Virus record (IMG/VR): IMGVR_UViG_3300025929_000014
Coordinates: 1-64,000 of that record
Source: a virus
Reading direction: 5' to 3' (one strand)
Length of the DNA stretch: 64,000 nt
Shown here one piece after another: positions 1 through 64,000 of this stretch; within the stretch, counting starts at the first letter, position 1, and each line of letters begins with the position of its first letter. Under the pieces are notes generated by a model that did no database searches, was not told the DNA's origin, and worked only from the letters and a program-made list of their open reading frames with translations. The position numbers were made by a program, and so were the translations under genes.

Positions 1-2509
1 TCAGCGCGGATTTCGGCAGACAGACCGCTACCTTCAGGTGCGTGTATTTCTCGACCTCGCCCTTCCAGTTGAAGATGGTCGCCGACGGCACAATGGCCAT
101 CGCCTTCTTGGCGGTGCCCATCTGGCGCCGACGGCAGAAGGACGCCAGGGAGGTGGCCGTCTTGCCCAGTCCCATGTCCAGGGCCAGCATATTACGATCC
201 CTGGCGGCGCTGAGCGAGGCGCCATATTTCTGGAAGGCGAAGAGTTCCCGGCCGCCTTCAGCAACCGTCTTAAAGTCTGGTGGATGCTCCCAGGCTGGGG
301 GCGGCGCGTTATTGCGCGCGAACTCGTGGGCAGCCGCGCGAATGACATGCGGATGGATATTGTGCTTGGGGAAGTGCTCCATGGCCGTCGAAAGCTGGCC
401 TGGATTGAAGCTGATGGTGCCGCCCTGCTTCTTATAGCCCGGTAACGTTTTGAGCTTATCCAGCGTGGGGTTGCCAGTCTTCTTGCCCTGGTCGTTATAT
501 TTATCGTCACGTTCCACGCCGCCATACTGATGGAACGTAGCCTTGCCGTCCTGATGATCGATGCGATCATAGGGCTTGCGCATCTCGAAACGATTTGCGT
601 CATACTCCATGCTATGCGGGCTGTGGGCGTAGCGCTCGGCACGGTCGGCGAGCCGCTCCAGCTTGGTAGCCGAGTCGTTATGACCCTGCGCCTGCTTGCG
701 CAGCTTCTTCTGCTCGTCATAGTTGCTGAGGTTGCGCGCGATGTCGTTGATGTCGGTGGCGATTTTACGCTGCCGAGCGGCGCGCTTGCCCAACTCTTCG
801 CTGTACTGCGTCAGCGCAGATTGATCGGAGATATGCGATTCACCGGCTGGCCGCATGGCGGCGACGGCCGCCTCCGACCAGGGGATCGCCAGATCCTCCT
901 GCCCATCCAGCTCCTGCGCCTTGTTGAAGAGCGCGCCGGCCGGTGTGTCGATGGGCGTGCAGGCTTCGGGGGGCAGCTCGGCGTCGGGCGGCATGACATT
1001 GGTCGCAGCCATCGCGTCTTGCGGGGAGGTGCCATCTGGCGGCATTTCCCCTGGATGCCCAGCACCCTGCGGCTGTTCTGGTGCTTCCGCATCACCGTAA
1101 TTGTCGCCGCTGCCGGCCATGCGCTCGTCGCCGACGATCTCGCTGCCATCCATCAAGGTGCGTGGATTGACGGAGAAGCCGGGCAGTTTACCGATGGCGT
1201 TATGCAGCTGCGTCATCGGCAGCCGCCAGGTATCATCGCCGTTCGGATTGTATTTCTTGCCGTTGAACTTATTGCCCGGCAGCTCTTTGACGGCATCCTT
1301 GATGCTGTTGAACTCCGGGTCGCCGTAGGGGCGTTTCCAGGCTGCGCCGAACATGCCGGGATCGCCGACCGGGTAGAGGCGGTCGCCGGTCTGCTCGCGG
1401 TGCGCCAGGATATGCTGATCGAGGTTCTCCGGGTGGCGCGCGATATCCTCCAGCGTGTCGGCGTGGCGATTGAAGGCGTCTGCCTCTTCGGGAGAGCTGG
1501 CCATACGGGCGCGCTCGCGCAGCACATTGGCGTGCTGCAGATGGCCCTCGTGCGCCGGCTCCAGGGGTGGAGCGGGCGGCGTCAGGATGCTCTGCGGCTC
1601 TTCCGTTTCAGGAGCCGGTGTTTCGGGCGATTCCTCTGTGGAATCAGGTGCCATGTCGTCAGCAGGCCCCGCAGTGTTCGGCAGTCGCGAGTCTGCGGAC
1701 CCCTCACTATTGTCAATAGGAGGATTTTCGGGGGGACTGCCACCTCCCGGCGCTGCTGACGGTGGCGTTTCGGGCGCCGCACCAGCAGGCCCCTCAGCCG
1801 GAGCTGAGGCCCCAGAGTCCAACGCATCTGGATTTTCTGGCGCTGCTGATGGAGGCGGTTCTTGGGCGGGCGCGGGCTGCGCTGCAGGTTCTGGCGCCGT
1901 TGGCGGCGTTATCCCTGTGGCTGGCGGCGCTCCTGTATCGGCCGGTTCCGGCTGGGGAGAAGGGGACACAGCCGGTTCCGGTGGGGGAGCAGGGGTTGCT
2001 GGGGTCTGCCCTGTCGTCTGCGGCATTGGGGGCGCAGGCTCTGGCGACGCTCCAGCTGGTTCGGGTGCTGCTTGGTGCTCGTTATTGAGCTTATCCATCA
2101 CCGGCTGCGGCAGGCCGGCTTCGATTTTCTTGGTGTTTTCGTCGATCAGCACATGGCGCCCTTCGCCCTCGCCGGCATTATTCGGGTGGATGGTGATCCA
2201 CTGCATGCCGGGCGGCGTCGAACTGGAAGCGGCCGTGTGCTTGGCGTCGTAGGCGCTCTCCTGCTCGGTGTGGCGGGCCTGCATATGGGCCAGATTGCCA
2301 AAAAGGCCGATGGGGCGGCTGGCGATCTTCGCCAGATCCGGCTCCTCGTCCAGGAACGGCACCGGCTCGCCGAACACCGCCTGGCGCTGATAGGCTGCCT
2401 TGAGGAGCGCTGGATATTCGGGGCTGTCGGCAGACACGACGGTCGTCGAGCGAATGAGACTGCCATCGACGGTCGGGTAGCGGCGCGTAATGATCAGGGC
2501 TTTAGGCAC
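1..2509 (-). CDS. Giant HARP-like/SNF2 helicase-family protein of the head module (3' end outside window)
   Basis: The reading frame is open from a GTG at 2509, overlapping the portal stop by 8 bases, to the left edge without a stop, so at least 836 residues are encoded. The N-terminal ~140 residues are unrecognised. A Pro/Ala/Glu-rich linker covers about residues 143-290. Two segments near 400-440 and 660-700 (for example FNGKKYNPNGDDTWRLP) resemble the HARP region of SMARCAL1-type proteins. A Q-motif-like FAFQKYG and the Walker A LDMGLGKT (about residues 773-780) then start an SNF2 ATPase. The remaining helicase motifs lie outside the window. Its place directly after the portal gene suggests a virion-associated protein, comparable in position and type to the DarB-like helicase antirestriction proteins of P1-like phages. 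That role is inference; the SNF2 start is clear. Confidence 0.8.
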   Translation of the reverse strand, partial: MPKALIITRRYPTVDGSLIRSTTVVSADSPEYPALLKAAYQRQAVFGEPVPFLDEEPDLAKIASRPIGLFGNLAHMQARHTEQESAYDAKHTAASSSTPPGMQWITIHPNNAGEGEGRHVLIDENTKKIEAGLPQPVMDKLNNEHQAAPEPAGASPEPAPPMPQTTGQTPATPAPPPEPAVSPSPQPEPADTGAPPATGITPPTAPEPAAQPAPAQEPPPSAAPENPDALDSGASAPAEGPAGAAPETPPSAAPGGGSPPENPPIDNSEGSADSRLPNTAGPADDMAPDSTEESPETPAPETEEPQSILTPPAPPLEPAHEGHLQHANVLRERARMASSPEEADAFNRHADTLEDIARHPENLDQHILAHREQTGDRLYPVGDPGMFGAAWKRPYGDPEFNSIKDAVKELPGNKFNGKKYNPNGDDTWRLPMTQLHNAIGKLPGFSVNPRTLMDGSEIVGDERMAGSGDNYGDAEAPEQPQGAGHPGEMPPDGTSPQDAMAATNVMPPDAELPPEACTPIDTPAGALFNKAQELDGQEDLAIPWSEAAVAAMRPAGESHISDQSALTQYSEELGKRAARQRKIATDINDIARNLSNYDEQKKLRKQAQGHNDSATKLERLADRAERYAHSPHSMEYDANRFEMRKPYDRIDHQDGKATFHQYGGVERDDKYNDQGKKTGNPTLDKLKTLPGYKKQGGTISFNPGQLSTAMEHFPKHNIHPHVIRAAAHEFARNNAPPPAWEHPPDFKTVAEGGRELFAFQKYGASLSAARDRNMLALDMGLGKTATSLASFCRRRQMGTAKKAMAIVPSATIFNWKGEVEKYTHLKVAVCLPKSAL

Positions 2510-5213
2510 AGAGACGCTCCAGCTCTTGATCGAGCGAACGGAAATAAGCAAGCACGTCGGACGGCATGCGCGTGGGGTCGGCCGCGTAGTGCTTGAGGGC
2601 ATCGCCGAAGAAGGCTTCGGGGTCGGTCTCGGCACCGCAATACTTGATGGAGAGATCGCACCAGGCCGGGCGATAGGCGAGCGAATCCAGCTCCAGACAG
2701 AGCGCCTGACCCGCCAGGGCGATCACATCGTCGGGATCGGCGTCGGCATAGACGCGGATGGATTTCTCCGCCCAGGAGAGCGTGCCGGAGACGTGCTCGG
2801 TGCCGCGCAGGGCGATGGCGGGATCCACCTCCACCTTGTAGCCACGCTTGGCGAGGAAGCGATCAATGGTGCTGGGCATGGCGACTTTCTTGCTGCTGTT
2901 GGGCTTCTTGGGTGCCAGTTTGGCCATCTCTTTGGCCCGCTCATGCTGCAGGGCGCCCTGTTCGAGCTGGTGGCCATGTTGCTGATCGGCCTGGCGGCTG
3001 CCGTAGACGAACTGGCGGCCCTGCTCTTCCATCCGGTGGCCGTGCTGGGTGGCCAGCTGCGTTTGCTGGTTGGCACCTTGCAAGCCGGCCTGATGACTGG
3101 CTGATTGCAGTGCGTAGCCCTGCTGGGTAGCTGCCTGCTGGCCCTGTAAACCGGCTTGATGGCTGGCCGACTGGAGCGCGTAGCCTTGCTGGGTGGCGGC
3201 TTGTTGCCCCTGGAGCCCGGCGCCGTGTTCGGCTTGGTCGAGGGTCTGCTCGTGCTTTTGATCGGCTGCCTGGCCGGCGAGTCCAGCTTGATGCGTGGCC
3301 TGGTCGAGCGAGTAGCCATGCTGCTGGGCCAGCTGGTCGGCCTGTTGTGCCGTCTGCAGGCCCGATTGATGCGCCTGTTGGGCCAGCGTCAGCGCGTGCT
3401 GCTGATCCTGCTGGTCGCCGGCGATCCCGGCCTGTTGATCGGTCTGATCGGACTGCAGGTCGGCGCCGTGCTCGGCTTGATCGATAGCCAGGCCATGCTG
3501 ATGGGTGGCCTCGTCGATGCCCAGCTCGTGCTGGTGGCTGGCCTGCTCCAGCGACATCTGATGGCGGAAAGCAGCATCGCGAATCATCAGATGGTGGGCA
3601 TGTTCCGCTATCTGCTCCTGGCTCTCAACGTGGGCCTGTTGCTTCTCGTGCTCCAGGTCCACCTGCTGATCCTGCGAGTCGGCTTCCACCTGGGCCTGGT
3701 GCTCGGTCTGCTGTTGCTGCAAGCCGGCCTTATGGGTCTCCATATCCTTTTCGAGACCATGTTCATGCTCGGCTTTGCCTTGCTCGGCCTGTGCGTTATA
3801 GGCCTGCCAGCCCATCTTGTCGATGGCCGCCAGGTCTTTCACGCCGAAGAGGCTGCCGCCCATCTGCAGGAAGTAGCCGGTGCCGCCCGGATCCAGGCCC
3901 AGTTCCAGCAGCATATCGTCGTGCGAAATCTGCGCGCTGAGGAACTTGTCCTTGAGCATCGACGCCTTGGTAGCGGCGTCTTCTTCTGAAAGGTCCGGCC
4001 AGATCCAGCGGAACTCGCCGAGCCCAAACTCTTTGAGGAGCGGCGTGAAGAGTACATCGGCCAGCCAGTTGGCGAGCGGTAGCAGCGAGCGCCGAAAATG
4101 GACGCCCTCCTGCGCTTGCGCGTGGCCGGAGCCGCCCAGCCCTTCGGTGTTGCTGGGTGCCAGGCCCAGCTCCTGCCGGGTGATATCGAGGCAGACGCAG
4201 GTCAGGTCGATGATCCAGTTGGCGATTTCAGAGCCAAACTGAAGGTACGCCTCGCCACCATTCTGGATAATGGTCTCCACGCCGTGCGGCATCATCTCCA
4301 TCACGCGGGCGTAGCGCGGATCGCCGGCCCGGATCTGGTCGCGCAGCGTCATCAAATCGTTGATCTGATCAATGCTGTAGTTTTCGGGAGCGGAGAGCAA
4401 CGCCTGCGGGATGTTGCCGTCGGTGAAGATGGCGGTCACCCAGGAGCGATGCCGCAGCGCCAGGTTAATGAGCGTGAGGAACTGTTCGATAGGCGAGAAG
4501 CCGTAGGGGGTCCAGACGCGCCTGGTCTTGGGCAGATAGAGCAGCTCGTCGCGCGTGAACTCGTAGCGGTTGACGCCGATGATCACCTGCTCGTAGGCGA
4601 TGGCGGGCGGCTCCGGGCGCCTGCCTTGCAGGTTAATCAGGGGACGCACCAGGCTGCCATCTATCTGCATCAGGGAGTGCAGCTTGCCGTTTTTGGTGGG
4701 CCGCTTATAGATGGAGAGCGCGTCGATCACCAGCACATCTTCGATACACTGGCGCATCCAGGTCTGGTAGTCAAGATCCTTATCGGGGGACTCCCAGAAC
4801 TCGCGCAGCTTATCGATCTTGGGACGCGCCTTCTTCATCATCGCGCGCTGTTCGGCCGTCGTGCCGGTCTTAGGCCGCACATCCCAGGAGAGGCTGCAGA
4901 TCTCGTCCTTGCGGATCTCGATGGCTTTGCGTGCCAGATAGTCCAGGTCGGCCATGGTGCGTAGGGTGGCGAAATTGACGCCCCGATCCGTATCGGGATT
5001 CGCCTGCAGGTTCCAGCCGACGCGGAAGAACTGGGAACGCGGCAGCCCAGAGGCGTCGAGGGGTTGCGCCTCTGGGGGGATGCCGGGTCCGAACTGTGAA
5101 CTGATGTCGCCGCCGCCAGCAACTCGGTTAATGAGTTCCTGCTGGAGCGGGTTGACCACCGTGCCCTTCGGCAGGCCGGTGAGCCGTTTTATGAGATCGG
5201 GGAGAAGAGCCAC
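2502..5213 (-). CDS. Phage portal protein with long Gln/His-rich repeat tail
   Basis: This is the dodecameric channel protein at the head-tail vertex. Residues about 1-480 look like a siphophage portal, with a conserved-looking core around NRYEFTRDELLYLPK and a segment on genome-wide helical wings. At 903 residues it is roughly twice the usual 400-550. Residues about 480-770 form a low-complexity coiled-coil-like tail rich in Gln, His, Ala and Asp, with a near-perfect 22-residue repeat around ATQQGYALQSASHQAGLQG. The last ~120 residues look like a metallopeptidase fold that has lost its zinc motif. The gene follows the Cys-rich gene after a 69-base gap and overlaps the next gene by 8 bases. 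The portal call is firm; the tail function is unknown. Confidence 0.85.
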   Translation of the reverse strand: MALLPDLIKRLTGLPKGTVVNPLQQELINRVAGGGDISSQFGPGIPPEAQPLDASGLPRSQFFRVGWNLQANPDTDRGVNFATLRTMADLDYLARKAIEIRKDEICSLSWDVRPKTGTTAEQRAMMKKARPKIDKLREFWESPDKDLDYQTWMRQCIEDVLVIDALSIYKRPTKNGKLHSLMQIDGSLVRPLINLQGRRPEPPAIAYEQVIIGVNRYEFTRDELLYLPKTRRVWTPYGFSPIEQFLTLINLALRHRSWVTAIFTDGNIPQALLSAPENYSIDQINDLMTLRDQIRAGDPRYARVMEMMPHGVETIIQNGGEAYLQFGSEIANWIIDLTCVCLDITRQELGLAPSNTEGLGGSGHAQAQEGVHFRRSLLPLANWLADVLFTPLLKEFGLGEFRWIWPDLSEEDAATKASMLKDKFLSAQISHDDMLLELGLDPGGTGYFLQMGGSLFGVKDLAAIDKMGWQAYNAQAEQGKAEHEHGLEKDMETHKAGLQQQQTEHQAQVEADSQDQQVDLEHEKQQAHVESQEQIAEHAHHLMIRDAAFRHQMSLEQASHQHELGIDEATHQHGLAIDQAEHGADLQSDQTDQQAGIAGDQQDQQHALTLAQQAHQSGLQTAQQADQLAQQHGYSLDQATHQAGLAGQAADQKHEQTLDQAEHGAGLQGQQAATQQGYALQSASHQAGLQGQQAATQQGYALQSASHQAGLQGANQQTQLATQHGHRMEEQGRQFVYGSRQADQQHGHQLEQGALQHERAKEMAKLAPKKPNSSKKVAMPSTIDRFLAKRGYKVEVDPAIALRGTEHVSGTLSWAEKSIRVYADADPDDVIALAGQALCLELDSLAYRPAWCDLSIKYCGAETDPEAFFGDALKHYAADPTRMPSDVLAYFRSLDQELERLCA

Positions 5214-5282
5214 CTACCGCCTTGCGGGGACGAATGTTGCAGGGGATAAACTATGCCTCTTCTCAGTATACAGCCTGGCGCG

Positions 5283-5807
5283 TCAGCCGGTCAGCTGAGA
5301 GGCCAGGGCGCATTCCACGCAGATGCCATGCAGCAGCAGCCGCTCCACGTCACAAGCAGCACAGGGGGCTACCGTGATCGACGCCGAGCCATCGACGGAG
5401 ATCGTCGCCGGTTGATGATCATAGAGTAACCGCAACGGCATCAGCGCGCCTTCGGGCAACCCGGAGAAGACGCGCTCCAGATACCGGGCAGGCATCCCCA
5501 GGATGGAGGAGACGAGCTGCACGAAATCGGCGGGGCGAATAAGGGCCACCACCTGATCCATGGTAATCATGGTCTGCTCGGTGCCGGTGAAGAGATCGTC
5601 TACCGGCAGGGTATAGAGCGGCAGGCTGTTGGCCGGCAGCTGCCCGGTGCAGGCCCAGCATGCCTGTTCCACCCGTTCCTGCCACAAATAAGCGCCCTGC
5701 TGGCAGCTCGCACAGATGCAGCGCCCAATGATCCGTTCACAGCTACAGATGATAATGCCGTGCCGCGCGACCTCCACGTCAGCGCAATCCATAGTCGTCT
5801 CGTTCAT
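5283..5807 (-). CDS. Cysteine-rich hypothetical protein of the packaging module
   Basis: The 174-residue product is not recognised. It carries three clusters of paired cysteines: CSCERIIGRCICASC near the N terminus, CWACTG around residue 60, and CAACDVERLLLHGICVEC near the C terminus. This suggests two or three bound zinc ions. The start ATG at 5807 overlaps the terminase stop (ATGA), so I prefer it to the longer frame that would begin inside terminase. Its place between TerL and portal suggests a role in packaging or head assembly, but nothing in the sequence proves this. Confidence 0.7.
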   Translation of the reverse strand: MNETTMDCADVEVARHGIIICSCERIIGRCICASCQQGAYLWQERVEQACWACTGQLPANSLPLYTLPVDDLFTGTEQTMITMDQVVALIRPADFVQLVSSILGMPARYLERVFSGLPEGALMPLRLLYDHQPATISVDGSASITVAPCAACDVERLLLHGICVECALASQLTG

Positions 5808-7081
5808 GCTATTTTTCCCTCTTGCGCGGCTCTGAGCAGCTCGTTGTCGAGCTTCTCCTGCTGCATCTGCGCCACGCGCATGCGCAGATACTCCACGTAG
5901 CCATCTTCTTTCCCACAGGCTTCCACTGTGAGAGCCAGGGCCATGACACAATCATCAAACATGCCGTCCGGCGCCCCGTAGCGGATGAGGCCGCTAGGGA
6001 GACGTGTGGAGTCATAGGCTAGCAATTCACCGAGCAATATGGGATCGTTCAGTATGGCGACGGCCTCCCGCTCAAAAAGCAACGCGAGATTATCAATAAT
6101 GCGCATCTTGCTGGCGTTGGTGGTCTGAAACGGTGTGATGTAGAGCTTGTCGCGCCGCAACTCCTCGATAATCGGCACGCCAATGCTGTTCTCTTCTGCC
6201 ACGATGGCGGTAGGGCGATACCGCTCACAGAGGACTTTGAGCCTGTCTCGCTGCGTGTGATAGTCGAGCTGGTTGGACCGTTCCATATGGACCATTCGCA
6301 TGGCCCGGATATCCATCACGATCATCACGGTAAAGTCGCGCCGTCCCCAATCGACGCCAATGGCATAGCGGCTGCCATCCTGTGGCGCTTCGGGCAGCGC
6401 TACCGCGCAGGCTTTGACATTGCGAAAGACAGCCGTGCCATCCGCCAGGAAAGCGGCGAAGATTTCCTGCTGCGCTGCCCGTTCGGTGAGATCGAGCAGC
6501 ATCTTCTCGATCTCGGCGGGCGGCATATAGGGATTGGCATGCGTCGGGTAGGTGCGGCTCCACCATTCGGGCTTGAGTGCGTCCTGTCCATACTGATAAA
6601 GCGTATGAAAGTCGTTGAGTCCGTTGGGCGTGGAGTAGAAGTCCGCCGAGCCTTCGAGATCGATGAGTGTCGGCCGGATGACCTTCTCCCAGGTATCCCT
6701 GAGCTTGGACACATGGGCGGCCTCGTCTACCCCAATATGCTTGTACTTGCGACCGCGCACCACGATATCGCCGTCGAGCGACCACATCTCGATGGACCCA
6801 CCCGACGAAAGATCGATGCGTTTGTCCTGTATCGAGACGCGCGTTGAGATCGGCCGGGCGCGCTCCTTGACATCCTTCCAAACCTCTGAGAGGAGCTTGT
6901 AGTTGGGTGCGAACCAGGCGACGGGATAGCCCTGAATCGCCGGCATCAAGAGACGATAGATGCCGAACATGGATTTGCCGAAGCGGCGGCCACAGTTGAG
7001 GACGTTGAACCGTTGACATTGCGCGAGAATGTCCTTCTGTGCCGGGTGAAGGGCGGGCACCCTACAAATAATCTCAGCCAT
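5804..7081 (-). CDS. terL: Terminase large subunit
   Basis: The protein is the ATP-driven DNA-packaging motor and headful/cos nuclease. The Walker A-like NCGRRFGKS is at residues 29-37 and the Walker B HIGVDEAAH at about 115-123. The RNase H-fold nuclease domain starts at YAIGVDWGRRDF, with further acidic residues in AEENSIGVP and DDCVMALAL. The length of 425 residues is normal. I chose ATG 7081 rather than 7099 because the putative promoter at 7102-7130 would start transcription near 7095. It is the first gene of a leftward packaging and head operon. The small-terminase-like gene lies about 8 kb away, beyond the integrase region. Confidence 0.93.
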   Translation of the reverse strand: MAEIICRVPALHPAQKDILAQCQRFNVLNCGRRFGKSMFGIYRLLMPAIQGYPVAWFAPNYKLLSEVWKDVKERARPISTRVSIQDKRIDLSSGGSIEMWSLDGDIVVRGRKYKHIGVDEAAHVSKLRDTWEKVIRPTLIDLEGSADFYSTPNGLNDFHTLYQYGQDALKPEWWSRTYPTHANPYMPPAEIEKMLLDLTERAAQQEIFAAFLADGTAVFRNVKACAVALPEAPQDGSRYAIGVDWGRRDFTVMIVMDIRAMRMVHMERSNQLDYHTQRDRLKVLCERYRPTAIVAEENSIGVPIIEELRRDKLYITPFQTTNASKMRIIDNLALLFEREAVAILNDPILLGELLAYDSTRLPSGLIRYGAPDGMFDDCVMALALTVEACGKEDGYVEYLRMRVAQMQQEKLDNELLRAAQEGKIA

Positions 7082-7101
7082 TGGCCGATGGCTTCCCATA
7101 G

Positions 7102-7130
7102 GTATAACAGACGGTGGGATTACAGTCCAA
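7102..7130 (-). promoter_or_regulatory. Putative promoter for terL-portal operon
   Basis: On the minus strand there is TTGGAC (7130-7125), a 17-base spacer and TTATAC (7107-7102). It lies just upstream of terL and sets the terL start at 7081. Sequence match only. Confidence 0.45.
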
Positions 7131-7285
7131 TGACCCGTTTAGGGGATTGAATGCCTGAAATACCCGGCTCTCATCCAGGAGCGGCATTTTCGTGATCCTT
7201 CGTGCGTACGAAGATCTGAGATCTATATGGAGATCTATTATCCATAGAAAGATCTTTCGTCCATCGGCGCGGGAGTGCTGAAATG

Positions 7286-7315
7286 GGGGAAATTGTGGGG
7301 AAATTGCGGGGAAAA
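7286..7315. repeat. GGGGAAATTG direct repeats, left arm of attP
   Basis: There are two and a half tandem copies of GGGGAAATTGY at 7286, 7297 and 7308. The same repeat recurs at 7529-7556 on the other side of the tRNA-like core. Direct repeats flanking a core site close to int are the usual arrangement of arm-type binding sites for tyrosine integrases. Just to the left (7198-7255) lie four AGATCT boxes and an imperfect palindrome CTTCGTGCGTACGAAG, which may be further integrase, Xis or host-factor sites. Confidence 0.6.
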
Positions 7316-7438
7316 AATGCTAGCGGGGAGATGACGCTGGGTGAGTTATGGGTCTGTAGGTAGCAGGGTGACAACATTCCACCAGAGGAAGTTGACCATA
7401 ACGCATGCGCGCCAGAGGAGGCAAAAGGGGTGCGCCCC

Positions 7439-7485
7439 AACTTTTAATCAAGGTGTCCTGGGTTCGAGTCCCAGTGCCCTCACCA
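7439..7485 (+). other. attP-like core: 3' half of tRNA-Lys(UUU)
   Basis: The 47 bases reproduce the 3' half of a tRNA exactly: anticodon loop CTTTTAA (anticodon UUU), 3' anticodon strand TCAAG, five-base variable loop, T-stem CTGGG and CCCAG around loop TTCGAGT, acceptor strand TGCCCTC, discriminator A and encoded CCA. Upstream the identity stops: the bases before the loop (CCCAA) do not pair with TCAAG, and no D-arm or 5' acceptor strand is present. This is how a phage attP restores a host tRNA gene on integration. The integrase gene is 1.1 kb away. Phage genes lie on both sides, so this is attP rather than attL or attR. Confidence 0.85.
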
Positions 7486-7528
7486 GAGTAAATCGGGCGG
7501 GAGAGCAGGGCTCAGGAAGAGGATTTCA

Positions 7529-7556
7529 GGGGAAATTGCGGGGAAATTGCGGGGAA
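7529..7556. repeat. GGGGAAATTG direct repeats, right arm of attP
   Basis: Two and a half copies of GGGGAAATTGC start at 7529, 7540 and 7551, in the same orientation as the copies at 7286-7315. They sit about 45 bases from the end of the tRNA-like core. They are probable integrase arm sites. Confidence 0.6.
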
Positions 7557-7558
7557 TC

Positions 7559-8044
7559 TCACGTAGTTTTCTGCTCGATGGTCCACATGAGATCGGGACG
7601 AGCAGGCAGCATCGGTCGTGGCGCCTGCTTTACAACGAAGCGGTTCGCCAAGTCCTGCGCCTTAGCACGCACCCTTGCTAGCTCGGCCGTCAGCCTGTCT
7701 ATCTCGTGGCCGTCTTCCGTCCAGGCTTTACCGAGATCCTGATAGTCGTCCATCAGCTCTTTGGTCTGGGCGCGTGCTGTATCCCGGTCATGCTCGGCCT
7801 CATAGAGGGCTGCCAGGAGGGTGAGCACGTCTTCGCGGGCATGCAGCACAAACGCCAGATCCTCTTCGCGCTCGAAGGTGCCGGGCGTGCCGCCACAGTT
7901 GCGGCAACTATTATCCATGATGGTCTCGCCTGAACCATCGACGATGGAGAGAGGACCACAGTACCCAGAATACTCCGTATCCCAGATGCCAAAACTGGCA
8001 GCCTCAGCGCGTGCGTGTATCTCTGCTCTCTGTGCTTCGGTCAT
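7559..8044 (-). CDS. Ea22-like phage protein
   Basis: The 161-residue protein begins with AEAASFGIWDTEY and has a central LAFVLHAREDVLTLLAAL segment followed by a long predicted coiled coil (residues about 85-140). This layout (small N-terminal domain, 'AREDvp.LL' segment, coiled coil) is typical of Ea22/Ead-like accessory proteins of temperate phages, whose function is unknown. A C-x2-C pair (CRNCGG) follows the N-terminal part. The start overlaps the upstream stop (TAATG), showing translational coupling. It is the last gene before attP. Confidence 0.6.
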   Translation of the reverse strand: MTEAQRAEIHARAEAASFGIWDTEYSGYCGPLSIVDGSGETIMDNSCRNCGGTPGTFEREEDLAFVLHAREDVLTLLAALYEAEHDRDTARAQTKELMDDYQDLGKAWTEDGHEIDRLTAELARVRAKAQDLANRFVVKQAPRPMLPARPDLMWTIEQKTT

Positions 8045-8328
8045 TAGCGCACACCATAGGCTACCAGGGCATAGATAAACTCCTCAGCCCAATCCAGCGC
8101 ATCGCGCCGGCAGTTGCACGGCCCCGCTTTCACCAGGACGTTTAACGGTTCGATCTCACGATCTGTATCCTTCGGCTTGCGCCAGGCCAGCACGTACGGC
8201 TTCCATTGGCCGGTCTCAGGATCCTGGACCGCATCCGGTGTAAGCGGTGGGCAGATCTGCGAAGCAATCGCCTCAAGCTGTGGGCCGAATATGCCTAACC
8301 GGCGATAATAATGGTCTTGATAGGTCAT
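8044..8328 (-). CDS. Hypothetical protein
   Basis: A 94-residue unrecognised protein with two cysteines in PCNCRRDALDWAEEFIYALV. It is coupled to the downstream Ea22-like gene through a TAATG overlap and follows the 88-residue gene by two bases, in the same leftward accessory operon after int. Confidence 0.55.
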   Translation of the reverse strand: MTYQDHYYRRLGIFGPQLEAIASQICPPLTPDAVQDPETGQWKPYVLAWRKPKDTDREIEPLNVLVKAGPCNCRRDALDWAEEFIYALVAYGVR

Positions 8329-8330
8329 AC

Positions 8331-8597
8331 CTACTCCATGTTCGACAGGTACTCGATAAAGGATCGACCGTCTTCAAGAGCGTCTGCCTCACTCGCACAC
8401 TCGTTATTGTTATGGACGATCACCGGACCACCAAGAGAACCATCTTCATTGGTGAAATGAGCCGTCACAAATCCTATCCAGGTGGTTCCTGAAGCGCCGA
8501 TGATAGCCAGTGGAGTGTAGGGACCATGATACTCAGTGCGGATAATCATCAACTGCTCGCGCGTTTGTCCCCACCGGGCATACTCCTCATCCATCAT
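8331..8597 (-). CDS. Hypothetical protein
   Basis: An 88-residue acidic protein without a recognised domain. The gene starts two bases after the integrase stop and ends two bases before the next gene, so it is part of the integrase transcription unit. The core TEYHGPYTPLAIIGAS may fold as a small beta domain. Confidence 0.5.
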   Translation of the reverse strand: MMDEEYARWGQTREQLMIIRTEYHGPYTPLAIIGASGTTWIGFVTAHFTNEDGSLGGPVIVHNNNECASEADALEDGRSFIEYLSNME

Positions 8598-8599
8598 GT

Positions 8600-9796
8600 C
8601 TACCTCCCATCCAGTCGCTTGAATATCTTCGCAGCGTCTTCACTGTCCTGCGTTTCGGAGAGCTTGGCATAATGGAAGACCATGGCCGGCGTCTTCCAGC
8701 CCATGCGGCCCTGCATGCCCTTGATGGAGACCTCGCCGCCAGCGAGCGCGTGCGTCGTATGCGTGACACGCAAGTCATGGAAGCGAATCTTCGGCACGCC
8801 GGCTGCGAGGATCAGGCGCTGAAACGCGCGATACACGTTGCTCATGCCAAGGAGGGTGCCATTTCTTGAGGGGAAGACCAGATCGTCCGGCTGGGCGTCC
8901 ATCGGGCGGTGCGCCCTGAGCGCGTCGGCCGTATCGGCGTCGATAAGCACGCTGCGATACCCGTCGCCGCCTTTGGTGAACTGATGATGATGGGCAGGGC
9001 CGGAGTCGCTGCCGGTAACCGCTTCAACGACGTGTACTACTGCCATGTTACCAGGTCTGGTGGTCGCCAGGTCGATATTACGCCATTTGAGTGGGATCAG
9101 CTCGCCCTCGCGCATGCCGGTGTAGGCCGCCAGGCGCCAGAAGGGGCCATACTGATGCCGGTCGGCGACCTCCAGGAAACGCTGCAGATCATCGATCTTC
9201 CGCCAGTAGGTAGGCTGCCGCGTCACTTTCACCCTGGGCCGCTTGACGCCCTGGAGCGGATTGGCGCCCAGTTCGTGGCGCTCCAAAGCATCGGAGAGGG
9301 CCGACGAGAGCACCGCCCAGACCAGGCGCCGGGTGTTGTCGGCGACCGGCAATCCGGTGCGGTGATTGTTCAGATCGTCCAGCAACTTGAGGCAGTGCGG
9401 CGCGCGAAGCGCCTGCAGCTCAATATGGCCGATGGCGGGGATGATATGCGTGCGGGTGATCGAGAGATAGTTCTCCCTGGTATTTTCGTTCTGGATACGG
9501 GGCAGCCAGGCCAGGAGGTAGGCGCCGACCGAGCATTTGCTGGGCGCCACCAGCTGGCCCTTGCCGACGGCGTTGCGCAGGCGGGCCAGCTCGCGCTCGG
9601 CCGCCGCTTTGGGATCCGGGTCCGTGCGCTTGGAGAAGGTGCCCACCTGGGACCGCTTGGTGCGGCCGTCGAGATAGACCATCTCCGCCTTCACAACCCA
9701 GGTCGTCACCTCCACCATGGCGCCCTGCAGGCGCTTGTTGCGGCGCTCGTAGGTGCGGGCTTCCATCCAGTAGCGAATCGTGCGTAGGGCATCCAT
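8600..9796 (-). CDS. int: Tyrosine-type site-specific integrase
   Basis: The protein would recombine attP with the host attB in the tRNA-Lys gene. The N-terminal AP2-like arm-binding region (about residues 27-80, VEVTTWVVKAEMVYLDGR) precedes the SAM-like core-binding domain (about 90-190). The catalytic residues are in place: Arg in TGMREGE (about 230), Lys in the beta-hairpin HHQFTKGGDGYR, H340/R343 in FHDLRVTH, W367 and the nucleophile Y376 in FHYAKLSE. Length (398) is normal. The start at 9796 has no strong ribosome site, and ATG at about residue 27 is possible. An excisionase-like gene lies 9 bases upstream and attP 1.1 kb downstream. Confidence 0.93.
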   Translation of the reverse strand: MDALRTIRYWMEARTYERRNKRLQGAMVEVTTWVVKAEMVYLDGRTKRSQVGTFSKRTDPDPKAAAERELARLRNAVGKGQLVAPSKCSVGAYLLAWLPRIQNENTRENYLSITRTHIIPAIGHIELQALRAPHCLKLLDDLNNHRTGLPVADNTRRLVWAVLSSALSDALERHELGANPLQGVKRPRVKVTRQPTYWRKIDDLQRFLEVADRHQYGPFWRLAAYTGMREGELIPLKWRNIDLATTRPGNMAVVHVVEAVTGSDSGPAHHHQFTKGGDGYRSVLIDADTADALRAHRPMDAQPDDLVFPSRNGTLLGMSNVYRAFQRLILAAGVPKIRFHDLRVTHTTHALAGGEVSIKGMQGRMGWKTPAMVFHYAKLSETQDSEDAAKIFKRLDGR

Positions 9797-9805
9797 GCAA
9801 GCATG

Positions 9806-10006
9806 TTAGCGTGCTACGTGGTTCTTGACCACTCCCCGATTCGCATCCAGCCAGGCATCCAGGAGGCGCTTGGAGTACAGGGCCTTATAGCCCATGTTAG
9901 TGACGCGCGGCCACTCCCCCTTTGCCTCCTGCTTGGCCACGAAGTTGACCGAGCAGCTAAACATGTCGGCCACTTCCTGGCGCGTCAGCAACTTGTCGTC
10001 CGGCAC
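9806..10006 (-). CDS. Excisionase-like HTH protein
   Basis: The 66-residue protein has a MerR/HTH_17-type helix-turn-helix, LLTRQEVADMFSCSVNFVAKQEAKGEWPR, followed by YSKRLLDAWL, as in small excisionases. I chose GTG 10006 because GGGAGA lies seven bases upstream; longer frames run through the Cys-rich gene. The position just before int supports a role in directing excision or regulating int. Confidence 0.65.
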   Translation of the reverse strand: MPDDKLLTRQEVADMFSCSVNFVAKQEAKGEWPRVTNMGYKALYSKRLLDAWLDANRGVVKNHVAR

Positions 10007-10160
10007 GTCTTTTCTCCCAACACCATACACAGTAGCAATGGAAGCCGCCCGTAGGCGACGGAGGCCAGACACGGCACGCCATGCAGACCTCCTGCCCGCA
10101 GTCATCGCACGCCAGCACGCAGGGAGAACCCTCCCCGCAGCCGGCGCACTCACCGGTCAT
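9957..10160 (-). CDS. Cysteine-rich zinc-binding small protein
   Basis: A 67-residue protein with eleven cysteines, in pairs such as CAGCGEGSPC, CDDCGQEVCMAC and CYCVWCWEK, a treble-clef or zinc-ribbon-like pattern. It overlaps the excisionase-like start by 50 bases in another frame and begins three bases after the preceding stop. The dense Cys pattern argues that it is a real gene rather than a shadow. Confidence 0.55.
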   Translation of the reverse strand: MTGECAGCGEGSPCVLACDDCGQEVCMACRVWPPSPTGGFHCYCVWCWEKRRAGRQVADAPGSGRHV

Positions 10161-10163
10161 GAA

Positions 10164-10718
10164 TCAGCTGTACACCCATTTTTCTGGGTGCCCTGTCTCC
10201 TGCAGCTCGCTCATCAGCTTTTTCAACCGTGCCACCTTGGTATCGGGATCGATGAACTTATTCCAGGCGCACTCCGTACAGACGAGCATCACACCTTCGC
10301 CCATTGGAGCATCCTCGAAGACTACTTCACTGAAGCAGATATCCGGCTCTGCGGGAGGTTCCTGGAGCGCCTTGGACTCCTCAATATGGCGCAGCGTATG
10401 CACGCGCCCCTCCTCGAAGCCGACCTTGCGTCCGTGGTCCATGCCCGCTACGTAGCCATCCTGGTGGCCATTCATGTAGTGCTCTTGCAGCTGGGCGAGG
10501 GTAGGCGGCGCGACCACAACCGGCTCCGGCTCCGGCTCGACATGCGTGGTGGCGGGCTTCGGCTGCATAGCGTCAAGCTCCCGCAAGAACTTTTCGATAT
10601 CGAAGATGGGCACCTGCTGCGGTACAGATGGGATAGTGAACTTCTGAACATAGCCCAGTTGGGGATTACAGGCCGAGCAACCGCCCGGACGATTTATTGT
10701 ACACATGCAGATACCCAT
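10164..10718 (-). CDS. Hypothetical protein with N- and C-terminal cysteine motifs
   Basis: A 184-residue protein. The start has a Cys-rich MCTINRPGGCSAC segment, the middle is Pro/Glu rich (EPEPEPVVVAPP) then helical, and the end has a single CTEC. It is not recognised. It is the most distal gene of the run 10.7-9.8 kb that feeds into the excisionase and integrase genes. Confidence 0.55.
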   Translation of the reverse strand: MGICMCTINRPGGCSACNPQLGYVQKFTIPSVPQQVPIFDIEKFLRELDAMQPKPATTHVEPEPEPVVVAPPTLAQLQEHYMNGHQDGYVAGMDHGRKVGFEEGRVHTLRHIEESKALQEPPAEPDICFSEVVFEDAPMGEGVMLVCTECAWNKFIDPDTKVARLKKLMSELQETGHPEKWVYS

Positions 10719-10730
10719 GATTGTTCTCCT

Positions 10731-11150
10731 TTATGCTTTGCGCGGCTCTAAGAGAGTCAGCGTCCAGTGCTGTTTGTCGTCGTCTTTATCCAGCGTCCAG
10801 GTCCAGTCGGTAAGGAACTTCAAGAGATGCTTGAAGAACGTATCAAACTCTTTGCCGGAAGGATCGGGGCTCGACAACTCTATTTGTAAGGGATGCGAGG
10901 GAAAGTTCAGCTTGGATGCCTTTTGCGGGAGGCCGCTATCTAACATGATGCGGCGAGAGACCAGATACTCCTCAGCCGGCGAATACTCCCTGGGCGCCTT
11001 GTAGACTTGTACGAAACGACGCCAGGCATTATAGGTCTCTGGATCGCTCTGGGCTTCTTTCCAGGACGGCCAGTAGGCAGTCGCTGGATAACATGCTCCC
11101 AGCGTTTCGTACGTGTGCTGGGCCTCCAATTCTATCTGTGCTTCAGTCAT
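10731..11150 (-). CDS. Hypothetical protein
   Basis: A 139-residue acidic protein, mostly helical, that starts MTEAQIELEAQHTYETLG. The C-terminal part (residues about 95-139) is rich in Lys, Asp and Trp. It overlaps the upstream zinc-ribbon gene by four bases (ATGA), so the two are translationally coupled. Its function is unknown. Confidence 0.55.
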   Translation of the reverse strand: MTEAQIELEAQHTYETLGACYPATAYWPSWKEAQSDPETYNAWRRFVQVYKAPREYSPAEEYLVSRRIMLDSGLPQKASKLNFPSHPLQIELSSPDPSGKEFDTFFKHLLKFLTDWTWTLDKDDDKQHWTLTLLEPRKA

Positions 11151-11365
11151 GTGCGCACACCCCTAAACCCGACCGGCAGCGGATTGCCGTTCGTCGGAAC
11201 GCATCCACAACAGAAATAAAAGTGATCGCTGGTGTAGACGTAGATCAGGTTCTTGCATCCTGTACAACGATGGACACCTGATTGCCTGGGAGCATCGCGC
11301 ACCTCCTGACCGCATGCGGTACAAGCAGAACCTAGATGCGCGCTACAGCGGTAGCACTTACTCAT
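11147..11365 (-). CDS. Small zinc-ribbon protein
   Basis: A 72-residue protein with four Cys pairs (CYRC, CTACG, CTGC, CCGC), consistent with two zinc ribbons. Its function is unknown. It lies between another zinc-finger gene (11376-11819) and a helical ORFan in the same leftward operon. Confidence 0.6.
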   Translation of the reverse strand: MSKCYRCSAHLGSACTACGQEVRDAPRQSGVHRCTGCKNLIYVYTSDHFYFCCGCVPTNGNPLPVGFRGVRT

Positions 11366-11375
11366 CTGTTACCCC

Positions 11376-11819
11376 CTACTCGAAATCCCACCGATGCTTT
11401 TCATCGAGGCGCTCACATTCTGCATCCCATCTATGTGCGGAAATAGCCTCGTAGCACTGCATGCAAAGATGATCGGCCGGACAGCCGAACGACCGCTTAA
11501 TGAGACTGGTCGAGTACACCTTCCCGCAACAGGCGCAGCGAAAAGTAGCCTTACCCGCCTTTTCGCAGCTCTGGCAAAGATGCTCATCCTGCTCGTTCGT
11601 CGCCGATGACTGTAACTCCCAGCCGGCACGCTTCAGCTGCCGCTCGAAGGTCACCATGCAGTAGTGCGGAAAGGGGCGCCCATTCCACTTAGCTACCATC
11701 ACCTCATGGCATTCGGCACAGCGCTCCGCCTCAACCAGCATCAACGCATAGGCCGCTCGCCCTGGACTCTCCAGGAAAATAGAGGGCGTAAAGGTCTCCA
11801 GGTCTTTTTCGGTGTTCAT
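11376..11819 (-). CDS. Zinc-finger-like hypothetical protein
   Basis: A 147-residue protein with four CxxC pairs (CAEC, CQSC, CACC, CMQC), suggesting two zinc sites. The middle pair CACCGKVYSTSLIK resembles an HNH-type zinc scaffold but has no HNH catalytic His-Asn-His that I can see. It overlaps the upstream gene by four bases. Confidence 0.55.
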   Translation of the reverse strand: MNTEKDLETFTPSIFLESPGRAAYALMLVEAERCAECHEVMVAKWNGRPFPHYCMVTFERQLKRAGWELQSSATNEQDEHLCQSCEKAGKATFRCACCGKVYSTSLIKRSFGCPADHLCMQCYEAISAHRWDAECERLDEKHRWDFE

Positions 11820-11989
11820 TTGGGCCTATCCTCCAGCTTCTTTAAGCGCTCCTCCACATCAGCCAGGCGCTTGCCGAGCGGCTTACGCGCCCGAAGCGCG
11901 GACGATGCGCGCTCCACCAACTCCTTGGACGTGACATTGAGCACATGCAGAGCGGCCGCCTCCAGCATGCGCGCATAGGGCTGCTTCAT
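11816..11989 (-). CDS. Small basic hypothetical protein
   Basis: A 57-residue helical and basic protein with a C-terminal ADVEERLKKLEDR heptad-like stretch. The start ATG 11989 overlaps the stop of the 300-residue upstream gene (ATGA). A longer frame begins inside that gene and is less likely. Confidence 0.5.
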   Translation of the reverse strand: MKQPYARMLEAAALHVLNVTSKELVERASSALRARKPLGKRLADVEERLKKLEDRPK

Positions 11990-12888
11990 GAACGAATCTC
12001 CAGCCAGCCCTGTAAAAATGGAGCGTGGCAGCACACGGCGCCGGAGCCGGCGGCTATCAAATTGGTGGATGGACCCGTAGGCGGCAGGGTGAGCAGCGCA
12101 TCGCCCTGCATCTCGTAGGTCTCGATGGCGAACTCCTCATGCTCCTGGATCAGAAACTCGCGCTCGCGCCAGTGCGCCGGCCACGCATAGGAGAGGGCGA
12201 AGACATGCCCGACCGGCAACTCGTTGCCGCAGATGATGGGGATGTCGAGCGGGGGTGGAGGGCGATTACGTGAGAGATTGCCCCAGGCGCGATAGGTGAG
12301 CCTGGGATCGGCGCGCTCAATATGCTCCTCCAGCCGAAATGGCCCATGTCCCTTCGCGTCCATAAGCATGAAATCAGTACAACGCTGCACGATCTGATGC
12401 TGGAGGAAATGAGCGTCGCGATGCGACATGGCGAGCACGTTCGGCAACGCGTCGCGCTCGGCGATCATGGTCAACAGAAGATCGACGACGCCATCCAGGA
12501 GGCCATCCTGCGAGGACACGCGAAAAGTGGCGCCGGAATGGGCCATCGCCATCTGGCAGAGGAGACCATAGTACGAACAGGTATTGGCTTCCATTGGTGG
12601 GGTCGGCAGCCCGCCCAGGGCATAGAGATTGGGATCGAGGTGGCAGGGGAACGCCGCTTCGGGCAGCAGGCGCTGCTCCGGGCAGGAGAGGAGCAGGTTA
12701 TGCTCCTCGAAGCGGGCGCGCTCCCGGATCAGGGTATCCGTCATCTCCGCTACAGCATCGCCGGGTCCACGATGATACTGCGCCTCATAAGAGACGCTGC
12801 CGGGCACCGACCAGCGCGAGATGGGCAGCTGGAAGCGCAGATAGGAGCTGGGCGAGGTCCAGATGCGGGAAGGAATACTACGTATCAC
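11986..12888 (-). CDS. Hypothetical protein, faintly HK97 capsid-like
   Basis: The 300-residue product is not firmly recognised. Its order of elements resembles part of an HK97-fold coat protein: WSVPGSVSYEAQY, a long helix ending in an Glu-rich EEHNLLL segment, a GLLDGVVDLLLTMIAE helix, the VLAMSHRDAHFLQ segment, and finally IPIICGNELPVGHVFAL followed by a beta-rich end. This is a weak visual resemblance, not a domain hit. The GTG start overlaps the upstream stop (GTGA). The main capsid gene of this phage is more likely beyond the left edge, downstream of portal. Confidence 0.5.
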   Translation of the reverse strand: MIRSIPSRIWTSPSSYLRFQLPISRWSVPGSVSYEAQYHRGPGDAVAEMTDTLIRERARFEEHNLLLSCPEQRLLPEAAFPCHLDPNLYALGGLPTPPMEANTCSYYGLLCQMAMAHSGATFRVSSQDGLLDGVVDLLLTMIAERDALPNVLAMSHRDAHFLQHQIVQRCTDFMLMDAKGHGPFRLEEHIERADPRLTYRAWGNLSRNRPPPPLDIPIICGNELPVGHVFALSYAWPAHWREREFLIQEHEEFAIETYEMQGDALLTLPPTGPSTNLIAAGSGAVCCHAPFLQGWLEIRS

Positions 12889-13199
12889 GGCGTGGACGCC
12901 GCCATGAGCGCCTGACGCCGATCAATGATCTCCTGACAGGTCAGATAGGAGAGATCGCTCTCACACCTACCTCCCCCTAAAATGGCCGCCAGACCAAAAC
13001 AGTTCTGACAGATTCCGGTAAGCCCCGACTGAACATACGAGCCAGAAGCGGAGCGTATCAAGGAACGCTGCCATAGTACACAATGATCATTCGCGATAAA
13101 AAGGTCGTCCGCCTCCAGCATGCGTTCACACAACGCATCATGTACAGGATCGGGCGAATATGCCCACGAAATATGATTTTCAGGATCAGGAGATGGCAT
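12885..13199 (-). CDS. Hypothetical protein with cysteine pairs
   Basis: A 104-residue protein with five Cys residues, including CQNC and two later single cysteines (GRCESDLSYLTC), a possible single zinc site. It lies between the two faintly capsid-like genes and overlaps both by 4-14 bases. No function is suggested. Confidence 0.5.
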   Translation of the reverse strand: MPSPDPENHISWAYSPDPVHDALCERMLEADDLFIANDHCVLWQRSLIRSASGSYVQSGLTGICQNCFGLAAILGGGRCESDLSYLTCQEIIDRRQALMAASTP

Positions 13200-13776
13200 C
13201 GGTAATCTGGCTCCAGGTCAGGGCTGCACACCAGCGCTGGATCTTCTCCGGCGAGAGGCCCTGCGTGTGATAGAGGTGGCGGACGTAGGCGCGATACTTG
13301 TCCGGGTTGGAGGGATCATAGATGGGCGGCGCCTCCACCACGATGATGCGTGGCTGACGCTCAGCTGCGGGGCGCAGGCCGATGCCAGAGAGGAGATCAT
13401 CCTCCTGCCCCAGTATCTGGGCGCGAAGCTGCTCACTGATGCGCTTGACATAGGGATGCAGATCTATGTCAGGTGCCGGCATCAGCGAGATCTCGCGCAG
13501 CTGCATCTCACCATCCTGGTTATAGGAGTAGCCGGCCGAATAGAAGTTGCGGATGGGGCGGAACTCGACGGCCTTACCGGAAGCCGGCACACGAGGAATC
13601 TTGTTGCGCAAAGGCGTGAAGCTGAAGGGCTCACCCTGCACGAGTTTCGTGGTAAGGGGAAGTAACTGATAATCCGAAACTAGCTCAGATAGGGGAGGAG
13701 CATAATGAAGAACCGATTGAGCGTACAAGCCTTCCATCGCCCGAATGAGCTGGTCTGGCGGTCTTACTTCATCCAT
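13186..13776 (-). CDS. Hypothetical protein, N-terminal part faintly coat-like
   Basis: A 196-residue protein. Residues about 35-80 contain FTPLRNKIPRVPASGKAVEF, similar in feel to the 'TPLRN.IPRv.g.G.a..w' start of some siphophage coat proteins. The C-terminal half (about 115-196) is a different helical domain ending KYRAYVRHLYHTQGLSPEKI, like a small HTH or SAP-type fold. It overlaps neighbours on both sides. The resemblance is weak. Confidence 0.5.
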   Translation of the reverse strand: MDEVRPPDQLIRAMEGLYAQSVLHYAPPLSELVSDYQLLPLTTKLVQGEPFSFTPLRNKIPRVPASGKAVEFRPIRNFYSAGYSYNQDGEMQLREISLMPAPDIDLHPYVKRISEQLRAQILGQEDDLLSGIGLRPAAERQPRIIVVEAPPIYDPSNPDKYRAYVRHLYHTQGLSPEKIQRWCAALTWSQITDAIS

Positions 13777-14023
13777 CGCTCGCCTCGATGGCGGCCACCG
13801 CTAAAGCGGCCACCTGGACCAAACGGCGCTGACATAATTCCGGGCAGTTATCTTCACTCGCTTTCTGAGCCTCGCCGGCATAGCGCGTGATGTATGCAAT
13901 CCAATCGTTAATGCTGTGCTGCTTATCGTGGATCTCCCCACCCCACCGACCATTCTGATGCAGGCGTTCCGCCTCAATCGTGCTGTAGATGCTCGACCTG
14001 CCTTTGCGCACTAACGCATCCAT
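13769..14023 (-). CDS. MazG-like NTP-pyrophosphatase family protein (degenerate)
   Basis: The 84-residue layout (ERLHQNGRWGG, HSINDWIAYITRYAGEA and RRLVQVAALAVAAIEA) matches short phage all-alpha NTP-PPase-like proteins ('ER..Qd.kwG..h....W..il.EE.GEa...lvqvAAva.a'). Those proteins hydrolyse NTPs to NMPs. The usual paired EE of the first acidic helix is replaced by TRYAGE, so activity is doubtful. Confidence 0.5.
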   Translation of the reverse strand: MDALVRKGRSSIYSTIEAERLHQNGRWGGEIHDKQHSINDWIAYITRYAGEAQKASEDNCPELCQRRLVQVAALAVAAIEASDG

Positions 14024-14250
14024 AGCGGCCGATCCTCCGGCGAAAGTGTATGGGCGTCAACATCCGCCTCAAGCCATTCGATGGCCGGGCGCTGTGCGGC
14101 CATCAGGGCGTGGCCGGCCACCATGGCGCCCATTTGCAGGGCGTCATATTGCGCTTTGCCGGCCGCATAATAGGCCATCATCAGCTGCTCGTTGGCGGCG
14201 TTGATGTGCGCGATATAGGCTTTGATCGCCTCTGTGTCTTCAGATTCCAT
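14011..14250 (-). CDS. Small helical hypothetical protein
   Basis: A 79-residue, almost entirely helical protein. The start at ATG 14250 follows the end of the membrane protein gene (10-base overlap). A frame extending further upstream shadows that gene. No motif is recognised. Confidence 0.5.
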   Translation of the reverse strand: MESEDTEAIKAYIAHINAANEQLMMAYYAAGKAQYDALQMGAMVAGHALMAAQRPAIEWLEADVDAHTLSPEDRPLWMR

Positions 14251-14608
14251 CCGGCAGATCCTCCAGCTCGGTGACATTGTTCCAGATCGAACGGGGGACG
14301 CCATTTTTGGAGTCCACCCAGCGCAGGCGCACGAACCAACCCCAGATGAGGCCGATGGCGGCCCAATCGACGCCGTTTGGCGCGGTGAGCGCTCCCAGCC
14401 AGGCAAGACCGAGCAATGCCAGCGCTGAAGCTATCGTCGAAAGTGCCATATGTGCGGCAGTGATGGCCAGCCGCTTGCCGAGCGGGTTGATGTTGCAGGC
14501 CCACCAATGAATGCGCGCATGGCCGGCGCTGCAGATGAACGAGTTATCCAGCTCTGCGGAGGTAGATGCTCGACAAACGGGGCAAAGATCTTTCACGTAG
14601 TCACCCAA
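14240..14608 (-). CDS. Membrane protein with N-terminal zinc-ribbon-like motif
   Basis: The 122-residue protein has CPVC at residues 9-12 and C-x3-H around residue 26 at its N terminus. Two hydrophobic helices follow, at about 50-70 and 80-95. The last 25 residues are acidic and soluble. It is probably an inner-membrane protein of unknown job, possibly superinfection exclusion, which is a guess. Confidence 0.55.
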   Translation of the reverse strand: MGDYVKDLCPVCRASTSAELDNSFICSAGHARIHWWACNINPLGKRLAITAAHMALSTIASALALLGLAWLGALTAPNGVDWAAIGLIWGWFVRLRWVDSKNGVPRSIWNNVTELEDLPDGI

Positions 14609-14949
14609 TCAGAATACTTTTCGATGGCCTCAAGGCATTCCAGTTCTTCGTGTGCCGCCAGGTGCATGATCGCTCCGATGAGCATTTCGTGCAGGGGAGT
14701 GAGGGCGTGGTTGACCAGAATGGGCGCCAGGATCGCCAGGACGCCGCTCGCGTTGTGGCTCTGATACGGCCGGAAGAGGTGAGCGGTCGCCCTGGCCATG
14801 GCGATGGTGGCAGGGGTGGTGTCAACGCCAGAGCGATTGGCGAGGTCGGCGACCTGCGCCGCCAGGCTATCCAGCGTGAAAATGTACTGGTGGCGCTCAT
14901 AGCCCTGGTAGGTCTTGGCGTGGGCGAGAATCTGCTCGACGGTCCTCAT
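14593..14949 (-). CDS. Hypothetical alpha-helical protein
   Basis: A 118-residue helical protein starting MRTVEQILAHAKTY. ATG 14949 was chosen because GGAGGAAGGGG lies 12-20 bases upstream; the longer frame runs into G+C-rich noncoding DNA. It contains many Ala/Leu/His residues and no recognised motif. It is the first gene of the leftward accessory operon that continues to about 9.8 kb. Confidence 0.55.
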   Translation of the reverse strand: MRTVEQILAHAKTYQGYERHQYIFTLDSLAAQVADLANRSGVDTTPATIAMARATAHLFRPYQSHNASGVLAILAPILVNHALTPLHEMLIGAIMHLAAHEELECLEAIEKYSDWVTT

Positions 14950-15318
14950 GCTGGCGATTTCCCCTTCCTCCAGGAAATGACATTCTAGTGTTTTTTCCCA
15001 AAAAATATGCGGCGCAGGCGATAATATACTGCTGCTGCGTATGGCCCCCGCCCGCCGGGGCTCCACCGGAGTCCCATTTTCGCGTCTTCCCTCTGACACC
15101 CCTACCCCGCCACCCTCCACAAGATCCGGGCCGCTACTCCACTACGGCCCAACTCATCCATAGTAGCACGGTTTGGTCCACCATGCAATACCCTATCCAC
15201 GAAACTTGACGGCGCCAGCCGGCGACCCCATGGGGCCGGCCGCACCCATGCCTAGTGGAAACACGGCGCGGCGCACACCAACCCCCATGGGGGCCGGCGC
15301 GCGGGCTGAGCGCGCTAC
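14950..15318. other. Noncoding interval downstream of the small-terminase gene, possible pac/cos region
   Basis: No convincing gene is visible here. The left end is A/T rich, with a TTTTTTCCCAAAAAA self-complementary run and AGTATATTATC. The right end is G+C rich and carries two palindromic blocks described separately. A GAAACTTGACGG core at 15201-15212 on the plus strand matches the genome-wide GAAwGTTG motif but has no usable -10 element. Confidence 0.5.
15226..15300. repeat. Two palindromic CCCCATGGGG-GCCGGC repeats
   Basis: CCCCATGGGGCCGGC at 15226-15240 recurs as CCCCCATGGGGGCCGGC at 15282-15298, with 56 bases between starts. Both contain the same nested palindromes. They lie just after the 3' end of the terminase-small-like gene, where pac or cos recognition sequences are commonly found. 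The role is inferred from position only. Confidence 0.5.
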
Positions 15319-15822
15319 CTAGTCGGGCGGCGGCGTGGGCGTGGGCGTGGGCGTGGGCGTGGGCGCCTCAGCCTTGCCGTGTAGGGCAAGGTAGGCGGCG
15401 CGTGCGGCAAGCGTGGGGGAGACGGGCTCGTGCTCGATGACGGGCTGCGTGGGCGCGTACATGGGCATGCTGCTCGGCTCATCTACCTGAATGATGATCG
15501 TGGGCGCGCCTCCACCCATGCCACCGGGCACGCGCTGACCATAGCGTTCCGGCCACAGGTGCTCAAGGAGGAACATCAGCAGCTTGGTGTTGCCGCCTAG
15601 TGCCTGGACGTAGGCCGTCTCCTCAAGGGGTACAGCCATGTTGCGCGGCGCCATGATGTCGTCCCACGCGGCGGCGAACTCCGGGTCGTCACGCCACATA
15701 TAGGGCGTGGTGCGGTCGATCTTGAGCTGCTCGGCCACATACTTGACGCGGCGGTGCTTCTCTAGTTCCTGTAGGAATAGGGCTTTCCGCTCAGCGACCG
15801 TTGTCGGGAGTGTTGATGTCAT
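15319..15822 (-). CDS. Putative terminase small subunit
   Basis: The 167-residue protein would bind the packaging start site and hand DNA to TerL. The N-terminal helix-turn-helix (LEKHRRVKYVAEQLKIDRTT, then YMWRDDPEFAAAWDDI) and the LLMFLLEHLWPERYGQR segment match small terminase-like HTH proteins. The C terminus is an odd (PT)n tract encoded by a tandem GTGGGC repeat at about 15335-15366. ATG 15822 was chosen over an upstream ATG at 15849 on family length. Unusually, it is about 8 kb from terL. Confidence 0.7.
   Translation of the reverse strand: MTSTLPTTVAERKALFLQELEKHRRVKYVAEQLKIDRTTPYMWRDDPEFAAAWDDIMAPRNMAVPLEETAYVQALGGNTKLLMFLLEHLWPERYGQRVPGGMGGGAPTIIIQVDEPSSMPMYAPTQPVIEHEPVSPTLAARAAYLALHGKAEAPTPTPTPTPTPPPD
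15335..15366. repeat. GTGGGC hexanucleotide tandem repeat
   Basis: About five copies of GTGGGC lie inside the 3' end of the terminase-small-like gene and encode a Pro-Thr repeat. Such tracts can expand or contract by slippage without frameshift. Confidence 0.8.
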
Positions 15823-15934
15823 ATGTCCAGTGTAGCAGGGGTGCGCCATTCGCGTCCAGGTAGGGCGCCACGCGCTGAAACGCCCCTTGCCAGTCTCCTA
15901 GCATGGGGCGTTGCGTGGCGGCTGTTGTAGCGCG

Positions 15935-16162
15935 TTAGGCGGCGGCGGTCGCGTCCTCCTCGTCCAGGGCGGCGAGCATGGCGGCGGTCGCGTCCTGCCA
16001 CGTCTGGCGGATGGCTTCGAGCAGGCCGGTAGCCGCTGGTAGGGTGGCGCCCGCTGGACGTGGGCGGCTCATGTACTCTTCGATGAGCATGCACAGCAAG
16101 GAGGCGTCCATTGTTGGGGCTGGGCTGATGGGGGTGGCTGGGCTGATCGGCAGGATGGTCAT
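15935..16162 (-). CDS. Small hypothetical protein (last gene of ORFan array)
   Basis: A 75-residue protein with a Pro-rich N terminus (TILPISPATPISPAP) and an Ala-rich amphipathic helix at the end. ATG 16162 has AAGGAG nine bases upstream. It is driven by the array promoter at 16203-16232. The function is unknown. Confidence 0.55.
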   Translation of the reverse strand: MTILPISPATPISPAPTMDASLLCMLIEEYMSRPRPAGATLPAATGLLEAIRQTWQDATAAMLAALDEEDATAAA

Positions 16163-16202
16163 GGCCTGGACTCCTTGGCTAGCGGTGCGTCTCACTGACT
16201 CT

Positions 16203-16236
16203 AGTATGCGGCTGAATGTCTCCCCCTTGCAACATT
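16203..16236 (-). promoter_or_regulatory. Array promoter for 15935-16162
   Basis: On the minus strand: GAATGTTGCAA core with -35 TTGCAA (16232-16227), an 18-base spacer and -10 CATACT (16208-16203). A GTCTCCCCCTTG/CAAGGGGGAGAC inverted repeat (about 16220-16255) spans the -35, so a terminator-like hairpin for the preceding gene overlaps the promoter. Confidence 0.65.
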
Positions 16237-16265
16237 CGCGCTACAAGGGGGAGACGGTCGGCGGC

Positions 16266-16469
16266 TTAGCAGCGATGGTAGTGGTACGCGTCATTCGCTT
16301 GGCGTGTCTCGCGCTGGATATTCGCCCAGCACGCGTTCTGTGCGTAGCAGGCCATGGTCGCCTCGTCCATCGTGCGCACGACTATGGGGCGCTCGATTTG
16401 GAGCGTATCGACCACGATGTAGACCGTGCGGAAGATCCGGCGTGACATGCGGACGGTGAAGCGTGCCAT
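16266..16469 (-). CDS. Small basic hypothetical protein
   Basis: A 67-residue protein beginning MARFTVRMSRRIFRTVYIVV. It is basic at the start and has scattered Cys and His at the end (CYAQNACW, YHYHRC). GAAGGAG lies nine bases before the ATG. It has its own array promoter at 16523-16552. Confidence 0.55.
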   Translation of the reverse strand: MARFTVRMSRRIFRTVYIVVDTLQIERPIVVRTMDEATMACYAQNACWANIQRETRQANDAYHYHRC

Positions 16470-16522
16470 GATGTTGACTCCTTCGCGCTGGGGAGGCGTC
16501 TCATTCGCGCCTCACATTCCCT

Positions 16523-16556
16523 ACTATGGGGGTGGAGGTTGTCCCCTTGCAACATT
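16523..16556 (-). promoter_or_regulatory. Array promoter for 16266-16469
   Basis: Minus strand -35 TTGCAA (16552-16547), 18-base spacer, -10 CATAGT (16528-16523). The GTTG-N8-CAAC dyad is present. A 12-base inverted repeat CCCCTTGCAACA/TGTTGCAAGGGG (about 16543-16572) spans the -35. Confidence 0.7.
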
Positions 16557-16580
16557 GGGGTGTTGCAAGGGGAGTATGGT

Positions 16581-16787
16581 CTACGACGCACGGCACGGTT
16601 TGCCGTCTGCGTCGGTCAGATGCACGATGAACTCCCCCTCGCGATATCCGGCACGTATGGCCGCAATGCGCGCCTCACGCGAATACTTGAAGAATCGTCG
16701 CGCCCCACTAAGCCCCCTCAGATAGCGCCCCTCGACGGATTGGACGATGAAGCCCTTAGTTGGCGTGCCCGCAAGTGTATAGAACAT
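16581..16787 (-). CDS. Small hypothetical protein
   Basis: A 68-residue basic protein (KYSREARIAAIRAGYREGEF) of unknown function. AAGGAG is seven bases before the ATG. There is no promoter in the 52 bases upstream, so it is expected to be cotranscribed with 16840-17154. Confidence 0.5.
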   Translation of the reverse strand: MFYTLAGTPTKGFIVQSVEGRYLRGLSGARRFFKYSREARIAAIRAGYREGEFIVHLTDADGKPCRAS

Positions 16788-16839
16788 GGTGTGCTCCTTG
16801 TGGTCCGTACGGCCGGACCTACGCCCCTATCGTGCTCGA

Positions 16840-17154
16840 TTACTCTGGATAGACTAGGCCGGTGATGGTGGTGGCAATAATGACGGTATCTTGATCGTAG
16901 CTACTCACCTCGACGTGCATCGTGCCACCGGTCGGCGCGTCCAGGGAATATTCGGTGATGTAGGACATGATCTCCTTGGCGGATAGGCCGTCAATGCTGA
17001 GGTAGAAGCCGAACCCTTGCAGCGTGATAGCAGGCTCAAGATGTACCGGACCTTGCCCGCGCTGTACCGCGATGCGATGCGCCGCATTGGAGACTTCTAG
17101 CGCGAATGTCATAGCCGCGTGAATCTGTACCTGAGCGCGATTCTCGATTGCCAT
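16840..17154 (-). CDS. Small hypothetical protein
   Basis: A 104-residue protein with alternating helical and beta-rich parts, starting MAIENRAQVQIHAAM. ATG 17154 was chosen because CAAGGAG lies ten bases upstream and the longer frame would run into the promoter. No family is recognised. Confidence 0.55.
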   Translation of the reverse strand: MAIENRAQVQIHAAMTFALEVSNAAHRIAVQRGQGPVHLEPAITLQGFGFYLSIDGLSAKEIMSYITEYSLDAPTGGTMHVEVSSYDQDTVIIATTITGLVYPE

Positions 17155-17207
17155 GGTCTTGACTCCTTGTGCCGTTGTGGAGGCGTCTCGTCCGCCCCTC
17201 ACTTACC

Positions 17208-17241
17208 ACTATGGGGGAGGATGTCTCCCCCATACAACATT
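17208..17241 (-). promoter_or_regulatory. Array promoter for 16840-17154 and 16581-16787
   Basis: Minus strand -35 TTGTAT (17237-17232), 18-base spacer, -10 CATAGT (17213-17208). The spacer itself is an inverted repeat, GGGGGAG-N5-CTCCCCC, that could act as an operator or hairpin. Confidence 0.65.
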
Positions 17242-17251
17242 CGGGCTGAGG

Positions 17252-17488
17252 CTATAGCGCTTGCGCGTCCGCATACACCTTTAGATCGGTGTAATAGCCG
17301 CTCAGATTGCCGCCGTCGGTCATAAGGTTACGAATCATCTTGATCGCCCGCTCTTGCGCTGCTGCCTCATCACGTAGGCCGTGTATGTTGGCGTCCAGCG
17401 TGAAGGTTGGCACTTGCCGCGTACTCGTCCAGCCGTCCGAACGCGTGCAAACTATCTGTGCAGTGATCCGGTACTGTGTGGCGTCCAT
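17252..17488 (-). CDS. Small hypothetical protein
   Basis: A 78-residue protein starting MDATQYRITAQIVCTRSDGW. It looks like a small beta-alpha domain (two strands, then an ERAIKMIRNL helix) of the kind common in this array. GAGGAG precedes the ATG. It has its own promoter at 17545-17574. Confidence 0.55.
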   Translation of the reverse strand: MDATQYRITAQIVCTRSDGWTSTRQVPTFTLDANIHGLRDEAAAQERAIKMIRNLMTDGGNLSGYYTDLKVYADAQAL

Positions 17489-17544
17489 ATCTGGTGTGCT
17501 CCTCGTGTGCTAGTGGCCGGTCACTGTTGCCGTCCGCATTCCCC

Positions 17545-17578
17545 ATACTGGGGGAGCATGACTCCCCCCGTCAACATT
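17545..17578 (-). promoter_or_regulatory. Array promoter for 17252-17488
   Basis: Minus strand GAATGTTGACG core: -35 TTGACG (17574-17569), 18-base spacer, -10 CAGTAT (17550-17545). The spacer holds the inverted repeat GGGGGAG-N5-CTCCCCC. Confidence 0.75.
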
Positions 17579-17582
17579 CAGC

Positions 17583-18158
17583 CTAGCGAATCCACACACC
17601 GTTATCGTATGCTGCTACTTCCGTAGCCGGTCCCCATGTGCCTCGTACTGGCATGCGCCAGACTGTCACCTGTCCGCGTTGTGGCTGTGACTCGCTGGCT
17701 TCCTGTGCGAATGTGCGCGCCTCCTCCTCAGTCGCAAACCACGCGGGCAATCCTGCACTAGTCTCCATCTCGCCTGAACGGTTGTACACCGCATACTCGA
17801 CGTTAGGCGTAGGCTCGTTACCGTCCGCGTACTCGTCCATGCTATCCATGGCGTGTCGGCATTCGCCCGTGCTCAGGTGACAATACGGCTCAATTTCGGC
17901 GCATACATGACGCGGACGGCGAGCCGGTGTATTCGCAAGCTCGATAGCCTTCTCCTGTGCAATGGCGCGCAAGGCGTCCGCCACCTGTAGCATAACCGTG
18001 CCTGCTACCAGAGACGCCATGCCGGTATCAGGATCTCGCTCCTGTACGTTCGCCATGTTGTCAGAGGCGAGCGTAAAACGGTCGTCATAGCAGGATAGCA
18101 GCACTAGCGCCGCTGCTAGGTCGTCCAGACAATCCGTCGCGATCTTGATGAATGCCAT
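17583..18158 (-). CDS. Hypothetical protein
   Basis: A 191-residue acidic protein. The N-terminal half is helical (ALVLLSCYDDRFTLASDNMANV) and matches the feel of phage DUF-type accessory proteins; the C-terminal half has an AWFATEEEARTFAQEASE helix flanked by strands. ATG 18158 has GGAGAA upstream. Its stop is 13 bases before the promoter core at 17574. Confidence 0.5.
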   Translation of the reverse strand: MAFIKIATDCLDDLAAALVLLSCYDDRFTLASDNMANVQERDPDTGMASLVAGTVMLQVADALRAIAQEKAIELANTPARRPRHVCAEIEPYCHLSTGECRHAMDSMDEYADGNEPTPNVEYAVYNRSGEMETSAGLPAWFATEEEARTFAQEASESQPQRGQVTVWRMPVRGTWGPATEVAAYDNGVWIR

Positions 18159-18206
18159 GTCATGTTCTCCGTCTCGCTCGTGGCCGGTCAGCGCCGACCT
18201 GTTCCC

Positions 18207-18239
18207 AGTATGGGCCTTGTGTTGCTCCCCCACAACATT
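18207..18239 (-). promoter_or_regulatory. Array promoter for 17583-18158
   Basis: Minus strand -35 TTGTGG (18235-18230), 17-base spacer, -10 CATACT (18212-18207), with the GTTG-N8-CAAC dyad. A CTCCCCCA/TGGGGGAG inverted repeat (about 18225-18254) spans the -35 and could end the upstream transcript. Confidence 0.65.
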
Positions 18240-18266
18240 CGCGTTATGGGGGAGCCGTCGCATTGT

Positions 18267-18800
18267 CTATGCACTCCTGTGCTTAGGCTGGCACCATTCC
18301 GGCATGGTCAAACCGTACTCTTTAACGATAGCTCGCCGCCTCTGTACGCGTTGCCGTTGCGCTTGCCTATCCTCACGCCGGTCGAATCGCCGGTTATGTG
18401 CGTTGCGTGCGCGCATCTTCTCGTATTCACCGGAGGCGTGCTTGGCTTCATCGTCCGCGTAGGGTTCAGGACGGCAATCCTCACATTCGCACCATTCGCG
18501 CTGCTCAAGATCGTCGCTATCCTTGGTACATATCGCGTTGAAGATGATGCGATGGCAACAGTCGCAATAGGTGATGCGCAGATCTTCGTAGTTGTCGGTA
18601 TTCAGGAGCATATACCGGAGAGAACCACCCGGCTTGATACGCATACCAACGATGCGCGGATGGTCGCCATCCCAATCTTGCGTCCAAGGGTACAAGGAGT
18701 CGAAGCACGCATGACAGACGATGGTGTTTACGTCGTGGTCCGAACGGCTGTAGTCTGTGCGGATGCACTCGAACGCGTCGATTGGGTAGAGGCGTGGCAC
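18267..18800 (-). CDS. Cysteine-rich hypothetical protein with basic tail
   Basis: A 177-residue protein. Cysteine pairs at CHAC, CDCCH and C-x-C-x2-C (CECEDC) suggest a zinc-binding core; the last ~60 residues are very basic (RREDRQAQRQRVQRRRA), so nucleic-acid binding is possible. I chose GTG 18800 because GAAGGAG lies eight bases upstream. Confidence 0.55.
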   Translation of the reverse strand: MPRLYPIDAFECIRTDYSRSDHDVNTIVCHACFDSLYPWTQDWDGDHPRIVGMRIKPGGSLRYMLLNTDNYEDLRITYCDCCHRIIFNAICTKDSDDLEQREWCECEDCRPEPYADDEAKHASGEYEKMRARNAHNRRFDRREDRQAQRQRVQRRRAIVKEYGLTMPEWCQPKHRSA

Positions 18801-18855
18801 GGTCGTTCTCCTTCTCGCTTGGGGGAGAAGCTCGCTTGCCCTCCCCACACTTCTA

Positions 18856-18888
18856 ACTATGGGCCATCGGTTTACCGGATGCAACATT
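18856..18888 (-). promoter_or_regulatory. Array promoter for 18267-18800
   Basis: Minus strand GAATGTTGCAT core: -35 TTGCAT (18884-18879), 17-base spacer, -10 CATAGT (18861-18856). Confidence 0.65.
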
Positions 18889-18890
18889 CG

Positions 18891-19082
18891 CTACAGACGT
18901 ATGGTGTACTCAATAGTGGGCGTGCCCGCGCCGGAAAGGTCGAACCCGCGTACTTCCGCCTCGTCGTATCCGCCAGTGTCTATGGCAGATCGCGCTGCGC
19001 GCTTTGCATCCGCCAGTGTCGCGTAGGGTGAAAGGTCTTCTACCAGATTACCATCTACAAAGAGCCATACTTCATATTCCAT
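18891..19082 (-). CDS. Small hypothetical protein
   Basis: A 63-residue acidic protein MEYEVWLFVDGNLVED with a beta-alpha-beta look (strand, LADAKRAARSAI helix, strand). ATG 19082 follows GAGGGGAGATCGACCG, the same leader as the next gene upstream. Its function is unknown. Confidence 0.5.
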   Translation of the reverse strand: MEYEVWLFVDGNLVEDLSPYATLADAKRAARSAIDTGGYDEAEVRGFDLSGAGTPTIEYTIRL

Positions 19083-19096
19083 CGGTCGATCTCCCC

Positions 19097-19321
19097 TCAG
19101 ATAGAGCCTTGACATCGCGTGCATGTCGCGCCGTCCAGCGTAACCGGCATGTAATGCCAGTGATTGATCTCTCCTCGCTCCCAGTTACGTGGGTGCATCA
19201 CCGCGTCTCGACATGGCTTGCAATGCACTTGCCCGCTACCATCAGGTATCTGGATATACTCCATATTGCCGTCGGGATGTGTGACCAGATCCAGGTTTGC
19301 CGTCATGTATGCTGCTGCCAT
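19097..19321 (-). CDS. Small hypothetical protein with CxxC pairs
   Basis: A 74-residue protein with CKPC and CTRC pairs separated by about 30 residues, a likely zinc ribbon. The ribosome site and leader (GGAGAGATCGACCG) are nearly identical to those of the following gene. Confidence 0.5.
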   Translation of the reverse strand: MAAAYMTANLDLVTHPDGNMEYIQIPDGSGQVHCKPCRDAVMHPRNWERGEINHWHYMPVTLDGATCTRCQGSI

Positions 19322-19345
19322 CGGTCGATCTCTCCTCGTGTGGCC

Positions 19346-19372
19346 GGGAGCTTCATCCTTGCGGAAGCTCCC
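19346..19372 (-). terminator. Hairpin after 19388-20116
   Basis: GGGAGCTTcatccttgcgGAAGCTCCC forms an 8-9 bp stem just after the stop of the 242-residue gene. There is no clear T run, so termination is not certain. Confidence 0.4.
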
Positions 19373-19387
19373 ACATCGCGACGTGTG

Positions 19388-20116
19388 CTATGCCTCTGGA
19401 TGGCGCGAATCGTAGATAACCTCGTTGTTGTAGCTATCGCCAGATGGGCACATGTAGCGAACCTGTACAACCACGTCCGCGTACTCAGGATCTAGCGCAA
19501 GCTCTTTTGCATGCGAGATGGCGTCGTCTTGCTCGCCGTCCTGATACTCTCGTACCCGCATGGCCGGTCCACATCCGTACTGAAACCTATCGTAGCGGTC
19601 CCATTTTTGGGGGTTTTTGTTGGCGAATCTCTCCGGTACTGCGACTACCATCAGGCAATCTTGACCGAGCCGGATTAGCGCTTTGCAATCGTCGCAGTAG
19701 ATGGCGTGCTCGTAATCCTGGATGTGCGAATAGCACACATGCAGATCATCTGGGCCAAGCTCGCCAGCCATCAGCGCCTTACGTGCGCAATCTAGGCACA
19801 TCTCCTCACCATTGCTGTTCAGATCCGCCACCCAATCGCCGCTGATCTCAAGGTCGTCGTAGCCAGAGAAGCCGACATTGCGCGAAGACCAGCCGTAGGT
19901 CTGATTGTCCAGTAGTGCGGTGAGATTACTCACAATCTGCGCGTAGGTGGTGTACTTGCCTTGCGCGTCGATGTAGCGATGCCATTCGGGCGTCTGCGTG
20001 CCCGTCCATTCGACCTTGCGCGCTTCCATCAGCTTGGCGTAGCGGCCTGCCTGTAGGGCGGCCATGTGGCGCGTGTGGATGGCTTGCTGGCGGTCAGTCT
20101 TCTCGATGGCGGCCAT
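19388..20116 (-). CDS. Hypothetical protein with CxxC motifs
   Basis: A 242-residue protein. The middle has two CxxC pairs (CLDC, CDDC) with nearby histidines, probably one zinc site. The rest is unrecognised. ATG 20116 has GAAGGAG eight bases upstream; a longer frame would pass through the promoter at 20174-20203. Confidence 0.5.
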   Translation of the reverse strand: MAAIEKTDRQQAIHTRHMAALQAGRYAKLMEARKVEWTGTQTPEWHRYIDAQGKYTTYAQIVSNLTALLDNQTYGWSSRNVGFSGYDDLEISGDWVADLNSNGEEMCLDCARKALMAGELGPDDLHVCYSHIQDYEHAIYCDDCKALIRLGQDCLMVVAVPERFANKNPQKWDRYDRFQYGCGPAMRVREYQDGEQDDAISHAKELALDPEYADVVVQVRYMCPSGDSYNNEVIYDSRHPEA

Positions 20117-20173
20117 GGTGTGTGCTCCTTCTTGCGTCTCGCGCTCCGTCGTTCGGTGCGCCTCACATTCCCC

Positions 20174-20207
20174 ATACTGGGGGTGTAAGGCGCATGCCGT
20201 CAACATT
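20174..20207 (-). promoter_or_regulatory. Array promoter for 19388-20116
   Basis: Minus strand GAATGTTGACG core: -35 TTGACG (20203-20198), 18-base spacer, -10 CAGTAT (20179-20174), followed by GGGGAATGTGAGG, a downstream block shared by several cassettes. Confidence 0.75.
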
Positions 20208-20210
20208 CGA

Positions 20211-20483
20211 TTATGCCTTGCGTGCTATCTGTTCGGGATAGAGGCTTGCGCGCCATGTCGTGTAGGGATGCTCGACACTGCCGTATGTCGCGCCGTCGAA
20301 CTCCACCAATACAAAGCAATGTCGATTGCCCCTCACTGGCGGTACGTCCGGGTTTATGACGCGTGCCGTCTGGCCCTTGCGGAGCCATTGCGTGGGATTG
20401 CCAGCATAACCGGAGTAATAGGCTTCCACATCGGCACCAACGATCACCACGTCGCCGGGTTGTAGCTGTGTCCGTCGCACCAT
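20211..20483 (-). CDS. Small beta-rich hypothetical protein
   Basis: A 90-residue protein starting MVRRTQLQPGDVVIVGADVE. The many Val/Gly turns (VVIVG, KGQTARVINPD) suggest an SH3-like barrel. ATG 20483 has AAGGAG upstream. The function is not known. Confidence 0.5.
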   Translation of the reverse strand: MVRRTQLQPGDVVIVGADVEAYYSGYAGNPTQWLRKGQTARVINPDVPPVRGNRHCFVLVEFDGATYGSVEHPYTTWRASLYPEQIARKA

Positions 20484-20504
20484 GGCCGTTCTCCTTCTAC
20501 CAGA

Positions 20505-20537
20505 GGGAGCCATCCAATGTGGCTCCCTGTCAACATT
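20505..20537 (-). promoter_or_regulatory. Degenerate array cassette with hairpin, before 20211-20483
   Basis: The GAATGTTGACA core (20537-20528) is present but no -10 hexamer stands 17-18 bases away. Instead GGGAGCCA-N7-TGGCTCCC (20506-20527) forms a hairpin. It may be a terminator plus operator-only site. Confidence 0.4.
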
Positions 20538-20541
20538 CGAT

Positions 20542-21186
20542 CTACTTCTTCGCGCACTCTGGCCCCATGCCCCTGTTCAAGCTCGCCGGTACAGTCAGCG
20601 TGCGTCCACATCGGCAGCACTGCCCAGACTCCATGGCGTATGCCTCGCCGTACTTGGCTAGCTCCTCGCTTGTCGCGCCGAACAGGATAGCGACTGCCGC
20701 CTTTTGCCGCTCGTAGCCGTTCGCATAGTTGCGCCAGTAGCGTAGCGTGCCATTAGGCTGGATATCGCCCATGCCGGTGTAGTCCTGCTCATTGTTTGAT
20801 CCTGAGAGATAGCTCAAGACCATGTGGCCGGATGCCTTGCCGTTCCACTGGCGGACCCGCAATGTGACATGGCTTCCATCGGGAAAGGCGACGGTGTAGT
20901 AGCCTTGCGCTACTGTGCGGGTTGTCTCGATGGCTGGCGTCGATGGCGCATCCGCGTAATCGGCCAGTGTAACCGGCGCTATGGGGGTAGCCGCCTTGAC
21001 GATGGCAAGTGACCATCGGCGGAGTACCTCAGCCGCCTTGTCAGCGGCGAGCCGTTCGCCGTCCATCAGGCTGCACGCGAAGCCGTAGGCTTCAGGCCAT
21101 GAGTACATATCCTCTGCGGACCATTCGCCGCCGATAGCTTTCGCTATCTTGGCCGCTCGTTCTGGGCTGGCAATCACAGATGCCAT
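20542..21186 (-). CDS. Hypothetical protein with C-terminal DUF6011-like zinc motif
   Basis: A 214-residue protein. The N-terminal part is helical. The end, GQCCRCGRTLTVPASLNRG followed by GPECAKK, matches the short Cys4 knuckle ('G.CC.CGR.Lt.p.S...GiGP.C') found at the C termini of many phage proteins (DUF6011-like). Function is unknown. ATG 21186 has GGAAGGA upstream. Confidence 0.6.
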   Translation of the reverse strand: MASVIASPERAAKIAKAIGGEWSAEDMYSWPEAYGFACSLMDGERLAADKAAEVLRRWSLAIVKAATPIAPVTLADYADAPSTPAIETTRTVAQGYYTVAFPDGSHVTLRVRQWNGKASGHMVLSYLSGSNNEQDYTGMGDIQPNGTLRYWRNYANGYERQKAAVAILFGATSEELAKYGEAYAMESGQCCRCGRTLTVPASLNRGMGPECAKK

Positions 21187-21236
21187 GTTCGCGTTCCTTC
21201 CGACTAAGTGCGGCATCCGTTCGTGCCGCACTTCCT

Positions 21237-21269
21237 ACTATGGGCTATCGGTTTACTGGGTGCAACATT
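21237..21269 (-). promoter_or_regulatory. Array promoter for 20542-21186
   Basis: Minus strand -35 TTGCAC (21265-21260), 17-base spacer, -10 CATAGT (21242-21237). Its spacer closely resembles that of the cassette at 18856, suggesting recent duplication. Confidence 0.65.
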
Positions 21270-21781
21270 CAGACGATATGTCGGCGGACCTTGCACATTC
21301 TGGCGCTGTTGTCCAGGCTGATGCGGGAGTCTACGATAAACCGCATACGCTTGGGCTTCTCAGCCGTGCCACGCGTGATGATTAGGTACAGCATGTCATG
21401 ATGCAGTGACGCATCGTTAAGAAGCTGGTTGTTGTTCCCGGCCATGTACTCGACCGTTAGCTTGTCGCCCACCTTGAGCAAATCAATCAGCGCGCCGAGC
21501 GTTCCCAGATCGTCGTACTTGTAGCGGGTGACGGAATCCACAGCAGCGTACACCTCGTAGCATCCATAGTCGTCGCCTAGATCCCCCTGATAGCAACGCG
21601 TAGCGGTTACTACGTTAATGCGATGGCGTTGCTCCCATGGGTTCTTGTCGTCCGCCTCCTTGTAGGCTTCGACATAAGATTCGTTCTTGTCCCGGTCATA
21701 CCGGAAGATCGCTCTATCGCATGTCTTGAGCCGTGCGATGTCTTGGGCGGTGATGGCGTAGGGCTCCTGGTAGGCGTCCAT
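21269..21781 (-). CDS. Hypothetical protein
   Basis: A 170-residue protein, acidic in the middle, ending with a basic MCKVRRHIV. The stretch KVGDKLTVEYMAGNNNQLL and the strands around it suggest a beta-barrel. Nothing is recognised. It has its own promoter at 21835-21863. Confidence 0.5.
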   Translation of the reverse strand: MDAYQEPYAITAQDIARLKTCDRAIFRYDRDKNESYVEAYKEADDKNPWEQRHRINVVTATRCYQGDLGDDYGCYEVYAAVDSVTRYKYDDLGTLGALIDLLKVGDKLTVEYMAGNNNQLLNDASLHHDMLYLIITRGTAEKPKRMRFIVDSRISLDNSARMCKVRRHIV

Positions 21782-21801
21782 TGTGCTGTACTCCTGTTTG
21801 A

Positions 21802-22014
21802 CTAGCGGCGCGTCGTTCGCGCCTCACATTCCCCATACTGAGGCTTCCGTTGCATCCCGTCAACATTGGGCGCAAGATCCGTCATCATCCAGACGGAGAC
21901 AAACGGCTCCGGGCTGTTGTCCAGGCCGTAATCGTGCGGCCAGTCTCGACCAGTGATGAAGGATAGTGCATGTTGGCGACTAGCGCCCTCGTGGCGTGTG
22001 GCGAGCTTTGCCAT
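21802..22014 (-). CDS. Small hypothetical protein whose 3' end is the next promoter
   Basis: A 70-residue frame. Its last ~20 codons (APNVDGMQRKPQYGE) are written by the array promoter at 21835-21863, so coding and promoter sequence coincide. The first 45 residues are ordinary. It could be a gene extended by insertion of a promoter cassette before its original stop. Confidence 0.45.
   Translation of the reverse strand: MAKLATRHEGASRQHALSFITGRDWPHDYGLDNSPEPFVSVWMMTDLAPNVDGMQRKPQYGECEARTTRR
21835..21867 (-). promoter_or_regulatory. Array promoter for 21269-21781
   Basis: Minus strand -35 TTGACG (21863-21858), 17-base spacer, -10 CAGTAT (21840-21835), GTTG-N8-CAAC dyad present. It lies inside the 3' end of 21802-22014. 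Confidence 0.7.
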
Positions 22015-22019
22015 TTTCT

Positions 22020-22283
22020 TTACTCCTCGTCTTCCTCTTCAACATAGGGTGTAGGCTCTGGCAGCGTTTCGATGTCTACCGGCTCCTTAGTGCAGAGCCA
22101 GACCTTATACTGAAAGCCGTTCTCTCTTGACATGCCGCGCTCTCTTGCGTTGTAGGCAAAGAACTCTGCTACAGAGTGCAGATCGGCTCCCGATCCTTCG
22201 CTGCTGTAAGCTCGTGCGTATCCGCTGACGTTCATATGCTCCGGCCAGAAGATCATCGCCTGATACCATTCTGTCTTTGCCAT
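22020..22283 (-). CDS. Small hypothetical protein
   Basis: An 87-residue protein starting MAKTEWYQAMIFWPEHMNVSG and ending in an acidic run (YVEEEDEE). No motif is recognised. It lies between genes with spacers of only 4-5 bases. Confidence 0.5.
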   Translation of the reverse strand: MAKTEWYQAMIFWPEHMNVSGYARAYSSEGSGADLHSVAEFFAYNARERGMSRENGFQYKVWLCTKEPVDIETLPEPTPYVEEEDEE

Positions 22284-22287
22284 TGTC

Positions 22288-22560
22288 CTACTCTCCTACA
22301 GGCTTGACGGCGAAAGAGCCTATCCGGTTGCCGTTGACATCGCGCAAAGACTCCGTATGAAACAATGGCCGCTCGATGTAGCTTGTATGCTGCAAGCCTC
22401 CAGGCTTCGGCGTACATGCCACCCTATGGGGCAGGAGAGAGCCAGCGTAGTCCGCCTCCAGCCGTCTGGCTACCTCGCGCAGTGTGCGCGCCACGTCTCG
22501 ACCCGTCCGCATCATGTCATTGCCAAGCTCGATTGTCAGTGTAAACTCTACGTCTTCCAT
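22288..22560 (-). CDS. Small hypothetical protein
   Basis: A 90-residue protein, MEDVEFTLTIELGNDMM, with a Gly/Arg-rich helix TGRDVARTLREVARRLEA typical of small phage ORFans ('m....dva..L...a.+le'). The function is unknown. Confidence 0.5.
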   Translation of the reverse strand: MEDVEFTLTIELGNDMMRTGRDVARTLREVARRLEADYAGSLLPHRVACTPKPGGLQHTSYIERPLFHTESLRDVNGNRIGSFAVKPVGE

Positions 22561-22582
22561 CGTCCTATCCCTTCAGGTGAGG

Positions 22583-22608
22583 GAGCCAGTGTTAGGTCTG
22601 GCTCCCAT
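22583..22608 (-). terminator. Hairpin after 22622-23035
   Basis: GGGAGCCA-N10-TGGCTCCC forms an 8-bp stem just after the stop of the acidic protein gene. The same stem sequence recurs at 20506-20527. There is no T run. Confidence 0.4.
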
Positions 22609-22621
22609 TCTTGCAGCGCGA

Positions 22622-23035
<414 letters not shown>

Positions 23036-23090
23036 GGTCCTCATCCTCTCGTATAGTGGGCGGTGACTCGTTCGCCTCGCCCTGACACTC

Positions 23091-23486
23091 TCAACTATTG
23101 GCCTTGCGTTGTCGGGATGCAACTTTCAGCAAAGACTCGTAATTGTGCAGAGCATTCTGGAGGTGCCGCGTAAAAGCGCGCTGTTGCTGCTCCAGCCCCT
23201 CGATCTGTACCATCGCGGCGTCACGCAGCCGTTTCAGACCATCGCACACCATCTGGTATGCTTCGGCGTCGTATTCAGCCAGGTAATACATGTTCTGGGT
23301 GAAACGCTCGTATGTCTGATCCAGGTGGTAGTACGCACCCCTGATGCCCTCAGCGTTGATTTGCGACCGGAGTACGGCAGTGTACAGGGGGTGATCTACA
23401 ACTTTCGGTCCAGACTCGTGCCAGTTCTTGTATTGCTGGCGCGAGGCGCGTTGACGTTGCCGCTCGCGCCGTCGATGTTCACGCAT
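23091..23486 (-). CDS. Hypothetical basic coiled-coil protein
   Basis: A 131-residue protein: a very basic N terminus (REHRRRERQRQRASRQQY) followed by a long helical region with GLEQQQRAFTRHLQNAL. The frame ends inside the promoter at 23094-23122 (its stop is part of the -10 region). Nucleic-acid binding is possible but unproven. Confidence 0.5.
   Translation of the reverse strand: MREHRRRERQRQRASRQQYKNWHESGPKVVDHPLYTAVLRSQINAEGIRGAYYHLDQTYERFTQNMYYLAEYDAEAYQMVCDGLKRLRDAAMVQIEGLEQQQRAFTRHLQNALHNYESLLKVASRQRKANS
23094..23126 (-). promoter_or_regulatory. Array promoter for 22622-23035
   Basis: Minus strand GAAAGTTGCAT core: -35 TTGCAT (23122-23117), 17-base spacer, -10 AATAGT (23099-23094), with GTTG-N8-CAAC. 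It overlaps the 3' end of 23091-23486. Confidence 0.7.
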
Positions 23487-23503
23487 GGCTTCCTGTCCTC
23501 TCG

Positions 23504-24139
23504 TTAGGCCGTCGCACACAGGGCGTGCAGTGCTTTATTTGCACTGTCGATGGCTTCCGGGATTAGCTCCGCGATTATCTCGCGGATGTAAGGATCGTCT
23601 GCACCTTCGGCCTCGATGTTGTGTAGGCTGTCATAGCCAAGCTCGATCCCGGCGCGACTGGCTGTGACTGTCACGTAGTAGTAACTGGCTTCGCGATCTC
23701 CGGCGCAGTATTCCATATCGCGCCGTCTGGCGCGTTGCTCCTGTAGCCATGCCTGGTGGCGCGCATAACCCCGTTCGGAGGCGTACTTGGCTATGCCCTC
23801 GCAATTCGGGCTGTAGTGATAAGGCGCATGGCTTTCCCAACTGCGCCAGCTACTATAACCTCCTTCTGCATGATGCTTAGGATTTACCAGACTTCCAGGC
23901 TGCCATGTGTCGGAGAAATCACCACAACACTCGTCAGGCTCCGGGTACTCCTCGTAGTCAACTTTCACCTTGATCTGAAAGCCGTCGCGCTCCATGCGCC
24001 CATGATCGTCCAGGTCTTCGAGCAGCGCATCAATTCGCGCTCGATGCCGGATACCATCTAGAGCATGCTTGGCTGTGGGAATGTGATCGCCGTCCGGGCG
24101 ACGTGCGCGCTTGTAGGCCGCGTAGCTAATTGCCGTCAT
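23504..24139 (-). CDS. Hypothetical protein
   Basis: A 211-residue protein, rich in Tyr, His and acidic residues, with a CCGDF pair early and an all-helical C terminus (IREIIAELIPEAIDSANKAL). Starts at ATG 24139, overlapping the upstream gene by 14 bases. The function is unknown. Confidence 0.5.
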   Translation of the reverse strand: MTAISYAAYKRARRPDGDHIPTAKHALDGIRHRARIDALLEDLDDHGRMERDGFQIKVKVDYEEYPEPDECCGDFSDTWQPGSLVNPKHHAEGGYSSWRSWESHAPYHYSPNCEGIAKYASERGYARHQAWLQEQRARRRDMEYCAGDREASYYYVTVTASRAGIELGYDSLHNIEAEGADDPYIREIIAELIPEAIDSANKALHALCATA

Positions 24140-24383
24140 TTTCGTTCTCCGTTAGCCGCAAGTAGATGCTCGCCATCTCAGAGAGAGGCATAGGCCGGAT
24201 AGTCTCCTCTTGAAAGGTGATCTCGTAGCCAAACTCCACCGGATGCGTCTCAAGGCTCAGAAGCCACCACTCGACCAGCTTCTTCTCCGCGTCTGGGTCG
24301 CCCCACGATACAATGCGGGTGGAATGGACTAGCTCGCCGTACTTGTTGTGGATGTAACCTACAAAGTGCGTCTCTGGGCTCAT
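24126..24383 (-). CDS. Small hypothetical protein
   Basis: An 85-residue protein starting MSPETHFVGYIHNKYGELVHS. It has a beta-hairpin-like start then a helix, and overlaps the next gene by 14 bases. Driven by the promoter at 24437-24466. Confidence 0.5.
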   Translation of the reverse strand: MSPETHFVGYIHNKYGELVHSTRIVSWGDPDAEKKLVEWWLLSLETHPVEFGYEITFQEETIRPMPLSEMASIYLRLTENENDGN

Positions 24384-24436
24384 AACGCGCTTCCCTCTTT
24401 ACTCAGGGGCGACTCGTTGCCGCCCCGACATCACTT

Positions 24437-24470
24437 ACTCTGAGCCTTACTGTTGTTCCCCGTCAACATT
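24437..24470 (-). promoter_or_regulatory. Array promoter for 24126-24383 and 23504-24139
   Basis: Minus strand GAATGTTGACG core: -35 TTGACG (24466-24461), 18-base spacer, -10 CAGAGT (24442-24437), GTTG-N8-CAAC dyad. The stop of 24447-24749 lies within the spacer. Confidence 0.7.
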
Positions 24471-24749
24471 CCAGGCATAGTCCTTGATTTCGGCCATGGT
24501 TTGTAGGACAGCGATCAGTTGATATGGTTGCGTGTACGGCAGCTTCAGCAAAGCACAGGCGGTGTTTGCCAGATGCGCGTGCATGCCGTCAAGAATACCG
24601 TCGTCCTCCTGCCCGCTCTCGCGAAACCTATCTGCATAATCCAGAGCGGCCTTGAGATCTTCACGCACCTGGCGAGCACCCGCACCGTCACAGCCCCAAG
24701 CACCCCGCAACAGGACGAAAATACGCCCTCCTAGCACTAGCTTGCTCAT
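24447..24749 (-). CDS. Small hypothetical protein
   Basis: A 100-residue protein with a helical core (VREDLKAALDYADRFRES). Its last codons (WNVDGEQQ) are written by the promoter core, so the stop is inside the promoter. Function unknown. It overlaps the upstream gene by four bases. Confidence 0.5.
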   Translation of the reverse strand: MSKLVLGGRIFVLLRGAWGCDGAGARQVREDLKAALDYADRFRESGQEDDGILDGMHAHLANTACALLKLPYTQPYQLIAVLQTMAEIKDYAWNVDGEQQ

Positions 24750-25066
24750 GTGTTTGTCCCCAACCAGGCATCCAACATCGACATGAACGCATGGCGATTA
24801 GTCAGATCCAGGCAGCAGGCATCCTCCAGGCGGATAGGATCGCCGCTTCGCATCGAGAAGAAGGCTCGCAAGAGAAAGGTCGAGCCATGGCTGAGGTAAT
24901 CGAGATCCACCAGCCGAATCTTGCGGTAGGGGCGCTCTGGGGTCATATCCTCGATAAACCCCTTCATCATCTCTGAGTGCTTCAGGAGAGCGGCTATCGC
25001 AGCCGCCTCCCGGTCGTCGTTGTAGTAAGCGCCTTCAGTGATGGGCTCGTAAGGAAATCTATTCAT
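24746..25066 (-). CDS. Small hypothetical protein
   Basis: A 106-residue protein starting MNRFPYEPITEGAYYNDDRE with helices around HSEMMKGFIEDM and RHAFMSMLDAWL. The ATGA overlap with the gene upstream shows coupling. No family is recognised. Confidence 0.5.
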   Translation of the reverse strand: MNRFPYEPITEGAYYNDDREAAAIAALLKHSEMMKGFIEDMTPERPYRKIRLVDLDYLSHGSTFLLRAFFSMRSGDPIRLEDACCLDLTNRHAFMSMLDAWLGTNT

Positions 25067-25368
25067 GATGTTGCCTCCAGACGCTTAAACAACTCAGGGT
25101 GGATCTCTCGCGCTTGCTGTTCGGAGATCCGCTTACACACGTCGCGTAGCCAATCTACGCTGACGGAGCAACCACACGCAGGACTATCGGCGTGAAAGAG
25201 TACAGCCGCAACGCACTCGATAAAGTAGGTTTGATCATTCCAGAAGCAATGATTGCGGTCTGGGGTGCCGTGTTCCGTCACTGGTATAGCGACCACGTTG
25301 CCGGTGTGCTTGCCCTTGCGCTTGTCTTGCGCCGTCTCGTGCTCAAGATAGAATCGCCAGCCGTTCAT
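25063..25368 (-). CDS. Small hypothetical protein
   Basis: A 101-residue protein starting MNGWRFYLEHETAQDKRKGK, with a central strand-rich part and Cys residues in SPACGCSVS. Overlaps both neighbours by four bases. The function is unknown. Confidence 0.5.
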   Translation of the reverse strand: MNGWRFYLEHETAQDKRKGKHTGNVVAIPVTEHGTPDRNHCFWNDQTYFIECVAAVLFHADSPACGCSVSVDWLRDVCKRISEQQAREIHPELFKRLEATS

Positions 25369-25874
25369 GACTCATCCTCCACGCACCCATAAGGGACATC
25401 CCAGTTACCCGTATCGCTGGAGAACTCAATCACCTGCCCGCACTTCGCGCAAGTATGCGTGTAGCTGTAGCCATTCGGTGATTCCCAGTGCTCAGGGAGC
25501 GGGGTATGATCGGAACGCTCGACCTCGTGCCGGATAGCCTCGATGGTTTCCAGCGTCTCTTCCCACTCCTCGTTCGAGAAGTCGTCTTCATCCGCATAGA
25601 TGTGGTCATCAAGATATTCCTGCCACTCCTGCGCGGCTTCGACGGCTTCCGTATTCGCCGGGTCCACCAACACCGTCTCAACCCAGCCGACGAGATCATG
25701 CCCTGCTTCCTCGATTGCGATTGACTCCGGGAAGCGTTTAAGAAGATCCGCATGGACCACCCGGAAGTTCGAGCGCCCTAACGCCTCGCTGTCCCGATGC
25801 TTGCCTATCACGATCAACCAGTCCGCCCTGTCACCCCAGTAAGCGAAGTTCTGCTGCTTGGCTACCGCTAACAT
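25365..25874 (-). CDS. Hypothetical acidic protein with C-terminal zinc ribbon
   Basis: A 169-residue acidic protein. The end carries CAKCGQVIEF and a later Cys near GCVEDES, with HTCAKC preceded by a His; one zinc site is likely. ATG 25874 follows CAAGGAG and lies downstream of its promoter at 25930-25959. Confidence 0.5.
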   Translation of the reverse strand: MLAVAKQQNFAYWGDRADWLIVIGKHRDSEALGRSNFRVVHADLLKRFPESIAIEEAGHDLVGWVETVLVDPANTEAVEAAQEWQEYLDDHIYADEDDFSNEEWEETLETIEAIRHEVERSDHTPLPEHWESPNGYSYTHTCAKCGQVIEFSSDTGNWDVPYGCVEDES

Positions 25875-25929
25875 AGTCGTTGCTCCTTGCTTGTTCGCGT
25901 CGCCCCGTCGGCGTCGCCTCACATTCCCT

Positions 25930-25963
25930 ACTCTGGGCCTGGAAGGCGACACCCGTCAACTTT
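25930..25963 (-). promoter_or_regulatory. Array promoter for the 25874-24447 operon
   Basis: Minus strand GAAAGTTGACG core: -35 TTGACG (25959-25954), 18-base spacer, -10 CAGAGT (25935-25930), followed by AGGGAATGTGAGG. Confidence 0.7.
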
Positions 25964-25967
25964 CGAT

Positions 25968-26354
25968 TTAGTAGTAGACGTAGCAGCATGCCTCGACGGG
26001 CAAACCCAGCGCCTTCAATCGCGTAGACACTAGCTCGCACTCAAAATCCAGATAAAGATCTCCCACAAGCGACAGGTAGGAATCGAAGTCGGTATCGCGT
26101 AAGTCTTCTTTGCCCTCCGCAATCGGCATATCGACTACCACCTCGAACGCGCCCGGATCGTATTCCCCCTCGCAGCCCGGAGGAAAATACTTGAGTTGCA
26201 AGCAAGCATCTGTCAGACGCCCCAGCCGCAAAGCTACCTCGCGTAGTTCACTCTCCAGGGCAGGATGCGCTGCGATGAAGGCATCCATTTCTTCGGGAGA
26301 GCCGTACTCACTGTCATCGGCGTACAGGCCATCAAGCACACGTCGCATCATCAT
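25968..26354 (-). CDS. Hypothetical protein
   Basis: A 128-residue acidic protein (GSPEEMDAFIAAHPALESELREV) ending YVYY. Overlaps the upstream gene by four bases. Unrecognised. Its stop is directly before the promoter core at 25963. Confidence 0.5.
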   Translation of the reverse strand: MMMRRVLDGLYADDSEYGSPEEMDAFIAAHPALESELREVALRLGRLTDACLQLKYFPPGCEGEYDPGAFEVVVDMPIAEGKEDLRDTDFDSYLSLVGDLYLDFECELVSTRLKALGLPVEACCYVYY

Positions 26355-26560
26355 GTCGAGTAGCTCTCCCCTGCCTCGTCGGTAATGTGCTCAGCATAAA
26401 TCTCATCATCCAGGTTCATGCGATACCAGTCGCATTCCTCAGCCATCGCTCCGGCCCATGCACCCAGCCGTTCGCGTAGGGCTTGCGCGCTATCGGCCTC
26501 CACCTCCAGAATGCCGATGCTGACTTCCTTCTTGAGAAACTTGACAAAGAACTTAGCCAT
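26351..26560 (-). CDS. Small beta-alpha protein of a repeated array type
   Basis: A 69-residue protein MAKFFVKFLKKEVSIGILEVEADSAQALRERL: a strand, a second strand ending in 'EADS', and a helix. The same plan recurs in 28709-28909, 27319-27558 and 35331-35549, and resembles small DpnD/PcfM-like proteins. ATG 26560 overlaps the upstream gene by eight bases. Confidence 0.5.
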   Translation of the reverse strand: MAKFFVKFLKKEVSIGILEVEADSAQALRERLGAWAGAMAEECDWYRMNLDDEIYAEHITDEAGESYST

Positions 26561-26888
26561 AAACAATTTCTCCCAATACCGCACATTGGAGGAACACATC
26601 GCCGGTCTCAGCGTCCTCGTTCTCTTCCAGGAAGTGCGCGAGATGCCAGGGATACTTCTCAGCCATCACCTGGAAGCCGCGCTGAATGGCAGCGAAATCG
26701 AGCGTATGCGGGGTCTTCTGGAAATCATCCTCCTCGAAGACCGTCACCGGCAGGCGAAGCGTGTCGCCATCAATGGTGTAGGGACGGCGATCACCGCTAG
26801 ACCAGTAGTGCGAACCCCCCTCGTAGGCGCAGCAGAGCAGGTCCACGATGCGCTTCTCAGGTATCTTGAGCAACACTTCAGCTATCAT
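26553..26888 (-). CDS. Conserved phage protein of unknown function
   Basis: A 111-residue protein. The start, IPEKRIVDLLCCAYEGGSHYW, matches a signature common in small proteins of many phages ('i.e.rv.dlLc.AfEGGi.YW'), and the rest has a beta-rich pattern with a DFAAIQRGFQVMAEKYP segment. The family is widespread but its function is not known. Confidence 0.6.
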   Translation of the reverse strand: MIAEVLLKIPEKRIVDLLCCAYEGGSHYWSSGDRRPYTIDGDTLRLPVTVFEEDDFQKTPHTLDFAAIQRGFQVMAEKYPWHLAHFLEENEDAETGDVFLQCAVLGEIVYG

Positions 26889-26903
26889 TCTCGTCCTCTT
26901 CTC

Positions 26904-27317
26904 TCAGCCTAAATCACTGTTTGGCGCGTGTCGGCGCATAAGGTTGTAGCCACAGCTATGGCTGGGCGCTCGTCGCACATACTTCCCTGGCACCAGATAG
27001 AGCAGGTCTGCGGCGTCCACATCGGCCCCAGCTTCAGGGTCATAGAGGAAATCGTTGAGTGCCGATGGCACCTCCCACAACGTCCTGGTCGATTCCTTGT
27101 AGCAGAACAGTTCGCTGTCGCCACCAATCCCCCACATGTCCTCGAAGTCCCAGACTACCCGGCACTCCAGGCCAGTCAGGCGCTCGATGTCGGCCAGGAC
27201 GGAATCTACATCGTCGTCGGTATGGCCGTCCGCAAACGTGCCGCGAAGCTCCTCAAGCTCTTCGATACGCTGCTGGCGCGAGAGCGATTCATCGTGTGGC
27301 ACCATGATGTCGTGCAT
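26904..27317 (-). CDS. Hypothetical protein
   Basis: A 137-residue acidic protein whose central part (DIERLTGLECRVVWDFEDMWGI) is unrecognised. It follows the gene at 27319 by one base. There is no promoter in between, so it is in the 27558-led unit. Confidence 0.5.
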   Translation of the reverse strand: MHDIMVPHDESLSRQQRIEELEELRGTFADGHTDDDVDSVLADIERLTGLECRVVWDFEDMWGIGGDSELFCYKESTRTLWEVPSALNDFLYDPEAGADVDAADLLYLVPGKYVRRAPSHSCGYNLMRRHAPNSDLG

Positions 27318-27318
27318 G

Positions 27319-27558
27319 CTATTCCTCCCACTTCAGGCAGGGATACATGTCGTAAGATGCAGGCTCCAGCAGGCTGACCCCCTCGACACCGAAGTACGTA
27401 CAATCCTCTTCGCTCCAGGTAGTACCAGGATCACTGTTACCGTCCGTCTCCATTGCCAGATCATGGGCGTCACCGGCATCATAGTCGTCGGGCACCTCTA
27501 GCTCAAAAAACCCCGTTCGGACAATCGTCTCCTTGATCTCCACCCGGTATCGCTTCAT
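27319..27558 (-). CDS. Small beta-alpha protein of a repeated array type
   Basis: A 79-residue protein, MKRYRVEIKETIVRTGFFEL, then an acidic helix and a C-terminal CTYFGVEGVSLLEP strand. The layout and the WSEEDCTYFGVEG segment mirror 28709-28909 (WGDCDPTHVGVLM). It has its own promoter at 27636-27665. Confidence 0.55.
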   Translation of the reverse strand: MKRYRVEIKETIVRTGFFELEVPDDYDAGDAHDLAMETDGNSDPGTTWSEEDCTYFGVEGVSLLEPASYDMYPCLKWEE

Positions 27559-27635
27559 GACGTGCTCCTTTAACTGCGTCGAGGGGAGTCCTGAGAGGAA
27601 CCGCTCCTTCAAGCGTGCTCCCCTCGACAGTTACC

Positions 27636-27669
27636 ATGCTGGGCCTTGAAGTGGTCAGGGCGCAACTTT
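27636..27669 (-). promoter_or_regulatory. Array promoter for 27319-27558 and downstream genes
   Basis: Minus strand GAAAGTTGCGC core: -35 TTGCGC (27665-27660), 18-base spacer, -10 CAGCAT (27641-27636). Confidence 0.65.
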
Positions 27670-27671
27670 CG

Positions 27672-27965
27672 CTAGATGGCGTAGGCTTTCACGCGTTTTG
27701 AGAGATTCTTGCGCTCCTTTGTGACCAGAGTCTCCAGGCCGCGAATCTGCTCGTACCAGGCAGATAGCGGCTGCGCATTATACGTCAGGACGGAGCAGTC
27801 AGGGAATCCCCATGCGCCGCGATTCCATAGCGTGCCCGTTGTAAAGTGCGCGTAGAGATAGCCATCTTCCTGGAGCGCGATTTGATTGGCCTCAGCGATA
27901 GAGAGCGGCTGACCCTGCTTTTGCATCTCGCGCACCATCTTGGCGCGAATCTTCTGCGCTTGCAT
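27672..27965 (-). CDS. Hypothetical protein, tandem paralogue A
   Basis: A 97-residue protein. RAKMVREMQKQGQPLSIAEA at the start, WNRGAWGFPDCSVLTYNAQPL in the middle and LSKRVKAYAI at the end align with the adjacent upstream gene 27978-28268. No known family. The two genes are a tandem duplication. Confidence 0.6.
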   Translation of the reverse strand: MQAQKIRAKMVREMQKQGQPLSIAEANQIALQEDGYLYAHFTTGTLWNRGAWGFPDCSVLTYNAQPLSAWYEQIRGLETLVTKERKNLSKRVKAYAI

Positions 27966-27977
27966 TACTAGGTCTCC

Positions 27978-28268
27978 TTAATGACTGTAGGCGGTAATGC
28001 GTGAGGATAAGTAACGATGGGGTACGCTGCTCTGCTGCTCATGCTCATCAAGCGGCTTATCGTAGTAGACCAGCACGGAGAAGTCAGGAAAGCCCCAGAT
28101 GCCCCGCTCGTAGCCGCCAACCGTGAGGTAATAGCCGAAGCGAATACCGCAATCGTTCCGCCTCGTTGCATACCGATGCACCTCTGTACACGAGAGAATC
28201 TCTCCCCGCTGCTTCATCTCCTTGACCACTTTGGCTCGGACCACCTGTGCGCAGGACTGTTTAGCCAT
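27978..28268 (-). CDS. Hypothetical protein, tandem paralogue B
   Basis: A 96-residue protein with RAKVVKEMKQRGEILSCTEV, ERGIWGFPDFSVLVYYDKPL and LSSRITAYSH, each aligning with paralogue A downstream. Overlaps the upstream gene by eight bases. The conserved WGFPD-SVL core is probably the functional site, but its role is unknown. Confidence 0.6.
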   Translation of the reverse strand: MAKQSCAQVVRAKVVKEMKQRGEILSCTEVHRYATRRNDCGIRFGYYLTVGGYERGIWGFPDFSVLVYYDKPLDEHEQQSSVPHRYLSSRITAYSH

Positions 28269-28722
28269 CCTCGCCCTCCAGCAGTTGCACGGCAGCCAGC
28301 ACAGCCGCCAACAGGTCTCTAGGGTCGGCGCTCACGTCCATCAGAATATCGTTGGTTGCCTGCTTGAAGCGCTCGATACGCACGAGCGGATCGTTCGGCG
28401 CCCGGTACTCAATCTCATCGGTGATGCGCTTGCCATTCAGCGAGACGGTGACTTGCACGCCGCTCACGCCTATGCGGCTCACGCCGCAATGCTTGATCGT
28501 CGCCTTCAAGGTTGGATACACGGCATACCAGGAGGCTTCCTCATTCGGATAGCCATGATCCTCGTCGTCGTTGGTCCACTCCTCCACCAGATAAGAGCCA
28601 TCGGGGGCAGGCCCCAGCACGTCGATGGTATGTTGAGCGACCGCCTCCTCATCGCTAAAATGGGCCATTCTGACAAATGCTGCCCGGTCAAGGGCAATCA
28701 TCTCCTCGTTAGGACTCATCAT
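28261..28722 (-). CDS. Hypothetical protein
   Basis: A 153-residue acidic protein with an N-terminal helical segment, a beta-rich middle (GVSGVQVTVSLNGKRITDEIEY) and an Ala/Leu-rich end. It overlaps both neighbours. Not recognised. Confidence 0.5.
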   Translation of the reverse strand: MMSPNEEMIALDRAAFVRMAHFSDEEAVAQHTIDVLGPAPDGSYLVEEWTNDDEDHGYPNEEASWYAVYPTLKATIKHCGVSRIGVSGVQVTVSLNGKRITDEIEYRAPNDPLVRIERFKQATNDILMDVSADPRDLLAAVLAAVQLLEGEDG

Positions 28723-28909
28723 TCACCTCCTCTACCGCGTCGAGCATCAGCACGCCGACATGCGTGGGATCACAGTCCCCCCAAGTAATCTCCTCGTCGC
28801 CCGACAGCGCTAAGGTTTGCGCCTCCTCCGGCGAATCGGCCTCGATATAGACGTGGCCGAACTCTACAGCCTCTATGGAAACCTGTACTCGAAACGTCTT
28901 CTTGCTCAT
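28709..28909 (-). CDS. Small beta-alpha protein of a repeated array type
   Basis: A 66-residue protein, MSKKTFRVQVSIEAVEFGHVYIEADSPEEAQTLAL, with a strand-strand-helix start and a C-terminal strand. The 'veAdSpEEA' segment and length fit DpnD/PcfM-like small proteins, seen also at 26351, 27319 and 35331. It has its own promoter. Confidence 0.55.
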   Translation of the reverse strand: MSKKTFRVQVSIEAVEFGHVYIEADSPEEAQTLALSGDEEITWGDCDPTHVGVLMLDAVEEVNDES

Positions 28910-28935
28910 GTGTGACCTCCTTCCCTACAGCTTCC

Positions 28936-28969
28936 ATACTGGGCGTAGATGTTGTAGGGCGTCAAGTTT
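28936..28969 (-). promoter_or_regulatory. Array promoter for the 28909-27672 operon
   Basis: Minus strand GAAACTTGACG core: -35 TTGACG (28965-28960), 18-base spacer, -10 CAGTAT (28941-28936), CTTG-N8-CAAC dyad. Confidence 0.7.
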
Positions 28970-29472
28970 CAGTTGTATGGCAAATCGTAATACTGCACTT
29001 CGTCGGTCACGTCGATATTCTTGCGCCACGGAAAATCATTGGCGCATGCAGCCTTCTCCCAGTAAGCACCCCTGAACCACTGGCTCACACGCTTGGCCTG
29101 GTCGCAGTAGTAGCGGTAGCGACGCTCGACCTTACGGCTATCGCTGTCGTAGTTCATCTGCTGGCACCAGTCCTCAAACCCAGTGCCGGGATACTCACGC
29201 CAGCGCTCCAGGACTTGATAGAGCACATGCTCGACGAAATCCGGCCCACCATCGCTTCCAATATCGGCTCGATACAACGTGACCGTCAAACGCCCCTTGG
29301 TATCGCCGCGCCGGAGGACAACCTGAACCCACTTGAAGGCATCATAGTCTGGATCGCTCCAGGTCTCCTTATCTTCCAGGTTGCCGCGCAGGGCTTCAGG
29401 CGGAAGGTCCACATGCTTCGCGCCGATCACCTCTATCTGGTGACTAGCGATGAACTCAGCCAGCTTGCTCAT
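28969..29472 (-). CDS. Hypothetical protein
   Basis: A 167-residue protein MSKLAEFIASHQIEVIGAKHV, with a beta-rich middle and a C-terminal helical, Tyr/Arg-rich segment. Unrecognised. It overlaps the basic protein gene upstream by 17 bases and ends at the promoter core. Confidence 0.5.
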   Translation of the reverse strand: MSKLAEFIASHQIEVIGAKHVDLPPEALRGNLEDKETWSDPDYDAFKWVQVVLRRGDTKGRLTVTLYRADIGSDGGPDFVEHVLYQVLERWREYPGTGFEDWCQQMNYDSDSRKVERRYRYYCDQAKRVSQWFRGAYWEKAACANDFPWRKNIDVTDEVQYYDLPYN

Positions 29473-29734
29473 CGGTCGCCTCCAGGGTCTTCGGCTTGCG
29501 TGCGCGAGGCTTGCGGACAGGTAATGCGGTAGCGGCCAGAGCCAGCGTGCCAGCCAGCGCCAGGTCGGCTTGTGTCAGCTTGCGGGCGCGAGCCTTCTTT
29601 GGGGGAGGCGCGACCAGCGCCTCTAGGGCTGCGATGGCCTTTTGCTCGGCCTGCTGAGCAGCGAAGGAATGGGCGCGCTCATGGGCGCGAGTGATGTAGT
29701 CGTACTGGCCAGGACGATAGGGCTTGTTTCTCAT
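29456..29734 (-). CDS. Small basic Ala/Lys-rich protein
   Basis: A 92-residue very basic protein with a helical start, a PPPKKARARKLTQADLAL segment and a C-terminal VRKPRARKPKTLE. The composition suggests nucleic-acid binding, like a histone-like or RNA-binding tail, but no domain is recognised. Confidence 0.5.
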   Translation of the reverse strand: MRNKPYRPGQYDYITRAHERAHSFAAQQAEQKAIAALEALVAPPPKKARARKLTQADLALAGTLALAATALPVRKPRARKPKTLEATDEQAG

Positions 29735-30042
29735 GGTTGCCTCCTTGGCTTAGCGCTCACTTCAATCTGGAAATAGAGATCGCGTTCATAGTTGCCTAAG
29801 ACTATTCCCCTCCTTGCGCACTCCGTCATGGTGTCCCAGGAAGTGAGATGGATGCTTTCCCCTGGTATAAACACATGGCCGTTGAATGTGAATCCTTCAC
29901 CAGCAGTGGATAAAAAGCATTCCCACCGGTAGCAGTCCTGCTGGGCGTGGCTCCAGTAGCCTGTGTTTGCTCGAAGCTCGTCGGCCTCGACCTGGATACC
30001 ATGTTCTCGCAGCAGGGCAGCCAGCTTCTCACGAGGCTTCAT
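29731..30042 (-). CDS. Hypothetical protein
   Basis: A 103-residue protein, MKPREKLAALLREHGIQVEADEL then GYWSHAQQDCYRWECFL, which may be a phage accessory family ('lL..hGi.vea.ELR...Gyws...qD..rWec'). Overlaps neighbours by 4-14 bases. Confidence 0.5.
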   Translation of the reverse strand: MKPREKLAALLREHGIQVEADELRANTGYWSHAQQDCYRWECFLSTAGEGFTFNGHVFIPGESIHLTSWDTMTECARRGIVLGNYERDLYFQIEVSAKPRRQP

Positions 30043-30352
30043 TGTTGAGAGCCTCAGCCCTGCGCTTGGCTCGAACGGCACGGAGAATCAGCATGCCGGG
30101 TCCGTGCTTATTCGGTACGTAATTACACGGCACCAAGTCGTTCTCCGGGTCGGCAATACAGTCACCGCACGCGACACCAACCTGACCGAAGAACTCCGAA
30201 TCCGTCAGCCGCCAGCCTCGACGCTCCAGGTCACGTAGGAAGTCAGACGGCATACCGCCCATGTAATCCTCTTCCTCGATGCCGCAGATTGAGCACTCGA
30301 CACGCCAACGGCAGATCGCCAGGTCGCGTTTGACAGAGAGCTTACCGATCAT
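30029..30352 (-). CDS. Hypothetical protein with two CxxC pairs
   Basis: A 107-residue protein with CSIC and CGDC pairs about 42 residues apart and a basic C terminus (RAVRAKRRAEAL). A treble-clef-like zinc site is likely. ATG 30352 was chosen because the longer frame lies inside the 210-residue upstream gene. Confidence 0.5.
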   Translation of the reverse strand: MIGKLSVKRDLAICRWRVECSICGIEEEDYMGGMPSDFLRDLERRGWRLTDSEFFGQVGVACGDCIADPENDLVPCNYVPNKHGPGMLILRAVRAKRRAEALNNEAS

Positions 30353-30974
30353 CTGGATTTGCCTCCTCCCATATCTCTTGCGCCTCATCCTCAATAGACT
30401 GAAGCGCTGCGTAGAACTCGTCCTCTGAGAAGGGATAGGCCAGATCGTGTGGCGTACAGCAGGCATCACTGCCCTCGACGATGGAGCCGACGGTAATCCC
30501 AGCTCGCTTCAAGGAGGAGTGAATGAGTATGTTCACCGTGCAGAGATGCTTACCAAGGTGAGGAGGAGACCACAATTCTACTACCGCAGAGGCGCGCACC
30601 TCAGCCATGCTCATACCAAGTTCTTCCGGCAGCCTGAGCAGTGCTTTGGTCGGACCAAACCAGACGGGAGACGACGCGCTGAAGTAGAAGACCAGATCCT
30701 CCGGCGTCTCCGGCGCGTCCATCCCACGCCATTTTCCATAACGGCCTCGCCGCCACTGAACAGCGACCGGACCTCCAATACAATCACGACAATCTACGGT
30801 GAACGTGATGCGCTCTTCGATGGGGATCGTGAGCGGATCGAACGAGATCCAGGCGCCGCAATCGGTGGACTTGTACACAACGCGCTCGATACGTTGTTCA
30901 AGCGGGTAGCTCTCCGTAGCATCCTGCGGGTCGATGCCCAGCGCCGATGCCAGGTCGCGAAGGTTCTTGATCAT
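30342..30974 (-). CDS. Hypothetical protein
   Basis: A 210-residue protein. It is acidic, with a CRDC pair around residue 64, and the C terminus is a long helix. No family is recognised. It overlaps both neighbours by 4-11 bases in the 31.35-28.97 kb operon. Confidence 0.5.
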   Translation of the reverse strand: MIKNLRDLASALGIDPQDATESYPLEQRIERVVYKSTDCGAWISFDPLTIPIEERITFTVDCRDCIGGPVAVQWRRGRYGKWRGMDAPETPEDLVFYFSASSPVWFGPTKALLRLPEELGMSMAEVRASAVVELWSPPHLGKHLCTVNILIHSSLKRAGITVGSIVEGSDACCTPHDLAYPFSEDEFYAALQSIEDEAQEIWEEANPDDR

Positions 30975-31354
30975 CGCCCCTCTTCCCTAATCTGCGCCTC
31001 TACGGCATCCATTTTGTCCTGGTCGGCGCGCACCTGATCGTATTCCGCCAGCTTGGCGCGCACCACATCCCAGTCGGCCATATCGAAGTGCAACGTAATG
31101 GAAGAGATCGCCAGACGCTCGACCATGGTCCGGCTATGTTCATAGTGGGGCAGCAGAGCGTCAGTAATGTTGCCGAACGCGCCGTAGTGCTCATCGACAT
31201 CGGCATGGCCCAGCCATGCCAGGTTCTCATCCAGCACACGCAGGACATCCCGATCATGCTCCGTCTCATCGCCAAGCGCGACACGCTCACGCAGCTCGAT
31301 GATCCACTCCACGAGAGAGCCGGTTGCTGCCTGCCTGTAGTCGTAGTAATCCAT
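30971..31354 (-). CDS. Hypothetical helical protein
   Basis: A 127-residue acidic and helical protein, MDYYDYRQAATGSLVEWIIEL, with an AKLAEYDQVRADQDKMDAVE coiled-coil end. It is the first gene of the operon served by the promoter at 31399-31428. Confidence 0.5.
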   Translation of the reverse strand: MDYYDYRQAATGSLVEWIIELRERVALGDETEHDRDVLRVLDENLAWLGHADVDEHYGAFGNITDALLPHYEHSRTMVERLAISSITLHFDMADWDVVRAKLAEYDQVRADQDKMDAVEAQIREEGR

Positions 31355-31398
31355 GTCGCTTCCTTTCCTGTGGGGCGAACCGCTCGCCCCTGGATTCC

Positions 31399-31432
31399 AT
31401 GTTGGGGGATCAGGTTGTGGGGGTGCAACTTT
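31399..31432 (-). promoter_or_regulatory. Array promoter for the 31354-28969 operon
   Basis: Minus strand GAAAGTTGCAC core: -35 TTGCAC (31428-31423), 18-base spacer, -10 CAACAT (31404-31399), GTTG-N8-CAAC dyad. It overlaps the 3' end of 31410-31847. Confidence 0.65.
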
Positions 31433-31847
31433 CGCGATAGATGGGTTCGAGTATCTTGACGCCCGTCAGATGGAAGAGCGCGATATGCCCGCCCACAAGC
31501 TCGCGCCCATCCAGATTGGTGAAGTGCTCCTGTGTACGGGGGTTGTAGCGGCAGTGCGCCTCGCTTTGATGCAGCGCGGACGTGAGGTAGGCCAGATGGC
31601 CCACGATACCCGCATGGACTGACTTTCGTCCAGTACGCAGCACGCGCTGTCGGCCAGCTTCGGAGACGCGGAAGGCAAGAGGGCCATAGATATGAAACGT
31701 CCGCATATGCGCGATGACTCTCCCGCTCCGAGTGCCGGTCAGGGCCTTGACGCTCCAGCAGTCCTGCCGAAGATTGCGGTAGACGTAGACTCTGCCTTTG
31801 CCGGGAGCGTACTCCTCGTAGTCGTCTTCGGTGAGCGGGCCGATCAT
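31410..31847 (-). CDS. Conserved phage/bacterial family protein of unknown function
   Basis: A 145-residue protein. VYVYRNLRQDCWSVK at the start, RVIAHMRTFHI in the middle and FRVSEAGRQRVLRTGRKSVH with AGIVGHL at the end match a widespread phage and bacterial family of unknown function ('N...+k.wSv.........V.ah...+...dv.f.VseaGR.RVl.e+kknVHA.v.G'). Its last codons lie in the promoter at 31399-31428. Confidence 0.65.
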   Translation of the reverse strand: MIGPLTEDDYEEYAPGKGRVYVYRNLRQDCWSVKALTGTRSGRVIAHMRTFHIYGPLAFRVSEAGRQRVLRTGRKSVHAGIVGHLAYLTSALHQSEAHCRYNPRTQEHFTNLDGRELVGGHIALFHLTGVKILEPIYRESCTPTT

Positions 31848-32125
31848 GCGTCCCCCCAGTCGGCAAGACAGTTAGGGTAGTCGGCCACATCAAGCTGGGC
31901 ATAAATGATGTTCATGTCCACCGTCTTCAGGGCCTCCGTCAGGAGATACAGCGCCGTTCGCCCATACTCCAGATCCTCGTAGTTTGACACCAACTGGCGA
32001 GACAGAGCAGAGATATGCTCGGTGCCGCATCGAACCCGGTGGATGGTCCGCAGTAGCTCCGTCGGCATCTCTGTGCTTAGATCGGTTGCTACGGCCTGCG
32101 CCAGAACGTCCGTCGCTGCATTCAT
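31844..32125 (-). CDS. Small hypothetical protein
   Basis: A 93-residue, mostly helical protein, starting MNAATDVLAQAVATDLSTEM, with a YGRTALYLLTEALKTVD helix. It overlaps neighbours by four bases on each side. The function is unknown. Confidence 0.5.
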   Translation of the reverse strand: MNAATDVLAQAVATDLSTEMPTELLRTIHRVRCGTEHISALSRQLVSNYEDLEYGRTALYLLTEALKTVDMNIIYAQLDVADYPNCLADWGDA

Positions 32126-32544
32126 AGCATCTCCCTTTCGTAATAGGTGCCATAGAACTCCTGCTGCTGGGTCTCCATGTCGTCCTGGTCAGGCGTCGAT
32201 GGAGGCAGCGCGCCCTCATATGCCTCATTCTGGAAGCAGGTGTGGCAGAGCAGGCTCGGCAGCTCGTCTTCGGTGTAGTGCCATACGTCGGACTGCGTAG
32301 TGCGGCAGTCGATACAGCGCACCAGGCGCGTGTAGCAGCGCTTGCAGATGGCGCCCCCGTCGATGGGGTGCGTGCGCCAGCCTGCATTGACCGCACACAG
32401 GGCCAGTTCTGAGGCAGTGTTGTGGTCCGGGTCTTCAGCCGCCACATAGTTCGTGCGGTCGCCGTCGCAATACTCGCAGTGGATGACCAGCAGGTCAGCA
32501 TAGGCGGCATCGGCCAGCAGGGTCAGGTCACGGTCAGCGCTCAT
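32122..32544 (-). CDS. Hypothetical zinc-binding protein
   Basis: A 140-residue acidic protein with four CxxC pairs (CEYC, CKRC, CIDC, CHTC). This suggests two zinc sites of LIM- or RING-like type. Nothing more specific is recognised. Confidence 0.5.
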   Translation of the reverse strand: MSADRDLTLLADAAYADLLVIHCEYCDGDRTNYVAAEDPDHNTASELALCAVNAGWRTHPIDGGAICKRCYTRLVRCIDCRTTQSDVWHYTEDELPSLLCHTCFQNEAYEGALPPSTPDQDDMETQQQEFYGTYYEREML

Positions 32545-32768
32545 GACAGCCTCCCGTCGAGCGCGAGATGGAGCATGTCGCCAAACACCTCATGGCTACG
32601 ACGCGTCTGCTCATCCTGTTGGCGGAACGCCATCTGCTGGAAGTCGGTCAAACTCTCAACCTGCTCGCGCAGACGCCGGATCTCGCCGGCCATCATCTGC
32701 ATGGCGTCAGCCTGGGCGCTCACTCGTGCAGTCTGCTGCAAACAAAACTGCCATTCTTCGTCGTTCAT
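32541..32768 (-). CDS. Small coiled-coil protein
   Basis: A 75-residue helical protein, with ARVSAQADAMQMMAGEIRR and LREQVESL heptads, likely a dimeric coiled coil. First gene of the operon after the promoter at 32794-32822. Confidence 0.5.
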   Translation of the reverse strand: MNDEEWQFCLQQTARVSAQADAMQMMAGEIRRLREQVESLTDFQQMAFRQQDEQTRRSHEVFGDMLHLALDGRLS

Positions 32769-32793
32769 TTCCTCTCCTTTCGGCTACATTTCC

Positions 32794-32826
32794 AGCATGG
32801 GCCTTGCGTTGTCAGCGATCAACTTT
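32794..32826 (-). promoter_or_regulatory. Array promoter for the 32768-31410 operon
   Basis: Minus strand GAAAGTTGATC core: -35 TTGATC (32822-32817), 17-base spacer, -10 CATGCT (32799-32794), GTTG-N8-CAAC dyad. Confidence 0.7.
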
Positions 32827-33494
32827 CAGGCTGGGCTGATACCGGCAGCCGTGCGGATGAAGTCGCCGGTCGGGATACCATAGAACTGCATCTGCCCACC
32901 CAGCGCCGGAAGGAGCGGAACTTTCAGCGCGCCTACCCGGTCGTAAGGCGGCGCGGCCAGCACGTTGTACCAGGCAGGGTACGCGTAGTCAGAGAGCCAA
33001 TACTTCGAGCCGTTGTAGGCGAAGCCGTCTTCTGAGGGGCCGGTGGGATCGGCGACCTCGCCCACCACGTTGACGGGGCTGCCATTGATGGTCTCCGGGA
33101 ACGCGCTGCTCATCTGCGGATCGACGGTGGATTCCACTACCTCATGGCTCGCCGCCAGGAGCCAAGAATCTGGTAGGGCCGCAGGATTGATCGCCACATA
33201 GGCAATCGGCATACCGTTTTCCTGCGTGTGATAATCGCCCTTGTCAGCCGTCAGCACGACGATAATCGGCACCGGCAGCAGATGCCAATGTTGCGCTACA
33301 TCCGTCTGAAGCCACGCCCGGAGGATCTCCTGACCGCGCAGGGCATCATCAACCGATACCCGATCCGGCACCACCGTGACGATATACACGGACGGCCTCG
33401 ACGATGTGGGCGCGCTCAGAGAATCAGGAAGCCAGGGGCAGGTGAACGCAGCCAGGAAGACCAGGGCCGCATAGAGGGCCGTTTTACGCTTCAT
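32826..33494 (-). CDS. Secreted protein with HEVVE/GEVAD metalloprotease-like motif
   Basis: A 222-residue protein with a signal peptide (MKRKTALYAALVFLAAFTC, likely cleaved near LSA). The mature part has SHEVVESTVDP around residue 115 and a downstream VGEVADP, the pattern (HE...E..tDP, GEi.D) of secreted proteins related to plant EXORDIUM/PHI-1 and metallopeptidase-like families. It would work outside the cytoplasm. The start ATG 33494 overlaps the upstream stop. A secreted protein amid intracellular-looking ORFans is unusual. The function is inferred. Confidence 0.6.
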   Translation of the reverse strand: MKRKTALYAALVFLAAFTCPWLPDSLSAPTSSRPSVYIVTVVPDRVSVDDALRGQEILRAWLQTDVAQHWHLLPVPIIVVLTADKGDYHTQENGMPIAYVAINPAALPDSWLLAASHEVVESTVDPQMSSAFPETINGSPVNVVGEVADPTGPSEDGFAYNGSKYWLSDYAYPAWYNVLAAPPYDRVGALKVPLLPALGGQMQFYGIPTGDFIRTAAGISPA

Positions 33495-34134
33495 CGGACT
33501 CCTGTCCACCCATGCCGAGCAGCTTGATGCCAGAGACAGCTTGCGCCAGGTTGACAGATTGCGCCGGGATGAAGAGCAGACTCTCAAGGCGCTCCTTCAG
33601 CGTGGCGACCAGGGCTGCCAGTTGTTCGAGCGCCAGCCAGGTCTCATCGCTATAGGGCAGGTAGATGACGGATGCGTTCACTTCCGGCTTGTACGTGTGT
33701 TCATAAAAGGGATTGCAGGGCGGAGCGAAGGGGCCGCTCTTCTCCTCGTTCCAGTAAAATATCGACGAATGTTTTGTCCGGCTATCCGCCTTCTCATGCG
33801 GCCAGCGAACCTCCCAGCCGCTCTCCCGATAGCCGCCATGCGGCACTTTGGCCACGTAGAAGCGCTTGAACTGAAAGGCTATAGCCCGGTTCTTCTGGCC
33901 GGAATGGTCATACGGTTTATCGACTTTAATCACCGGCACCCATTCCAGGTCGTCCATGCGGTCCAGCTCGGCGCGCACCTCTTTCATTAGGTCGTCGATG
34001 CTGCGCGCGTCAATCTTGACACCGGCTATGGTGGCGAAGAAGTGCAGGTCGTTGCGGTCCAGGAATAGCTCCACCTCGCCGTAGAGGATATGCCGGAGCG
34101 TCTCCACCTTCTGGGGTTTAAGTTGTCTAGCCAT
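33484..34134 (-). CDS. Hypothetical protein
   Basis: A 216-residue protein, basic N terminus (MARQLKPQKVETLRHILYGE), a central aromatic-rich part (YRESGWEVRWPHEK) and a helical C-terminal half. Unrecognised. ATG 34134 overlaps the end of 34127-34390. Confidence 0.5.
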   Translation of the reverse strand: MARQLKPQKVETLRHILYGEVELFLDRNDLHFFATIAGVKIDARSIDDLMKEVRAELDRMDDLEWVPVIKVDKPYDHSGQKNRAIAFQFKRFYVAKVPHGGYRESGWEVRWPHEKADSRTKHSSIFYWNEEKSGPFAPPCNPFYEHTYKPEVNASVIYLPYSDETWLALEQLAALVATLKERLESLLFIPAQSVNLAQAVSGIKLLGMGGQESDEA

Positions 34135-34390
34135 TTGTGTTCTCCTCAGCCCACTCGGCGTCGTAATGGCGTTCGGCGCGCTCCACGACATCTTCCGGCG
34201 AAATGTTCTTGGTGTCACACCAGTGCATGATGTTGGCGATCAGGTCGGTCGCCAGGGATTCCAACTCGCTGTCGTCGGAAACCTCATTCAATGACTGGCC
34301 ACCATACGCATGCTGCGCGAAGGCTTCCAGGGCGGTGATAACAGAGCGGGCACGCCCCTCGTTGGTCAGTACGTTGCCATTCTCATCCAT
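34127..34390 (-). CDS. Small phage protein, tandem paralogue (DLI..MHWCD family)
   Basis: An 87-residue protein with LATDLIANIMHWCDTKNISPEDVVERAERHYDAEW. It is a paralogue of the next gene upstream (34383-34613). The 'DLi.dl.HWCd..g.d......a..Hy..E' motif is common in small phage proteins of unknown function. ATG 34390 overlaps the upstream gene by eight bases (ATGGATGA). Confidence 0.65.
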   Translation of the reverse strand: MDENGNVLTNEGRARSVITALEAFAQHAYGGQSLNEVSDDSELESLATDLIANIMHWCDTKNISPEDVVERAERHYDAEWAEENTNG

Positions 34391-34613
34391 GTGCGTTCTC
34401 CTGCTCATATTCATAATTCTCACGCGCTAGCCGAAGCACGCGCTCGGTGTCCATATTATGAACCTGGCACCAATGCAACACGTCGGTGATGAGGTCAGCC
34501 GCCGCACAATCACGGTCGTTAGGAAACATCTGCATAAATGTAGGGCTGTGCAGCTCTAACGCCGCCTGTACACGCTTTGCGGCAGTCTCCGGTGTCTGTG
34601 CATCTTCATCCAT
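34383..34613 (-). CDS. Small phage protein, tandem paralogue (DLI..LHWCQ family)
   Basis: A 76-residue protein with AAADLITDVLHWCQVHNMDTERVLRLARENYEYE, aligning with 34127-34390 across its second half. Both genes end EN-x-x-G and overlap the following gene by the same ATGGATGA, so the duplication includes the junction. Function unknown. Confidence 0.65.
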   Translation of the reverse strand: MDEDAQTPETAAKRVQAALELHSPTFMQMFPNDRDCAAADLITDVLHWCQVHNMDTERVLRLARENYEYEQENAHG

Positions 34614-35034
34614 GTGCGTAGACCTCCTCTTCTCTTAGCGCGTCGTCAGTCGTCGCGCCTTCTGTTTCCATACTGGGGGTTGAGGTTGTCAGGTTGCAAC
34701 TTTGGGCGCATGCAGAAGCGAGTCCGGCCAGCATCTCATCGCGTGTGATATTGATTTCCGACCACAGCAGATCTTCACAGAGAAAATCATCCCAGGCTCT
34801 TGGCGTATCCAGGCGGCTTGCATACACGCTATCATTAAACGCCTCAGCTGCTAGCCAACCACACGTCTCCAGCATGTACTCATAGAGCGCCGTTGGCATG
34901 CCCAACGGCCCGCGCTGGAAACGATGTTTCTCCGGCTTGCTCTCCACCCAGCGCCGGAAGAGGACGGGATTATAGACCTCAGCCAGGATAGCTTCGATTG
35001 GGGGCACCTGTGGGCGCATGGCGTCAGCTTCCAT
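34606..35034 (-). CDS. Hypothetical protein carrying an internal promoter
   Basis: A 142-residue protein. Residues about 75-110 (RAWDDFLCEDLLWSEINI then MLAGLASAC) are similar to 35024-35353 (GWDNFLWQDAPQEL). The last ~35 codons, from QSCNLTTSTPSMETEG on, are the array promoter at 34670-34699 read in frame. The cassette is therefore embedded in the gene. No known function. Confidence 0.55.
   Translation of the reverse strand: MEADAMRPQVPPIEAILAEVYNPVLFRRWVESKPEKHRFQRGPLGMPTALYEYMLETCGWLAAEAFNDSVYASRLDTPRAWDDFLCEDLLWSEINITRDEMLAGLASACAQSCNLTTSTPSMETEGATTDDALREEEVYAHG
34670..34703 (-). promoter_or_regulatory. Array promoter for the 34613-32826 operon
   Basis: Minus strand CAAAGTTGCAA core: -35 TTGCAA (34699-34694), 18-base spacer, -10 CAGTAT (34675-34670), GTTG-N8-CAAC dyad. 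It lies inside 34606-35034. Confidence 0.7.
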
Positions 35035-35353
35035 CTGTGTGATGCTTCAGGATACGGCGAATCTCCGTCGCGTTCGTCCCGGCGTGCAAAGCGGGATCGG
35101 TAAGCTGTGCCAGTCGGTGTTCTAATGCGATGACGGCCAGCACCACGATGCGCTCCGTCTCCTCGCCGGAGAAGTGCTCGTGCTGTAATTCCTGCGGCGC
35201 ATCCTGCCAGAGAAAGTTGTCCCAGCCGGACGTATTCATATCGGCCAGCGTATTGCGAATGGGATCTTCCTGATCGACGTTATCCGCAGACCAGTAGTAG
35301 AGGTATTGGCCGAGATAGGCTCCGGCCTGGTCAATGAGATTTCCCCTTGTCAT
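35024..35353 (-). CDS. Hypothetical protein, paralogue of 34606-35034
   Basis: A 109-residue protein. The middle SGWDNFLWQDAPQELQHEHF and the following helix align with RAWDDFLCEDLLWSE in the next gene, suggesting duplication and divergence. The rest is helical. It overlaps both neighbours. Confidence 0.5.
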   Translation of the reverse strand: MTRGNLIDQAGAYLGQYLYYWSADNVDQEDPIRNTLADMNTSGWDNFLWQDAPQELQHEHFSGEETERIVVLAVIALEHRLAQLTDPALHAGTNATEIRRILKHHTDGS

Positions 35354-35549
35354 AGTGTTCCTCCTTCTGCTCTCTTACCTCTGTCGCTCGTGCTTTGGTT
35401 GGCTCCCGATGCCATTTGTCGTCGTCTTCATGCGCCTGGAAGCGCTCGACGAACCTCCGGGCCTGCTCAGGACTGTCGGTCTCCACATCGTGAATCGTAA
35501 TGCCCTCGTAGACGACCCTAAAGAGATGTACGGAGTATTTCTTGGTCAT
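35331..35549 (-). CDS. Small beta-alpha protein of a repeated array type
   Basis: A 72-residue protein, MTKKYSVHLFRVVYEGITIHDVETDSPEQARRFVE, strand-strand-helix with the 'vetDSpEqA' segment, then a charged tail. Similar in plan to 26351, 27319 and 28709. It overlaps both neighbours. Confidence 0.5.
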   Translation of the reverse strand: MTKKYSVHLFRVVYEGITIHDVETDSPEQARRFVERFQAHEDDDKWHREPTKARATEVREQKEEHYDKGKSH

Positions 35550-35736
35550 AAGGCTCCCAGGTAGTCGTCTCGCTCAGCAGCATGGCCATCCCCCAGTCGA
35601 AGACCAGCCATACCTCTCCCGGTCTCCAGGCGGTGTCAACTTCCATCAGCGTGCCGGCACAGCTTTCGCCATTCGTCGTGACCAGAATCTCGTGGTCGAT
35701 CAATGCGCGCCAGGGCGCCAGTTGTTCCTCGCTCAT
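35518..35736 (-). CDS. Small beta-rich hypothetical protein
   Basis: A 72-residue protein, MSEEQLAPWRALIDHEILVTTNG, with a GTLMEVDTAWRPGEVWLVFD pair of strands. It could be a small Sm- or SH3-like barrel. Begins one base before the sigma-like gene's stop region. Confidence 0.5.
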   Translation of the reverse strand: MSEEQLAPWRALIDHEILVTTNGESCAGTLMEVDTAWRPGEVWLVFDWGMAMLLSETTTWEPYDQEILRTSL

Positions 35737-36000
35737 CTAGCCCCTCTTCTGCCTATAATACGGCATAAACTCGCTATCCTCTGGAAGAGGGCTGTCCTTA
35801 TGGCGGGAGAGCTTGCGGAGCGCTTTGGCCTCCATTTGGCGTATCCGCTCCGCGCTCCTTCCCTGCGTAAGGCCGACGGCCTCAAGCGTTTTCCCTTGCA
35901 TGCGCTGCCGAATCACATCTTGCTCCAGTGCATTCAGCATGCTGGTATGCGTTCGCGCATCGCGTTGTTGATTCCACTCCCGCGTTTCTTTTAACATCAT
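35737..36000 (-). CDS. Sigma-70 region 4-like transcription factor
   Basis: An 87-residue protein. Residues about 25-70 (ALEQDVIRQRMQGKTLEAVG, then GRSAERIRQMEAKALRKL) match sigma-70 region 4, the helix-turn-helix that contacts the -35 box ('..v...R..g.tLeevg..lg.s.eRvRQie.kAL.kLr'). Regions 2 and 3 are absent. Such proteins act as -35-binding activators, appropriators or anti-sigma factors. It is encoded at the promoter-proximal end of the ORFan array whose TTGAC-type boxes it might read; that link is inference. Confidence 0.7.
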   Translation of the reverse strand: MMLKETREWNQQRDARTHTSMLNALEQDVIRQRMQGKTLEAVGLTQGRSAERIRQMEAKALRKLSRHKDSPLPEDSEFMPYYRQKRG

Positions 36001-36002
36001 TG

Positions 36003-36260
36003 CTACGCCCTCACCACCGAAAACAGCGTTTCCGGCCTATAGAGGTCGCCGTCAATCGTGACCAGGCCGGTGCTGACCAGCTGCGCCATGCGATACTCGC
36101 AGTCCCAGACATCCTCTTCCCTGGCCGCATCCATCACGTCGCGCAGCCACGCGCCGCGCGAGTTAGCTCCCTGCGCCCCCTGCACATGCAGCAGCGCCGT
36201 ATACAGGCGCTGCGCCAGGGGATGATGATTCTCAATGGCTTCGGTTTGGAGCGGCCTCAT
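36003..36260 (-). CDS. Small hypothetical protein
   Basis: An 85-residue protein MRPLQTEAIENHHPLAQRLY, with an REEDVWDCEYRMAQLVSTGL stretch that looks like a small winged helix. ATG 36260 overlaps the upstream stop (ATGA). The function is unknown. Confidence 0.5.
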   Translation of the reverse strand: MRPLQTEAIENHHPLAQRLYTALLHVQGAQGANSRGAWLRDVMDAAREEDVWDCEYRMAQLVSTGLVTIDGDLYRPETLFSVVRA

Positions 36261-36466
36261 CCGATTATCACCATCCCAGCTGTACGCCGGTCCAGGCTTT
36301 GCAGACCAATGCTGACTAACAGCTCCTGGTTCACCAGATAGGTAGCCAGCTTCTCGCTGATTTCCAGATCGGCCACCAGGGTTGCTATGCGCTCCAAGCG
36401 CCTCTTTTCTGCCTCTTCCCGCGCGGCATCGGCCTCTTTCTGATCCCACCAAGTTTGCTGTCTCAT
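36257..36466 (-). CDS. Small coiled-coil protein
   Basis: A 69-residue protein with an N-terminal acidic/basic helix (EADAAREEAEKRRLERIATL) followed by a short domain. Overlaps neighbours by four bases. Not recognised. Confidence 0.5.
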   Translation of the reverse strand: MRQQTWWDQKEADAAREEAEKRRLERIATLVADLEISEKLATYLVNQELLVSIGLQSLDRRTAGMVIIG

Positions 36467-36657
36467 GCTGTCCAGTCTCCGTTCGCTGGGTTCATGCCAA
36501 CGTCCCGCATGGCGTCGGCCAGGTCCGGCATCTCCTCGCCGATGTCAAAGTCTTTTGACCAGATGGCGTAGTGCGCGAGAGACAGCGCCGCTTTCAGATG
36601 GCGAACCTCTCCCCGCAGCACTCGTATTTCCCGCACCTCCAATGTTTCTTCAGTCAT
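36463..36657 (-). CDS. Small hypothetical protein
   Basis: A 64-residue protein, MTEETLEVREIRVLRGEVRH, an amphipathic helix then MPDLADAMRDVG. ATG 36657 overlaps the upstream stop (ATGA). Function unknown. Confidence 0.5.
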   Translation of the reverse strand: MTEETLEVREIRVLRGEVRHLKAALSLAHYAIWSKDFDIGEEMPDLADAMRDVGMNPANGDWTA

Positions 36658-36860
36658 TCGCACCACCCCACGCCCCAGTCCTTGGCCTGCGCCATCGCCA
36701 AACGCCGTAGCTCCGGGTCGTCGATGTCAAGATCCAGCTGACACGCGCTGACGGCGAAGTCACACATGTCAAAGATGCAGGCTTTGCCGTGAATCACGTA
36801 TTCGTCCACGCCTTCGTCGGCCCAATAGGCTACCACTCTCTGCTTTGTCTCTGCGTCCAA
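36654..36860 (-). CDS. Small hypothetical protein
   Basis: A 68-residue acidic protein, MDAETKQRVVAYWADEGVDE, with FDMCDFAVSACQLDLDIDD in the middle. The gene follows 36861-37076 directly. Not recognised. Confidence 0.5.
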   Translation of the reverse strand: MDAETKQRVVAYWADEGVDEYVIHGKACIFDMCDFAVSACQLDLDIDDPELRRLAMAQAKDWGVGWCE

Positions 36861-37076
36861 TTAGTGTTTTCCTCCTTCAGCCCGTTGCAGGTCGCTATCC
36901 AACTTATCGCCGAGCAGCGCCATCGCTTCACCCAGCAGCGCATAGGCCGGCCGCCCATAGAACTCGGCAGCCGTCCGCACCATATCGCGCTCGAAGACCG
37001 GCAATAGCTCATACGCCCTCGCACACCACGCATCTCGACTTAGAATAGCTGTTGTGGTTGGTCGTCGCATGCTCAT
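36861..37076 (-). CDS. Small hypothetical protein, first gene of the leftward array
   Basis: A 71-residue, mostly helical, basic-to-acidic protein. ATG 37076 has AGGGGGA eight bases upstream; longer frames exist but lack a ribosome site. It is the promoter-proximal gene of the operon 37.08-34.6 kb. Confidence 0.5.
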   Translation of the reverse strand: MSMRRPTTTAILSRDAWCARAYELLPVFERDMVRTAAEFYGRPAYALLGEAMALLGDKLDSDLQRAEGGKH

Positions 37077-37212
37077 CGCTTTTCCCCCTTTGCCATATAA
37101 CGCGCTGTAGTGGGCCATAGCGCGATCTTTGCCTCTGACGGCGCTTTGGATGCCGGAGGATACCATTCTTGGTCACTCCGCCCGCCACGCTTGCGCTGGC
37201 GTCGTCTACCAC

Positions 37213-37241
37213 ACTATGCGCCATCCACGACGCGATGTCAA
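37213..37241 (-). promoter_or_regulatory. Strong promoter for the head of the leftward array
   Basis: Minus strand TTGACA (37241-37236), 17-base spacer, CATAGT (37218-37213). The -10 is the array type, but the flanking GAAwGTTG core is missing. It precedes 36861-37076 and is next to the putative origin. Confidence 0.65.
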
Positions 37242-37297
37242 GCATCGTTTGGTCCATTTGGAGGCAAAAGAGCCTGCGAGCGATGCCGAAAGAGTTG

Positions 37298-37660
37298 GCG
37301 GGACAGATCTGTCCCGCTGATTTTGCGTCCCTCTCCTCTTTATTATGTTAAGTACCAGAGGAAAATGCCCGGAACCCGCAAGCTGGCGGGACAGCAGCGG
37401 GACAGCGGGACAGTTTTCAGCTTGTGATTCTCTATATGTATATATTTTGTTTTTTCGGTTTCCCCTAAAAGGCTTTTACGTGATCCCGTAAATGCCCTTT
37501 TTAATGTGTATATGTATCTAATAACTATATATATCTGTCCCTCCTGTCCCGCAAAGGCGAAAAGACATATACCTCTCTCTGGTACTTGACATAAAAGAGC
37601 GGGACAGAAGCCCTCACGCTTCTGTCCCGCCTTGTCCCTCCAGCCGATTATCTGTCCCGC
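37298..37660. other. Putative replication origin
   Basis: The interval has no gene. It holds a perfect palindrome GCGGGACAGATCTGTCCCGC (37298-37317), more GCGGGACAG copies (about 37386, 37397, 37405, 37600) and inverted ones (about 37544, 37622, 37652), and an AT-rich tract (about 37420-37535) with runs such as TATATGTATATATTTTG. An 18-base inverted repeat (TTATGTTAAGTACCAGAG at about 37341, its complement at about 37578) brackets the AT-rich core with one mismatch. It lies between divergent-facing units and next to the prim-pol/D5 helicase gene. Iterons, an AT-rich core and replication-gene proximity are typical of phage origins. Confidence 0.6.
37590..37630 (-). terminator. Terminator of the prim-pol/RuvC operon
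   Basis: Right after the D5 helicase stop, GCGGGACAGAAGC and its complement form a perfect 13-bp stem with a six-base loop. On the minus strand it is followed by TCTTTTATG. The stem is built from two of the origin repeats, so it may serve both functions. Confidence 0.6.
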
Positions 37661-40038
37661 TAGCTCGCCATAGCCGCCAGTACGACCTCTTCAGCCGGTT
37701 TGGTGAGCACAATGCCCGCCAAGCCCCGTTGCTGCGACACGACGCCCTCCTTCTCCAAACCCCAGGCGTCAAAGACCGGCGCCATCCGCTTGGTCTCTTT
37801 GAGGAACGGGTAGATGACCTGAATGGCATCCAAGAGCCGACCCTTGGAGAGCTGCTTGTAGCCGTTCTCCTTGCAGTAGCCCTCGTAGGATTTATAGAGC
37901 AGACTGGTCGGCGTAAACGATTCGCTGCTGAGCCCGGTCTCGCAGCAATCCTCCAGCCAGGACTTCAGCGCGTCGCCCCGACTGGTAATGGCGTTGAGCA
38001 TCACCTGCATGGCCCTCGACTCCGGGTAATGCTGCACGGCCAGTGCCCGCTTCGCGTAGAGCATGCACATGGAGGCAAAGGCCGGAACATCCGGGCGCAG
38101 CTTATCCAGCAGATAGAGGTCTACCTTCTTTGCGGGGTCAAGTTCCGTCGGGCTATCGGTATGCGTGCTCGGACATTCGATCACCAGCAGCCGCTCACGC
38201 AGCGCGCTCGACGGGTCGGCGAAGCGTGGCCGGTTGTTGGTGGACGCCATCATCTTGGGGCGCCAGGTGTTGTCCTTTATCTCCATACCCCGCAGGGGCC
38301 TGGTGGGCACTCCCTCATGCGACGCCATGGTCTTGATGAGGTCTTCACTTTGGAGGGCTTCGACGGGGAGTTCATCCAGGCAGGCCATGCGCTTATCGCA
38401 GTGTCGCGCGCGTGCCCAGAGCCCTTCCTGATCCCGGTCAAAGATCGTCTGCCCAGCGTAGTCTGTCGGCTGTTGCCCGCAGGCCAGATTCGCTAGCTTG
38501 AGACACGTTCCCTTACCGGAGCGCTTGCCGCCATACAGGATCACCATCTTGTAGAGGTGCATATCCCGGATCATGGCGAGCCCCACATGGGTCATATAGG
38601 CACGACGTGCGATGGGATCGGGGATGGTCTCCCGCAGGAAGCGCCAGATAAGCGGGAAACGGGCTGGCTTATAGGCAAACGGCATGGCATAGGTGTTGTA
38701 GTTGAGGGGATCGTGCGCGCTCCAGGTCATGGTCTTGTGATCGAGCATGCCATTCTCAAACGGCACCTTATCTTCTTCCATCGTAAACGACCGATCTAAT
38801 TTGCATTTAATCAAGGCAAACACGTCACGCATTTTCTTGTGGTTGCGGGGCCATCCGCCCGCCTGGAGCACCTCGCTGGTAGAGACGAAAAGCCGTGAGA
38901 TTTCATCCTCTTCGCATAGATGCCAGTGGGTGCCGGTCCAGGTGCGCAAGCCCTGTATCATGGTGTCCCTGGCGACGGTATTGTGCCGAGCCTCGATCCA
39001 GGCTTTGGCCAGGGCCATATCGTCGGGTTTCGCCTTCTTCTTTTCTGTTTCCTCCGAGCCGTAGCCTTCTGAACGCAGCGCTTTGGCGCAGGCCCGATAG
39101 TCGCCATCAAACTCCGTAATGGCCCGGATGGCGAAGATGGTATAGGCCGTCTGCGCCTCGAACTCCGTCGATGAGGTATAGACGTAGAGCAGGGGCGGGC
39201 CATCCTCCTCCAGGCGTCGCAGGTTGGCCGATACCTCCCCGTCCCGCTTGTCGTCGCCTGGGCGGGTGAGGAAGACGTTCTCGTAGCCTGCCTCCTGTGC
39301 CACGCGCCAGCCATGCTCCACCAGATAGGCCAGCACCTCGTCGAACTCCATGCGCGCGACATATTCGGTGCCGGGCAGGCCCTCCTTCTCGATATAGGTG
39401 CCTGCCTTCTTGTCGGCCGCTACCTTCTGGGTGAAGCTGGTAGCGGTCGCCAGGAGACAATCGACTTCCTCAGCGCTCAGGGCCGGGATCGTCGTCAGGT
39501 CGCCGCTCTGCCAGGTATAGCCTGCCGTCGGCGCGCAGGCCGCGTAGCCGCCCTCCCCCCGCAGCTCGATCCAGGGCTTGCCGTCGGCGCCGCAGGCCAG
39601 CTCCGGGCACCCAATGGCGACCGGGCTGCGGAAATAGACATGGAGGCCCCCCGAAGGGGTGCTTTCGCGTGGCAGCCTGTCCCAGACACCGGGCAGCTGG
39701 GCCTCAAGCCGCTCCCGATACTTCTCCGGCAGGTCGGGGCCGGAGTATTTCGTATCGAAATCAACGATCACCAGCCAGAGGGGCTCCGCTTCCGAGCCGC
39801 CCCCAGATACCAGGCCGCCGATCACGCCGACACCCGGCGCCGCCTTTGGCCCCAGGAAGGCATCGATCAGTTCGATGGCCGGCTGTGCCTTCACCTGGCG
39901 CCACTTCCACTCGCCCTTCGGTTTCTTCGTTGCCAGGTCGGCAATGGGCACCATCGAGCGTCCGGCATGTGCGGCACGCCGCACCTCGTCGAGCCACTCC
40001 TGTGAATGGAGCACCTCGTCAACATTGGGATTAGTCAT
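37660..40038 (-). CDS. Bifunctional prim-pol primase and D5-type helicase
   Basis: The 792-residue protein should prime and unwind DNA at the fork. The N-terminal AEP/prim-pol domain (about 70-220) has the catalytic VIVDFDTKYSG and STPSGGLHVYF motifs. A linker follows, then a D5/poxvirus-type SF3 helicase: Walker A YGGKRSGKGT near residue 500, Walker B MACLDEL and sensor motif TNNRPRF. I chose ATG 40038 because CAAGGAAC lies upstream; a further ATG at 40071 is inside the preceding gene. Last gene of the leftward operon that starts at 41.1 kb. Confidence 0.9.
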   Translation of the reverse strand: MTNPNVDEVLHSQEWLDEVRRAAHAGRSMVPIADLATKKPKGEWKWRQVKAQPAIELIDAFLGPKAAPGVGVIGGLVSGGGSEAEPLWLVIVDFDTKYSGPDLPEKYRERLEAQLPGVWDRLPRESTPSGGLHVYFRSPVAIGCPELACGADGKPWIELRGEGGYAACAPTAGYTWQSGDLTTIPALSAEEVDCLLATATSFTQKVAADKKAGTYIEKEGLPGTEYVARMEFDEVLAYLVEHGWRVAQEAGYENVFLTRPGDDKRDGEVSANLRRLEEDGPPLLYVYTSSTEFEAQTAYTIFAIRAITEFDGDYRACAKALRSEGYGSEETEKKKAKPDDMALAKAWIEARHNTVARDTMIQGLRTWTGTHWHLCEEDEISRLFVSTSEVLQAGGWPRNHKKMRDVFALIKCKLDRSFTMEEDKVPFENGMLDHKTMTWSAHDPLNYNTYAMPFAYKPARFPLIWRFLRETIPDPIARRAYMTHVGLAMIRDMHLYKMVILYGGKRSGKGTCLKLANLACGQQPTDYAGQTIFDRDQEGLWARARHCDKRMACLDELPVEALQSEDLIKTMASHEGVPTRPLRGMEIKDNTWRPKMMASTNNRPRFADPSSALRERLLVIECPSTHTDSPTELDPAKKVDLYLLDKLRPDVPAFASMCMLYAKRALAVQHYPESRAMQVMLNAITSRGDALKSWLEDCCETGLSSESFTPTSLLYKSYEGYCKENGYKQLSKGRLLDAIQVIYPFLKETKRMAPVFDAWGLEKEGVVSQQRGLAGIVLTKPAEEVVLAAMAS

Positions 40039-40282
40039 GCAAAAGTTCCTTGGACAGGGAGCGGAAATCATCGGTCAGGTTCATCCACCAGCCGGGGACA
40101 TAGAATCCCCCAAAGAATGCTGAGAGGGCGAACCATTCTACATTGGCGTAGAGGGAGAGCAGGCCCCCAACGACCACCATGGACGCGCCAAGCTGGACCC
40201 AGAAGGCGCTCATTAGGAAGCGATGTGGTGGACAGAAATATACGGCGTCACAGCCGCACCATTCGTCATCCGGCATTGGCAC
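40031..40282 (-). CDS. Small membrane protein
   Basis: An 83-residue protein. A Cys-rich start (CGCDAVYFCPPH) is followed by two transmembrane helices (about 25-45 and 48-65). It sits between RuvC-like/ORFan genes and the primase gene, overlapping both. Its role is unknown. Confidence 0.55.
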   Translation of the reverse strand: MPMPDDEWCGCDAVYFCPPHRFLMSAFWVQLGASMVVVGGLLSLYANVEWFALSAFFGGFYVPGWWMNLTDDFRSLSKELLHD

Positions 40283-40541
40283 GCTCCAGTTCTACGAGCA
40301 GGCAGTCAATATCGAGATTGGCCTCTTGCAAGGCGCGGATGAGGAGCTGCACGTTGGGCAGGCAACGCTCGAAGTGCAGTTTCCAGCCATTGATCTCGAC
40401 TATCACGTCGGGCAAGCTGCACGCCGGTTCCAGCCAGCTGCCGCTCATCGGCATAAAGAAACCAGGCGGCGAGTAATCCCAGGTGCTGCTGAAGGGTTTT
40501 CTCGAATATCGGTCTCGAAGTGCCTGGATGTCAACTTTCAT
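40266..40541 (-). CDS. Small hypothetical protein
   Basis: A 91-residue protein, MKVDIQALRDRYSRKPFSST, ending in a helix NVQLLIRALQEANLDIDCLL. No motif is recognised. It overlaps the resolvase gene by four bases. Confidence 0.5.
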   Translation of the reverse strand: MKVDIQALRDRYSRKPFSSTWDYSPPGFFMPMSGSWLEPACSLPDVIVEINGWKLHFERCLPNVQLLIRALQEANLDIDCLLVELERANAG

Positions 40542-41029
40542 GACGCTGCCAGGCCGATGCCTGGATTAAAGAGCACAGCGTAGCAGCCATGGCGCACGGC
40601 GTCGGCCGCGTGGCGCAGCGTTTTGGGGAAGTAGTTCCACTCGCGCAGCTTCTCGTCGGTCATAAACCCCTTGGCACTTTGCGCCGATTGGACTAAATAT
40701 GGAATCGAGCGTTGCTCGCATAACGTCTCAATGGCGCCGATGAGCCGCAGGGTCGGTACGGTCGAGCCGGCATGCTCTGCCAGCTTCCAGGGATAGATGC
40801 GATACTCCTCGAAGACGATCTGCGTGGGGAGGTGCAGATCGAAGAGCCTGGTCATATCGGCGATGGTGCCGGGTATCTGGCCTTTATCGTGGAGGGATCC
40901 CCCTAAAAACAGCGCCCACCCGGTGGTATCGCCGGGATCGAGCGCAAGCAGCCGTTCCGGTGGCTGCCAAGAACCGCCTGTCGAACGTTGGCGGTGAACG
41001 GACGCGATGCTGAAGAACTTATCATCCAT
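40538..41029 (-). CDS. RuvC-like Holliday junction resolvase
   Basis: A 163-residue RNase H-fold nuclease. LLALDPGDTTGW (D31) holds the first catalytic aspartate, IVFEEYRIYP (about 70) the second acidic residue and RHAADAVRHGCYA the C-terminal acidic motif. This is the usual set of phage RuvC-like resolvases that cut branched DNA before packaging. ATG 41029 has AGGAG upstream; longer frames extend into the promoter. Confidence 0.8.
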   Translation of the reverse strand: MDDKFFSIASVHRQRSTGGSWQPPERLLALDPGDTTGWALFLGGSLHDKGQIPGTIADMTRLFDLHLPTQIVFEEYRIYPWKLAEHAGSTVPTLRLIGAIETLCEQRSIPYLVQSAQSAKGFMTDEKLREWNYFPKTLRHAADAVRHGCYAVLFNPGIGLAAS

Positions 41030-41105
41030 AGGACATACTCCTGACTTATTTGATCCATCTGGTGATATTAAGTCTATCCTATCCACGAGATCCATGCTAG
41101 CCCCC

Positions 41106-41134
41106 ACTATAAGCCTGGACAACATTTTTGTAAA
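41106..41134 (-). promoter_or_regulatory. Promoter for the resolvase-primase operon
   Basis: Minus strand TTTACA (41134-41129), 17-base spacer, TATAGT (41111-41106). It is divergent from the rightward promoter at 41150. Confidence 0.65.
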
Positions 41135-41149
41135 GTACACGGTAGACTA

Positions 41150-41178
41150 TTGCATTTTGTCTAGTTATCCCCTATGAT
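41150..41178 (+). promoter_or_regulatory. Promoter for the HTH-PKD gene
   Basis: Plus strand TTGCAT (41150-41155), 17-base spacer, TATGAT (41173-41178), 38 bases before the start codon at 41217. Confidence 0.65.
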
Positions 41179-41216
41179 GGCGGCGAGAGACCCAAAGGAG
41201 ACTATAGGAGGTGTTT

Positions 41217-41732
41217 ATGTCCATGATGACATTAGATCCACCAGATACCTGGGAAGACCTGATCGACGCGACGGAAGTGGCGCGTATGTTGGGCGGATCG
41301 CATGACCCGGTGTCGGCGCAGACGATCTCCAATTTGGTCGCCGATAAGCGCTTGCGTGCCATACGCATCACCCCCAAGCTGCTGCGCTTCCGGCGCTCGG
41401 ATATCTGGGAGTACCTGCAAGAGGCGATGACCAAGCCGCTCCAGCCCCCGCAGACCACCATTCCGGTGGAACGGGTGCTGACGCCCTATGCCCTGACCGG
41501 CAAGGTCAAGCAGCGCCTGACCAGCGTTGCTCTGGCGGAGACCGCCCTGGCCGCGATTAAGGATATTCGCGTCGATTGGGGCGATGGCTCGCCGGCCAGC
41601 CCAGCCGAAATCGTCAACGGATTGATCGTCGGCAGCCACACCTATGCAGAGCCCGGATCCTATCAGGTGCAGATCGACGTGCTCGCCAATGGCCTGCACA
41701 TCCACACCACCTCGACCTGCGATATAGACTAG
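41217..41732 (+). CDS. HTH DNA-binding protein with C-terminal PKD-like domain
   Basis: The 171-residue protein combines two parts. Residues about 15-75 are a helix-turn-helix of MerR/excisionase type (IDATEVARMLGGSHDPVSAQ then LRFRRSDIWEYL). Residues about 110-165 have the PKD hallmark VDWGDGSP...GSHTYAEPGSYQV. PKD domains are usually extracellular adhesive folds, so this pairing is odd. ATG 41217 follows AGGAGG by five bases. It faces the leftward resolvase operon and ends at a strong terminator, so it is a single-gene unit, plausibly a regulator of the divergent promoters. Confidence 0.7.
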   Translation: MSMMTLDPPDTWEDLIDATEVARMLGGSHDPVSAQTISNLVADKRLRAIRITPKLLRFRRSDIWEYLQEAMTKPLQPPQTTIPVERVLTPYALTGKVKQRLTSVALAETALAAIKDIRVDWGDGSPASPAEIVNGLIVGSHTYAEPGSYQVQIDVLANGLHIHTTSTCDID

Positions 41733-41762
41733 GCCCCCTCCCCCGTACATTTCTCCCCGTAG

Positions 41763-41785
41763 CCGCCAGGTTCTGGCGGTTTTTT
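41763..41785 (+). terminator. Intrinsic terminator after the HTH-PKD gene
   Basis: CCGCCAG-GTT-CTGGCGG followed by six T residues is a textbook rho-independent terminator. It is followed at once by an array-type promoter. Confidence 0.9.
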
Positions 41786-41789
41786 GTTG

Positions 41790-41822
41790 AATGTTGACGG
41801 GTGTTGACCCAACCCCCAGTAT
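41790..41822 (+). promoter_or_regulatory. Array-type promoter, rightward, for the replication operon
   Basis: Plus strand GAATGTTGACG core: -35 TTGACG (41794-41799), 17-base spacer, -10 CAGTAT (41817-41822). It is the same element as in the leftward array, now driving the clamp operon. Confidence 0.75.
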
Positions 41823-41885
41823 GGTATCCAACGGCCTCGCTTGACAGGTTGAGATGGATGAAATAGAGTGTAGTGGAGGTGATAT

Positions 41886-42962
41886 ATGAAAATGGAAGCC
41901 ATGGCCCGTAATCTGGTGCCGATCTTAACGCAACTCAAACCCTTAACCAAAGCGGATAGTAAGACGGCGAATCAGTATGTGTTCTTTCGCCCATCGCCCG
42001 ACGATCCGAATGGCACCATCCTGGTCAGCGCGACCAATGGCCATGTCTTCGCACAGTGCGCGCTCGACGGGCGAGTCGAGGGTCTGCTGGCGGTGTTGCT
42101 CGCCGATCTGCTGCCCATCGTGCGCGCGTCGTCTAGCGTTACGGTGTGCCAGCTGGACTGGACGGCAGAGAAGCTCTCGGCGAGTATCCAGTGCGGCCGA
42201 ACCACAGGACACATTAAAGCGCTTGCCGAACCAGCGCTCTCGCTCTCCGCACGGCCGCAGGTGCCGGCGACGCATGCCGTCGTGCCCGACGCGAGCTATT
42301 TCGGCGCCGCCATCACGTCCACGCTGAAGGCGTTGCCGGCTGCCGAGCAGCTGCGCATCACCGTCGAGCACCATGGCTACCAAATCGTAGCCGACTCCCG
42401 GCCGGCGCGGGTAGTGCATGGCGATCAACAGGGCGCTCCCATTACGCTCGCGTCGTCGGTTGCCGGGCTCTTTGCCGGTCAGCTCTTTATGGGTCCGGCG
42501 CTCGTTGGCTGGGGCGAGGGGTATGTGCTGGCCACATCCCGGAGCGATCCAGATCTGTGGGTGGCGGCCACCCGATTGCCTGACCTGGAGCCGCGCCTCC
42601 TCTTACTCCCGGATGCCAATGCGCAGCCGGCCGCCACCATGCAGGCAGAGGCTCTCCTGGATGCCCTGCAGGCGTTAGAGCGCGCCGATCAGGAGTATGT
42701 GCTTCTGCAGTTTAACGTGCATGGCGCGGACGATATGCTGCGCGTGCGGCGCATCGACGGCCAACTGGTTTCCTCCCTCGACTGCCGCATCAAGGAGCGC
42801 ACCGAGCGGTCAGCGCTCCTGCACGCGCCGACGCTCCTGGCCTGGCTGAAAACCCTGCCCCGCTACATGCAGATCGACTACTGGCCGGACTTCGCCTCGC
42901 ATTATGTCGTGTTCCGGTGTGTCGATGCCCCGCTCACCCTTGCGCTCGCCATCTGTAGCTAA
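41886..42962 (+). CDS. DnaN-like sliding clamp
   Basis: A 358-residue protein of the length and three-repeat layout of the bacterial beta clamp. The N-terminal segment (LVPILTQLKPLTK, then ILVSATNGHVFAQCAL and LDWTAEKLSASIQCG) aligns in feel with DnaN domain 1 ('L.pl.....tiLs....vl.+.e..l.l.atd..i'). It would tether the PolA-type polymerase. ATG is preceded by a perfect GGAGGTGAT. First gene of the rightward operon. Confidence 0.65.
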   Translation: MKMEAMARNLVPILTQLKPLTKADSKTANQYVFFRPSPDDPNGTILVSATNGHVFAQCALDGRVEGLLAVLLADLLPIVRASSSVTVCQLDWTAEKLSASIQCGRTTGHIKALAEPALSLSARPQVPATHAVVPDASYFGAAITSTLKALPAAEQLRITVEHHGYQIVADSRPARVVHGDQQGAPITLASSVAGLFAGQLFMGPALVGWGEGYVLATSRSDPDLWVAATRLPDLEPRLLLLPDANAQPAATMQAEALLDALQALERADQEYVLLQFNVHGADDMLRVRRIDGQLVSSLDCRIKERTERSALLHAPTLLAWLKTLPRYMQIDYWPDFASHYVVFRCVDAPLTLALAICS

Positions 42963-42973
42963 AGGAGAATGTT

Positions 42974-43333
42974 ATGTCAATAGCCGACCGCTTGGCGCTG
43001 ATTGCCGGCGAAATCTCCGCCACTGACAGGGACCTGCACCTACGCGATTTATCGATCATCGAGCGCGCCACCGACGATATCCAGCGCGCTATTCTCGTGC
43101 GGCGCACGCAGCTGGTCGCTGCCCAGAATGCCGATCCTTCCGGCGTGAAGCGCTGCGTCCACCCCATCGAATATCGCAGCTGGACGGATATGGAGCCCTA
43201 TGGTCCTCCCAACGAGCATCGCGTGCGCCTGCATTATCAGTGCCATCTCTGCATGGTTCACGCCGATACGCTGACCGCAGCCGATAGTCCGATGGCTGAC
43301 AAGGTACGCGAGTTTCTCAGGGATACTCAATAA
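42974..43333 (+). CDS. Hypothetical zinc-binding protein
   Basis: A 119-residue protein with KRCVHP, HYQCHLCMVHAD, a CH...CxxC pattern that may bind one zinc. It is located between clamp and helicase, and its stop overlaps the helicase start (TAATG). Confidence 0.55.
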   Translation: MSIADRLALIAGEISATDRDLHLRDLSIIERATDDIQRAILVRRTQLVAAQNADPSGVKRCVHPIEYRSWTDMEPYGPPNEHRVRLHYQCHLCMVHADTLTAADSPMADKVREFLRDTQ

Positions 43334-44706
43334 TGCAGCTGCGTGCCTATCAGCAAGAGGCCGTCCAGTGGCTCCTCGCCCGCAAGGGCAGGGGCATCCT
43401 GGCCTACGATATGGGGCTCGGCAAGACTCCCACTACGCTTTCCGCCATCGCCCAGATGCGCCAGGGCCGAGTGCTCATCTTCGCCCCGAAGATCGCCTGC
43501 GGGGTCTGGCTCCGGGAGGCCGCACAGTGGCTGCCCGCCTGGCCCCAGCTGCTCTACGCCGGCACCAAGAAGGAGCGTGATGGTATCTGGCAGCAGTATC
43601 TCCAATCAGGCGGTCTCTTGATCACAAACTATCAGATGGCGAAGGAGCTGGTAGAGCGTCAGGCCGTCTGGCCGGTGGTGGTCTGCGATGAAAGCCACCT
43701 GTTGCGTAATCGCAAGACCGGAATGTTTAAGGCCGTCAACTCATTTCGGTCGGGCGCCATGGTGCTGCTCACCGGCTCGCCCATCATGAACCATCCCACC
43801 GATCTCTGGACACAGCTGAAGCTCATCGCTCCCAAGGAGTTCAGCTCCTTCTGGCGCTTCGCGCAGGAGCACTGCGAGGTCAATCAGGGCTTCTTCGGCT
43901 GGGAGATAGGCGATATCAAGACGCCCGAACACACACAACAAGCGCTCAAGCCCTATGTACTGCGCAAGACGAAGGAGGAGGTGCTCACCGAGCTGCCGCC
44001 CAAGATTCGCCAGACCATCCCATTCCCCCTGGCCCCAGGCCAGCGCATGCTCTACGACGACCTGGCCGATGACCTGATGGCCACCATTGCCTCCATGGAG
44101 GGCACAGATATGCTGCTGGCGCCCAACGTGATCGCCAAGATTACCCGGCTCCGTCAGATCTGCGTCACGCCGATTCTCGTGGGTGATATCCATTCCAGCG
44201 CTATGTTCGATGCCCTGGCGGAGTATGCGGCATCCGACTTCGATGCCGGCCGGCCGATTCTGGTCTTCACGCCGTTCGCCGAAGCCCTGGATGCCATTCA
44301 GGAGCGGCTCCAGCCGCTCTGCGGCGAGCATATCTATCGCATCCAGGGCGGCATGTCCTCCAGGGACACCAACGAGCAGGTGGAGGGGTTTCAGCGCGAT
44401 CTCTTCGACGCCAGGGCGTTGCTCTGTACGGTCGGTGTCGGTAGCTCATTCACCGCAACGGCCGCCAAGAGCGTCTACTTCATGGGCAGCGCCTGGAATC
44501 CTGCCCAGAACCTGCAATGCGAGGATCGCGCGCATCGCCTGGGCCAGAAGGGGTCTGTCGTGGTGCGCTACCTGGTCGGTGAGAACACCATCGACGAGCA
44601 CATCCTGGCCACGTTGGATCGTAAAACGACCTGGGCTGCTCTTGCTTTAGACCCCAAGATGTTGCTGCGTCCGGCAGCCGAGCGCGTACAGCGCTTTGTC
44701 AGTTAG
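43333..44706 (+). CDS. SNF2-family DNA helicase/translocase
   Basis: The 457-residue protein has all SF2/SNF2 motifs: Q-like RAYQQEAVQWL, Walker A DMGLGKT (26-32), DEAH-type VVCDESH, motif III LLTGSPIMN, and motifs V-VI near the end (QCEDRAHRLGQKGSVVVRYL). Such compact phage SNF2 proteins occur in replication modules and are thought to remodel forks or displace proteins. It starts on the previous gene's TAATG. A second SNF2 domain is in the structural module at 1-2509. Confidence 0.9.
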   Translation: MQLRAYQQEAVQWLLARKGRGILAYDMGLGKTPTTLSAIAQMRQGRVLIFAPKIACGVWLREAAQWLPAWPQLLYAGTKKERDGIWQQYLQSGGLLITNYQMAKELVERQAVWPVVVCDESHLLRNRKTGMFKAVNSFRSGAMVLLTGSPIMNHPTDLWTQLKLIAPKEFSSFWRFAQEHCEVNQGFFGWEIGDIKTPEHTQQALKPYVLRKTKEEVLTELPPKIRQTIPFPLAPGQRMLYDDLADDLMATIASMEGTDMLLAPNVIAKITRLRQICVTPILVGDIHSSAMFDALAEYAASDFDAGRPILVFTPFAEALDAIQERLQPLCGEHIYRIQGGMSSRDTNEQVEGFQRDLFDARALLCTVGVGSSFTATAAKSVYFMGSAWNPAQNLQCEDRAHRLGQKGSVVVRYLVGENTIDEHILATLDRKTTWAALALDPKMLLRPAAERVQRFVS

Positions 44707-44713
44707 GAGCGGT

Positions 44714-44935
44714 ATGGAAGAAATCACAGCGAACATTTATCGGTGGACGGCGAAGGAGGCGCAGCTCATCGCCACCAGACACCTGCACGGCATACCGCAT
44801 GTGGGCGACAGCATTACGTTCTCCGGCTTTATCGAGGGGAGCGCCAACTGGATTGTAGAGCATGTGGAGCATATGGTGGGGGGGCACCAAGTCCATTGCG
44901 CACACGTATCACGTACTCAGCATCTATGTACATAA
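44714..44935 (+). CDS. Small hypothetical protein
   Basis: A 73-residue protein, MEEITANIYRWTAKEAQLIATRHLHGIPHVGD. ATG 44714 has TTAGGAGC seven bases upstream. A beta-rich second half (GSANWIVEHVEH) is the only visible structure. Confidence 0.5.
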   Translation: MEEITANIYRWTAKEAQLIATRHLHGIPHVGDSITFSGFIEGSANWIVEHVEHMVGGHQVHCAHVSRTQHLCT

Positions 44936-44958
44936 ACCAGGAGAGGAACAAGCATTGT

Positions 44959-45180
44959 ATGACCGCACAACCTACTGATCAAGAAGAGGTTCGCCGCAAG
45001 GTCCGCCTCGCCCATGAAGCGGTGCTGGCAGCCGGCCAGGCGCTCTGCGCCTGCGGCATGTGGACGATGGCCGACACTATCCGCTTTGCGGCTGAAGTCC
45101 TGGAGCGCATGGGTACGGACATGAACCAGTACGAGAAGGTGCGTCTGCGCCGGCAGCAGGAGGCAATCGTCAATGGATGA
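44959..45180 (+). CDS. Small helical hypothetical protein
   Basis: A 73-residue protein, RRKVRLAHEAVLAAGQALCACGMWTM, all helical with a CAC motif. ATG 44959 has AGGAGAGGAAC upstream. Function unknown. Confidence 0.5.
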   Translation: MTAQPTDQEEVRRKVRLAHEAVLAAGQALCACGMWTMADTIRFAAEVLERMGTDMNQYEKVRLRRQQEAIVNG

Positions 45181-45397
45181 ATATTCGACGTGGATTCTCG
45201 AAACCGATGACCTGGCCGCGAAGATGAACCAGTTGGCGAATGACTGCTGGCATCCAGTATTCATGGCGCCGCAACAATGGCTAGAGGAGTATGGACAGGG
45301 CGTCGTCGTCTGTGCCTATACCGTGATCTTCTCTCGCCCGCGTCCTATCCCTGTCCCGCCCAAGCCGAAGCGAGAGGTCAAGCCGCATGGTCGTTAG
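45173..45397 (+). CDS. Small hypothetical protein
   Basis: A 74-residue protein with Pro/Lys-rich C terminus (PIPVPPKPKREVKPHGR). The start overlaps the previous stop by eight bases. Unrecognised. Confidence 0.5.
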   Translation: MDEYSTWILETDDLAAKMNQLANDCWHPVFMAPQQWLEEYGQGVVVCAYTVIFSRPRPIPVPPKPKREVKPHGR

Positions 45398-45800
45398 GGC
45401 TCCAGAGGACTCTTATTATAGAGCTGCGAGAGGCGAGGAACCGATGTTAGTTCCCGGTGGCGTTATCGAGAAACTAGATAGGAATATAGACGCTATCCTT
45501 GCGCTGATCCGGGCGCAAAACACGCAGATCGCTCGGCTGGAACTTGCGCAGGTGCCGGCCGCTCAAGCGCTGCCGAATGCTTTACTACCCAAGCTGGATT
45601 CCCTCATCGACCGTGTGGAGCAGCAGGAACAGGAGTACGGCTATTTGGTGCAGGCGGTCTCTTTGCGCCGGCTGATTCTGGCTCGCGCCAGCCAGGAGGC
45701 GCTTGATCGCCTGGTTATCAGGCTGCCGACCGTCATCATGGTCTCGTTTCTGAGCCTGTTGACGTTTGTGCTGGGGCTCATTGCCCTCATTGTCGTTTAG
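45387..45800 (+). CDS. Tail-anchored coiled-coil membrane protein
   Basis: A 137-residue protein. The middle (residues about 25-90) is a coiled coil (IEKLDRNIDAILALIRAQNTQI), and the last ~22 residues are a single transmembrane helix (VIMVSFLSLLTFVLGLIALIVV). ATG 45444, after GAGAGGCGAGG, is an equally good start. The function is unknown. Confidence 0.55.
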   Translation: MVVRAPEDSYYRAARGEEPMLVPGGVIEKLDRNIDAILALIRAQNTQIARLELAQVPAAQALPNALLPKLDSLIDRVEQQEQEYGYLVQAVSLRRLILARASQEALDRLVIRLPTVIMVSFLSLLTFVLGLIALIVV

Positions 45801-45810
45801 GGAGGTAGAG

Positions 45811-46113
45811 ATGTTAGATAAACCTTATGGCTCCGAGTTTGGCTTGTCCGGTAACTACACGGCTCCGACCTTTATGGAACCCAGTTGGAGCTTCGCCGAA
45901 CTGGTGCGCATCGAGCTGGAGCGCGCTCGCATGAAGCACGGCAACGCGCCCTTCCATTCCCTACACGAGGGCTACGCCATCATCCTGGAGGAGATTGACG
46001 AGCTGTGGGCGGAGATCAAACAGCAGTCGCCACAGATTGCGCGGTTGCGCATGGAAGCCATTCAGGCGGCCGCCATGTTGCAGCGCTTCGTCGAAGATCT
46101 GGGGCTGCTGTAA
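45811..46113 (+). CDS. MazG-like NTP pyrophosphohydrolase family protein
   Basis: A 100-residue protein. HEGYAIILEEIDELWAEIK carries the E-x2-E acidic helix, and MEAIQAAAMLQRFVEDL the second helix, of the phage MazG-like all-alpha family, which cleaves (d)NTPs to monophosphates or acts as a nucleotide-pool or alarmone modulator. ATG 45811 has AGGGAGGTAGAG upstream. The second MazG-like gene at 13769 is degenerate. Confidence 0.7.
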   Translation: MLDKPYGSEFGLSGNYTAPTFMEPSWSFAELVRIELERARMKHGNAPFHSLHEGYAIILEEIDELWAEIKQQSPQIARLRMEAIQAAAMLQRFVEDLGLL

Positions 46114-46424
46114 TGATGGAAGAAGATATCGTCATCGATCAGCTCAAGGAGCATATTTACGGGCTGGTGGCAGAGCTGAAGCTGGCCACGAGTCCTATCT
46201 ATACCGTGAACCTGCTGCATGAATTGGAGTCGTCGTCCGCGTCGCTCCGCTATGCCCTGCATGATACGGTGCGGACGGAGAAGCTCGCCAGGACGCTCTA
46301 TGAGACCGATCCGACGCGCGATGTGGATTGGTTCCAGCTGCCGGAGTCGGCGCGTGTGCAGCTGCGCGCGCACGCCACTTCGCTTATCGCGCACTATGAT
46401 GTTTTAGAGAAGATCAATGACTGA
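46113..46424 (+). CDS. Hypothetical helical protein
   Basis: A 103-residue helical acidic protein starting MMEEDIVIDQLKEHIYGLVAELK. The start overlaps the previous stop (TAATG). Not recognised. Confidence 0.5.
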   Translation: MMEEDIVIDQLKEHIYGLVAELKLATSPIYTVNLLHELESSSASLRYALHDTVRTEKLARTLYETDPTRDVDWFQLPESARVQLRAHATSLIAHYDVLEKIND

Positions 46425-46734
46425 GGCAGATATTGCGCAGGCTACTGCCCTCTATCTAGCGGGGATGTCGCAGGCCAAGATCGGAAAGAAGTTGCACTAT
46501 GCAGCAACTACTATCTCGCGTAACCTGCGGCTTGCCGGCGTGGCCACCAAGCGGCCCAACCCGCTCCGGGCACAACAGGCGCGCGACTTGCGCGTCCAGC
46601 ACCGGAAGATGACCTGGGACGCTATCGCGCTGGCGGTTGGCTATGCCAATGGTCCCACAGCGCGCACGTCTGTCGCGCGTACCCTGGGCGCCGTCCCCTC
46701 TCGCCGTAACCTGAAAGTAAGGAATGCCGCATGA
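46417..46734 (+). CDS. Helix-turn-helix DNA-binding protein
   Basis: A 105-residue basic protein. ATALYLAGMSQAKIGKKLHYAATTISRNL is a clear resolvase/MarR-like helix-turn-helix, and a second basic segment follows (ARDLRVQHRKMTWDAIALAVG). It could regulate the module or help recombination. There is no catalytic domain. Confidence 0.6.
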   Translation: MTEADIAQATALYLAGMSQAKIGKKLHYAATTISRNLRLAGVATKRPNPLRAQQARDLRVQHRKMTWDAIALAVGYANGPTARTSVARTLGAVPSRRNLKVRNAA

Positions 46735-46886
46735 AGACGACACGCACGATCATTGAAGCCTTACTGGACTGTCTGACGGATCGCGCTGGGTTTGACGCCT
46801 GGTGGGATGAGATTCCCGACGAGATCCAGTGCGACATCAAGGACGACCTGCAGGAAGTCCTGGAGGAGGAACTGGCCTATGACTAA
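46731..46886 (+). CDS. Short acidic protein
   Basis: A 51-residue gene, MKTTRTIIEALLDCLTDRAG, then FDAWWDEIPDEIQCDIKDDL. It starts four bases before the stop of the HTH gene (ATGA) and ends GCCTATGACTAA. Short 'WWD.I..e.q.ei...l' proteins of this kind are common in phages. Function unknown. Confidence 0.6.
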   Translation: MKTTRTIIEALLDCLTDRAGFDAWWDEIPDEIQCDIKDDLQEVLEEELAYD

Positions 46887-46928
46887 GCCATGTACGCGAG
46901 GCGCTTGTATTCGGGAGGAGCTGTAAAG

Positions 46929-47150
46929 ATGTTCCGCACACCGAAGGAACTCGCGCTCCGCTATGCGCGTGAATTAGACCGGCGTCTGGAGAGCGAGAAC
47001 TATCACTCGCTGTCCGGCGTCCATGAGGCGCTGTGCAACCTGCTGCTGATAGAGCTGGTGCTGGAGCAGGAAACTCTCCATATCATGCGGGAGATTAGCG
47101 AGCGTGGCGGCCTGACCAATCTGGAGAACTGGGAGCGGAACAATGGCTGA
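46929..47150 (+). CDS. Small helical hypothetical protein
   Basis: A 73-residue protein, MFRTPKELALRYARELDRRL, helical and charged. ATG 46929 has GGGAGGAGC ten bases upstream. Not recognised. Confidence 0.5.
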   Translation: MFRTPKELALRYARELDRRLESENYHSLSGVHEALCNLLLIELVLEQETLHIMREISERGGLTNLENWERNNG

Positions 47151-47559
47151 GATCGCCTGGGAGTGGAAGCCCAAGCTCGGCCTGCACCATGGAGTCCTCG
47201 ATGGCACCATTCGCGTAGCAGTCTTCAAGGTCGGCAGCCACTACGAGTGGAAGGTCTTCACGCCGGATGACTCGGCAATCGAGCAGTCCGGCGAGAAGCC
47301 GAATCTCAAGGAAGCCAAGCGAGCAGCCGAAAACTGGCTCAACAAGCCGGAGCCAGAGCATCTCCAGTGCTGTATCTGCGGCGGGGAGATGGTTACTCGC
47401 ATCGAATGGCGTGGACCACGCTATACGTTTTGGGTCTCGCATGTACCGGGCGCCGTTGAGTTGCAGGTCGTGGGCGGGAGGCTCTTTAACCTGGGCTATC
47501 GCTGCGCCGCGTGTTGCGACAAGCACAAGGCGGAGCAGCACGATGCCCAGCATGCGTGA
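47143..47559 (+). CDS. Hypothetical protein with zinc-ribbon motif
   Basis: A 138-residue protein. Beta-rich start (WKVFTPDDSAIEQSG, then a helix), followed by a CCICGGEM and a C-terminal CAACCDKH pair that can bind one zinc. The function is unknown. Confidence 0.5.
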   Translation: MAEIAWEWKPKLGLHHGVLDGTIRVAVFKVGSHYEWKVFTPDDSAIEQSGEKPNLKEAKRAAENWLNKPEPEHLQCCICGGEMVTRIEWRGPRYTFWVSHVPGAVELQVVGGRLFNLGYRCAACCDKHKAEQHDAQHA

Positions 47560-47743
47560 GCTGCGTATCGCCGCCGCCCGCCAAGGGTGGCGGGTGCGCA
47601 AGACAAACGGCAGCCATTTCCAGTTCGTGCCCGCCGATCCGGCACAGCGCCCTGTCTATGCCGCCAGCACGCCGTCCGACCAACGCGCGCTGTCCAATGT
47701 GCTCGCCGACTTGCGGCGATCCGGCTTTCGCTGGCCTATTTGA
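47543..47743 (+). CDS. HicA-like toxin-fold protein
   Basis: A 66-residue protein with the dsRBD-like HicA plan: REL-helix, GWRVRKTNGSHFQF with catalytic-position His25, a strand and a final helix (LSNVLADLRRSGF). HicA proteins are mRNA interferases. There is no HicB antitoxin gene next to it, as is usual for HicA-like phage singletons. ATG 47543 or 47552 are both possible. Confidence 0.65.
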   Translation: MPSMRELRIAAARQGWRVRKTNGSHFQFVPADPAQRPVYAASTPSDQRALSNVLADLRRSGFRWPI

Positions 47744-48200
47744 GCAGCCGCTTTGCTGCACGCCCGATGGCATCCTCGTCCGGTCGGATGTTGATGTTCC
47801 AGGTGTTATTGGCCAGCCAGCAGTAGGTCGTGTCCGTCGGATAGTTCTCCAGGCAGCCGGTGGCGAAGAAGGCATAGGCGATATAGTCGCTGCGCAGCTT
47901 CCCTTCGGCATTGACAAAGCGCTGCTCGTTCCGGGTCTTCGGCGCCGGTAGTATCGGCGGATCCTCATTCATAAAATAGGCGCAGGTGGTGGAGACCGCC
48001 TGCGCTTCCTGTTCTAGGGTGTAGCGGGTAGGGCCTCCCCGCCAGTCGTGCATGGCATGGAAGAGCTGGTACGAGGCAATGCCGCAGCCCTGTATCGCCG
48101 CCTCGTAGCGGTTGATGAATTGCTGCGCGTGTGATGATTTCGCCTGTGCCGGCAGTGCGCCGAGCAGCAGTAGTAGGCAGAGAACGCTCGCTAGTTTCAT
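47736..48200 (-). CDS. Small secreted protein
   Basis: A 154-residue protein with a clear signal peptide (MKLASVLCLLLLLGALPAQA). The mature part has four to five cysteines (GCGIASYQ, TTCAYF, TGCLENY, YCWLAN) that could form disulfides, fitting an exported function such as exclusion or lysis control. GGAAAGGA precedes the ATG. It is a lone leftward gene in the rightward module, with its own promoter, hinting at a lysogenic-conversion or moron gene. Confidence 0.6.
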   Translation of the reverse strand: MKLASVLCLLLLLGALPAQAKSSHAQQFINRYEAAIQGCGIASYQLFHAMHDWRGGPTRYTLEQEAQAVSTTCAYFMNEDPPILPAPKTRNEQRFVNAEGKLRSDYIAYAFFATGCLENYPTDTTYCWLANNTWNINIRPDEDAIGRAAKRLLK

Positions 48201-48220
48201 GGTGTATTCCTTTCCGGCCC

Positions 48221-48249
48221 AGTATGGCAGGTTTTTCAGGAGACCGCAA
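48221..48249 (-). promoter_or_regulatory. Promoter for the secreted-protein gene
   Basis: Minus strand TTGCGG (48249-48244), 17-base spacer, CATACT (48226-48221). It diverges from the plus-strand promoter 8 bases away. Confidence 0.55.
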
Positions 48250-48252
48250 ATG

Positions 48253-48286
48253 AAACTTGACAGCCCTCTGGGGTATCCCCCATCGT
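48253..48286 (+). promoter_or_regulatory. Array-type promoter for the SWIM gene
   Basis: Plus strand GAAACTTGACA core: -35 TTGACA (48257-48262), 18-base spacer, -10 CATCGT (48281-48286). Confidence 0.6.
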
Positions 48287-48312
48287 GGTGGCTATTGGGA
48301 AGGAGGCGTCCA

Positions 48313-48627
48313 ATGGAGTGTAAGGAGTTATGGGCGGACGCTGCCGACCGAGCGGTGGAAGATCCCGACTGCCTGCCGATACAGGTAAACGCCATTAGGT
48401 GGCGGGTAAAAGAGTATGCCGTAGTGTTCTTGGGGCCGCGCTGGCATGATTGGGCCTGTAGTTGTCCAGCTGGCGCGCATCCTGTGTGTAAGCATCGCGC
48501 GATGGTAGCCGCCATCGTCTGTCTCGCCGAAGCGGGAGATGGCCTCGCCATCTATCCCTGGGAAGAGGAGGTTGATTGGATGCAACATCCAGCGTATAGT
48601 AGGAGGGAGGGAATCCCTGTACGGTAA
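48313..48627 (+). CDS. SWIM zinc-finger protein
   Basis: A 104-residue protein with the SWIM motif WACSCPAGAHPVCKH (C49, C51, C59, H61; C-x-C-x7-C-x-H). SWIM domains bind DNA or proteins, and are often found in recombination (Sws1-like) or SNF2 proteins. Its last codons contain the next promoter. ATG 48313 has AAGGAGGCG upstream. Confidence 0.7.
   Translation: MECKELWADAADRAVEDPDCLPIQVNAIRWRVKEYAVVFLGPRWHDWACSCPAGAHPVCKHRAMVAAIVCLAEAGDGLAIYPWEEEVDWMQHPAYSRREGIPVR
48574..48604 (+). promoter_or_regulatory. Promoter for the 48646 HTH gene, inside the SWIM gene
   Basis: Plus strand TTGATT, 17-base spacer, TATAGT, with the GTTG-N8-CAAC dyad (GTTG ATTGGATG CAAC). It lies in the 3' end of the SWIM gene. 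Confidence 0.65.
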
Positions 48628-48645
48628 GAAGGAGCGTGGAAAAAC

Positions 48646-48894
48646 GTGGAGGAGCAGGTCAGACCAGACCCGAATCAACAACTGAGCGCGATGCAAGCCT
48701 CGCGCGTGATTGGCGTGACCCGCCAGGGGATCAACAAGCTCATCAGGGATGGGCGCCTGAAAGCCTCGCTGGTGGAGGCGCCCGGTCCCTATTACTACTA
48801 CGTTATCCGGCGCGGCGACCTTGACCACTACGTGGCCAATCGGCGCAACGGATGGGGACAGCTGCCGCCAGACTACATCAGCTCGCTGGAGTAG
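48646..48894 (+). CDS. Small HTH (excisionase-like) DNA-binding protein
   Basis: An 82-residue protein. SAMQASRVIGVTRQGINKLI then AGRLKASLV-like residues form a MerR-type winged helix typical of excisionases and small repressors. GTG 48646 has GAAGGAGCG upstream. It has its own promoter and terminator, so it is an independently regulated unit, and a candidate binder of the dyad. Confidence 0.65.
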   Translation: MEEQVRPDPNQQLSAMQASRVIGVTRQGINKLIRDGRLKASLVEAPGPYYYYVIRRGDLDHYVANRRNGWGQLPPDYISSLE

Positions 48895-48901
48895 GCTGCT
48901 G

Positions 48902-48935
48902 AGCGCCGTCCGTGACGGGGCGGCGCTTTTTCTCG
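48902..48935 (+). terminator. Intrinsic terminator after the HTH gene
   Basis: AGCGCCG and CGGCGCT form a stem around TCCGTGACGGGG and are followed by TTTTCT. This is a good rho-independent terminator. Confidence 0.75.
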
Positions 48936-48955
48936 CGCAAATTGCCCTGGATCAA

Positions 48956-48990
48956 ATGTTGACATATAGATGAAAAACGGTTAGAGTAGA
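48956..48990 (+). promoter_or_regulatory. Promoter for the Cas4-like/recombination operon
   Basis: Plus strand AAATGTTGACA core: -35 TTGACA, 17-base spacer (AT rich), -10 TAGAGT. It precedes 49015. Confidence 0.65.
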
Positions 48991-49014
48991 GAAGCAGTGA
49001 GGAAAGGGGGAGAA

Positions 49015-50094
49015 ATGGACGAAACATTACCGGGCATTCGCCAGTCAGACATGGGCGCCTACCGCAAATGCCGGCGCTACTGGGACTATACGTCCGCTCT
49101 GCGCCAGAACCTCCAGCCCGGTGGGCAGGCCATCATCCATTTCTGGTTCGGCACCGGTATGCACTTTGCGCTCGAAGATTTTCACGGCTTCAATCGCTTC
49201 GGCGACCCCCGCCATGCCTTCGCCGCCTATGTGGAAGCCACCCCAGAAGCGCAGCGTCCGCCCAAGTGGGAGGAATATGCCGAGCTGGCGCCATCCATGC
49301 TCGCCTACTATCTGGAGAGCTGGCTGCCGCAGCGCAGCGAATACGACACGCTCTGGGTAGCAGGAAAGCCGCAGCTGGAGGTCAGCTGGAAGCTGCCCCT
49401 GGCCGGTCTTGACCATCCGGTGTCGGGTACGTTCGACCGTCTGGTAACCGATCCCTACGGCCGGCTCTGGATCATGGACTGGAAGATGATGGCCACTATC
49501 GAGACGGCCAAGCTGGACAACGACTTTCAGGTTACTACCTATTTATGGGCAGCCGAGCAACTCTACGGCAAGGTCGAGGGCCTGATCTACGTGCAGTTCA
49601 AGAAGGTGGTGCCCAGAGGCCCGGAATGGCTGGAGAAGAGCGGGCGCTTTAGCATGGCGACCAGCGCGCCCGTTTCGTATGGCTCGTTTGTTGCATCCTT
49701 GAAACATCGCTTTGGCACTGTGCCGTCCGAGTATCAGGCGCATCTTAACAAGCTGGCGATGCTGGAGGATGGCGACGGCGACCTCTTTATCCGGCGCACG
49801 CTGGTGCGGCGCAACCGTAACGCGCTCACCCTGCACGGCCAGCACGTCACCGCCCAGGCCCGCGAGATGACCTATCCGCATCTGGCCATCTATCCCAATC
49901 CCACCAAGGACTGTGGCTACTGCCCGTTTCGGGCACCCTGCCTGGCCGCCGATGACGGCGCCGACGAGGCATATCTGCTCCAGGAAAACTTTGTGAGTAG
50001 GAATACCGCAGATGACTGGCGGGACCGCATCAAGTGGCCCGCCGCCAAAGGGGGTGATGTCAATCTACCCGCAGCTCAATTAGCCGTCGTGTAA
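49015..50094 (+). CDS. Cas4/RecB-type PD-(D/E)XK nuclease
   Basis: A 359-residue nuclease. GTFDRLVTDPYGRLWIMDWK has the D...D-x-K core, followed by a QVTTYLWAA helix. Four cysteines (C19 and the C-terminal CGYCPFRAPC) are placed to bind an Fe-S cluster, as in Cas4 and AddB. These phage enzymes work with a Sak4-like recombinase, here the next gene. ATG 49015 has AAAGGGGGAG upstream. Confidence 0.8.
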   Translation: MDETLPGIRQSDMGAYRKCRRYWDYTSALRQNLQPGGQAIIHFWFGTGMHFALEDFHGFNRFGDPRHAFAAYVEATPEAQRPPKWEEYAELAPSMLAYYLESWLPQRSEYDTLWVAGKPQLEVSWKLPLAGLDHPVSGTFDRLVTDPYGRLWIMDWKMMATIETAKLDNDFQVTTYLWAAEQLYGKVEGLIYVQFKKVVPRGPEWLEKSGRFSMATSAPVSYGSFVASLKHRFGTVPSEYQAHLNKLAMLEDGDGDLFIRRTLVRRNRNALTLHGQHVTAQAREMTYPHLAIYPNPTKDCGYCPFRAPCLAADDGADEAYLLQENFVSRNTADDWRDRIKWPAAKGGDVNLPAAQLAVV

Positions 50095-50108
50095 TGAAAG
50101 GAACAGCA

Positions 50109-51029
50109 ATGACCACAGAAGCTCCGCCGCTCCCGCCGCCGCCCATAGCGGTGGTAGCGCCCGCACCGCCCATAGCAGCGACCGCGCCTCCCTTGCCGGC
50201 TGCAGCGCCGGCACCCATCCAGCGTCCCTTTACCATCGTGCAGGAAGGCGCGAATCCCAGCGCCTCCGGCCCGCTCAAGATGATGGTCTATGGCACCTAC
50301 GGCTCCGGCAAGACTTATCTCGCCGGCACCGCTCAGCAGGTCGAGCAGATGCGCGACGTGCTCTACCTGGACGTGGAGGGTGGCTCGCGCACCCTGGTCG
50401 GGCGGGGCATCGACCGTATACCCTGCCAGAACTTCACCACGCTCAACTGGATTAAGGAGTGGCTCATCCGCCACGCCCAGCTCCGGGAAGCCGGCAACAT
50501 CGACGGGCTGCGCAACTGGCAGTCGCAGGTGACCGGTAGCGTGCCGGACCAGCCGCGCCAGTACCGAACGATCATCATCGACTCTCTCTCCGAGCTGGCC
50601 AAGCTGCTGCTGCTCGAACTCTCTGGAGTGAAGATCGGCGCCTCTCACCTGGATGCGCAGATCGATAATCCGCAGAGCGAGGAGTGGGGGCAGCTCTCTG
50701 CCCGCATCAGTCTCCTCGTTCGTACCTTCGTGAACCTGCCGTTCCATATCATCTTCGTGGCGTCGGCCGTCGAGAAGGAAGATGAGGTCAAGCGCCGCTT
50801 CTTCCAGCCGAACTTCAACGGCAAGATGGCGAAGGATGTGCAGGGTTTCCTGGACTGCGTGGCCTACCTCGCCGTGCAGCACAACGAGGCCGGCGAATCT
50901 CAGCGCGTGCTGTCGCTGACGCCGGGCCGCAACTATGACGCCAAGCACCGCTTCACCGGCGCCACCAAAACGCAGATCGCCAACCCGTCGATGGCCGATA
51001 TCTTCGCATTGCATACAGGAGGCAAATAA
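50109..51029 (+). CDS. Sak4-like RecA-fold recombination ATPase
   Basis: A 306-residue protein. A Pro/Ala-rich N terminus (residues 5-40) precedes Walker A YGTYGSGKT (61-69) and Walker B TIIIDSLSELAK (about 155). This matches Sak4-like single-strand-annealing ATPases (AAA_24). With the Cas4-like nuclease upstream and SSB-like protein downstream it forms a homologous recombination set. ATG 50109 has AAAGGAACAGC upstream. Confidence 0.85.
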   Translation: MTTEAPPLPPPPIAVVAPAPPIAATAPPLPAAAPAPIQRPFTIVQEGANPSASGPLKMMVYGTYGSGKTYLAGTAQQVEQMRDVLYLDVEGGSRTLVGRGIDRIPCQNFTTLNWIKEWLIRHAQLREAGNIDGLRNWQSQVTGSVPDQPRQYRTIIIDSLSELAKLLLLELSGVKIGASHLDAQIDNPQSEEWGQLSARISLLVRTFVNLPFHIIFVASAVEKEDEVKRRFFQPNFNGKMAKDVQGFLDCVAYLAVQHNEAGESQRVLSLTPGRNYDAKHRFTGATKTQIANPSMADIFALHTGGK

Positions 51030-51031
51030 CT

Positions 51032-51625
51032 ATGAGCGACCTTCAACTCGTACCCAGCCACAATGGCACTCCCGATTTTCCGGCGCCGCCTGAGAACTTC
51101 TTCGGCGCCAGCTCCTTCGGGAGCGCGCCCCAGAGTGGTTCCTTCGCCCCGAACGCCCAGAGCGGCGATGCCGGCGCCGTCTTCACCTTCGGCGACGTGG
51201 ATCCTGAGTTCCGTTCGGCGCGGCCGGTCTTCCCCAATGGCACCTACGACAGCACGATCATCACCGCCCAGCTCAATAAGGGGAAGGCTTCCGGCTTCCG
51301 CCAGATCAAGCTGAATATCAAGGCATACGACAACGACGGCCGCACGGTGTCGGTCTTCCATTACCTGGGCCTGGAAGGCGACACGCCGGAGAAGACCAAG
51401 GAGAAGCTGGCCGCTACCGTGCGGGTGATCAAGGCCGTCGCGCCCACGCTGGATCTCCGCTCCTTCGTCCCCTCCAACGACGAGCATATCGAGCGCCTGT
51501 GCGCCGAGCTGGCCAACCGCACCTGCCGGGCCAAGCTGAAGAGCGAGACCTACCAGGGTCAGGCATCCAACAAGGTGGACTTCGACGGCATCCTGCCCCC
51601 CAGCAAGGGCTTTAGCTTCCAATAA
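51032..51625 (+). CDS. SSB-like (DUF669-type) protein
   Basis: A 197-residue protein. The disordered start is followed by an OB-fold-like core with FPNGTYDSTIITAQLNKGK, RQIKLNIKAYDNDGRTVSVFHYL and a conserved C-terminal NKVDFDGILPP. This fits DUF669-type single-strand-binding partners of phage recombinases. A strong terminator follows. Confidence 0.65.
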   Translation: MSDLQLVPSHNGTPDFPAPPENFFGASSFGSAPQSGSFAPNAQSGDAGAVFTFGDVDPEFRSARPVFPNGTYDSTIITAQLNKGKASGFRQIKLNIKAYDNDGRTVSVFHYLGLEGDTPEKTKEKLAATVRVIKAVAPTLDLRSFVPSNDEHIERLCAELANRTCRAKLKSETYQGQASNKVDFDGILPPSKGFSFQ

Positions 51626-51633
51626 GTAGCCAC

Positions 51634-51663
51634 GAGGGCCGGCATCACTTGCCGGCCCTCTTT
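51634..51663 (+). terminator. Intrinsic terminator after the SSB-like gene
   Basis: GAGGGCCGGC-N7-GCCGGCCCTC forms a perfect 10-bp stem followed by TTT. Confidence 0.8.
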
Positions 51664-51670
51664 AAGGGGA

Positions 51671-51691
51671 CGAAAGTTGTCAGGTAGCAAC
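51671..51691 (+). promoter_or_regulatory. GTTG-N8-CAAC dyad over the dNMP kinase start
   Basis: GAAAGTTG TCAGGTAG CAAC carries the array core and dyad but lacks a -10 at 17-18 bases. If bound by the regulator it would block translation initiation or local transcription. Confidence 0.4.
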
Positions 51692-52285
51692 CTACCACTG
51701 ATTGGGCTCAAGGGGCATAAAGGCGCCGGCAAGGATTCAGTCGCGAGTATATTGTGCTGCCGGCCCTACAACTTCGTCCGGCGCGCGTTCGCCGACGAGC
51801 TAAAGCGTGAGGTGTACAACGCATTCGGGTACGCCCTGCTGCTCCAGCTCTACGCCAAGGAACAAATAGAGGGCTGCGCCTTCGCCGACTGGATGGGGTT
51901 CCTCGACGCGCATAAATATGATGCGCCGGATGCAGAATACGGCTGGGTGCGTCCCCTGCTGCAGTTCTGGGGCACTGAGTATCGGCGCCAGCTGTGTCGG
52001 GACGATTACTGGCTGCGCAAAATGGAGGCCCTGCTCATGCCCGGCGTGGTGGTGACCGATATCCGCTTTCCCAACGAGGCGGACCTGGTGCGTAAGGCAG
52101 GCGGCTGGATCGTGCATGTCGAGCGCCCCATGGAGGTAACGCCCGATACGCATGCGTCGGAGGCGCTGCTGGATGCCATTGCCGCCGACTACACGCTCTA
52201 TAACGACGGCAGCCTGGAGGATCTGCGTACCGAAGCGGTGACGCTGATCCCCTTCTTGCAAGAACAAGAAGGTGTACGTGGATAG
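51677..52285 (+). CDS. Deoxynucleoside monophosphate kinase
   Basis: A 202-residue P-loop kinase like T4 gp1. GHKGAGKDS (12-20) binds ATP; the central VVTDIRFPNEADLVRKAGG is the family signature. It converts dNMPs to dNDPs for phage DNA. The start TTG 51677 has AAGGGGAC upstream and coincides with a GAAAGTTG dyad (GTTG-N8-CAAC) that has no clear -10. Confidence 0.8.
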   Translation: MSGSNLPLIGLKGHKGAGKDSVASILCCRPYNFVRRAFADELKREVYNAFGYALLLQLYAKEQIEGCAFADWMGFLDAHKYDAPDAEYGWVRPLLQFWGTEYRRQLCRDDYWLRKMEALLMPGVVVTDIRFPNEADLVRKAGGWIVHVERPMEVTPDTHASEALLDAIAADYTLYNDGSLEDLRTEAVTLIPFLQEQEGVRG

Positions 52286-53006
52286 CGCCGGCCTGGTCAT
52301 CTTCGATTTCGACGACACGCTTGTTGAGACCTCGTTCCTCTACACGGAGGCGACCGACGAGTACGTAGATCTGGTGTCTTTTTGGGGCTTCGACCGGCAG
52401 CTGGTGCGGACCACGTTTCTGGAGCACGACCGGCTGGCGATGGAGACGCACGGCTTCGGGAAGCGTTGCCGCTTCCCGGATTCCATGGAGGCGACGCTTC
52501 GAGCAATCTGGGTGCCGGGTGGGGCTGTCGGCGTGGAGCCTTTTGCCTGGATGGTCAAGGCCGTCAGGAGCATCGGCTTCTCCGTCTTCCGGCGCCATTC
52601 GGTGTCCAAGCCTGACCTGCACGAGGCCCTGGGCACGCTGCATGGCTTCGGGTACGAGCTGCGCCTGCACACCATGGGCGATCCCGCAGTGCAACAGAAG
52701 CGCATCGACCACGCCGGCATCCGGGAGTATTTCTGGCACATCAACATTCCGTCGGCCAAGGATAGCGACGAGCTGGAGGCCATGTGCTATGGCTACCCCA
52801 AAGGCAGTATCTGGTCCGTCGGCGACTCCGTGCGCAGCGACATTATGCCGTCGCTCATGCTGGGTCTCAAGACCATCCGCGTATACGCCGATGCCTGCCG
52901 GCCGGGATATGACACGACGCAGGACGTTGCTCATGGCAACTACTGGCACGCGCCGAGCCTGAAGACGGCCGTTGACATCATTTTAGCGGAAGATGGGTTG
53001 CAATGA
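52278..53006 (+). CDS. HAD-superfamily hydrolase
   Basis: A 242-residue protein. FDFDDTLVE (about residues 9-17) is HAD motif I with both catalytic aspartates; the C-terminal half has GDSVRSDI (motif IV) and GLKTIRVYAD. It is likely a small-molecule phosphatase, possibly for nucleotides, given the kinase gene just upstream. GTG 52278 or 52272 are the possible starts. Confidence 0.75.
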   Translation: MDSAGLVIFDFDDTLVETSFLYTEATDEYVDLVSFWGFDRQLVRTTFLEHDRLAMETHGFGKRCRFPDSMEATLRAIWVPGGAVGVEPFAWMVKAVRSIGFSVFRRHSVSKPDLHEALGTLHGFGYELRLHTMGDPAVQQKRIDHAGIREYFWHINIPSAKDSDELEAMCYGYPKGSIWSVGDSVRSDIMPSLMLGLKTIRVYADACRPGYDTTQDVAHGNYWHAPSLKTAVDIILAEDGLQ

Positions 53007-53290
53007 ACAAGTTTTTACAGTTCGTGGGTGTGATTGCGCTCATGTTTGGCGCCTATATCTTGATGGGCTTCGCCGTACAGCAGCTCTGGGGTTGGTTCGT
53101 CGTCCCGTTCTTTCATCTTAGCGCAATCGGCATCGCCGAAGCCCTGGGGTTGACACTGCTCGGCTCTGCCGCCTCGAACTTCAACCCGATCAAGAGCGGT
53201 GATTTCTCGGCAAGGTTCTTGGTTCTTCTGATGATTTTCCGCCCGGCAGGCATCCTGGCCACCGGCTTTCTCCTGCACCTGTTCCTGTAA
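53003..53290 (+). CDS. Small membrane protein
   Basis: A 95-residue protein with two or three transmembrane helices (about 5-27, 38-58, 70-92). It is between the HAD and polymerase genes and overlaps both. Its job is unknown. Confidence 0.6.
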   Translation: MNKFLQFVGVIALMFGAYILMGFAVQQLWGWFVVPFFHLSAIGIAEALGLTLLGSAASNFNPIKSGDFSARFLVLLMIFRPAGILATGFLLHLFL

Positions 53291-55986
53291 TGAGTACCTG
53301 CGCTGACTGCCCCTACAAAGGTGACTCCTGCGGCTTTCGCGGACCCATCGACGCCCCCGTCGTGATCGTGGGCGAGGCGCCCAGCTTCAACGACCTGGCT
53401 GCCGGGAAACCGTTCTCCGGTGATGCCGGTCAGCTGCTCAAGGGCGTCATCGCGGCCGCAGGTTATGGCGACCTGCCCATTCTGTACACCAATGCCATGG
53501 TCTGCAAGCCGGACTTTTCCGATGAGCCGTTCGCCAAAGGCATTGCGGCCTGTCGGATGCGCCTCTTGGCGGAAGTGAACATGTATCCCCGCAGGATGGT
53601 GATCGCTCTGGGCACCAGCGCACTGCGCGGCCTTATTGGAGGTGCTGGCGAGGATACCAAGCTCAGGGGCCAGTTCCTGAAGCTCTTCAACGGCACGCCC
53701 CTGATGGTCACCTATCGTCCAGGCGCCGTGTTGCGTGCCGTCGGCTATTACCGCCACTTTGCGCGCGATATACGCCGGGCGCTGGCGGTTGGCGCCGGTG
53801 AGCCCCGTCCAGATCCGGGCGAGACGCAGCATGTCGTGCTCGATGCGGCCGGCACACGCGCCCTGGTGCCGAACCTGCTCGCTCTGCCGCATGGACAGCT
53901 GGTGGCATTTGACGTGGAGACTACCGGTCTCAATCCGCGCCTGAACAAAGTAACGTTTCTGGGTATCTCCTACGAGCCGCACCATACCTTCATCATCCCG
54001 GCCGCGCATATCCCCTTGCTGGCGCCCGCCATGCTGGGCGCGAATGCGCGCTGGGTCGGCCACAACGTCCAGTTCGACGTGAAGTTCTTGCAGGCGGCCG
54101 GCCTCGACGTGCCGCTCCATCACGATACACAGATTATGTCGTATTGCCTGGATGAAGTCCCTGGCGGGCATGGGCTCAAGGCGTTGGCCAACGAGCACCT
54201 GGGCACCAACGACTACGAGGCGGCGCTGGATGTCTATAAGAAGAAGCACGGCATCGTCGGCGACTACAGCCAGATCCCCAACGAGATCCTACTGCCCTAT
54301 CTGGCGATGGATGCCGACTACACGCTGCGCCTGGCGAACCTGCTCCTGCCCCAGGTGGAGGCCCAGCCGGACCTGAAGCACCTCTACTATAACACGCTGC
54401 TGCCGGCGACCCGCGCGCTCCTCAAAGTGGAGGCTGCCGGGCTCTGGATGGATCCTGAGCGGACTGAACTTGCTCGCGCGTCCATTACGGTGGAGCGGGA
54501 TAACCGGCTGGCCGAGCTGGAGGATCTGGCCTACGGCATCTGGGATACGGAAGCCTATCGTCGGGATACGGGGTCCAGGGCGGGCGTTAAGGGGCCGTCC
54601 GCCGCGCAGGTCGCGCACATCAGTTCGACGGATAAGAAGAAGATCGACTGGATGCTGAAACGTCTGGAGCTGGGCTATGTGCTCCCCAGCCTGCAGGAGA
54701 AGGCGCTGCGCGATGCCATAGCCGCCCTACCGACAGATCGTGTGGCAGGCCACTTCCTGCAGGTGTTGCAGGGCCTGCGCATGGCCGATAAGGAGCTAAA
54801 AGCGCTCAGGAAGGAAGAGCATACGGATAAGGAGGCGATAGACGCCGCCAATGACCTCAAGACGCGTGCCAAGGCGATCTTCGACTCCTGGGAGCATGCC
54901 TACTGGAAGCCGGCCGAGTATCAAGCCGAACGCGAGACCCGCACGGCCGTAGACTTCACGCCGGGCAGCCCGGCACAGGTCTTGTGGCTGCTCAAGAAGA
55001 TGGGTATTCCGGTCTCCAATACGCAGGAAGACACCATCAAAGGGTATGCGGCGACAGTGCCCTTTATCGAATCGCTACTGGGCTATCGTGGCGCCGTCAA
55101 GTCGCTGGGCACCTACGTGGATGCCATTTCGGAGATCGTAGCCAAAGAGCCGGACGGTCGGGTGCATGCCACCTTCCGCTTGACGACCGTCGTCACCGGG
55201 CGGCTCTCATCGGCCGAGCCCAACCTGCAGAATATCCCACGAGATCCGATGTTGCGGGGTATGTTCGGGGCGCCACCAGGACGCATCCTGGTGGAGGCCG
55301 ATCTCTCGCAGGCCGAGCTGCGGGTGCTGGCCCATCTCTCTGGTGATGCCTTCTTGCGCCAGGTCTATGCCGAAGGGCGCGATCTGCACAGCGAAATGGC
55401 GGCCAGCGTCTTCGGGCCAAACTTCACGCCGGAGCAGCGCACCAAGACCAAGATCCTGAACTTCGGCGTGATCTACGGCATGAGCGCGCATTCACTCTCC
55501 GCTCAGTTCGAGATGCCCCTCAAAGAGGCGGAAGGCATCATCACCCGCTGGTATGAGCGGGTGCCGCAAGCCAAAGCCTACCTGGAAGCCTGCCGGCAGG
55601 CGCCGCTCAAGGGGCATGTGCTGACCACGCCGTTTGGCCGGCGCCGTCGGTACGGGCTGATTACCAACGAGAACATGGATGCCGTCCAGCGCGAGGCCAC
55701 GAACTACGCCATCCAATCGACGGCCAGCGACATTGCGCTCCATGCTGCTATCGTGGTGCAGCCCCAGCTGCCGGCGCTGGACGCCTTCATCGTCAATATC
55801 GTCCACGACTCCATTCTGGTGGAGTGCCCCAATGACGCCCAAACGCCCAACCTGGTCGCTCGCCTTCTGGTGGAGACCATGCGGCGTATCCCCGCCGAGC
55901 GTATCGGCTTTACGGTCCCCATGGATGCCGACGCCAAGATTGGCCGCCATTGGGGGCAGATGCAGAAATGGAAGGAGCAAGGGTGA
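53290..55986 (+). CDS. DNA polymerase A with N-terminal uracil-DNA glycosylase-like domain
   Basis: An 898-residue protein. Residues 1-175 resemble family-4/5 UDG: Cys pair CADC at the start, GEAPSFNDLAAGKPFSG, CKPDF...AAC cysteines for an Fe-S cluster, and YRPGAVLR where the catalytic 'HP(S/A)' normally stands. Residues about 200-370 are a DnaQ-like 3'-5' exonuclease (FDVETTGLN, WVGHNVQFD, AMDADY). Residues about 530-898 are PolA: motif A EADLSQAELRVLAHLSGD, motif B KILNFGVIYGMS, motif C IVHDSILVE. UDG-Pol fusions are known in SPO1-like phages. It is the replicative polymerase of this phage. Confidence 0.9.
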   Translation: MSTCADCPYKGDSCGFRGPIDAPVVIVGEAPSFNDLAAGKPFSGDAGQLLKGVIAAAGYGDLPILYTNAMVCKPDFSDEPFAKGIAACRMRLLAEVNMYPRRMVIALGTSALRGLIGGAGEDTKLRGQFLKLFNGTPLMVTYRPGAVLRAVGYYRHFARDIRRALAVGAGEPRPDPGETQHVVLDAAGTRALVPNLLALPHGQLVAFDVETTGLNPRLNKVTFLGISYEPHHTFIIPAAHIPLLAPAMLGANARWVGHNVQFDVKFLQAAGLDVPLHHDTQIMSYCLDEVPGGHGLKALANEHLGTNDYEAALDVYKKKHGIVGDYSQIPNEILLPYLAMDADYTLRLANLLLPQVEAQPDLKHLYYNTLLPATRALLKVEAAGLWMDPERTELARASITVERDNRLAELEDLAYGIWDTEAYRRDTGSRAGVKGPSAAQVAHISSTDKKKIDWMLKRLELGYVLPSLQEKALRDAIAALPTDRVAGHFLQVLQGLRMADKELKALRKEEHTDKEAIDAANDLKTRAKAIFDSWEHAYWKPAEYQAERETRTAVDFTPGSPAQVLWLLKKMGIPVSNTQEDTIKGYAATVPFIESLLGYRGAVKSLGTYVDAISEIVAKEPDGRVHATFRLTTVVTGRLSSAEPNLQNIPRDPMLRGMFGAPPGRILVEADLSQAELRVLAHLSGDAFLRQVYAEGRDLHSEMAASVFGPNFTPEQRTKTKILNFGVIYGMSAHSLSAQFEMPLKEAEGIITRWYERVPQAKAYLEACRQAPLKGHVLTTPFGRRRRYGLITNENMDAVQREATNYAIQSTASDIALHAAIVVQPQLPALDAFIVNIVHDSILVECPNDAQTPNLVARLLVETMRRIPAERIGFTVPMDADAKIGRHWGQMQKWKEQG

Positions 55987-57047
55987 GCAGTTTTGAGGTC
56001 AAGGTCTACCCCATAGAGCTGCACCCGCACGAGAACGCGGATGCGCTTGAAATCGGCCGTATACCAGGCCAGGATTATCAGTTTGTTGTGCGCAAGGGCC
56101 AGTTCGTGGACGGCGATCTCTTTGTCTATATCCCCGAACAGGCGGTGCTTCCGCAGGATCTCATCGAGGGTATGGGTTTAACCGGAATGTTGCACGGCAG
56201 CAACAAAAACCGGGTGAAGCCGATTCGCCTGCGCGGCGTATTGAGCCAGGGTCTGGCGCATAGGCCGGTTGTCTGGCCTCCCGACTGGGAGCTGGGCATG
56301 GACGTTGGCGACGAGCTGGGCATCACCAAGTATGAGCCGGTTGTCCCCACGCATCTGGAGGGGAGGGTCAAGCCGGCACCTAACCTACCGCGTGCGCCGG
56401 GCGGATCGCTCTTCCAGGGCTACACCGACATCGACAACATCAAGAAGTTTCGCGATGTCCTGCAGCCTGGTGAGCTGGTCTATGTGACGGAGAAGCTCCA
56501 TGGCACCTGCCTTCTGGTCGGCAGCCTGTGTGGCGAGCGGGTGGTTTCCAGCCTGGGGTTGGCCCGGCGTGGCTACATGCTGGAAGACGACGGCAACGTC
56601 TACTGGGAGACGGCCAAACGCTACGAGCTGCACGACAAGCTGGAGATGATGCTGAAGAGCAAGGGCTGCCAGCAGGGCATGATCTTTGGCGAGATCATCG
56701 GCGTGCAGGATCTCAAGTATGGGCACACGGACGGTCAGACGAGCTTTCAGGCGTTTGACTTACTCCTGGAGGAGTCATATGGCTACCAGCCGTATTATGA
56801 GTTCCTGCCGCGTTGTCTGAGCTATGGTATCCCCACCGTGCCCCTGCTCTTTATCGGTCCTTATGCGCCGGACCACATCCTCTCGCTGACGGCCGGCAGC
56901 AGTTCGCTCGCTGATGTGCGTCATGTCCGGGAGGGCGTGGTCATTCGTCCAGCAGCCGAGCGCCGCCATCCCGCCTTGGGGCGGGTGATTCTGAAGAGCA
57001 TCAATCCCGACTATCTCACGCGCAAGAATGGCAGCGAGTTTCACTGA
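55983..57047 (+). CDS. RNA ligase, DraRnl (Rnl5) family
   Basis: A 354-residue nucleotidyltransferase. The N-terminal domain (VKVYPIELHPHENADALEIG, VRKGQFVDGDLFVYIPEQAVLP) is the OB fold typical of the Deinococcus DraRnl family. The ligase motif I YVTEKLHGTC has the AMP-accepting Lys171. A GMIFGEIIG motif and the C-terminal EGVVIRP and LKSINP motifs complete the core. It repairs nicked or cleaved RNA, for example tRNAs cut by host anticodon nucleases. GTG 55983 overlaps the polymerase stop (GTGA). Confidence 0.85.
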   Translation: MSSFEVKVYPIELHPHENADALEIGRIPGQDYQFVVRKGQFVDGDLFVYIPEQAVLPQDLIEGMGLTGMLHGSNKNRVKPIRLRGVLSQGLAHRPVVWPPDWELGMDVGDELGITKYEPVVPTHLEGRVKPAPNLPRAPGGSLFQGYTDIDNIKKFRDVLQPGELVYVTEKLHGTCLLVGSLCGERVVSSLGLARRGYMLEDDGNVYWETAKRYELHDKLEMMLKSKGCQQGMIFGEIIGVQDLKYGHTDGQTSFQAFDLLLEESYGYQPYYEFLPRCLSYGIPTVPLLFIGPYAPDHILSLTAGSSSLADVRHVREGVVIRPAAERRHPALGRVILKSINPDYLTRKNGSEFH

Positions 57048-57364
57048 TGATCGAGATACAACCACAGCCCGGCAGCCTCTACTATCAAACCTTTACTACC
57101 GGAGGGACCACTGTGCCCGCAGAAACGCCGAAGACCAAGCGCCTGGAATATGAGCTGAAGCTCTCGATCTCCAGGGACGACATCCCAGCCGACGACATCG
57201 TGGAGGCCCGCAATCAGATAGAGCGCTGGATCTACGAGGGCATGCAGCTCTTGGCGGACCATTTCACTATCGATCCCGACGACACGGATTTCGTGGATGA
57301 GCAGTGTCATGTTGATAAGACCTACATCAACGAGCTGTCGCTCAAGCAAACCTGGGGCGAGTAA
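57047..57364 (+). CDS. Hypothetical protein
   Basis: A 105-residue acidic protein, with a strand-rich start and a helix (NQIERWIYEGMQLLADHF). Start and stop overlap neighbours by one base (TGATG, TAATG-like). Function unknown. Confidence 0.5.
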   Translation: MIEIQPQPGSLYYQTFTTGGTTVPAETPKTKRLEYELKLSISRDDIPADDIVEARNQIERWIYEGMQLLADHFTIDPDDTDFVDEQCHVDKTYINELSLKQTWGE

Positions 57365-57564
57365 TGGCCCTTAGAGCGGTCGTCAAGTATTGCATTACGC
57401 TGTCGGCCGGCGTGGAAGACCTTACCGACCTGGCGCCGGCATTGGCCATCCTGCAACGTGACGTGCGCGACATCGACGAGGTAGTGCATGAGTGCCTCGC
57501 GCACATCGACCTGCGCAAGGTGGAGTATTTGGGGGAGAGACGCGATGACACAGATACTGAGTGA
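57364..57564 (+). CDS. Small hypothetical protein
   Basis: A 66-residue protein with helical parts (LAPALAILQRDVRDIDEVVH) and a charged end. Not recognised. It overlaps the next gene by 20 bases. Confidence 0.5.
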   Translation: MALRAVVKYCITLSAGVEDLTDLAPALAILQRDVRDIDEVVHECLAHIDLRKVEYLGERRDDTDTE

Positions 57565-57844
57565 CCAGGAACTGTTCACGGCGCTGCAGGTGATGTTGCG
57601 CTCGGCAGTGGAGATCTGCCGTCAGAGCGCTGAAGACATTAGTCCTGTTCCTGCTTCGCGTGCGTTGGTTGATGTATTGGTGCAAGCCTCATTGCTGCCG
57701 GAGTTTGATACGCCTATCTTCAGCGCCTTGAAGCTGCTCGATGTCGCCTGGCATGAGATTTCTCCAAACAGTATTGATTTTGCCGGTATGGAGGTGCTTT
57801 GCACCGCCCTCGCCGATCTCCTGGAGGTGCAGCGTGGCCGCTAA
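57545..57844 (+). CDS. Hypothetical protein
   Basis: A 99-residue helical, Leu/Ala-rich protein MTQILSDQELFTALQVMLRS. ATG 57545 has GGGGGAGAGACGCG upstream. Overlaps thyX by 11 bases. Confidence 0.5.
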   Translation: MTQILSDQELFTALQVMLRSAVEICRQSAEDISPVPASRALVDVLVQASLLPEFDTPIFSALKLLDVAWHEISPNSIDFAGMEVLCTALADLLEVQRGR

Positions 57845-58610
57845 GGTCTATATTGTCGGTCGTCCATATATCGACTGGTGGGCCGTCTCTAACTTCCTTA
57901 AAGCGGAGACGGGCGACGGGCTCTCCTGGCAACGTGATGCGGAAGAGGGCGACGAGATTCGTACTGTCTATGATGGGCAGGAGCTGTGCGAGCTGGCTGG
58001 TCGTGTCTGTTATATGAGCTTTGGTGAGAGCCAGGGGCGTAAGACCAACAAGCACTACCTAGACAACATACTGTCCTCCGGGCATGGGTCGGTGCTGGAG
58101 CATGCCAACTGGAACGTGATCGTCACCGGCATCAGCCGCACCTGCAGCCACGAGTTGGTGCGGCACCGGGCCGGCTGGAGCTACTCGCAGCTCTCGCAGC
58201 GCTATGTGGATGAGTCACAGGTTGAAGTCGTAATGCCGTCCGCTATCGCGTCGCTGGGGCGTGACGCGCAGCGTGCCTGGGAAGCAGATATGCGCGATGC
58301 GCGTGAAACCTATAAGCATTGGGCCGATGTGCTCCAGAAGGCGCAACCGGCCGATATGACGACACGCGAGGCCCGCTTGGCTGCCCGTCAGGCTGCTCGC
58401 TCGGTGCTCCCCAACGCGACGGAGACCAAGATCTTCATCACCGCTAACTGTCGGGCGCTCCGTCATTTTTTCACTCTGCGGGGATCCCTGGCGGCCGAGC
58501 CGGAGATTCGCGCCCTGGCACATCAATGGCTTCCGCTGATGCACAAAGAGAGCCCGCATCTCTTCGGTGATCTGCAGATCGTGGATGGGGCGATCACATG
58601 CGTCTCCTAG
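57834..58610 (+). CDS. thyX: Flavin-dependent thymidylate synthase
   Basis: The 258-residue enzyme converts dUMP to dTMP using FAD and methylene-tetrahydrofolate. The signature RHRAGWSYSQLSQRY starts at R110; upstream HGSVLEHANWNVIVTGISR and downstream TANCRALRHFFTLR are the usual substrate-binding segments. GTG 57834 has GGAGGTGC upstream. The motif spacing (RHR-x9-SQRY) is slightly longer than the common RHR-x8 form. Confidence 0.9.
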   Translation: MAAKVYIVGRPYIDWWAVSNFLKAETGDGLSWQRDAEEGDEIRTVYDGQELCELAGRVCYMSFGESQGRKTNKHYLDNILSSGHGSVLEHANWNVIVTGISRTCSHELVRHRAGWSYSQLSQRYVDESQVEVVMPSAIASLGRDAQRAWEADMRDARETYKHWADVLQKAQPADMTTREARLAARQAARSVLPNATETKIFITANCRALRHFFTLRGSLAAEPEIRALAHQWLPLMHKESPHLFGDLQIVDGAITCVS

Positions 58611-58897
58611 CCGGTGTGGTGCTCTGGCTGGCGCTGTGCGGCGCACTGCTCTTTGCAGGCGTCTCCATCGCTTACGCGCAGCCGGCGAATGCGTTGCGTA
58701 CGGCAGTGCTGCGGCTGCAATGGGACTGGACGCAGTATCGTTGGGGGCCGATAAACCATTACGTCTGGACTAACTACTATGCGTCAAAGCCGCCGACCTA
58801 CAGTTCTGTGTGCTGGCCGAAGGCGGGAGGGACCGGTTTCGATTGTCCCTACGATTGGCCGGACGCCCAGCTGCTTCCGACCCGGTACGAGCCATGA
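58598..58897 (+). CDS. Small secreted protein
   Basis: A 99-residue protein with a signal peptide (MRLLAGVVLWLALCGALLFA) and a mature part rich in Trp, Tyr and Pro, with two cysteines (SSVCWPKAG, FDCPYDWP). Exported, function unknown; perhaps lysis or exclusion. Confidence 0.55.
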   Translation: MRLLAGVVLWLALCGALLFAGVSIAYAQPANALRTAVLRLQWDWTQYRWGPINHYVWTNYYASKPPTYSSVCWPKAGGTGFDCPYDWPDAQLLPTRYEP

Positions 58898-59064
58898 AGA
58901 TTCTCTGGAAGTTCCTTGACGGGATCTATCTCGGAGTCGTCCTGTGGGCAACATTCGCGCTGCTGGTCGAGGGGCAGCAGCAGCACCAACTCTGGTGGGC
59001 ATTGGGGGTCGGCATCGGCATAGGGGAACGCTACGCGCGCTGGATCTACACGAAGGAGGCATGA
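58894..59064 (+). CDS. Small membrane protein
   Basis: A 56-residue protein with one or two transmembrane helices (ILWKFLDGIYLGVVLWATFAL, WWALGVGIGIGE). The start overlaps the upstream stop (ATGA). A holin is possible, but nothing proves it. Confidence 0.55.
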   Translation: MKILWKFLDGIYLGVVLWATFALLVEGQQQHQLWWALGVGIGIGERYARWIYTKEA

Positions 59065-59081
59065 CATGAAAGTAAAAGGCA

Positions 59082-59336
59082 ATGATCGACACATCCACGT
59101 TGGCCCAAGAATTGCGCATCGTCCAGGAGAATCTCTCCGCTCCCTACGTCCAGCTGGATCGCCTGTACCGGCGTTACCGTTCGACACGTTTGGCTGCCCT
59201 GGCCCCAATCTTAGGTCACTATCAGGCCATCAACAGCCTGTTGGCGGACCTGATAGCGGACCTGAAGAACGTGCCGGCGCCCTTGCTCGCCGGGGAGGAT
59301 TGCGATGAGCCTGGCGCGCATCCAGTCGGTGCCTGA
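59082..59336 (+). CDS. Small hypothetical protein
   Basis: An 84-residue helical protein, MIDTSTLAQELRIVQENLSA. AAAAGGCA precedes the ATG. Function unknown. Confidence 0.5.
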   Translation: MIDTSTLAQELRIVQENLSAPYVQLDRLYRRYRSTRLAALAPILGHYQAINSLLADLIADLKNVPAPLLAGEDCDEPGAHPVGA

Positions 59337-59532
59337 TGTCACGTTCCAGTATGTGCCGCTCTTCTTCTGCGGCTGGTGGATGCTCTCCGCCCATGCGCGC
59401 ACCTATCCGCCCAGGTGGCTGACGTTAGGCTGGGGCTTTGCTCATAGCCGCATGGCCGCTATCTACAAGGCAGAGGCCATACTGGAGAACCATGGCGCCC
59501 TGCAGCCGCCTCCGGTGGTGTTCCATGGGTAG
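59305..59532 (+). CDS. Small hypothetical protein
   Basis: A 75-residue protein, MSLARIQSVPDVTFQYVPLF, aromatic-rich and partly hydrophobic (FFCGWWML). It overlaps neighbours by 8-32 bases. Not recognised. Confidence 0.45.
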   Translation: MSLARIQSVPDVTFQYVPLFFCGWWMLSAHARTYPPRWLTLGWGFAHSRMAAIYKAEAILENHGALQPPPVVFHG

Positions 59533-59866
59533 GCCCATTGAGCGCTTCTACGCCTATCGCGGCGAGCTGAATGTTGATTCCGTGCAACATTTCATGGGTG
59601 CCATTTGGAAGGACTACAACCGTACATCGCCGGATGCGCTGCGCTGCGCAAAGGGGACGGCGCTGCTGTTACGCCGCTCGCTGCCGGCATATCTGTATTT
59701 TTACGCCGACATCAATTTCCTTACAGATGACACGATTTCTGCCGTCGTCAATCCCATGGACGGTAGGACGGTGCCTATCGAAGTGGACGGCGATCTCCCC
59801 CTTGGCACCTTCCTGGCAGAGCGGGATGGCGAGTATTGGGCGCTGGTGCCGGAGGCGACGCTATGA
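59525..59866 (+). CDS. Hypothetical protein
   Basis: A 113-residue protein starting MGRPIERFYAYRGELNVDSV, with a beta-rich C terminus. The dyad GAATGTTG-N8-CAACATTT (about 59570-59594) is inside the coding sequence, encoding LNVDSVQHF. Confidence 0.5.
   Translation: MGRPIERFYAYRGELNVDSVQHFMGAIWKDYNRTSPDALRCAKGTALLLRRSLPAYLYFYADINFLTDDTISAVVNPMDGRTVPIEVDGDLPLGTFLAERDGEYWALVPEATL
59570..59594 (+). promoter_or_regulatory. Near-palindromic copy of the array dyad within a gene
   Basis: GAATGTTG ATTCCGTG CAACATTTC is the most symmetric copy of the array core and has no -10 element. It may be an operator-only site or a coincidence within coding sequence. Confidence 0.4.
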
Positions 59867-59982
59867 AGAAGAAACCGACAAACGGCGAAATGCTGCAGAT
59901 TACCGTTGTATACGGCATCGGTATCGGCATAGCTACCGGTATGCCTTTGTGGTTCTCAACGCCAATAGCGGCCAGCAAATGA
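59863..59982 (+). CDS. Tiny membrane protein
   Basis: A 39-residue protein with one hydrophobic helix (VVYGIGIGIATGMPLWF). The start overlaps the previous stop (ATGA) and the stop overlaps the methylase start (ATGA). The unbroken coupling argues for a real gene. Confidence 0.55.
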   Translation: MKKKPTNGEMLQITVVYGIGIGIATGMPLWFSTPIAASK

Positions 59983-60563
59983 ATGACGTGCTCTTCTCAT
60001 CGGCCAGCGCCGAGTGGCTCACCCCCGCGCATATCATCAAATCCATTGTGAGCTTCTTTGGCGGCATCGCGCTAGATCCCTGCGCCGAGTCGCACACCGA
60101 TCCGAATGTGCCGGCCGCCAAACGCTTCACCAAAGAGGACGACGGCTTGAAACAGGAGTGGGTCGGCAACTCGATCTACATGAATCCACCGTATGGGCGT
60201 GGTATCGGGGTCTGGATTACCAAGCTGCTGGCCGAGCGCCGGCACTATAGCGAGGCCATCACCCTGATTCCGGCGCGCGTCGATACCGGCTGGTGGGATA
60301 CGCTGATGCAGGTCGAGCCCATCTTCTGCCTGTTGACCGGCCGGTTGACGTTCCATTCGACGCATCCTGGCCTGCCGCCCTCACTCGAAGGCTTGACGCT
60401 CGAAGAGGCTGCGGAGCTACAGGAGAAATACCGGAAGGCGCTCAAGGGCCACCTCGATCCCGATACCGCGCCGTTTCCCAGCGCGCTGGTCTACATCGGC
60501 GAGCGCCGCCATCTCTTCGCCCATCATTTCGCCGAGTTCGGGCGCATCTACGCCCAGTATTAG
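59979..60563 (+). CDS. Dam-like phage adenine methyltransferase
   Basis: A 194-residue protein of the phage DNA N-6-adenine methyltransferase family. EWLTPAHIIKSIVSFFGGIALDPCAE holds the SAM-binding and structural motif, and YMNPPYGRG (NPPY 69-72) is the catalytic motif. It lacks a target-recognition domain. Such enzymes protect phage DNA from restriction. The start at 59979 overlaps the upstream stop. Confidence 0.85.
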   Translation: MNDVLFSSASAEWLTPAHIIKSIVSFFGGIALDPCAESHTDPNVPAAKRFTKEDDGLKQEWVGNSIYMNPPYGRGIGVWITKLLAERRHYSEAITLIPARVDTGWWDTLMQVEPIFCLLTGRLTFHSTHPGLPPSLEGLTLEEAAELQEKYRKALKGHLDPDTAPFPSALVYIGERRHLFAHHFAEFGRIYAQY

Positions 60564-60574
60564 AAGGAGACCAC

Positions 60575-60796
60575 ATGGAGACCAAGAGCAAGATAGCGGA
60601 GATTCAGCACAACTTCACCTACCATCCCCCGAAGGAAGGACAGCAGGATACGTACAGCTTTCTACGCAAACGTGGGCTTGATTTCTCGCTGGATATTTTC
60701 GCCCTGACGCCCAGCTCGCGTGAGCAATCGCTGGCGCTGACCAAGCTCGAAGAGGCGGTGATGTGGGCGAACGCCGCCATCGCTCGGCACGGCTAA
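60575..60796 (+). CDS. Acb2/Tad1-like cyclic-nucleotide sponge
   Basis: A 73-residue protein. The start NFTYHPPKEGQQDTYSFLRK and the C-terminal SREQSLALTKLEEAVMWANA with AIAR match the Acb2/Tad1 hairpin family ('f.yH.p......ir..a...a..i....P.s.E.SLAlTKlEEAmmWANaaiAR'). Members bind cyclic oligonucleotide or ADP-ribose signals and so block CBASS or Thoeris immunity. It follows the methylase by 11 bases with AGAAGGAG upstream and is the last gene of the rightward operon, ahead of a terminator. Binding itself is inferred. Confidence 0.75.
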   Translation: METKSKIAEIQHNFTYHPPKEGQQDTYSFLRKRGLDFSLDIFALTPSSREQSLALTKLEEAVMWANAAIARHG

Positions 60797-60819
60797 TAGC
60801 GGGTCTCTAGCAGGTAAGC

Positions 60820-60847
60820 AAAACCCCCGTCGCGTTGACGGGGGTTT
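60820..60847. terminator. Bidirectional terminator between convergent operons
   Basis: AAAACCCCCGTC-GCGTT-GACGGGGGTTTT is a perfect stem with A and T runs on either side. It ends the rightward module and the leftward protease gene. Confidence 0.9.
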
Positions 60848-60876
60848 TGCTGTGGGCGAAGATACAGGCTCTTCGT

Positions 60877-61983
60877 TTACTTCAGCCACCCTTGCGCGCG
60901 TGCGTAGCGCAGACTGCCGGACAGGCTCAGGAGGCCGTGCCCGTAATGGAGCGGGTCCATGAAATGGCTCCAGCCGGCGCCCTTGAGCAATGCCTCTTTG
61001 GCCTGGTCCGGTGTGAGGCCCGCGCTGAGCAGGTCGGCGACGGCGCCCGCCACGAGCGGGGTTGCCATGCTGGTGCCCTCCCAGGTACACAGGCCGGCGC
61101 AGTTGATCAGTGTGGGGCGCATCGGCGCGATGCCGAAAATATAGTCGCCAGGCGAGGCGATGGCCACGTCCGGCCCGTAGGTACTCCAGCTGGTGATATG
61201 GTTCCACCTATCGGTGGCGGAGACGCGAATTACGCCCGGATAGCTGCCCGGATACATCTGCGCGTTCTGGCCGTTGTTGCCGGCTGCGGCGACCACGATC
61301 ACGCCAACTTTTTCCGCGTAGGCGACGGCTGCGGCCGTTGCCGGATCGCTGCTTGATCCGCCCAGCGACATGCTGATGACGGAGAAGCGATGAATGGCAC
61401 CCCACATAATGGCGGCCGCCACGTCCCGATCATCGGCGCCTTCGCCGTCAAACACCTTGGCGATAGCTGCCTTTGCCTTCGGCGCCACGCCGTAGTAGTC
61501 CGCATACTGGCCGTTGCAGACGATCTCGCACAATACGAACGACCCATGCCCAACCTTATCCACATAGGGACTGGCGTTAGGGATGGTGATGTCTTTGCTG
61601 CATGACACGTAGGGGTTATAGGTCTTACACTGTACCGGCACGCTGCCATGCAGGGGGTTCACCGCCAGGCTGGGGAGTACCTGCCCGGAGAGCACAGTAG
61701 TGGCTTCCGTGCGGTCCAGGCCGGTGTCAATGACGAGGACCGAGACACCGTGTCCATCTGCTTCAGCGCTCCAGGCATCCTGCGCACCGATGGTGTAGAG
61801 ATGCCAGTAGAGCTGCGGGAACGGCGACATGACACCGCCAGGTATAGGCGCGGTGAACGGCAGCGCCTGCCCCCAGGTCGTAGTCGTATACGCACGGCTC
61901 GATGCCATGCTGGCTGGGCTGCTGGGAGCGACCACCAGGCCGCAGAAGAGGAGTGTGCAGAGGATGGACAGGACGCGGCGCAT
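60877..61983 (-). CDS. Secreted subtilisin-like serine protease
   Basis: A 368-residue S8-family protease. Signal peptide residues 1-25, then the catalytic D86 (VLVIDTGLD), H146 (VGHGSFV), oxyanion N236 (AAGNNG) and S305 (GTSMATPLVAG). It would work outside the cytoplasm. It is located after a terminator in what looks like the late or host-interaction module. Subtilases are rare in tailed phages. It may process virion proteins or attack the host surface. Confidence 0.9.
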   Translation of the reverse strand: MRRVLSILCTLLFCGLVVAPSSPASMASSRAYTTTTWGQALPFTAPIPGGVMSPFPQLYWHLYTIGAQDAWSAEADGHGVSVLVIDTGLDRTEATTVLSGQVLPSLAVNPLHGSVPVQCKTYNPYVSCSKDITIPNASPYVDKVGHGSFVLCEIVCNGQYADYYGVAPKAKAAIAKVFDGEGADDRDVAAAIMWGAIHRFSVISMSLGGSSSDPATAAAVAYAEKVGVIVVAAAGNNGQNAQMYPGSYPGVIRVSATDRWNHITSWSTYGPDVAIASPGDYIFGIAPMRPTLINCAGLCTWEGTSMATPLVAGAVADLLSAGLTPDQAKEALLKGAGWSHFMDPLHYGHGLLSLSGSLRYARAQGWLK

Positions 61984-62810
61984 TAGTTTGCTCCAAGACT
62001 GATGACCCAGGGGTCGAAGGCGAGCTGTGGATTGGCGATGTATGTTTCCGGTAGGTAGACGTAGCCATTGTCTCCCCATGGACCCCAGGAGCCACGAACA
62101 ATGAAGGCGGCAATCCCGGTCCCGCGCGCGTTGGGGGTCCAGCCTACACCGCAGAGCGCGTGCCCGCCCTCAAGCTGATCGGTGGTGGGGTCTGGCTCCG
62201 GCACTATGCCGTTGATCGCCGCCCGGTAATAGCTGGAATACAGCAAGATACCGAAGAGGGGGGTGAAGCCCTGGGCAAGGGCCTGCTTGTAGCCCTCGAC
62301 GGTGCCGTCCAGCGCGTAGTAGTTCGCGATCTCGTGGTTCTTGGCGTGGTCTATGGCCGACTGTGGTGGGGTCTGGGCGTACTGCCCAGCCACGTAGGGG
62401 TAGTTGTGCCAGGCTGCCGCGCCGAACTGATGGAGCGCTGATACCGCATCGCGGATTGTGGATCCAGCATCGCTGGCGTCTGTGCCTTCCAGAGAGCGGG
62501 AGAACCAGTATTGGAGCTGGAACGATATGTCGAAGTCTTCCAGTGCCCCGTAGTGGAGACTGGGAGCCCACACCGCAGGGATGGGAAGGTTGTGCCGCTT
62601 GCGCCTGCTGCGGCGGTAGGCCGCGCCGGAGGCGAAGGAGGTACAGCTGCCCTCCTGCTCCTGGTTGTAGGCGTCCGGGAACTCATTGCGGTAATCAATC
62701 GGGCCGGCTACCGGCTGTGCGGTGAAGTGTTCCTTGAACTGGTAGTCGCGGGGATCGGGCAGCGATTTGCGGAGCCCCAGGTAGTGTCCTTTACTGGTGA
62801 CAAGTCCCAT
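61983..62810 (-). CDS. Papain-like (C1) cysteine protease
   Basis: A 275-residue C1A-type peptidase. EQEGSCTSFASGAAY holds the oxyanion Gln and catalytic C56, GGHALCGVGW the catalytic H217, and VRGSWGPWGDNGYVYLP the third motif, where the usual Asn is Gly240. There is no signal peptide. It is adjacent to the subtilase, sharing one base (ATG overlap). It may be active on host or phage surface proteins. Confidence 0.85.
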   Translation of the reverse strand: MGLVTSKGHYLGLRKSLPDPRDYQFKEHFTAQPVAGPIDYRNEFPDAYNQEQEGSCTSFASGAAYRRSRRKRHNLPIPAVWAPSLHYGALEDFDISFQLQYWFSRSLEGTDASDAGSTIRDAVSALHQFGAAAWHNYPYVAGQYAQTPPQSAIDHAKNHEIANYYALDGTVEGYKQALAQGFTPLFGILLYSSYYRAAINGIVPEPDPTTDQLEGGHALCGVGWTPNARGTGIAAFIVRGSWGPWGDNGYVYLPETYIANPQLAFDPWVISLGAN

Positions 62811-63698
62811 TTAGATGACTTCCTTGTAGGCGAAGAATGACGGTTTACCTTCCAGAGCAGTGGGCGCCTCAAGCCCCCAGGTGCGCAGCCGCCCCTGGCT
62901 TACGAAATCAAATAAACTGAACCAATGCGCGACCACCACCTGTGGGTACGCCGCTAGCTCGTGGTACATGGTGGCCAGGTTGGCGGCCTGCAGCGCTGTG
63001 CCGACAACGCCACTCTCCCAGCCCATCTCGGTGATGTAGATCGGCCTATCGGTAATGCTGGCGTAGTAGCCCATGTAATCGTGGAGCGTCTGTATGTTCA
63101 CCGGCTTCGCCGGGTCCAGATAGAAGTGGATGCCCACTCCATCGAGGGTAAGGGGATGCTGCATGATCTCCTCGATCCAGGTCACCTGCCGGATGTATTC
63201 GGCTGCCGAGTTGGCGTAGGTGTCCCCGCCGTAGCGGTCTGGATCCCAGGCGAAGACGCCCCCAGTAATCAGCTGGGCGTGCGGCACCGATGCCCTGCCG
63301 GCGACGTGTACGGCGTAGTAGAGTTTCGCGTAGCTCTGCGCCGAGAGCCGAAACTTGGAGCCGAGCGATGCGGGCTCGTTTAAGAACTCGAAAACCTGCA
63401 CACCCTGCATGCTGGCGGCCAGCAGCTCAAACTGCTGCACGTAATCCTCGACATACTGGCCGAACACCACGCTGTTGGTCGGCGCCTGCCATTGTGCGGG
63501 ACCAGCGCCGGGCACGATGGTGAGCGGCACCATGGCGGTGACGTTCTTTCCCCGACTCGTGAGCAGGTTGACGACGCCGGCATCATCGACGCTCTGTAGC
63601 TCCAGCCGGATATCTTTGGTGCCCAGGGCGTTCAGTGTGCCGAGCATGGACTCGGTAATGGAGCCCGGCAGATAGAGGACGACGCCTTTGCGTCTCAT
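62811..63698 (-). CDS. Clan-A glycoside-hydrolase-like TIM barrel
   Basis: A 295-residue protein. VFEFLNEP (E108) and PIYITEMGWES (E224) stand where the acid/base and nucleophile glutamates of clan GH-A (GH5/GH39/GH53-like) lie on strands 4 and 7. No signal peptide. In this setting it is likely a tail-associated polysaccharide depolymerase. It overlaps both neighbours (four bases and none). Confidence 0.75.
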   Translation of the reverse strand: MRRKGVVLYLPGSITESMLGTLNALGTKDIRLELQSVDDAGVVNLLTSRGKNVTAMVPLTIVPGAGPAQWQAPTNSVVFGQYVEDYVQQFELLAASMQGVQVFEFLNEPASLGSKFRLSAQSYAKLYYAVHVAGRASVPHAQLITGGVFAWDPDRYGGDTYANSAAEYIRQVTWIEEIMQHPLTLDGVGIHFYLDPAKPVNIQTLHDYMGYYASITDRPIYITEMGWESGVVGTALQAANLATMYHELAAYPQVVVAHWFSLFDFVSQGRLRTWGLEAPTALEGKPSFFAYKEVI

Positions 63699-64000
63699 GC
63701 GTCGCTCTGGGCGTAGGTGGCAATAGGCAGCCAGCCATGCACGACGGACTCGCCTTGCAAGAGATGCACTTCGCCCCAGCGATCATCCGTCTTTTTGATG
63801 CGGCCGGTGGGCACGACCTGGGCGCCCAGCTCCAGATAGACCTTGTTATGGTGCGGGTCTATGGCGGCGTCACTGGTGTGCGCTGGGACCGCCTTGAGCA
63901 TGGCCGGTGTGACCATGCGGTAGATCTTGGGGACCACCACTGGCGGCGTCGTGCCGTAGGCCATATCCATCAGTTGCTGCGTGCCGGTGTTGAAGTCCAC
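63695..64000 (-). CDS. SH3-like domain protein (5' end may lie outside window)
   Basis: At least 101 residues. VYLELGAQVVPTGRIKKTDDRWGEVHLLQGE and WLPIATY look like a bacterial SH3 fold that binds cell-wall or other surface targets. The frame begins with a GTG exactly at the window edge, so the true start may be further out. Probably part of the tail/host-entry group. Confidence 0.5.
   Translation of the reverse strand: MDFNTGTQQLMDMAYGTTPPVVVPKIYRMVTPAMLKAVPAHTSDAAIDPHHNKVYLELGAQVVPTGRIKKTDDRWGEVHLLQGESVVHGWLPIATYAQSDA

What the first reader, a model, noticed from the sequence alone, without database searches (positions are those of the whole stretch)
15935..37245. Distributed promoter/dyad array over some 50 ORFans
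At 17 positions between 16.2 and 34.7 kb, next to gene starts, the minus strand carries GAAwGTTG(A/C), a 17-18-base spacer and a -10 of the form CAnAnT (CATAGT, CAGTAT, CATACT). Eight or nine also have GTTG-N8-CAAC, a 16-base dyad over the -35 and the start of the spacer. The elements are always on the transcribed strand, sit right after the preceding stop, and recur on the plus strand at 41.79, 48.25, 48.58 and 48.96 kb. This looks like a phage-wide regulon, comparable in principle to stoperators, but with promoter function built in.
Basis: partly seen in the sequence, partly recalled or inferred. Interest (0 to 1): 0.85.

Follow-up and report, generated by a model that had tools for sequence, protein, structure and literature searches.

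The report
Phage-wide array of operator-bearing promoters
A large temperate phage carries about 20 near-identical promoters, most with the same palindromic repressor-type binding site built into them, and further copies of that site beside its virion genes, so one regulator could probably switch the whole phage on or off, as known for a few other phages.

Summary
A two-block matrix finds 20 strong sites (17 between 16.2 and 34.7 kb on the minus strand, plus 40.54(-), 41.79(+) and 48.25(+)). The matching pattern gives 17 hits against 0.07 in shuffles. Nearly all sites have a short leader (about 20-72 nt) to a start codon with a ribosome-binding site.

The main correction is that GAAwGTTG is also one half of a 24-bp palindrome, GAAwGTTG-N8-CAACwTTC. 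GTTG-N8-CAAC is the only outlier among all 4-mer palindromes at 21 spacings (17 seen, 1.3 expected, p = 6e-14). Near-perfect copies also lie outside the array, several in short gaps before virion genes (portal, terminase, head protease), where no array-type promoter is visible.

Best explanation: operators for one dimeric regulator, most likely the lysogeny repressor. In the array the operator covers the -35 and half the spacer, so binding should exclude RNA polymerase. This works like the CIR sites of phiC31, SPBRE/MrpR of SPbeta and L5 stoperators. The unusual part is the fusion of one half-site with the -35 of a repeated promoter cassette.

Not shown: transcription, binding, the regulator's identity, and the host. 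No related genome with the motif was found.

The parts
16203..16237 (-). array promoter + operator (GAATGTTG..AGACATTC; -10 CATACT)
16523..16557 (-). array promoter + operator (CAATGTTG-N8-CAACCTCC; -10 CATAGT)
17208..17242 (-). array promoter + operator (-10 CATAGT; GC hairpin in spacer)
17545..17579 (-). array promoter + degenerate operator (-10 CAGTAT)
18207..18240 (-). array promoter + operator (GTTG-N8-CAAC; -10 CATACT)
18856..18889 (-). array promoter + partial operator (-10 CATAGT)
20174..20208 (-). array promoter + partial operator (-10 CAGTAT)
20515..20538 (-). operator (GAATGTTG-N8-CCACATTG, 14/16) without a usable -10; hairpin
21237..21270 (-). array promoter + partial operator (-10 CATAGT)
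21835..21868 (-). array promoter + operator (GTTG-N8-CAAC; -10 CAGTAT)
23094..23127 (-). array promoter + operator (-10 AATAGT)
24437..24471 (-). array promoter + operator (-10 CAGAGT)
25930..25964 (-). array promoter + partial operator (-10 CAGAGT)
27636..27670 (-). array promoter + operator (-10 CAGCAT); 72-nt leader with long hairpin
28936..28970 (-). array promoter + operator (CTTG-N8-CAACATCT; -10 CAGTAT)
31399..31433 (-). array promoter + operator (-10 CAACAT)
32794..32827 (-). array promoter + operator (-10 CATGCT)
34670..34704 (-). array promoter + operator (-10 CAGTAT)
41789..41822 (+). array-type promoter of the gene 41886-42962 (weak clamp-like match); left half-site only
48252..48286 (+). 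array-type promoter; left half-site only
48954..48987 (+). weaker array-type promoter before the exonuclease gene; no right half-site
48567..48600 (+). operator (48567-48590) over a TTGATT-17-TATAGT promoter of HTH_17 gene 48646-48894
5232..5255 (.). off-array operator (13/16) in the gap 19 nt before the portal gene, 9 nt after TATACT
7356..7379 (-). off-array operator (13/16) in the stretch between the attP-like site and the terminase gene
51672..51695 (+). off-array operator (14/16) after a terminator-like hairpin, no clear -10
59569..59592 (+). off-array operator (15/16) at the 5' end of the methyltransferase ORF
35737..36000 (-). 87-aa stand-alone sigma70 region-4 protein (second candidate regulator)
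41217..41732 (+). 171-aa HTH_17 protein with weak PKD-like C-terminus: candidate repressor, own TATGAT promoter and own terminator
48646..48894 (+). 82-aa HTH_17 protein whose promoter carries the operator: candidate regulated regulator

Best explanation
A temperate phage uses one dispersed palindromic operator, GAAwGTTG-N8-CAACwTTC, bound by a dimeric regulator (most likely the lysogeny repressor). In the early region the operator is fused to a repeated sigma70-type promoter cassette: the TTG of the left half-site is the -35, and the right half-site falls in the 17/18-bp spacer before a CAnnnT -10. Repressor and RNA polymerase therefore cannot occupy the site together. Each short operon of small genes has its own cassette, so silencing the prophage needs the operator at nearly every cassette. 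Further operators just before virion genes would shut late promoters or block read-through. When the repressor is lost, all cassettes fire together. Shown by sequence: the sites, the palindrome, its fixed spacing, its statistics and positions. Inferred: promoter activity, repression, dimer binding, and which protein binds.
For: Array far above chance. Unbiased test of all 4-mer palindromes at 21 spacings gives GTTG-N8-CAAC as the only outlier, p = 6e-14. 24-bp palindrome at 13 or more of 16 positions: 23 sites against 0.58 in shuffles, 0-2 at other spacers. Conservation peaks at spacer positions where polymerase is not expected to read bases, and CAAC keeps its distance from the -35 half, not from the -10. 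Where the inner right arm is degenerate the outer arm is kept (rho = -0.67, p = 0.0016 over 19 minus-strand sites), which suggests binding-site compensation. Leaders cluster at about 45-53 or 20-22 nt. Off-array operators sit in gaps before the portal, terminase and head protease genes. Tyrosine integrase and tRNA-Lys-like attP indicate a temperate phage. The same scan run on phiC31 finds 15 palindromes, mostly 9-66 nt after stop codons.
Against: Three plus-strand promoters (41789, 48252, 48954) keep the left half-site but have no right half above chance, so GAAwGTTG may be needed by polymerase or an activator regardless of a dimer site. Several array sites have only 3 of 8 right-half matches (18889, 21270). 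No perfect 16/16 palindrome exists. Some off-array matches (56185, 40004, 40115) lie in coding sequence and may be chance. No repressor was identified by homology; no transcripts or binding data; no related phage with the motif for a conservation test.
Confidence: 0.6

Rival explanations
1. The cassettes are activator-dependent: a phage protein, for example the 87-aa stand-alone sigma region-4 protein (35737-36000), recognises the extended -35 GAAwGTTG and recruits host polymerase to a weak CAnnnT -10. It would be made first from the TTGACA-17-CATAGT promoter at 37241-37213, which lacks GAAwG and the dyad.
For: GAAwGTTG is kept in promoters without the right half. C replaces T at -12 at almost every site, while the divergent 41.1-41.2 kb promoters have T there. 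The region-4 helix keeps ERIRQ but has A where sigma70 has R584. Its gene lies downstream of a promoter without the motif.
Against: The palindrome, its exact 8-bp spacing and its presence away from promoters point to a dimer site, which an activator of this kind does not explain. No direct evidence for the protein's role.
Confidence: 0.15
2. Plain sigma70 early promoters spread by duplication of one cassette; the dyad is inherited with the copies and has no regulator.
For: Some pairs share most of the element (18889/21270; 23127/32827).
Against: The right arm is kept while neighbouring spacer bases are not; inner/outer arm compensation; full palindromes occur without the promoter.
Confidence: 0.13
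3. The palindrome is a binding site of a host regulator, for example the host LexA, so the whole phage is under SOS or another host control.
For: Inverted tetramers 8 bp apart is the geometry of the E. coli LexA box (own knowledge); LexA boxes differ between phyla. The geometry itself.
Against: Host unknown, so untestable here; the sequence matches no LexA box known to me.
Confidence: 0.07
4. RNA-level elements: hairpins that end or protect the upstream transcripts and shield the next leader.
For: Strong hairpins overlap the element at 16237, 16557 and 18240 (z -4.3 to -5.5), with weaker ones at 17242 and 20538; leaders fold somewhat better than shuffles.
Against: Most array sites have no upstream hairpin (z near 0), and the hairpins have no U-tract; the conserved bases fit DNA elements. 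Probably an extra layer, not the main function.
Confidence: 0.05

Closest known systems
phiC31 (Streptomyces) repressor operators, the conserved inverted repeats (CIRs)
   Same: One palindrome repeated about 15 times, in early and late gaps, mostly shortly after stop codons. The same unbiased scan recovers them. Their role as repressor sites is from my own knowledge.
   Different: Different sequence (TACTCACGTGAGTA) with no gap; CIRs are nearly identical while these vary. No homologue of the phiC31 repressor here (best E 0.083). I did not test whether CIRs form part of a -35.
SPbeta repeated element (SPBRE) and its repressor MrpR
   Same: Large temperate phage with many genes of unknown function; one repressor binds about ten dispersed sites in promoter regions (PMC10516654).
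   Different: SPBRE is a 15-bp motif; MrpR has a tyrosine-recombinase fold. Only one PF00589 protein, the integrase itself, was found here.
Stoperators of cluster A mycobacteriophages (L5, TipsytheTRex)
   Same: More than 20 repressor sites across the genome, in promoters and in short gaps, oriented with transcription (PMC9283540).
   Different: Stoperators are asymmetric 13-mers bound by a monomer; these are palindromes, and off-array orientation is mixed.
Start-associated sequences (SAS/ESAS) of cluster K mycobacteriophages
   Same: Repeats at the starts of a subset of non-structural genes, about half with an imperfect inverted repeat (PMC3203893).
   Different: SAS is a 13-bp GGGATAGGAGCCC at the translation start; no promoter-like pair of boxes.
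T4 early promoters
   Same: Dozens of sigma70 promoters with an extended consensus in front of small genes (own knowledge).
   Different: No operator dyad; T4 is strictly lytic (own knowledge).

Membership tests
Dispersed-operator repression system of temperate phages (phiC31 CIR-like) | one palindromic motif repeated many times across the phage genome | tested here: met
Dispersed-operator repression system of temperate phages (phiC31 CIR-like) | sites in gaps of both early and late regions | tested here: met
   array 16-49 kb; 5232, 7356, 85487, 98496, 103481 in or next to virion gene gaps; a few further matches are in coding sequence
Dispersed-operator repression system of temperate phages (phiC31 CIR-like) | phage-encoded repressor that binds the motif and maintains lysogeny | not testable with these tools
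   only candidates: HTH_17 proteins at 41217-41732 and 48646-48894
Dispersed-operator repression system of temperate phages (phiC31 CIR-like) | homology to the phiC31 repressor | tested here: not met
   (best E 0.083)
Stoperators (cluster A mycobacteriophages) | asymmetric 13-bp site | tested here: not met
   24-bp palindrome
Stoperators (cluster A mycobacteriophages) | orientation follows transcription | tested here: inconclusive
   true for the whole array; off-array mixed, with 5232 and 103481 opposite
Stoperators (cluster A mycobacteriophages) | bound repressor stops elongation | not testable with these tools
   needs experiments
SPBRE/MrpR | repressor with tyrosine-recombinase fold | tested here: not met
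   one PF00589 protein only, the integrase beside the attP-like site; a diverged recombinase fold could be missed by sequence
sigma70-type promoter | -35 TTG plus A and T of the -10 at 17+/-1 bp, upstream of a ribosome-binding site | tested here: met
   C instead of T at -12 is atypical
sigma70-type promoter | transcription starts 6-9 nt downstream | not testable with these tools
   no RNA data
SAS/ESAS (cluster K) | 13-bp GGGATAGGAGCCC at translation starts | tested here: not met
   consensus differs (PMC3203893)

The most novel reading that the evidence does not exclude
A phage-encoded stand-alone sigma region-4 protein reads the extended -35 GAAwGTTG of the repeated cassette and replaces host region 4 there, while the repressor's dimer site has evolved from the same bases. 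Activator and repressor would thus compete for one half-site at about 20 promoters: a phage-wide regulon switched by -35 exchange.
Probability: 0.1. Interest if true: 0.75.

Novelty: new variant of a known kind. Interest (0 to 1): 0.5.

Why it matters
Few phages are known to silence themselves through dozens of dispersed operators instead of one control region. This would add an example from a lineage with no close sequenced relative found here, with a distinct design in which operator and -35 are one repeated cassette. It would explain how many small accessory genes can each carry their own promoter and still stay silent in a lysogen, which bears on how phages acquire and keep such genes. The operator sequence is defined well enough to test directly.

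Tried and rejected
No similar DNA in 50,697 phage records for 16.0-23.9 kb. Single-protein scans of IMG/VR (primase, helicase, integrase, HTH and sigma4 proteins) found no relatives. Portal relatives are distant (up to about 39% identity), in IMG/VR, Alicyclobacillus, Alphaproteobacteria and others, and none of the stretches fetched carries the array. A pattern scan of IMG/VR, which covered only the 18-bp-spacer class, gave one chance hit in a 40% GC contig. Host by attP: the tRNA-Lys 3' half has no match within 3 mismatches in 400 Chloroflexota genomes, nor in 12 and 22 other genomes; the best plasmid hits are alphaproteobacterial at 83-89%; unresolved. AlphaFold of the HTH_17 protein failed (pLDDT 35). 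GTTG-N8-CAAC at 95935 and 96514 was set aside as coding chance matches without GAAw. A second -10 dyad (CCCAnnnTGGG) was considered: the flanking C and G runs are real, but spacer variation of 17/18 fits polymerase better. No sigma region 2 in the genome and no Rfam match in the window.
Full report
What the window is. The window is bases 1-64000 of a 105,786-base virus record; the rest was read as loci L001-L003. It encodes a terminase and portal, a tyrosine integrase next to a stretch that reads as the 3' half of a tRNA-Lys(TTT) gene at about 7440-7485 (my reading; an attP-like site), replication genes (primase, helicase, exonuclease, Sak4, polA-type polymerase, RNA ligase) and, beyond the window, head and tail genes. 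It is a temperate tailed phage. Isolated phages show only distant protein relatives, no DNA relative of the array was found, and the host is unknown.

Check of the observation. A matrix built on 13 obvious sites and refined converges on 20 strong sites. All lie between 16.2 and 48.3 kb on the coding strand of the next gene; none of comparable score is in the structural half. Leave-one-out scores are 18.7-34.8, against an average best score of 14.2 per shuffled genome; the consensus regex gives 17 hits against 0.07 expected. TTGnnn to CAnnnT is 17 or 18 bp. Most leaders measure 35-58 nt from the inferred start to the start codon, with 11 of them at 45-53 nt, one of 72, and a second class of 20-22 nt; for 40539 the next called gene start is 223 nt away.

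What the dyad is. The CAAC arm sits at exactly 8 bp from GTTG and moves with the -35, not with the -10. Scanning every 4-mer palindrome at spacings 0-20 over the whole genome, GTTG-N8-CAAC is the single outlier: 17 copies, 1.3 expected, p = 6e-14 before a correction for about 5,400 tests. Extending it gives GAAwGTTG-N8-CAACwTTC; 23 genome positions match at 13 or more of 16, against 0.58 in shuffles and 0-2 for spacers of 4-7 and 9-12. In array sites with a poor inner arm (16237, 17242, 17579, 20208, 25964) the outer arm is better kept; the negative correlation over the 19 minus-strand sites (rho -0.67, p 0.0016) was looked for after seeing the data and should be weighed as such.

Operators outside the array. 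Good palindromes lie in the gap before the portal gene (5232-5255), in the stretch before the terminase (7356-7379), at 48567-48590 over a TTGATT-17-TATAGT promoter of a small HTH_17 gene, at 51672-51695, and in record coordinates beyond the window at 85487-85510, 98496-98519 (before the head-protease gene) and 103481-103504. Two of these follow a TATACT by 7-9 nt, so they would cover the start region of a different promoter; others have no visible promoter and could only act on read-through. Conversely, the promoters at 41789, 48252 and 48954 have the left half but no right half. Palindrome and promoter are therefore separable elements that share one half-site in the array. A few further matches in coding sequence (56185, 40004, 40115) may be chance.

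Mechanism. The centre of the palindrome lies near -30, and its 24 bp cover the -35 and the first half of the spacer. A dimer bound there should exclude sigma region 4, the classic position for a repressor. With about 20 separate short operons, a repressor must bind at nearly every cassette, and the extra sites before virion genes would close the late region. I put 0.6 on this. Candidates for the binding protein are the 171-aa HTH_17 protein (41217-41732), apparently monocistronic, divergent from the early leftward genes, with a TTGCAT-17-TATGAT promoter without the operator and a terminator behind it, and the 82-aa HTH_17 protein (48646-48894), whose promoter carries the operator. Neither is shown. 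An 87-aa stand-alone sigma region-4 protein is the obvious candidate for an activator; its operon starts at a TTGACA-17-CATAGT promoter without GAAwG (37241-37213).

Comparison with known systems. Running the same unbiased scan on phiC31 recovers 15 palindromes (TACTCACGTGAGTA), mostly 9-66 nt after stop codons in early and late regions; from my own knowledge these are the CIR sites of its repressor. That makes phiC31 a positive control for the method and the closest architectural parallel. The phiC31 repressor has no homologue here. SPBRE/MrpR of SPbeta (PMC10516654) is another parallel. L5-type stoperators (PMC9283540) are asymmetric and bound by a monomer, so membership fails on that feature although the logic is similar. 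The specific variant here is that one operator half-site doubles as the -35 of a repeated promoter.

RNA structure. GC-rich hairpins overlap the element at 16237, 16557 and 18240 (z -4.3 to -5.5), more weakly at 17242 and 20538, and not at most others. Leaders fold slightly better than shuffles (mean z -0.7; about -1 for the long leaders). I treat this as a secondary layer.

Limits. All promoter and operator functions are inferred from sequence. There is no second genome with the array for a conservation test. Gene starts come from a simple caller, which mis-set at least one start (18158 is used for 18240), and antisense calls in the structural half were judged by hand.

Noticed in passing
window 37260-37650: Noncoding AT-rich stretch just after the primase gene with many GCGGGACAG / CTGTCCCGC repeats: likely iterons of a replication origin.
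   Followed up: no
window 35737-36000 (-): Stand-alone sigma70 region-4 protein of 87 aa with A at the position of sigma70 R584; no other sigma domain found in the phage.
   Followed up: partly
window 41217-41732 (+): HTH_17 domain joined to a weak PKD-like domain, an unusual pairing; single-sequence structure prediction failed.
   Followed up: partly
window 7434-7485 (+): 3' half of a tRNA-Lys(TTT) gene including CCA next to the integrase: likely attP core; closest hits alphaproteobacterial (83-89%), none within 3 mismatches in the genomes tried.
   Followed up: partly
window 2502-5213 (-): The portal protein has a long C-terminal extension rich in repeated HQAGLQGQQAATQQGYALQSAS units.
   Followed up: no
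window 16200-20540: Strong GC hairpins merged with the promoter at several sites near the distal end of the array, some with the -35 in the loop; no U-tract.
   Followed up: partly
array leaders, 16-35 kb: Many 45-53 nt leaders begin with a short stem-loop with ACGA-type loops before the ribosome-binding site.
   Followed up: partly
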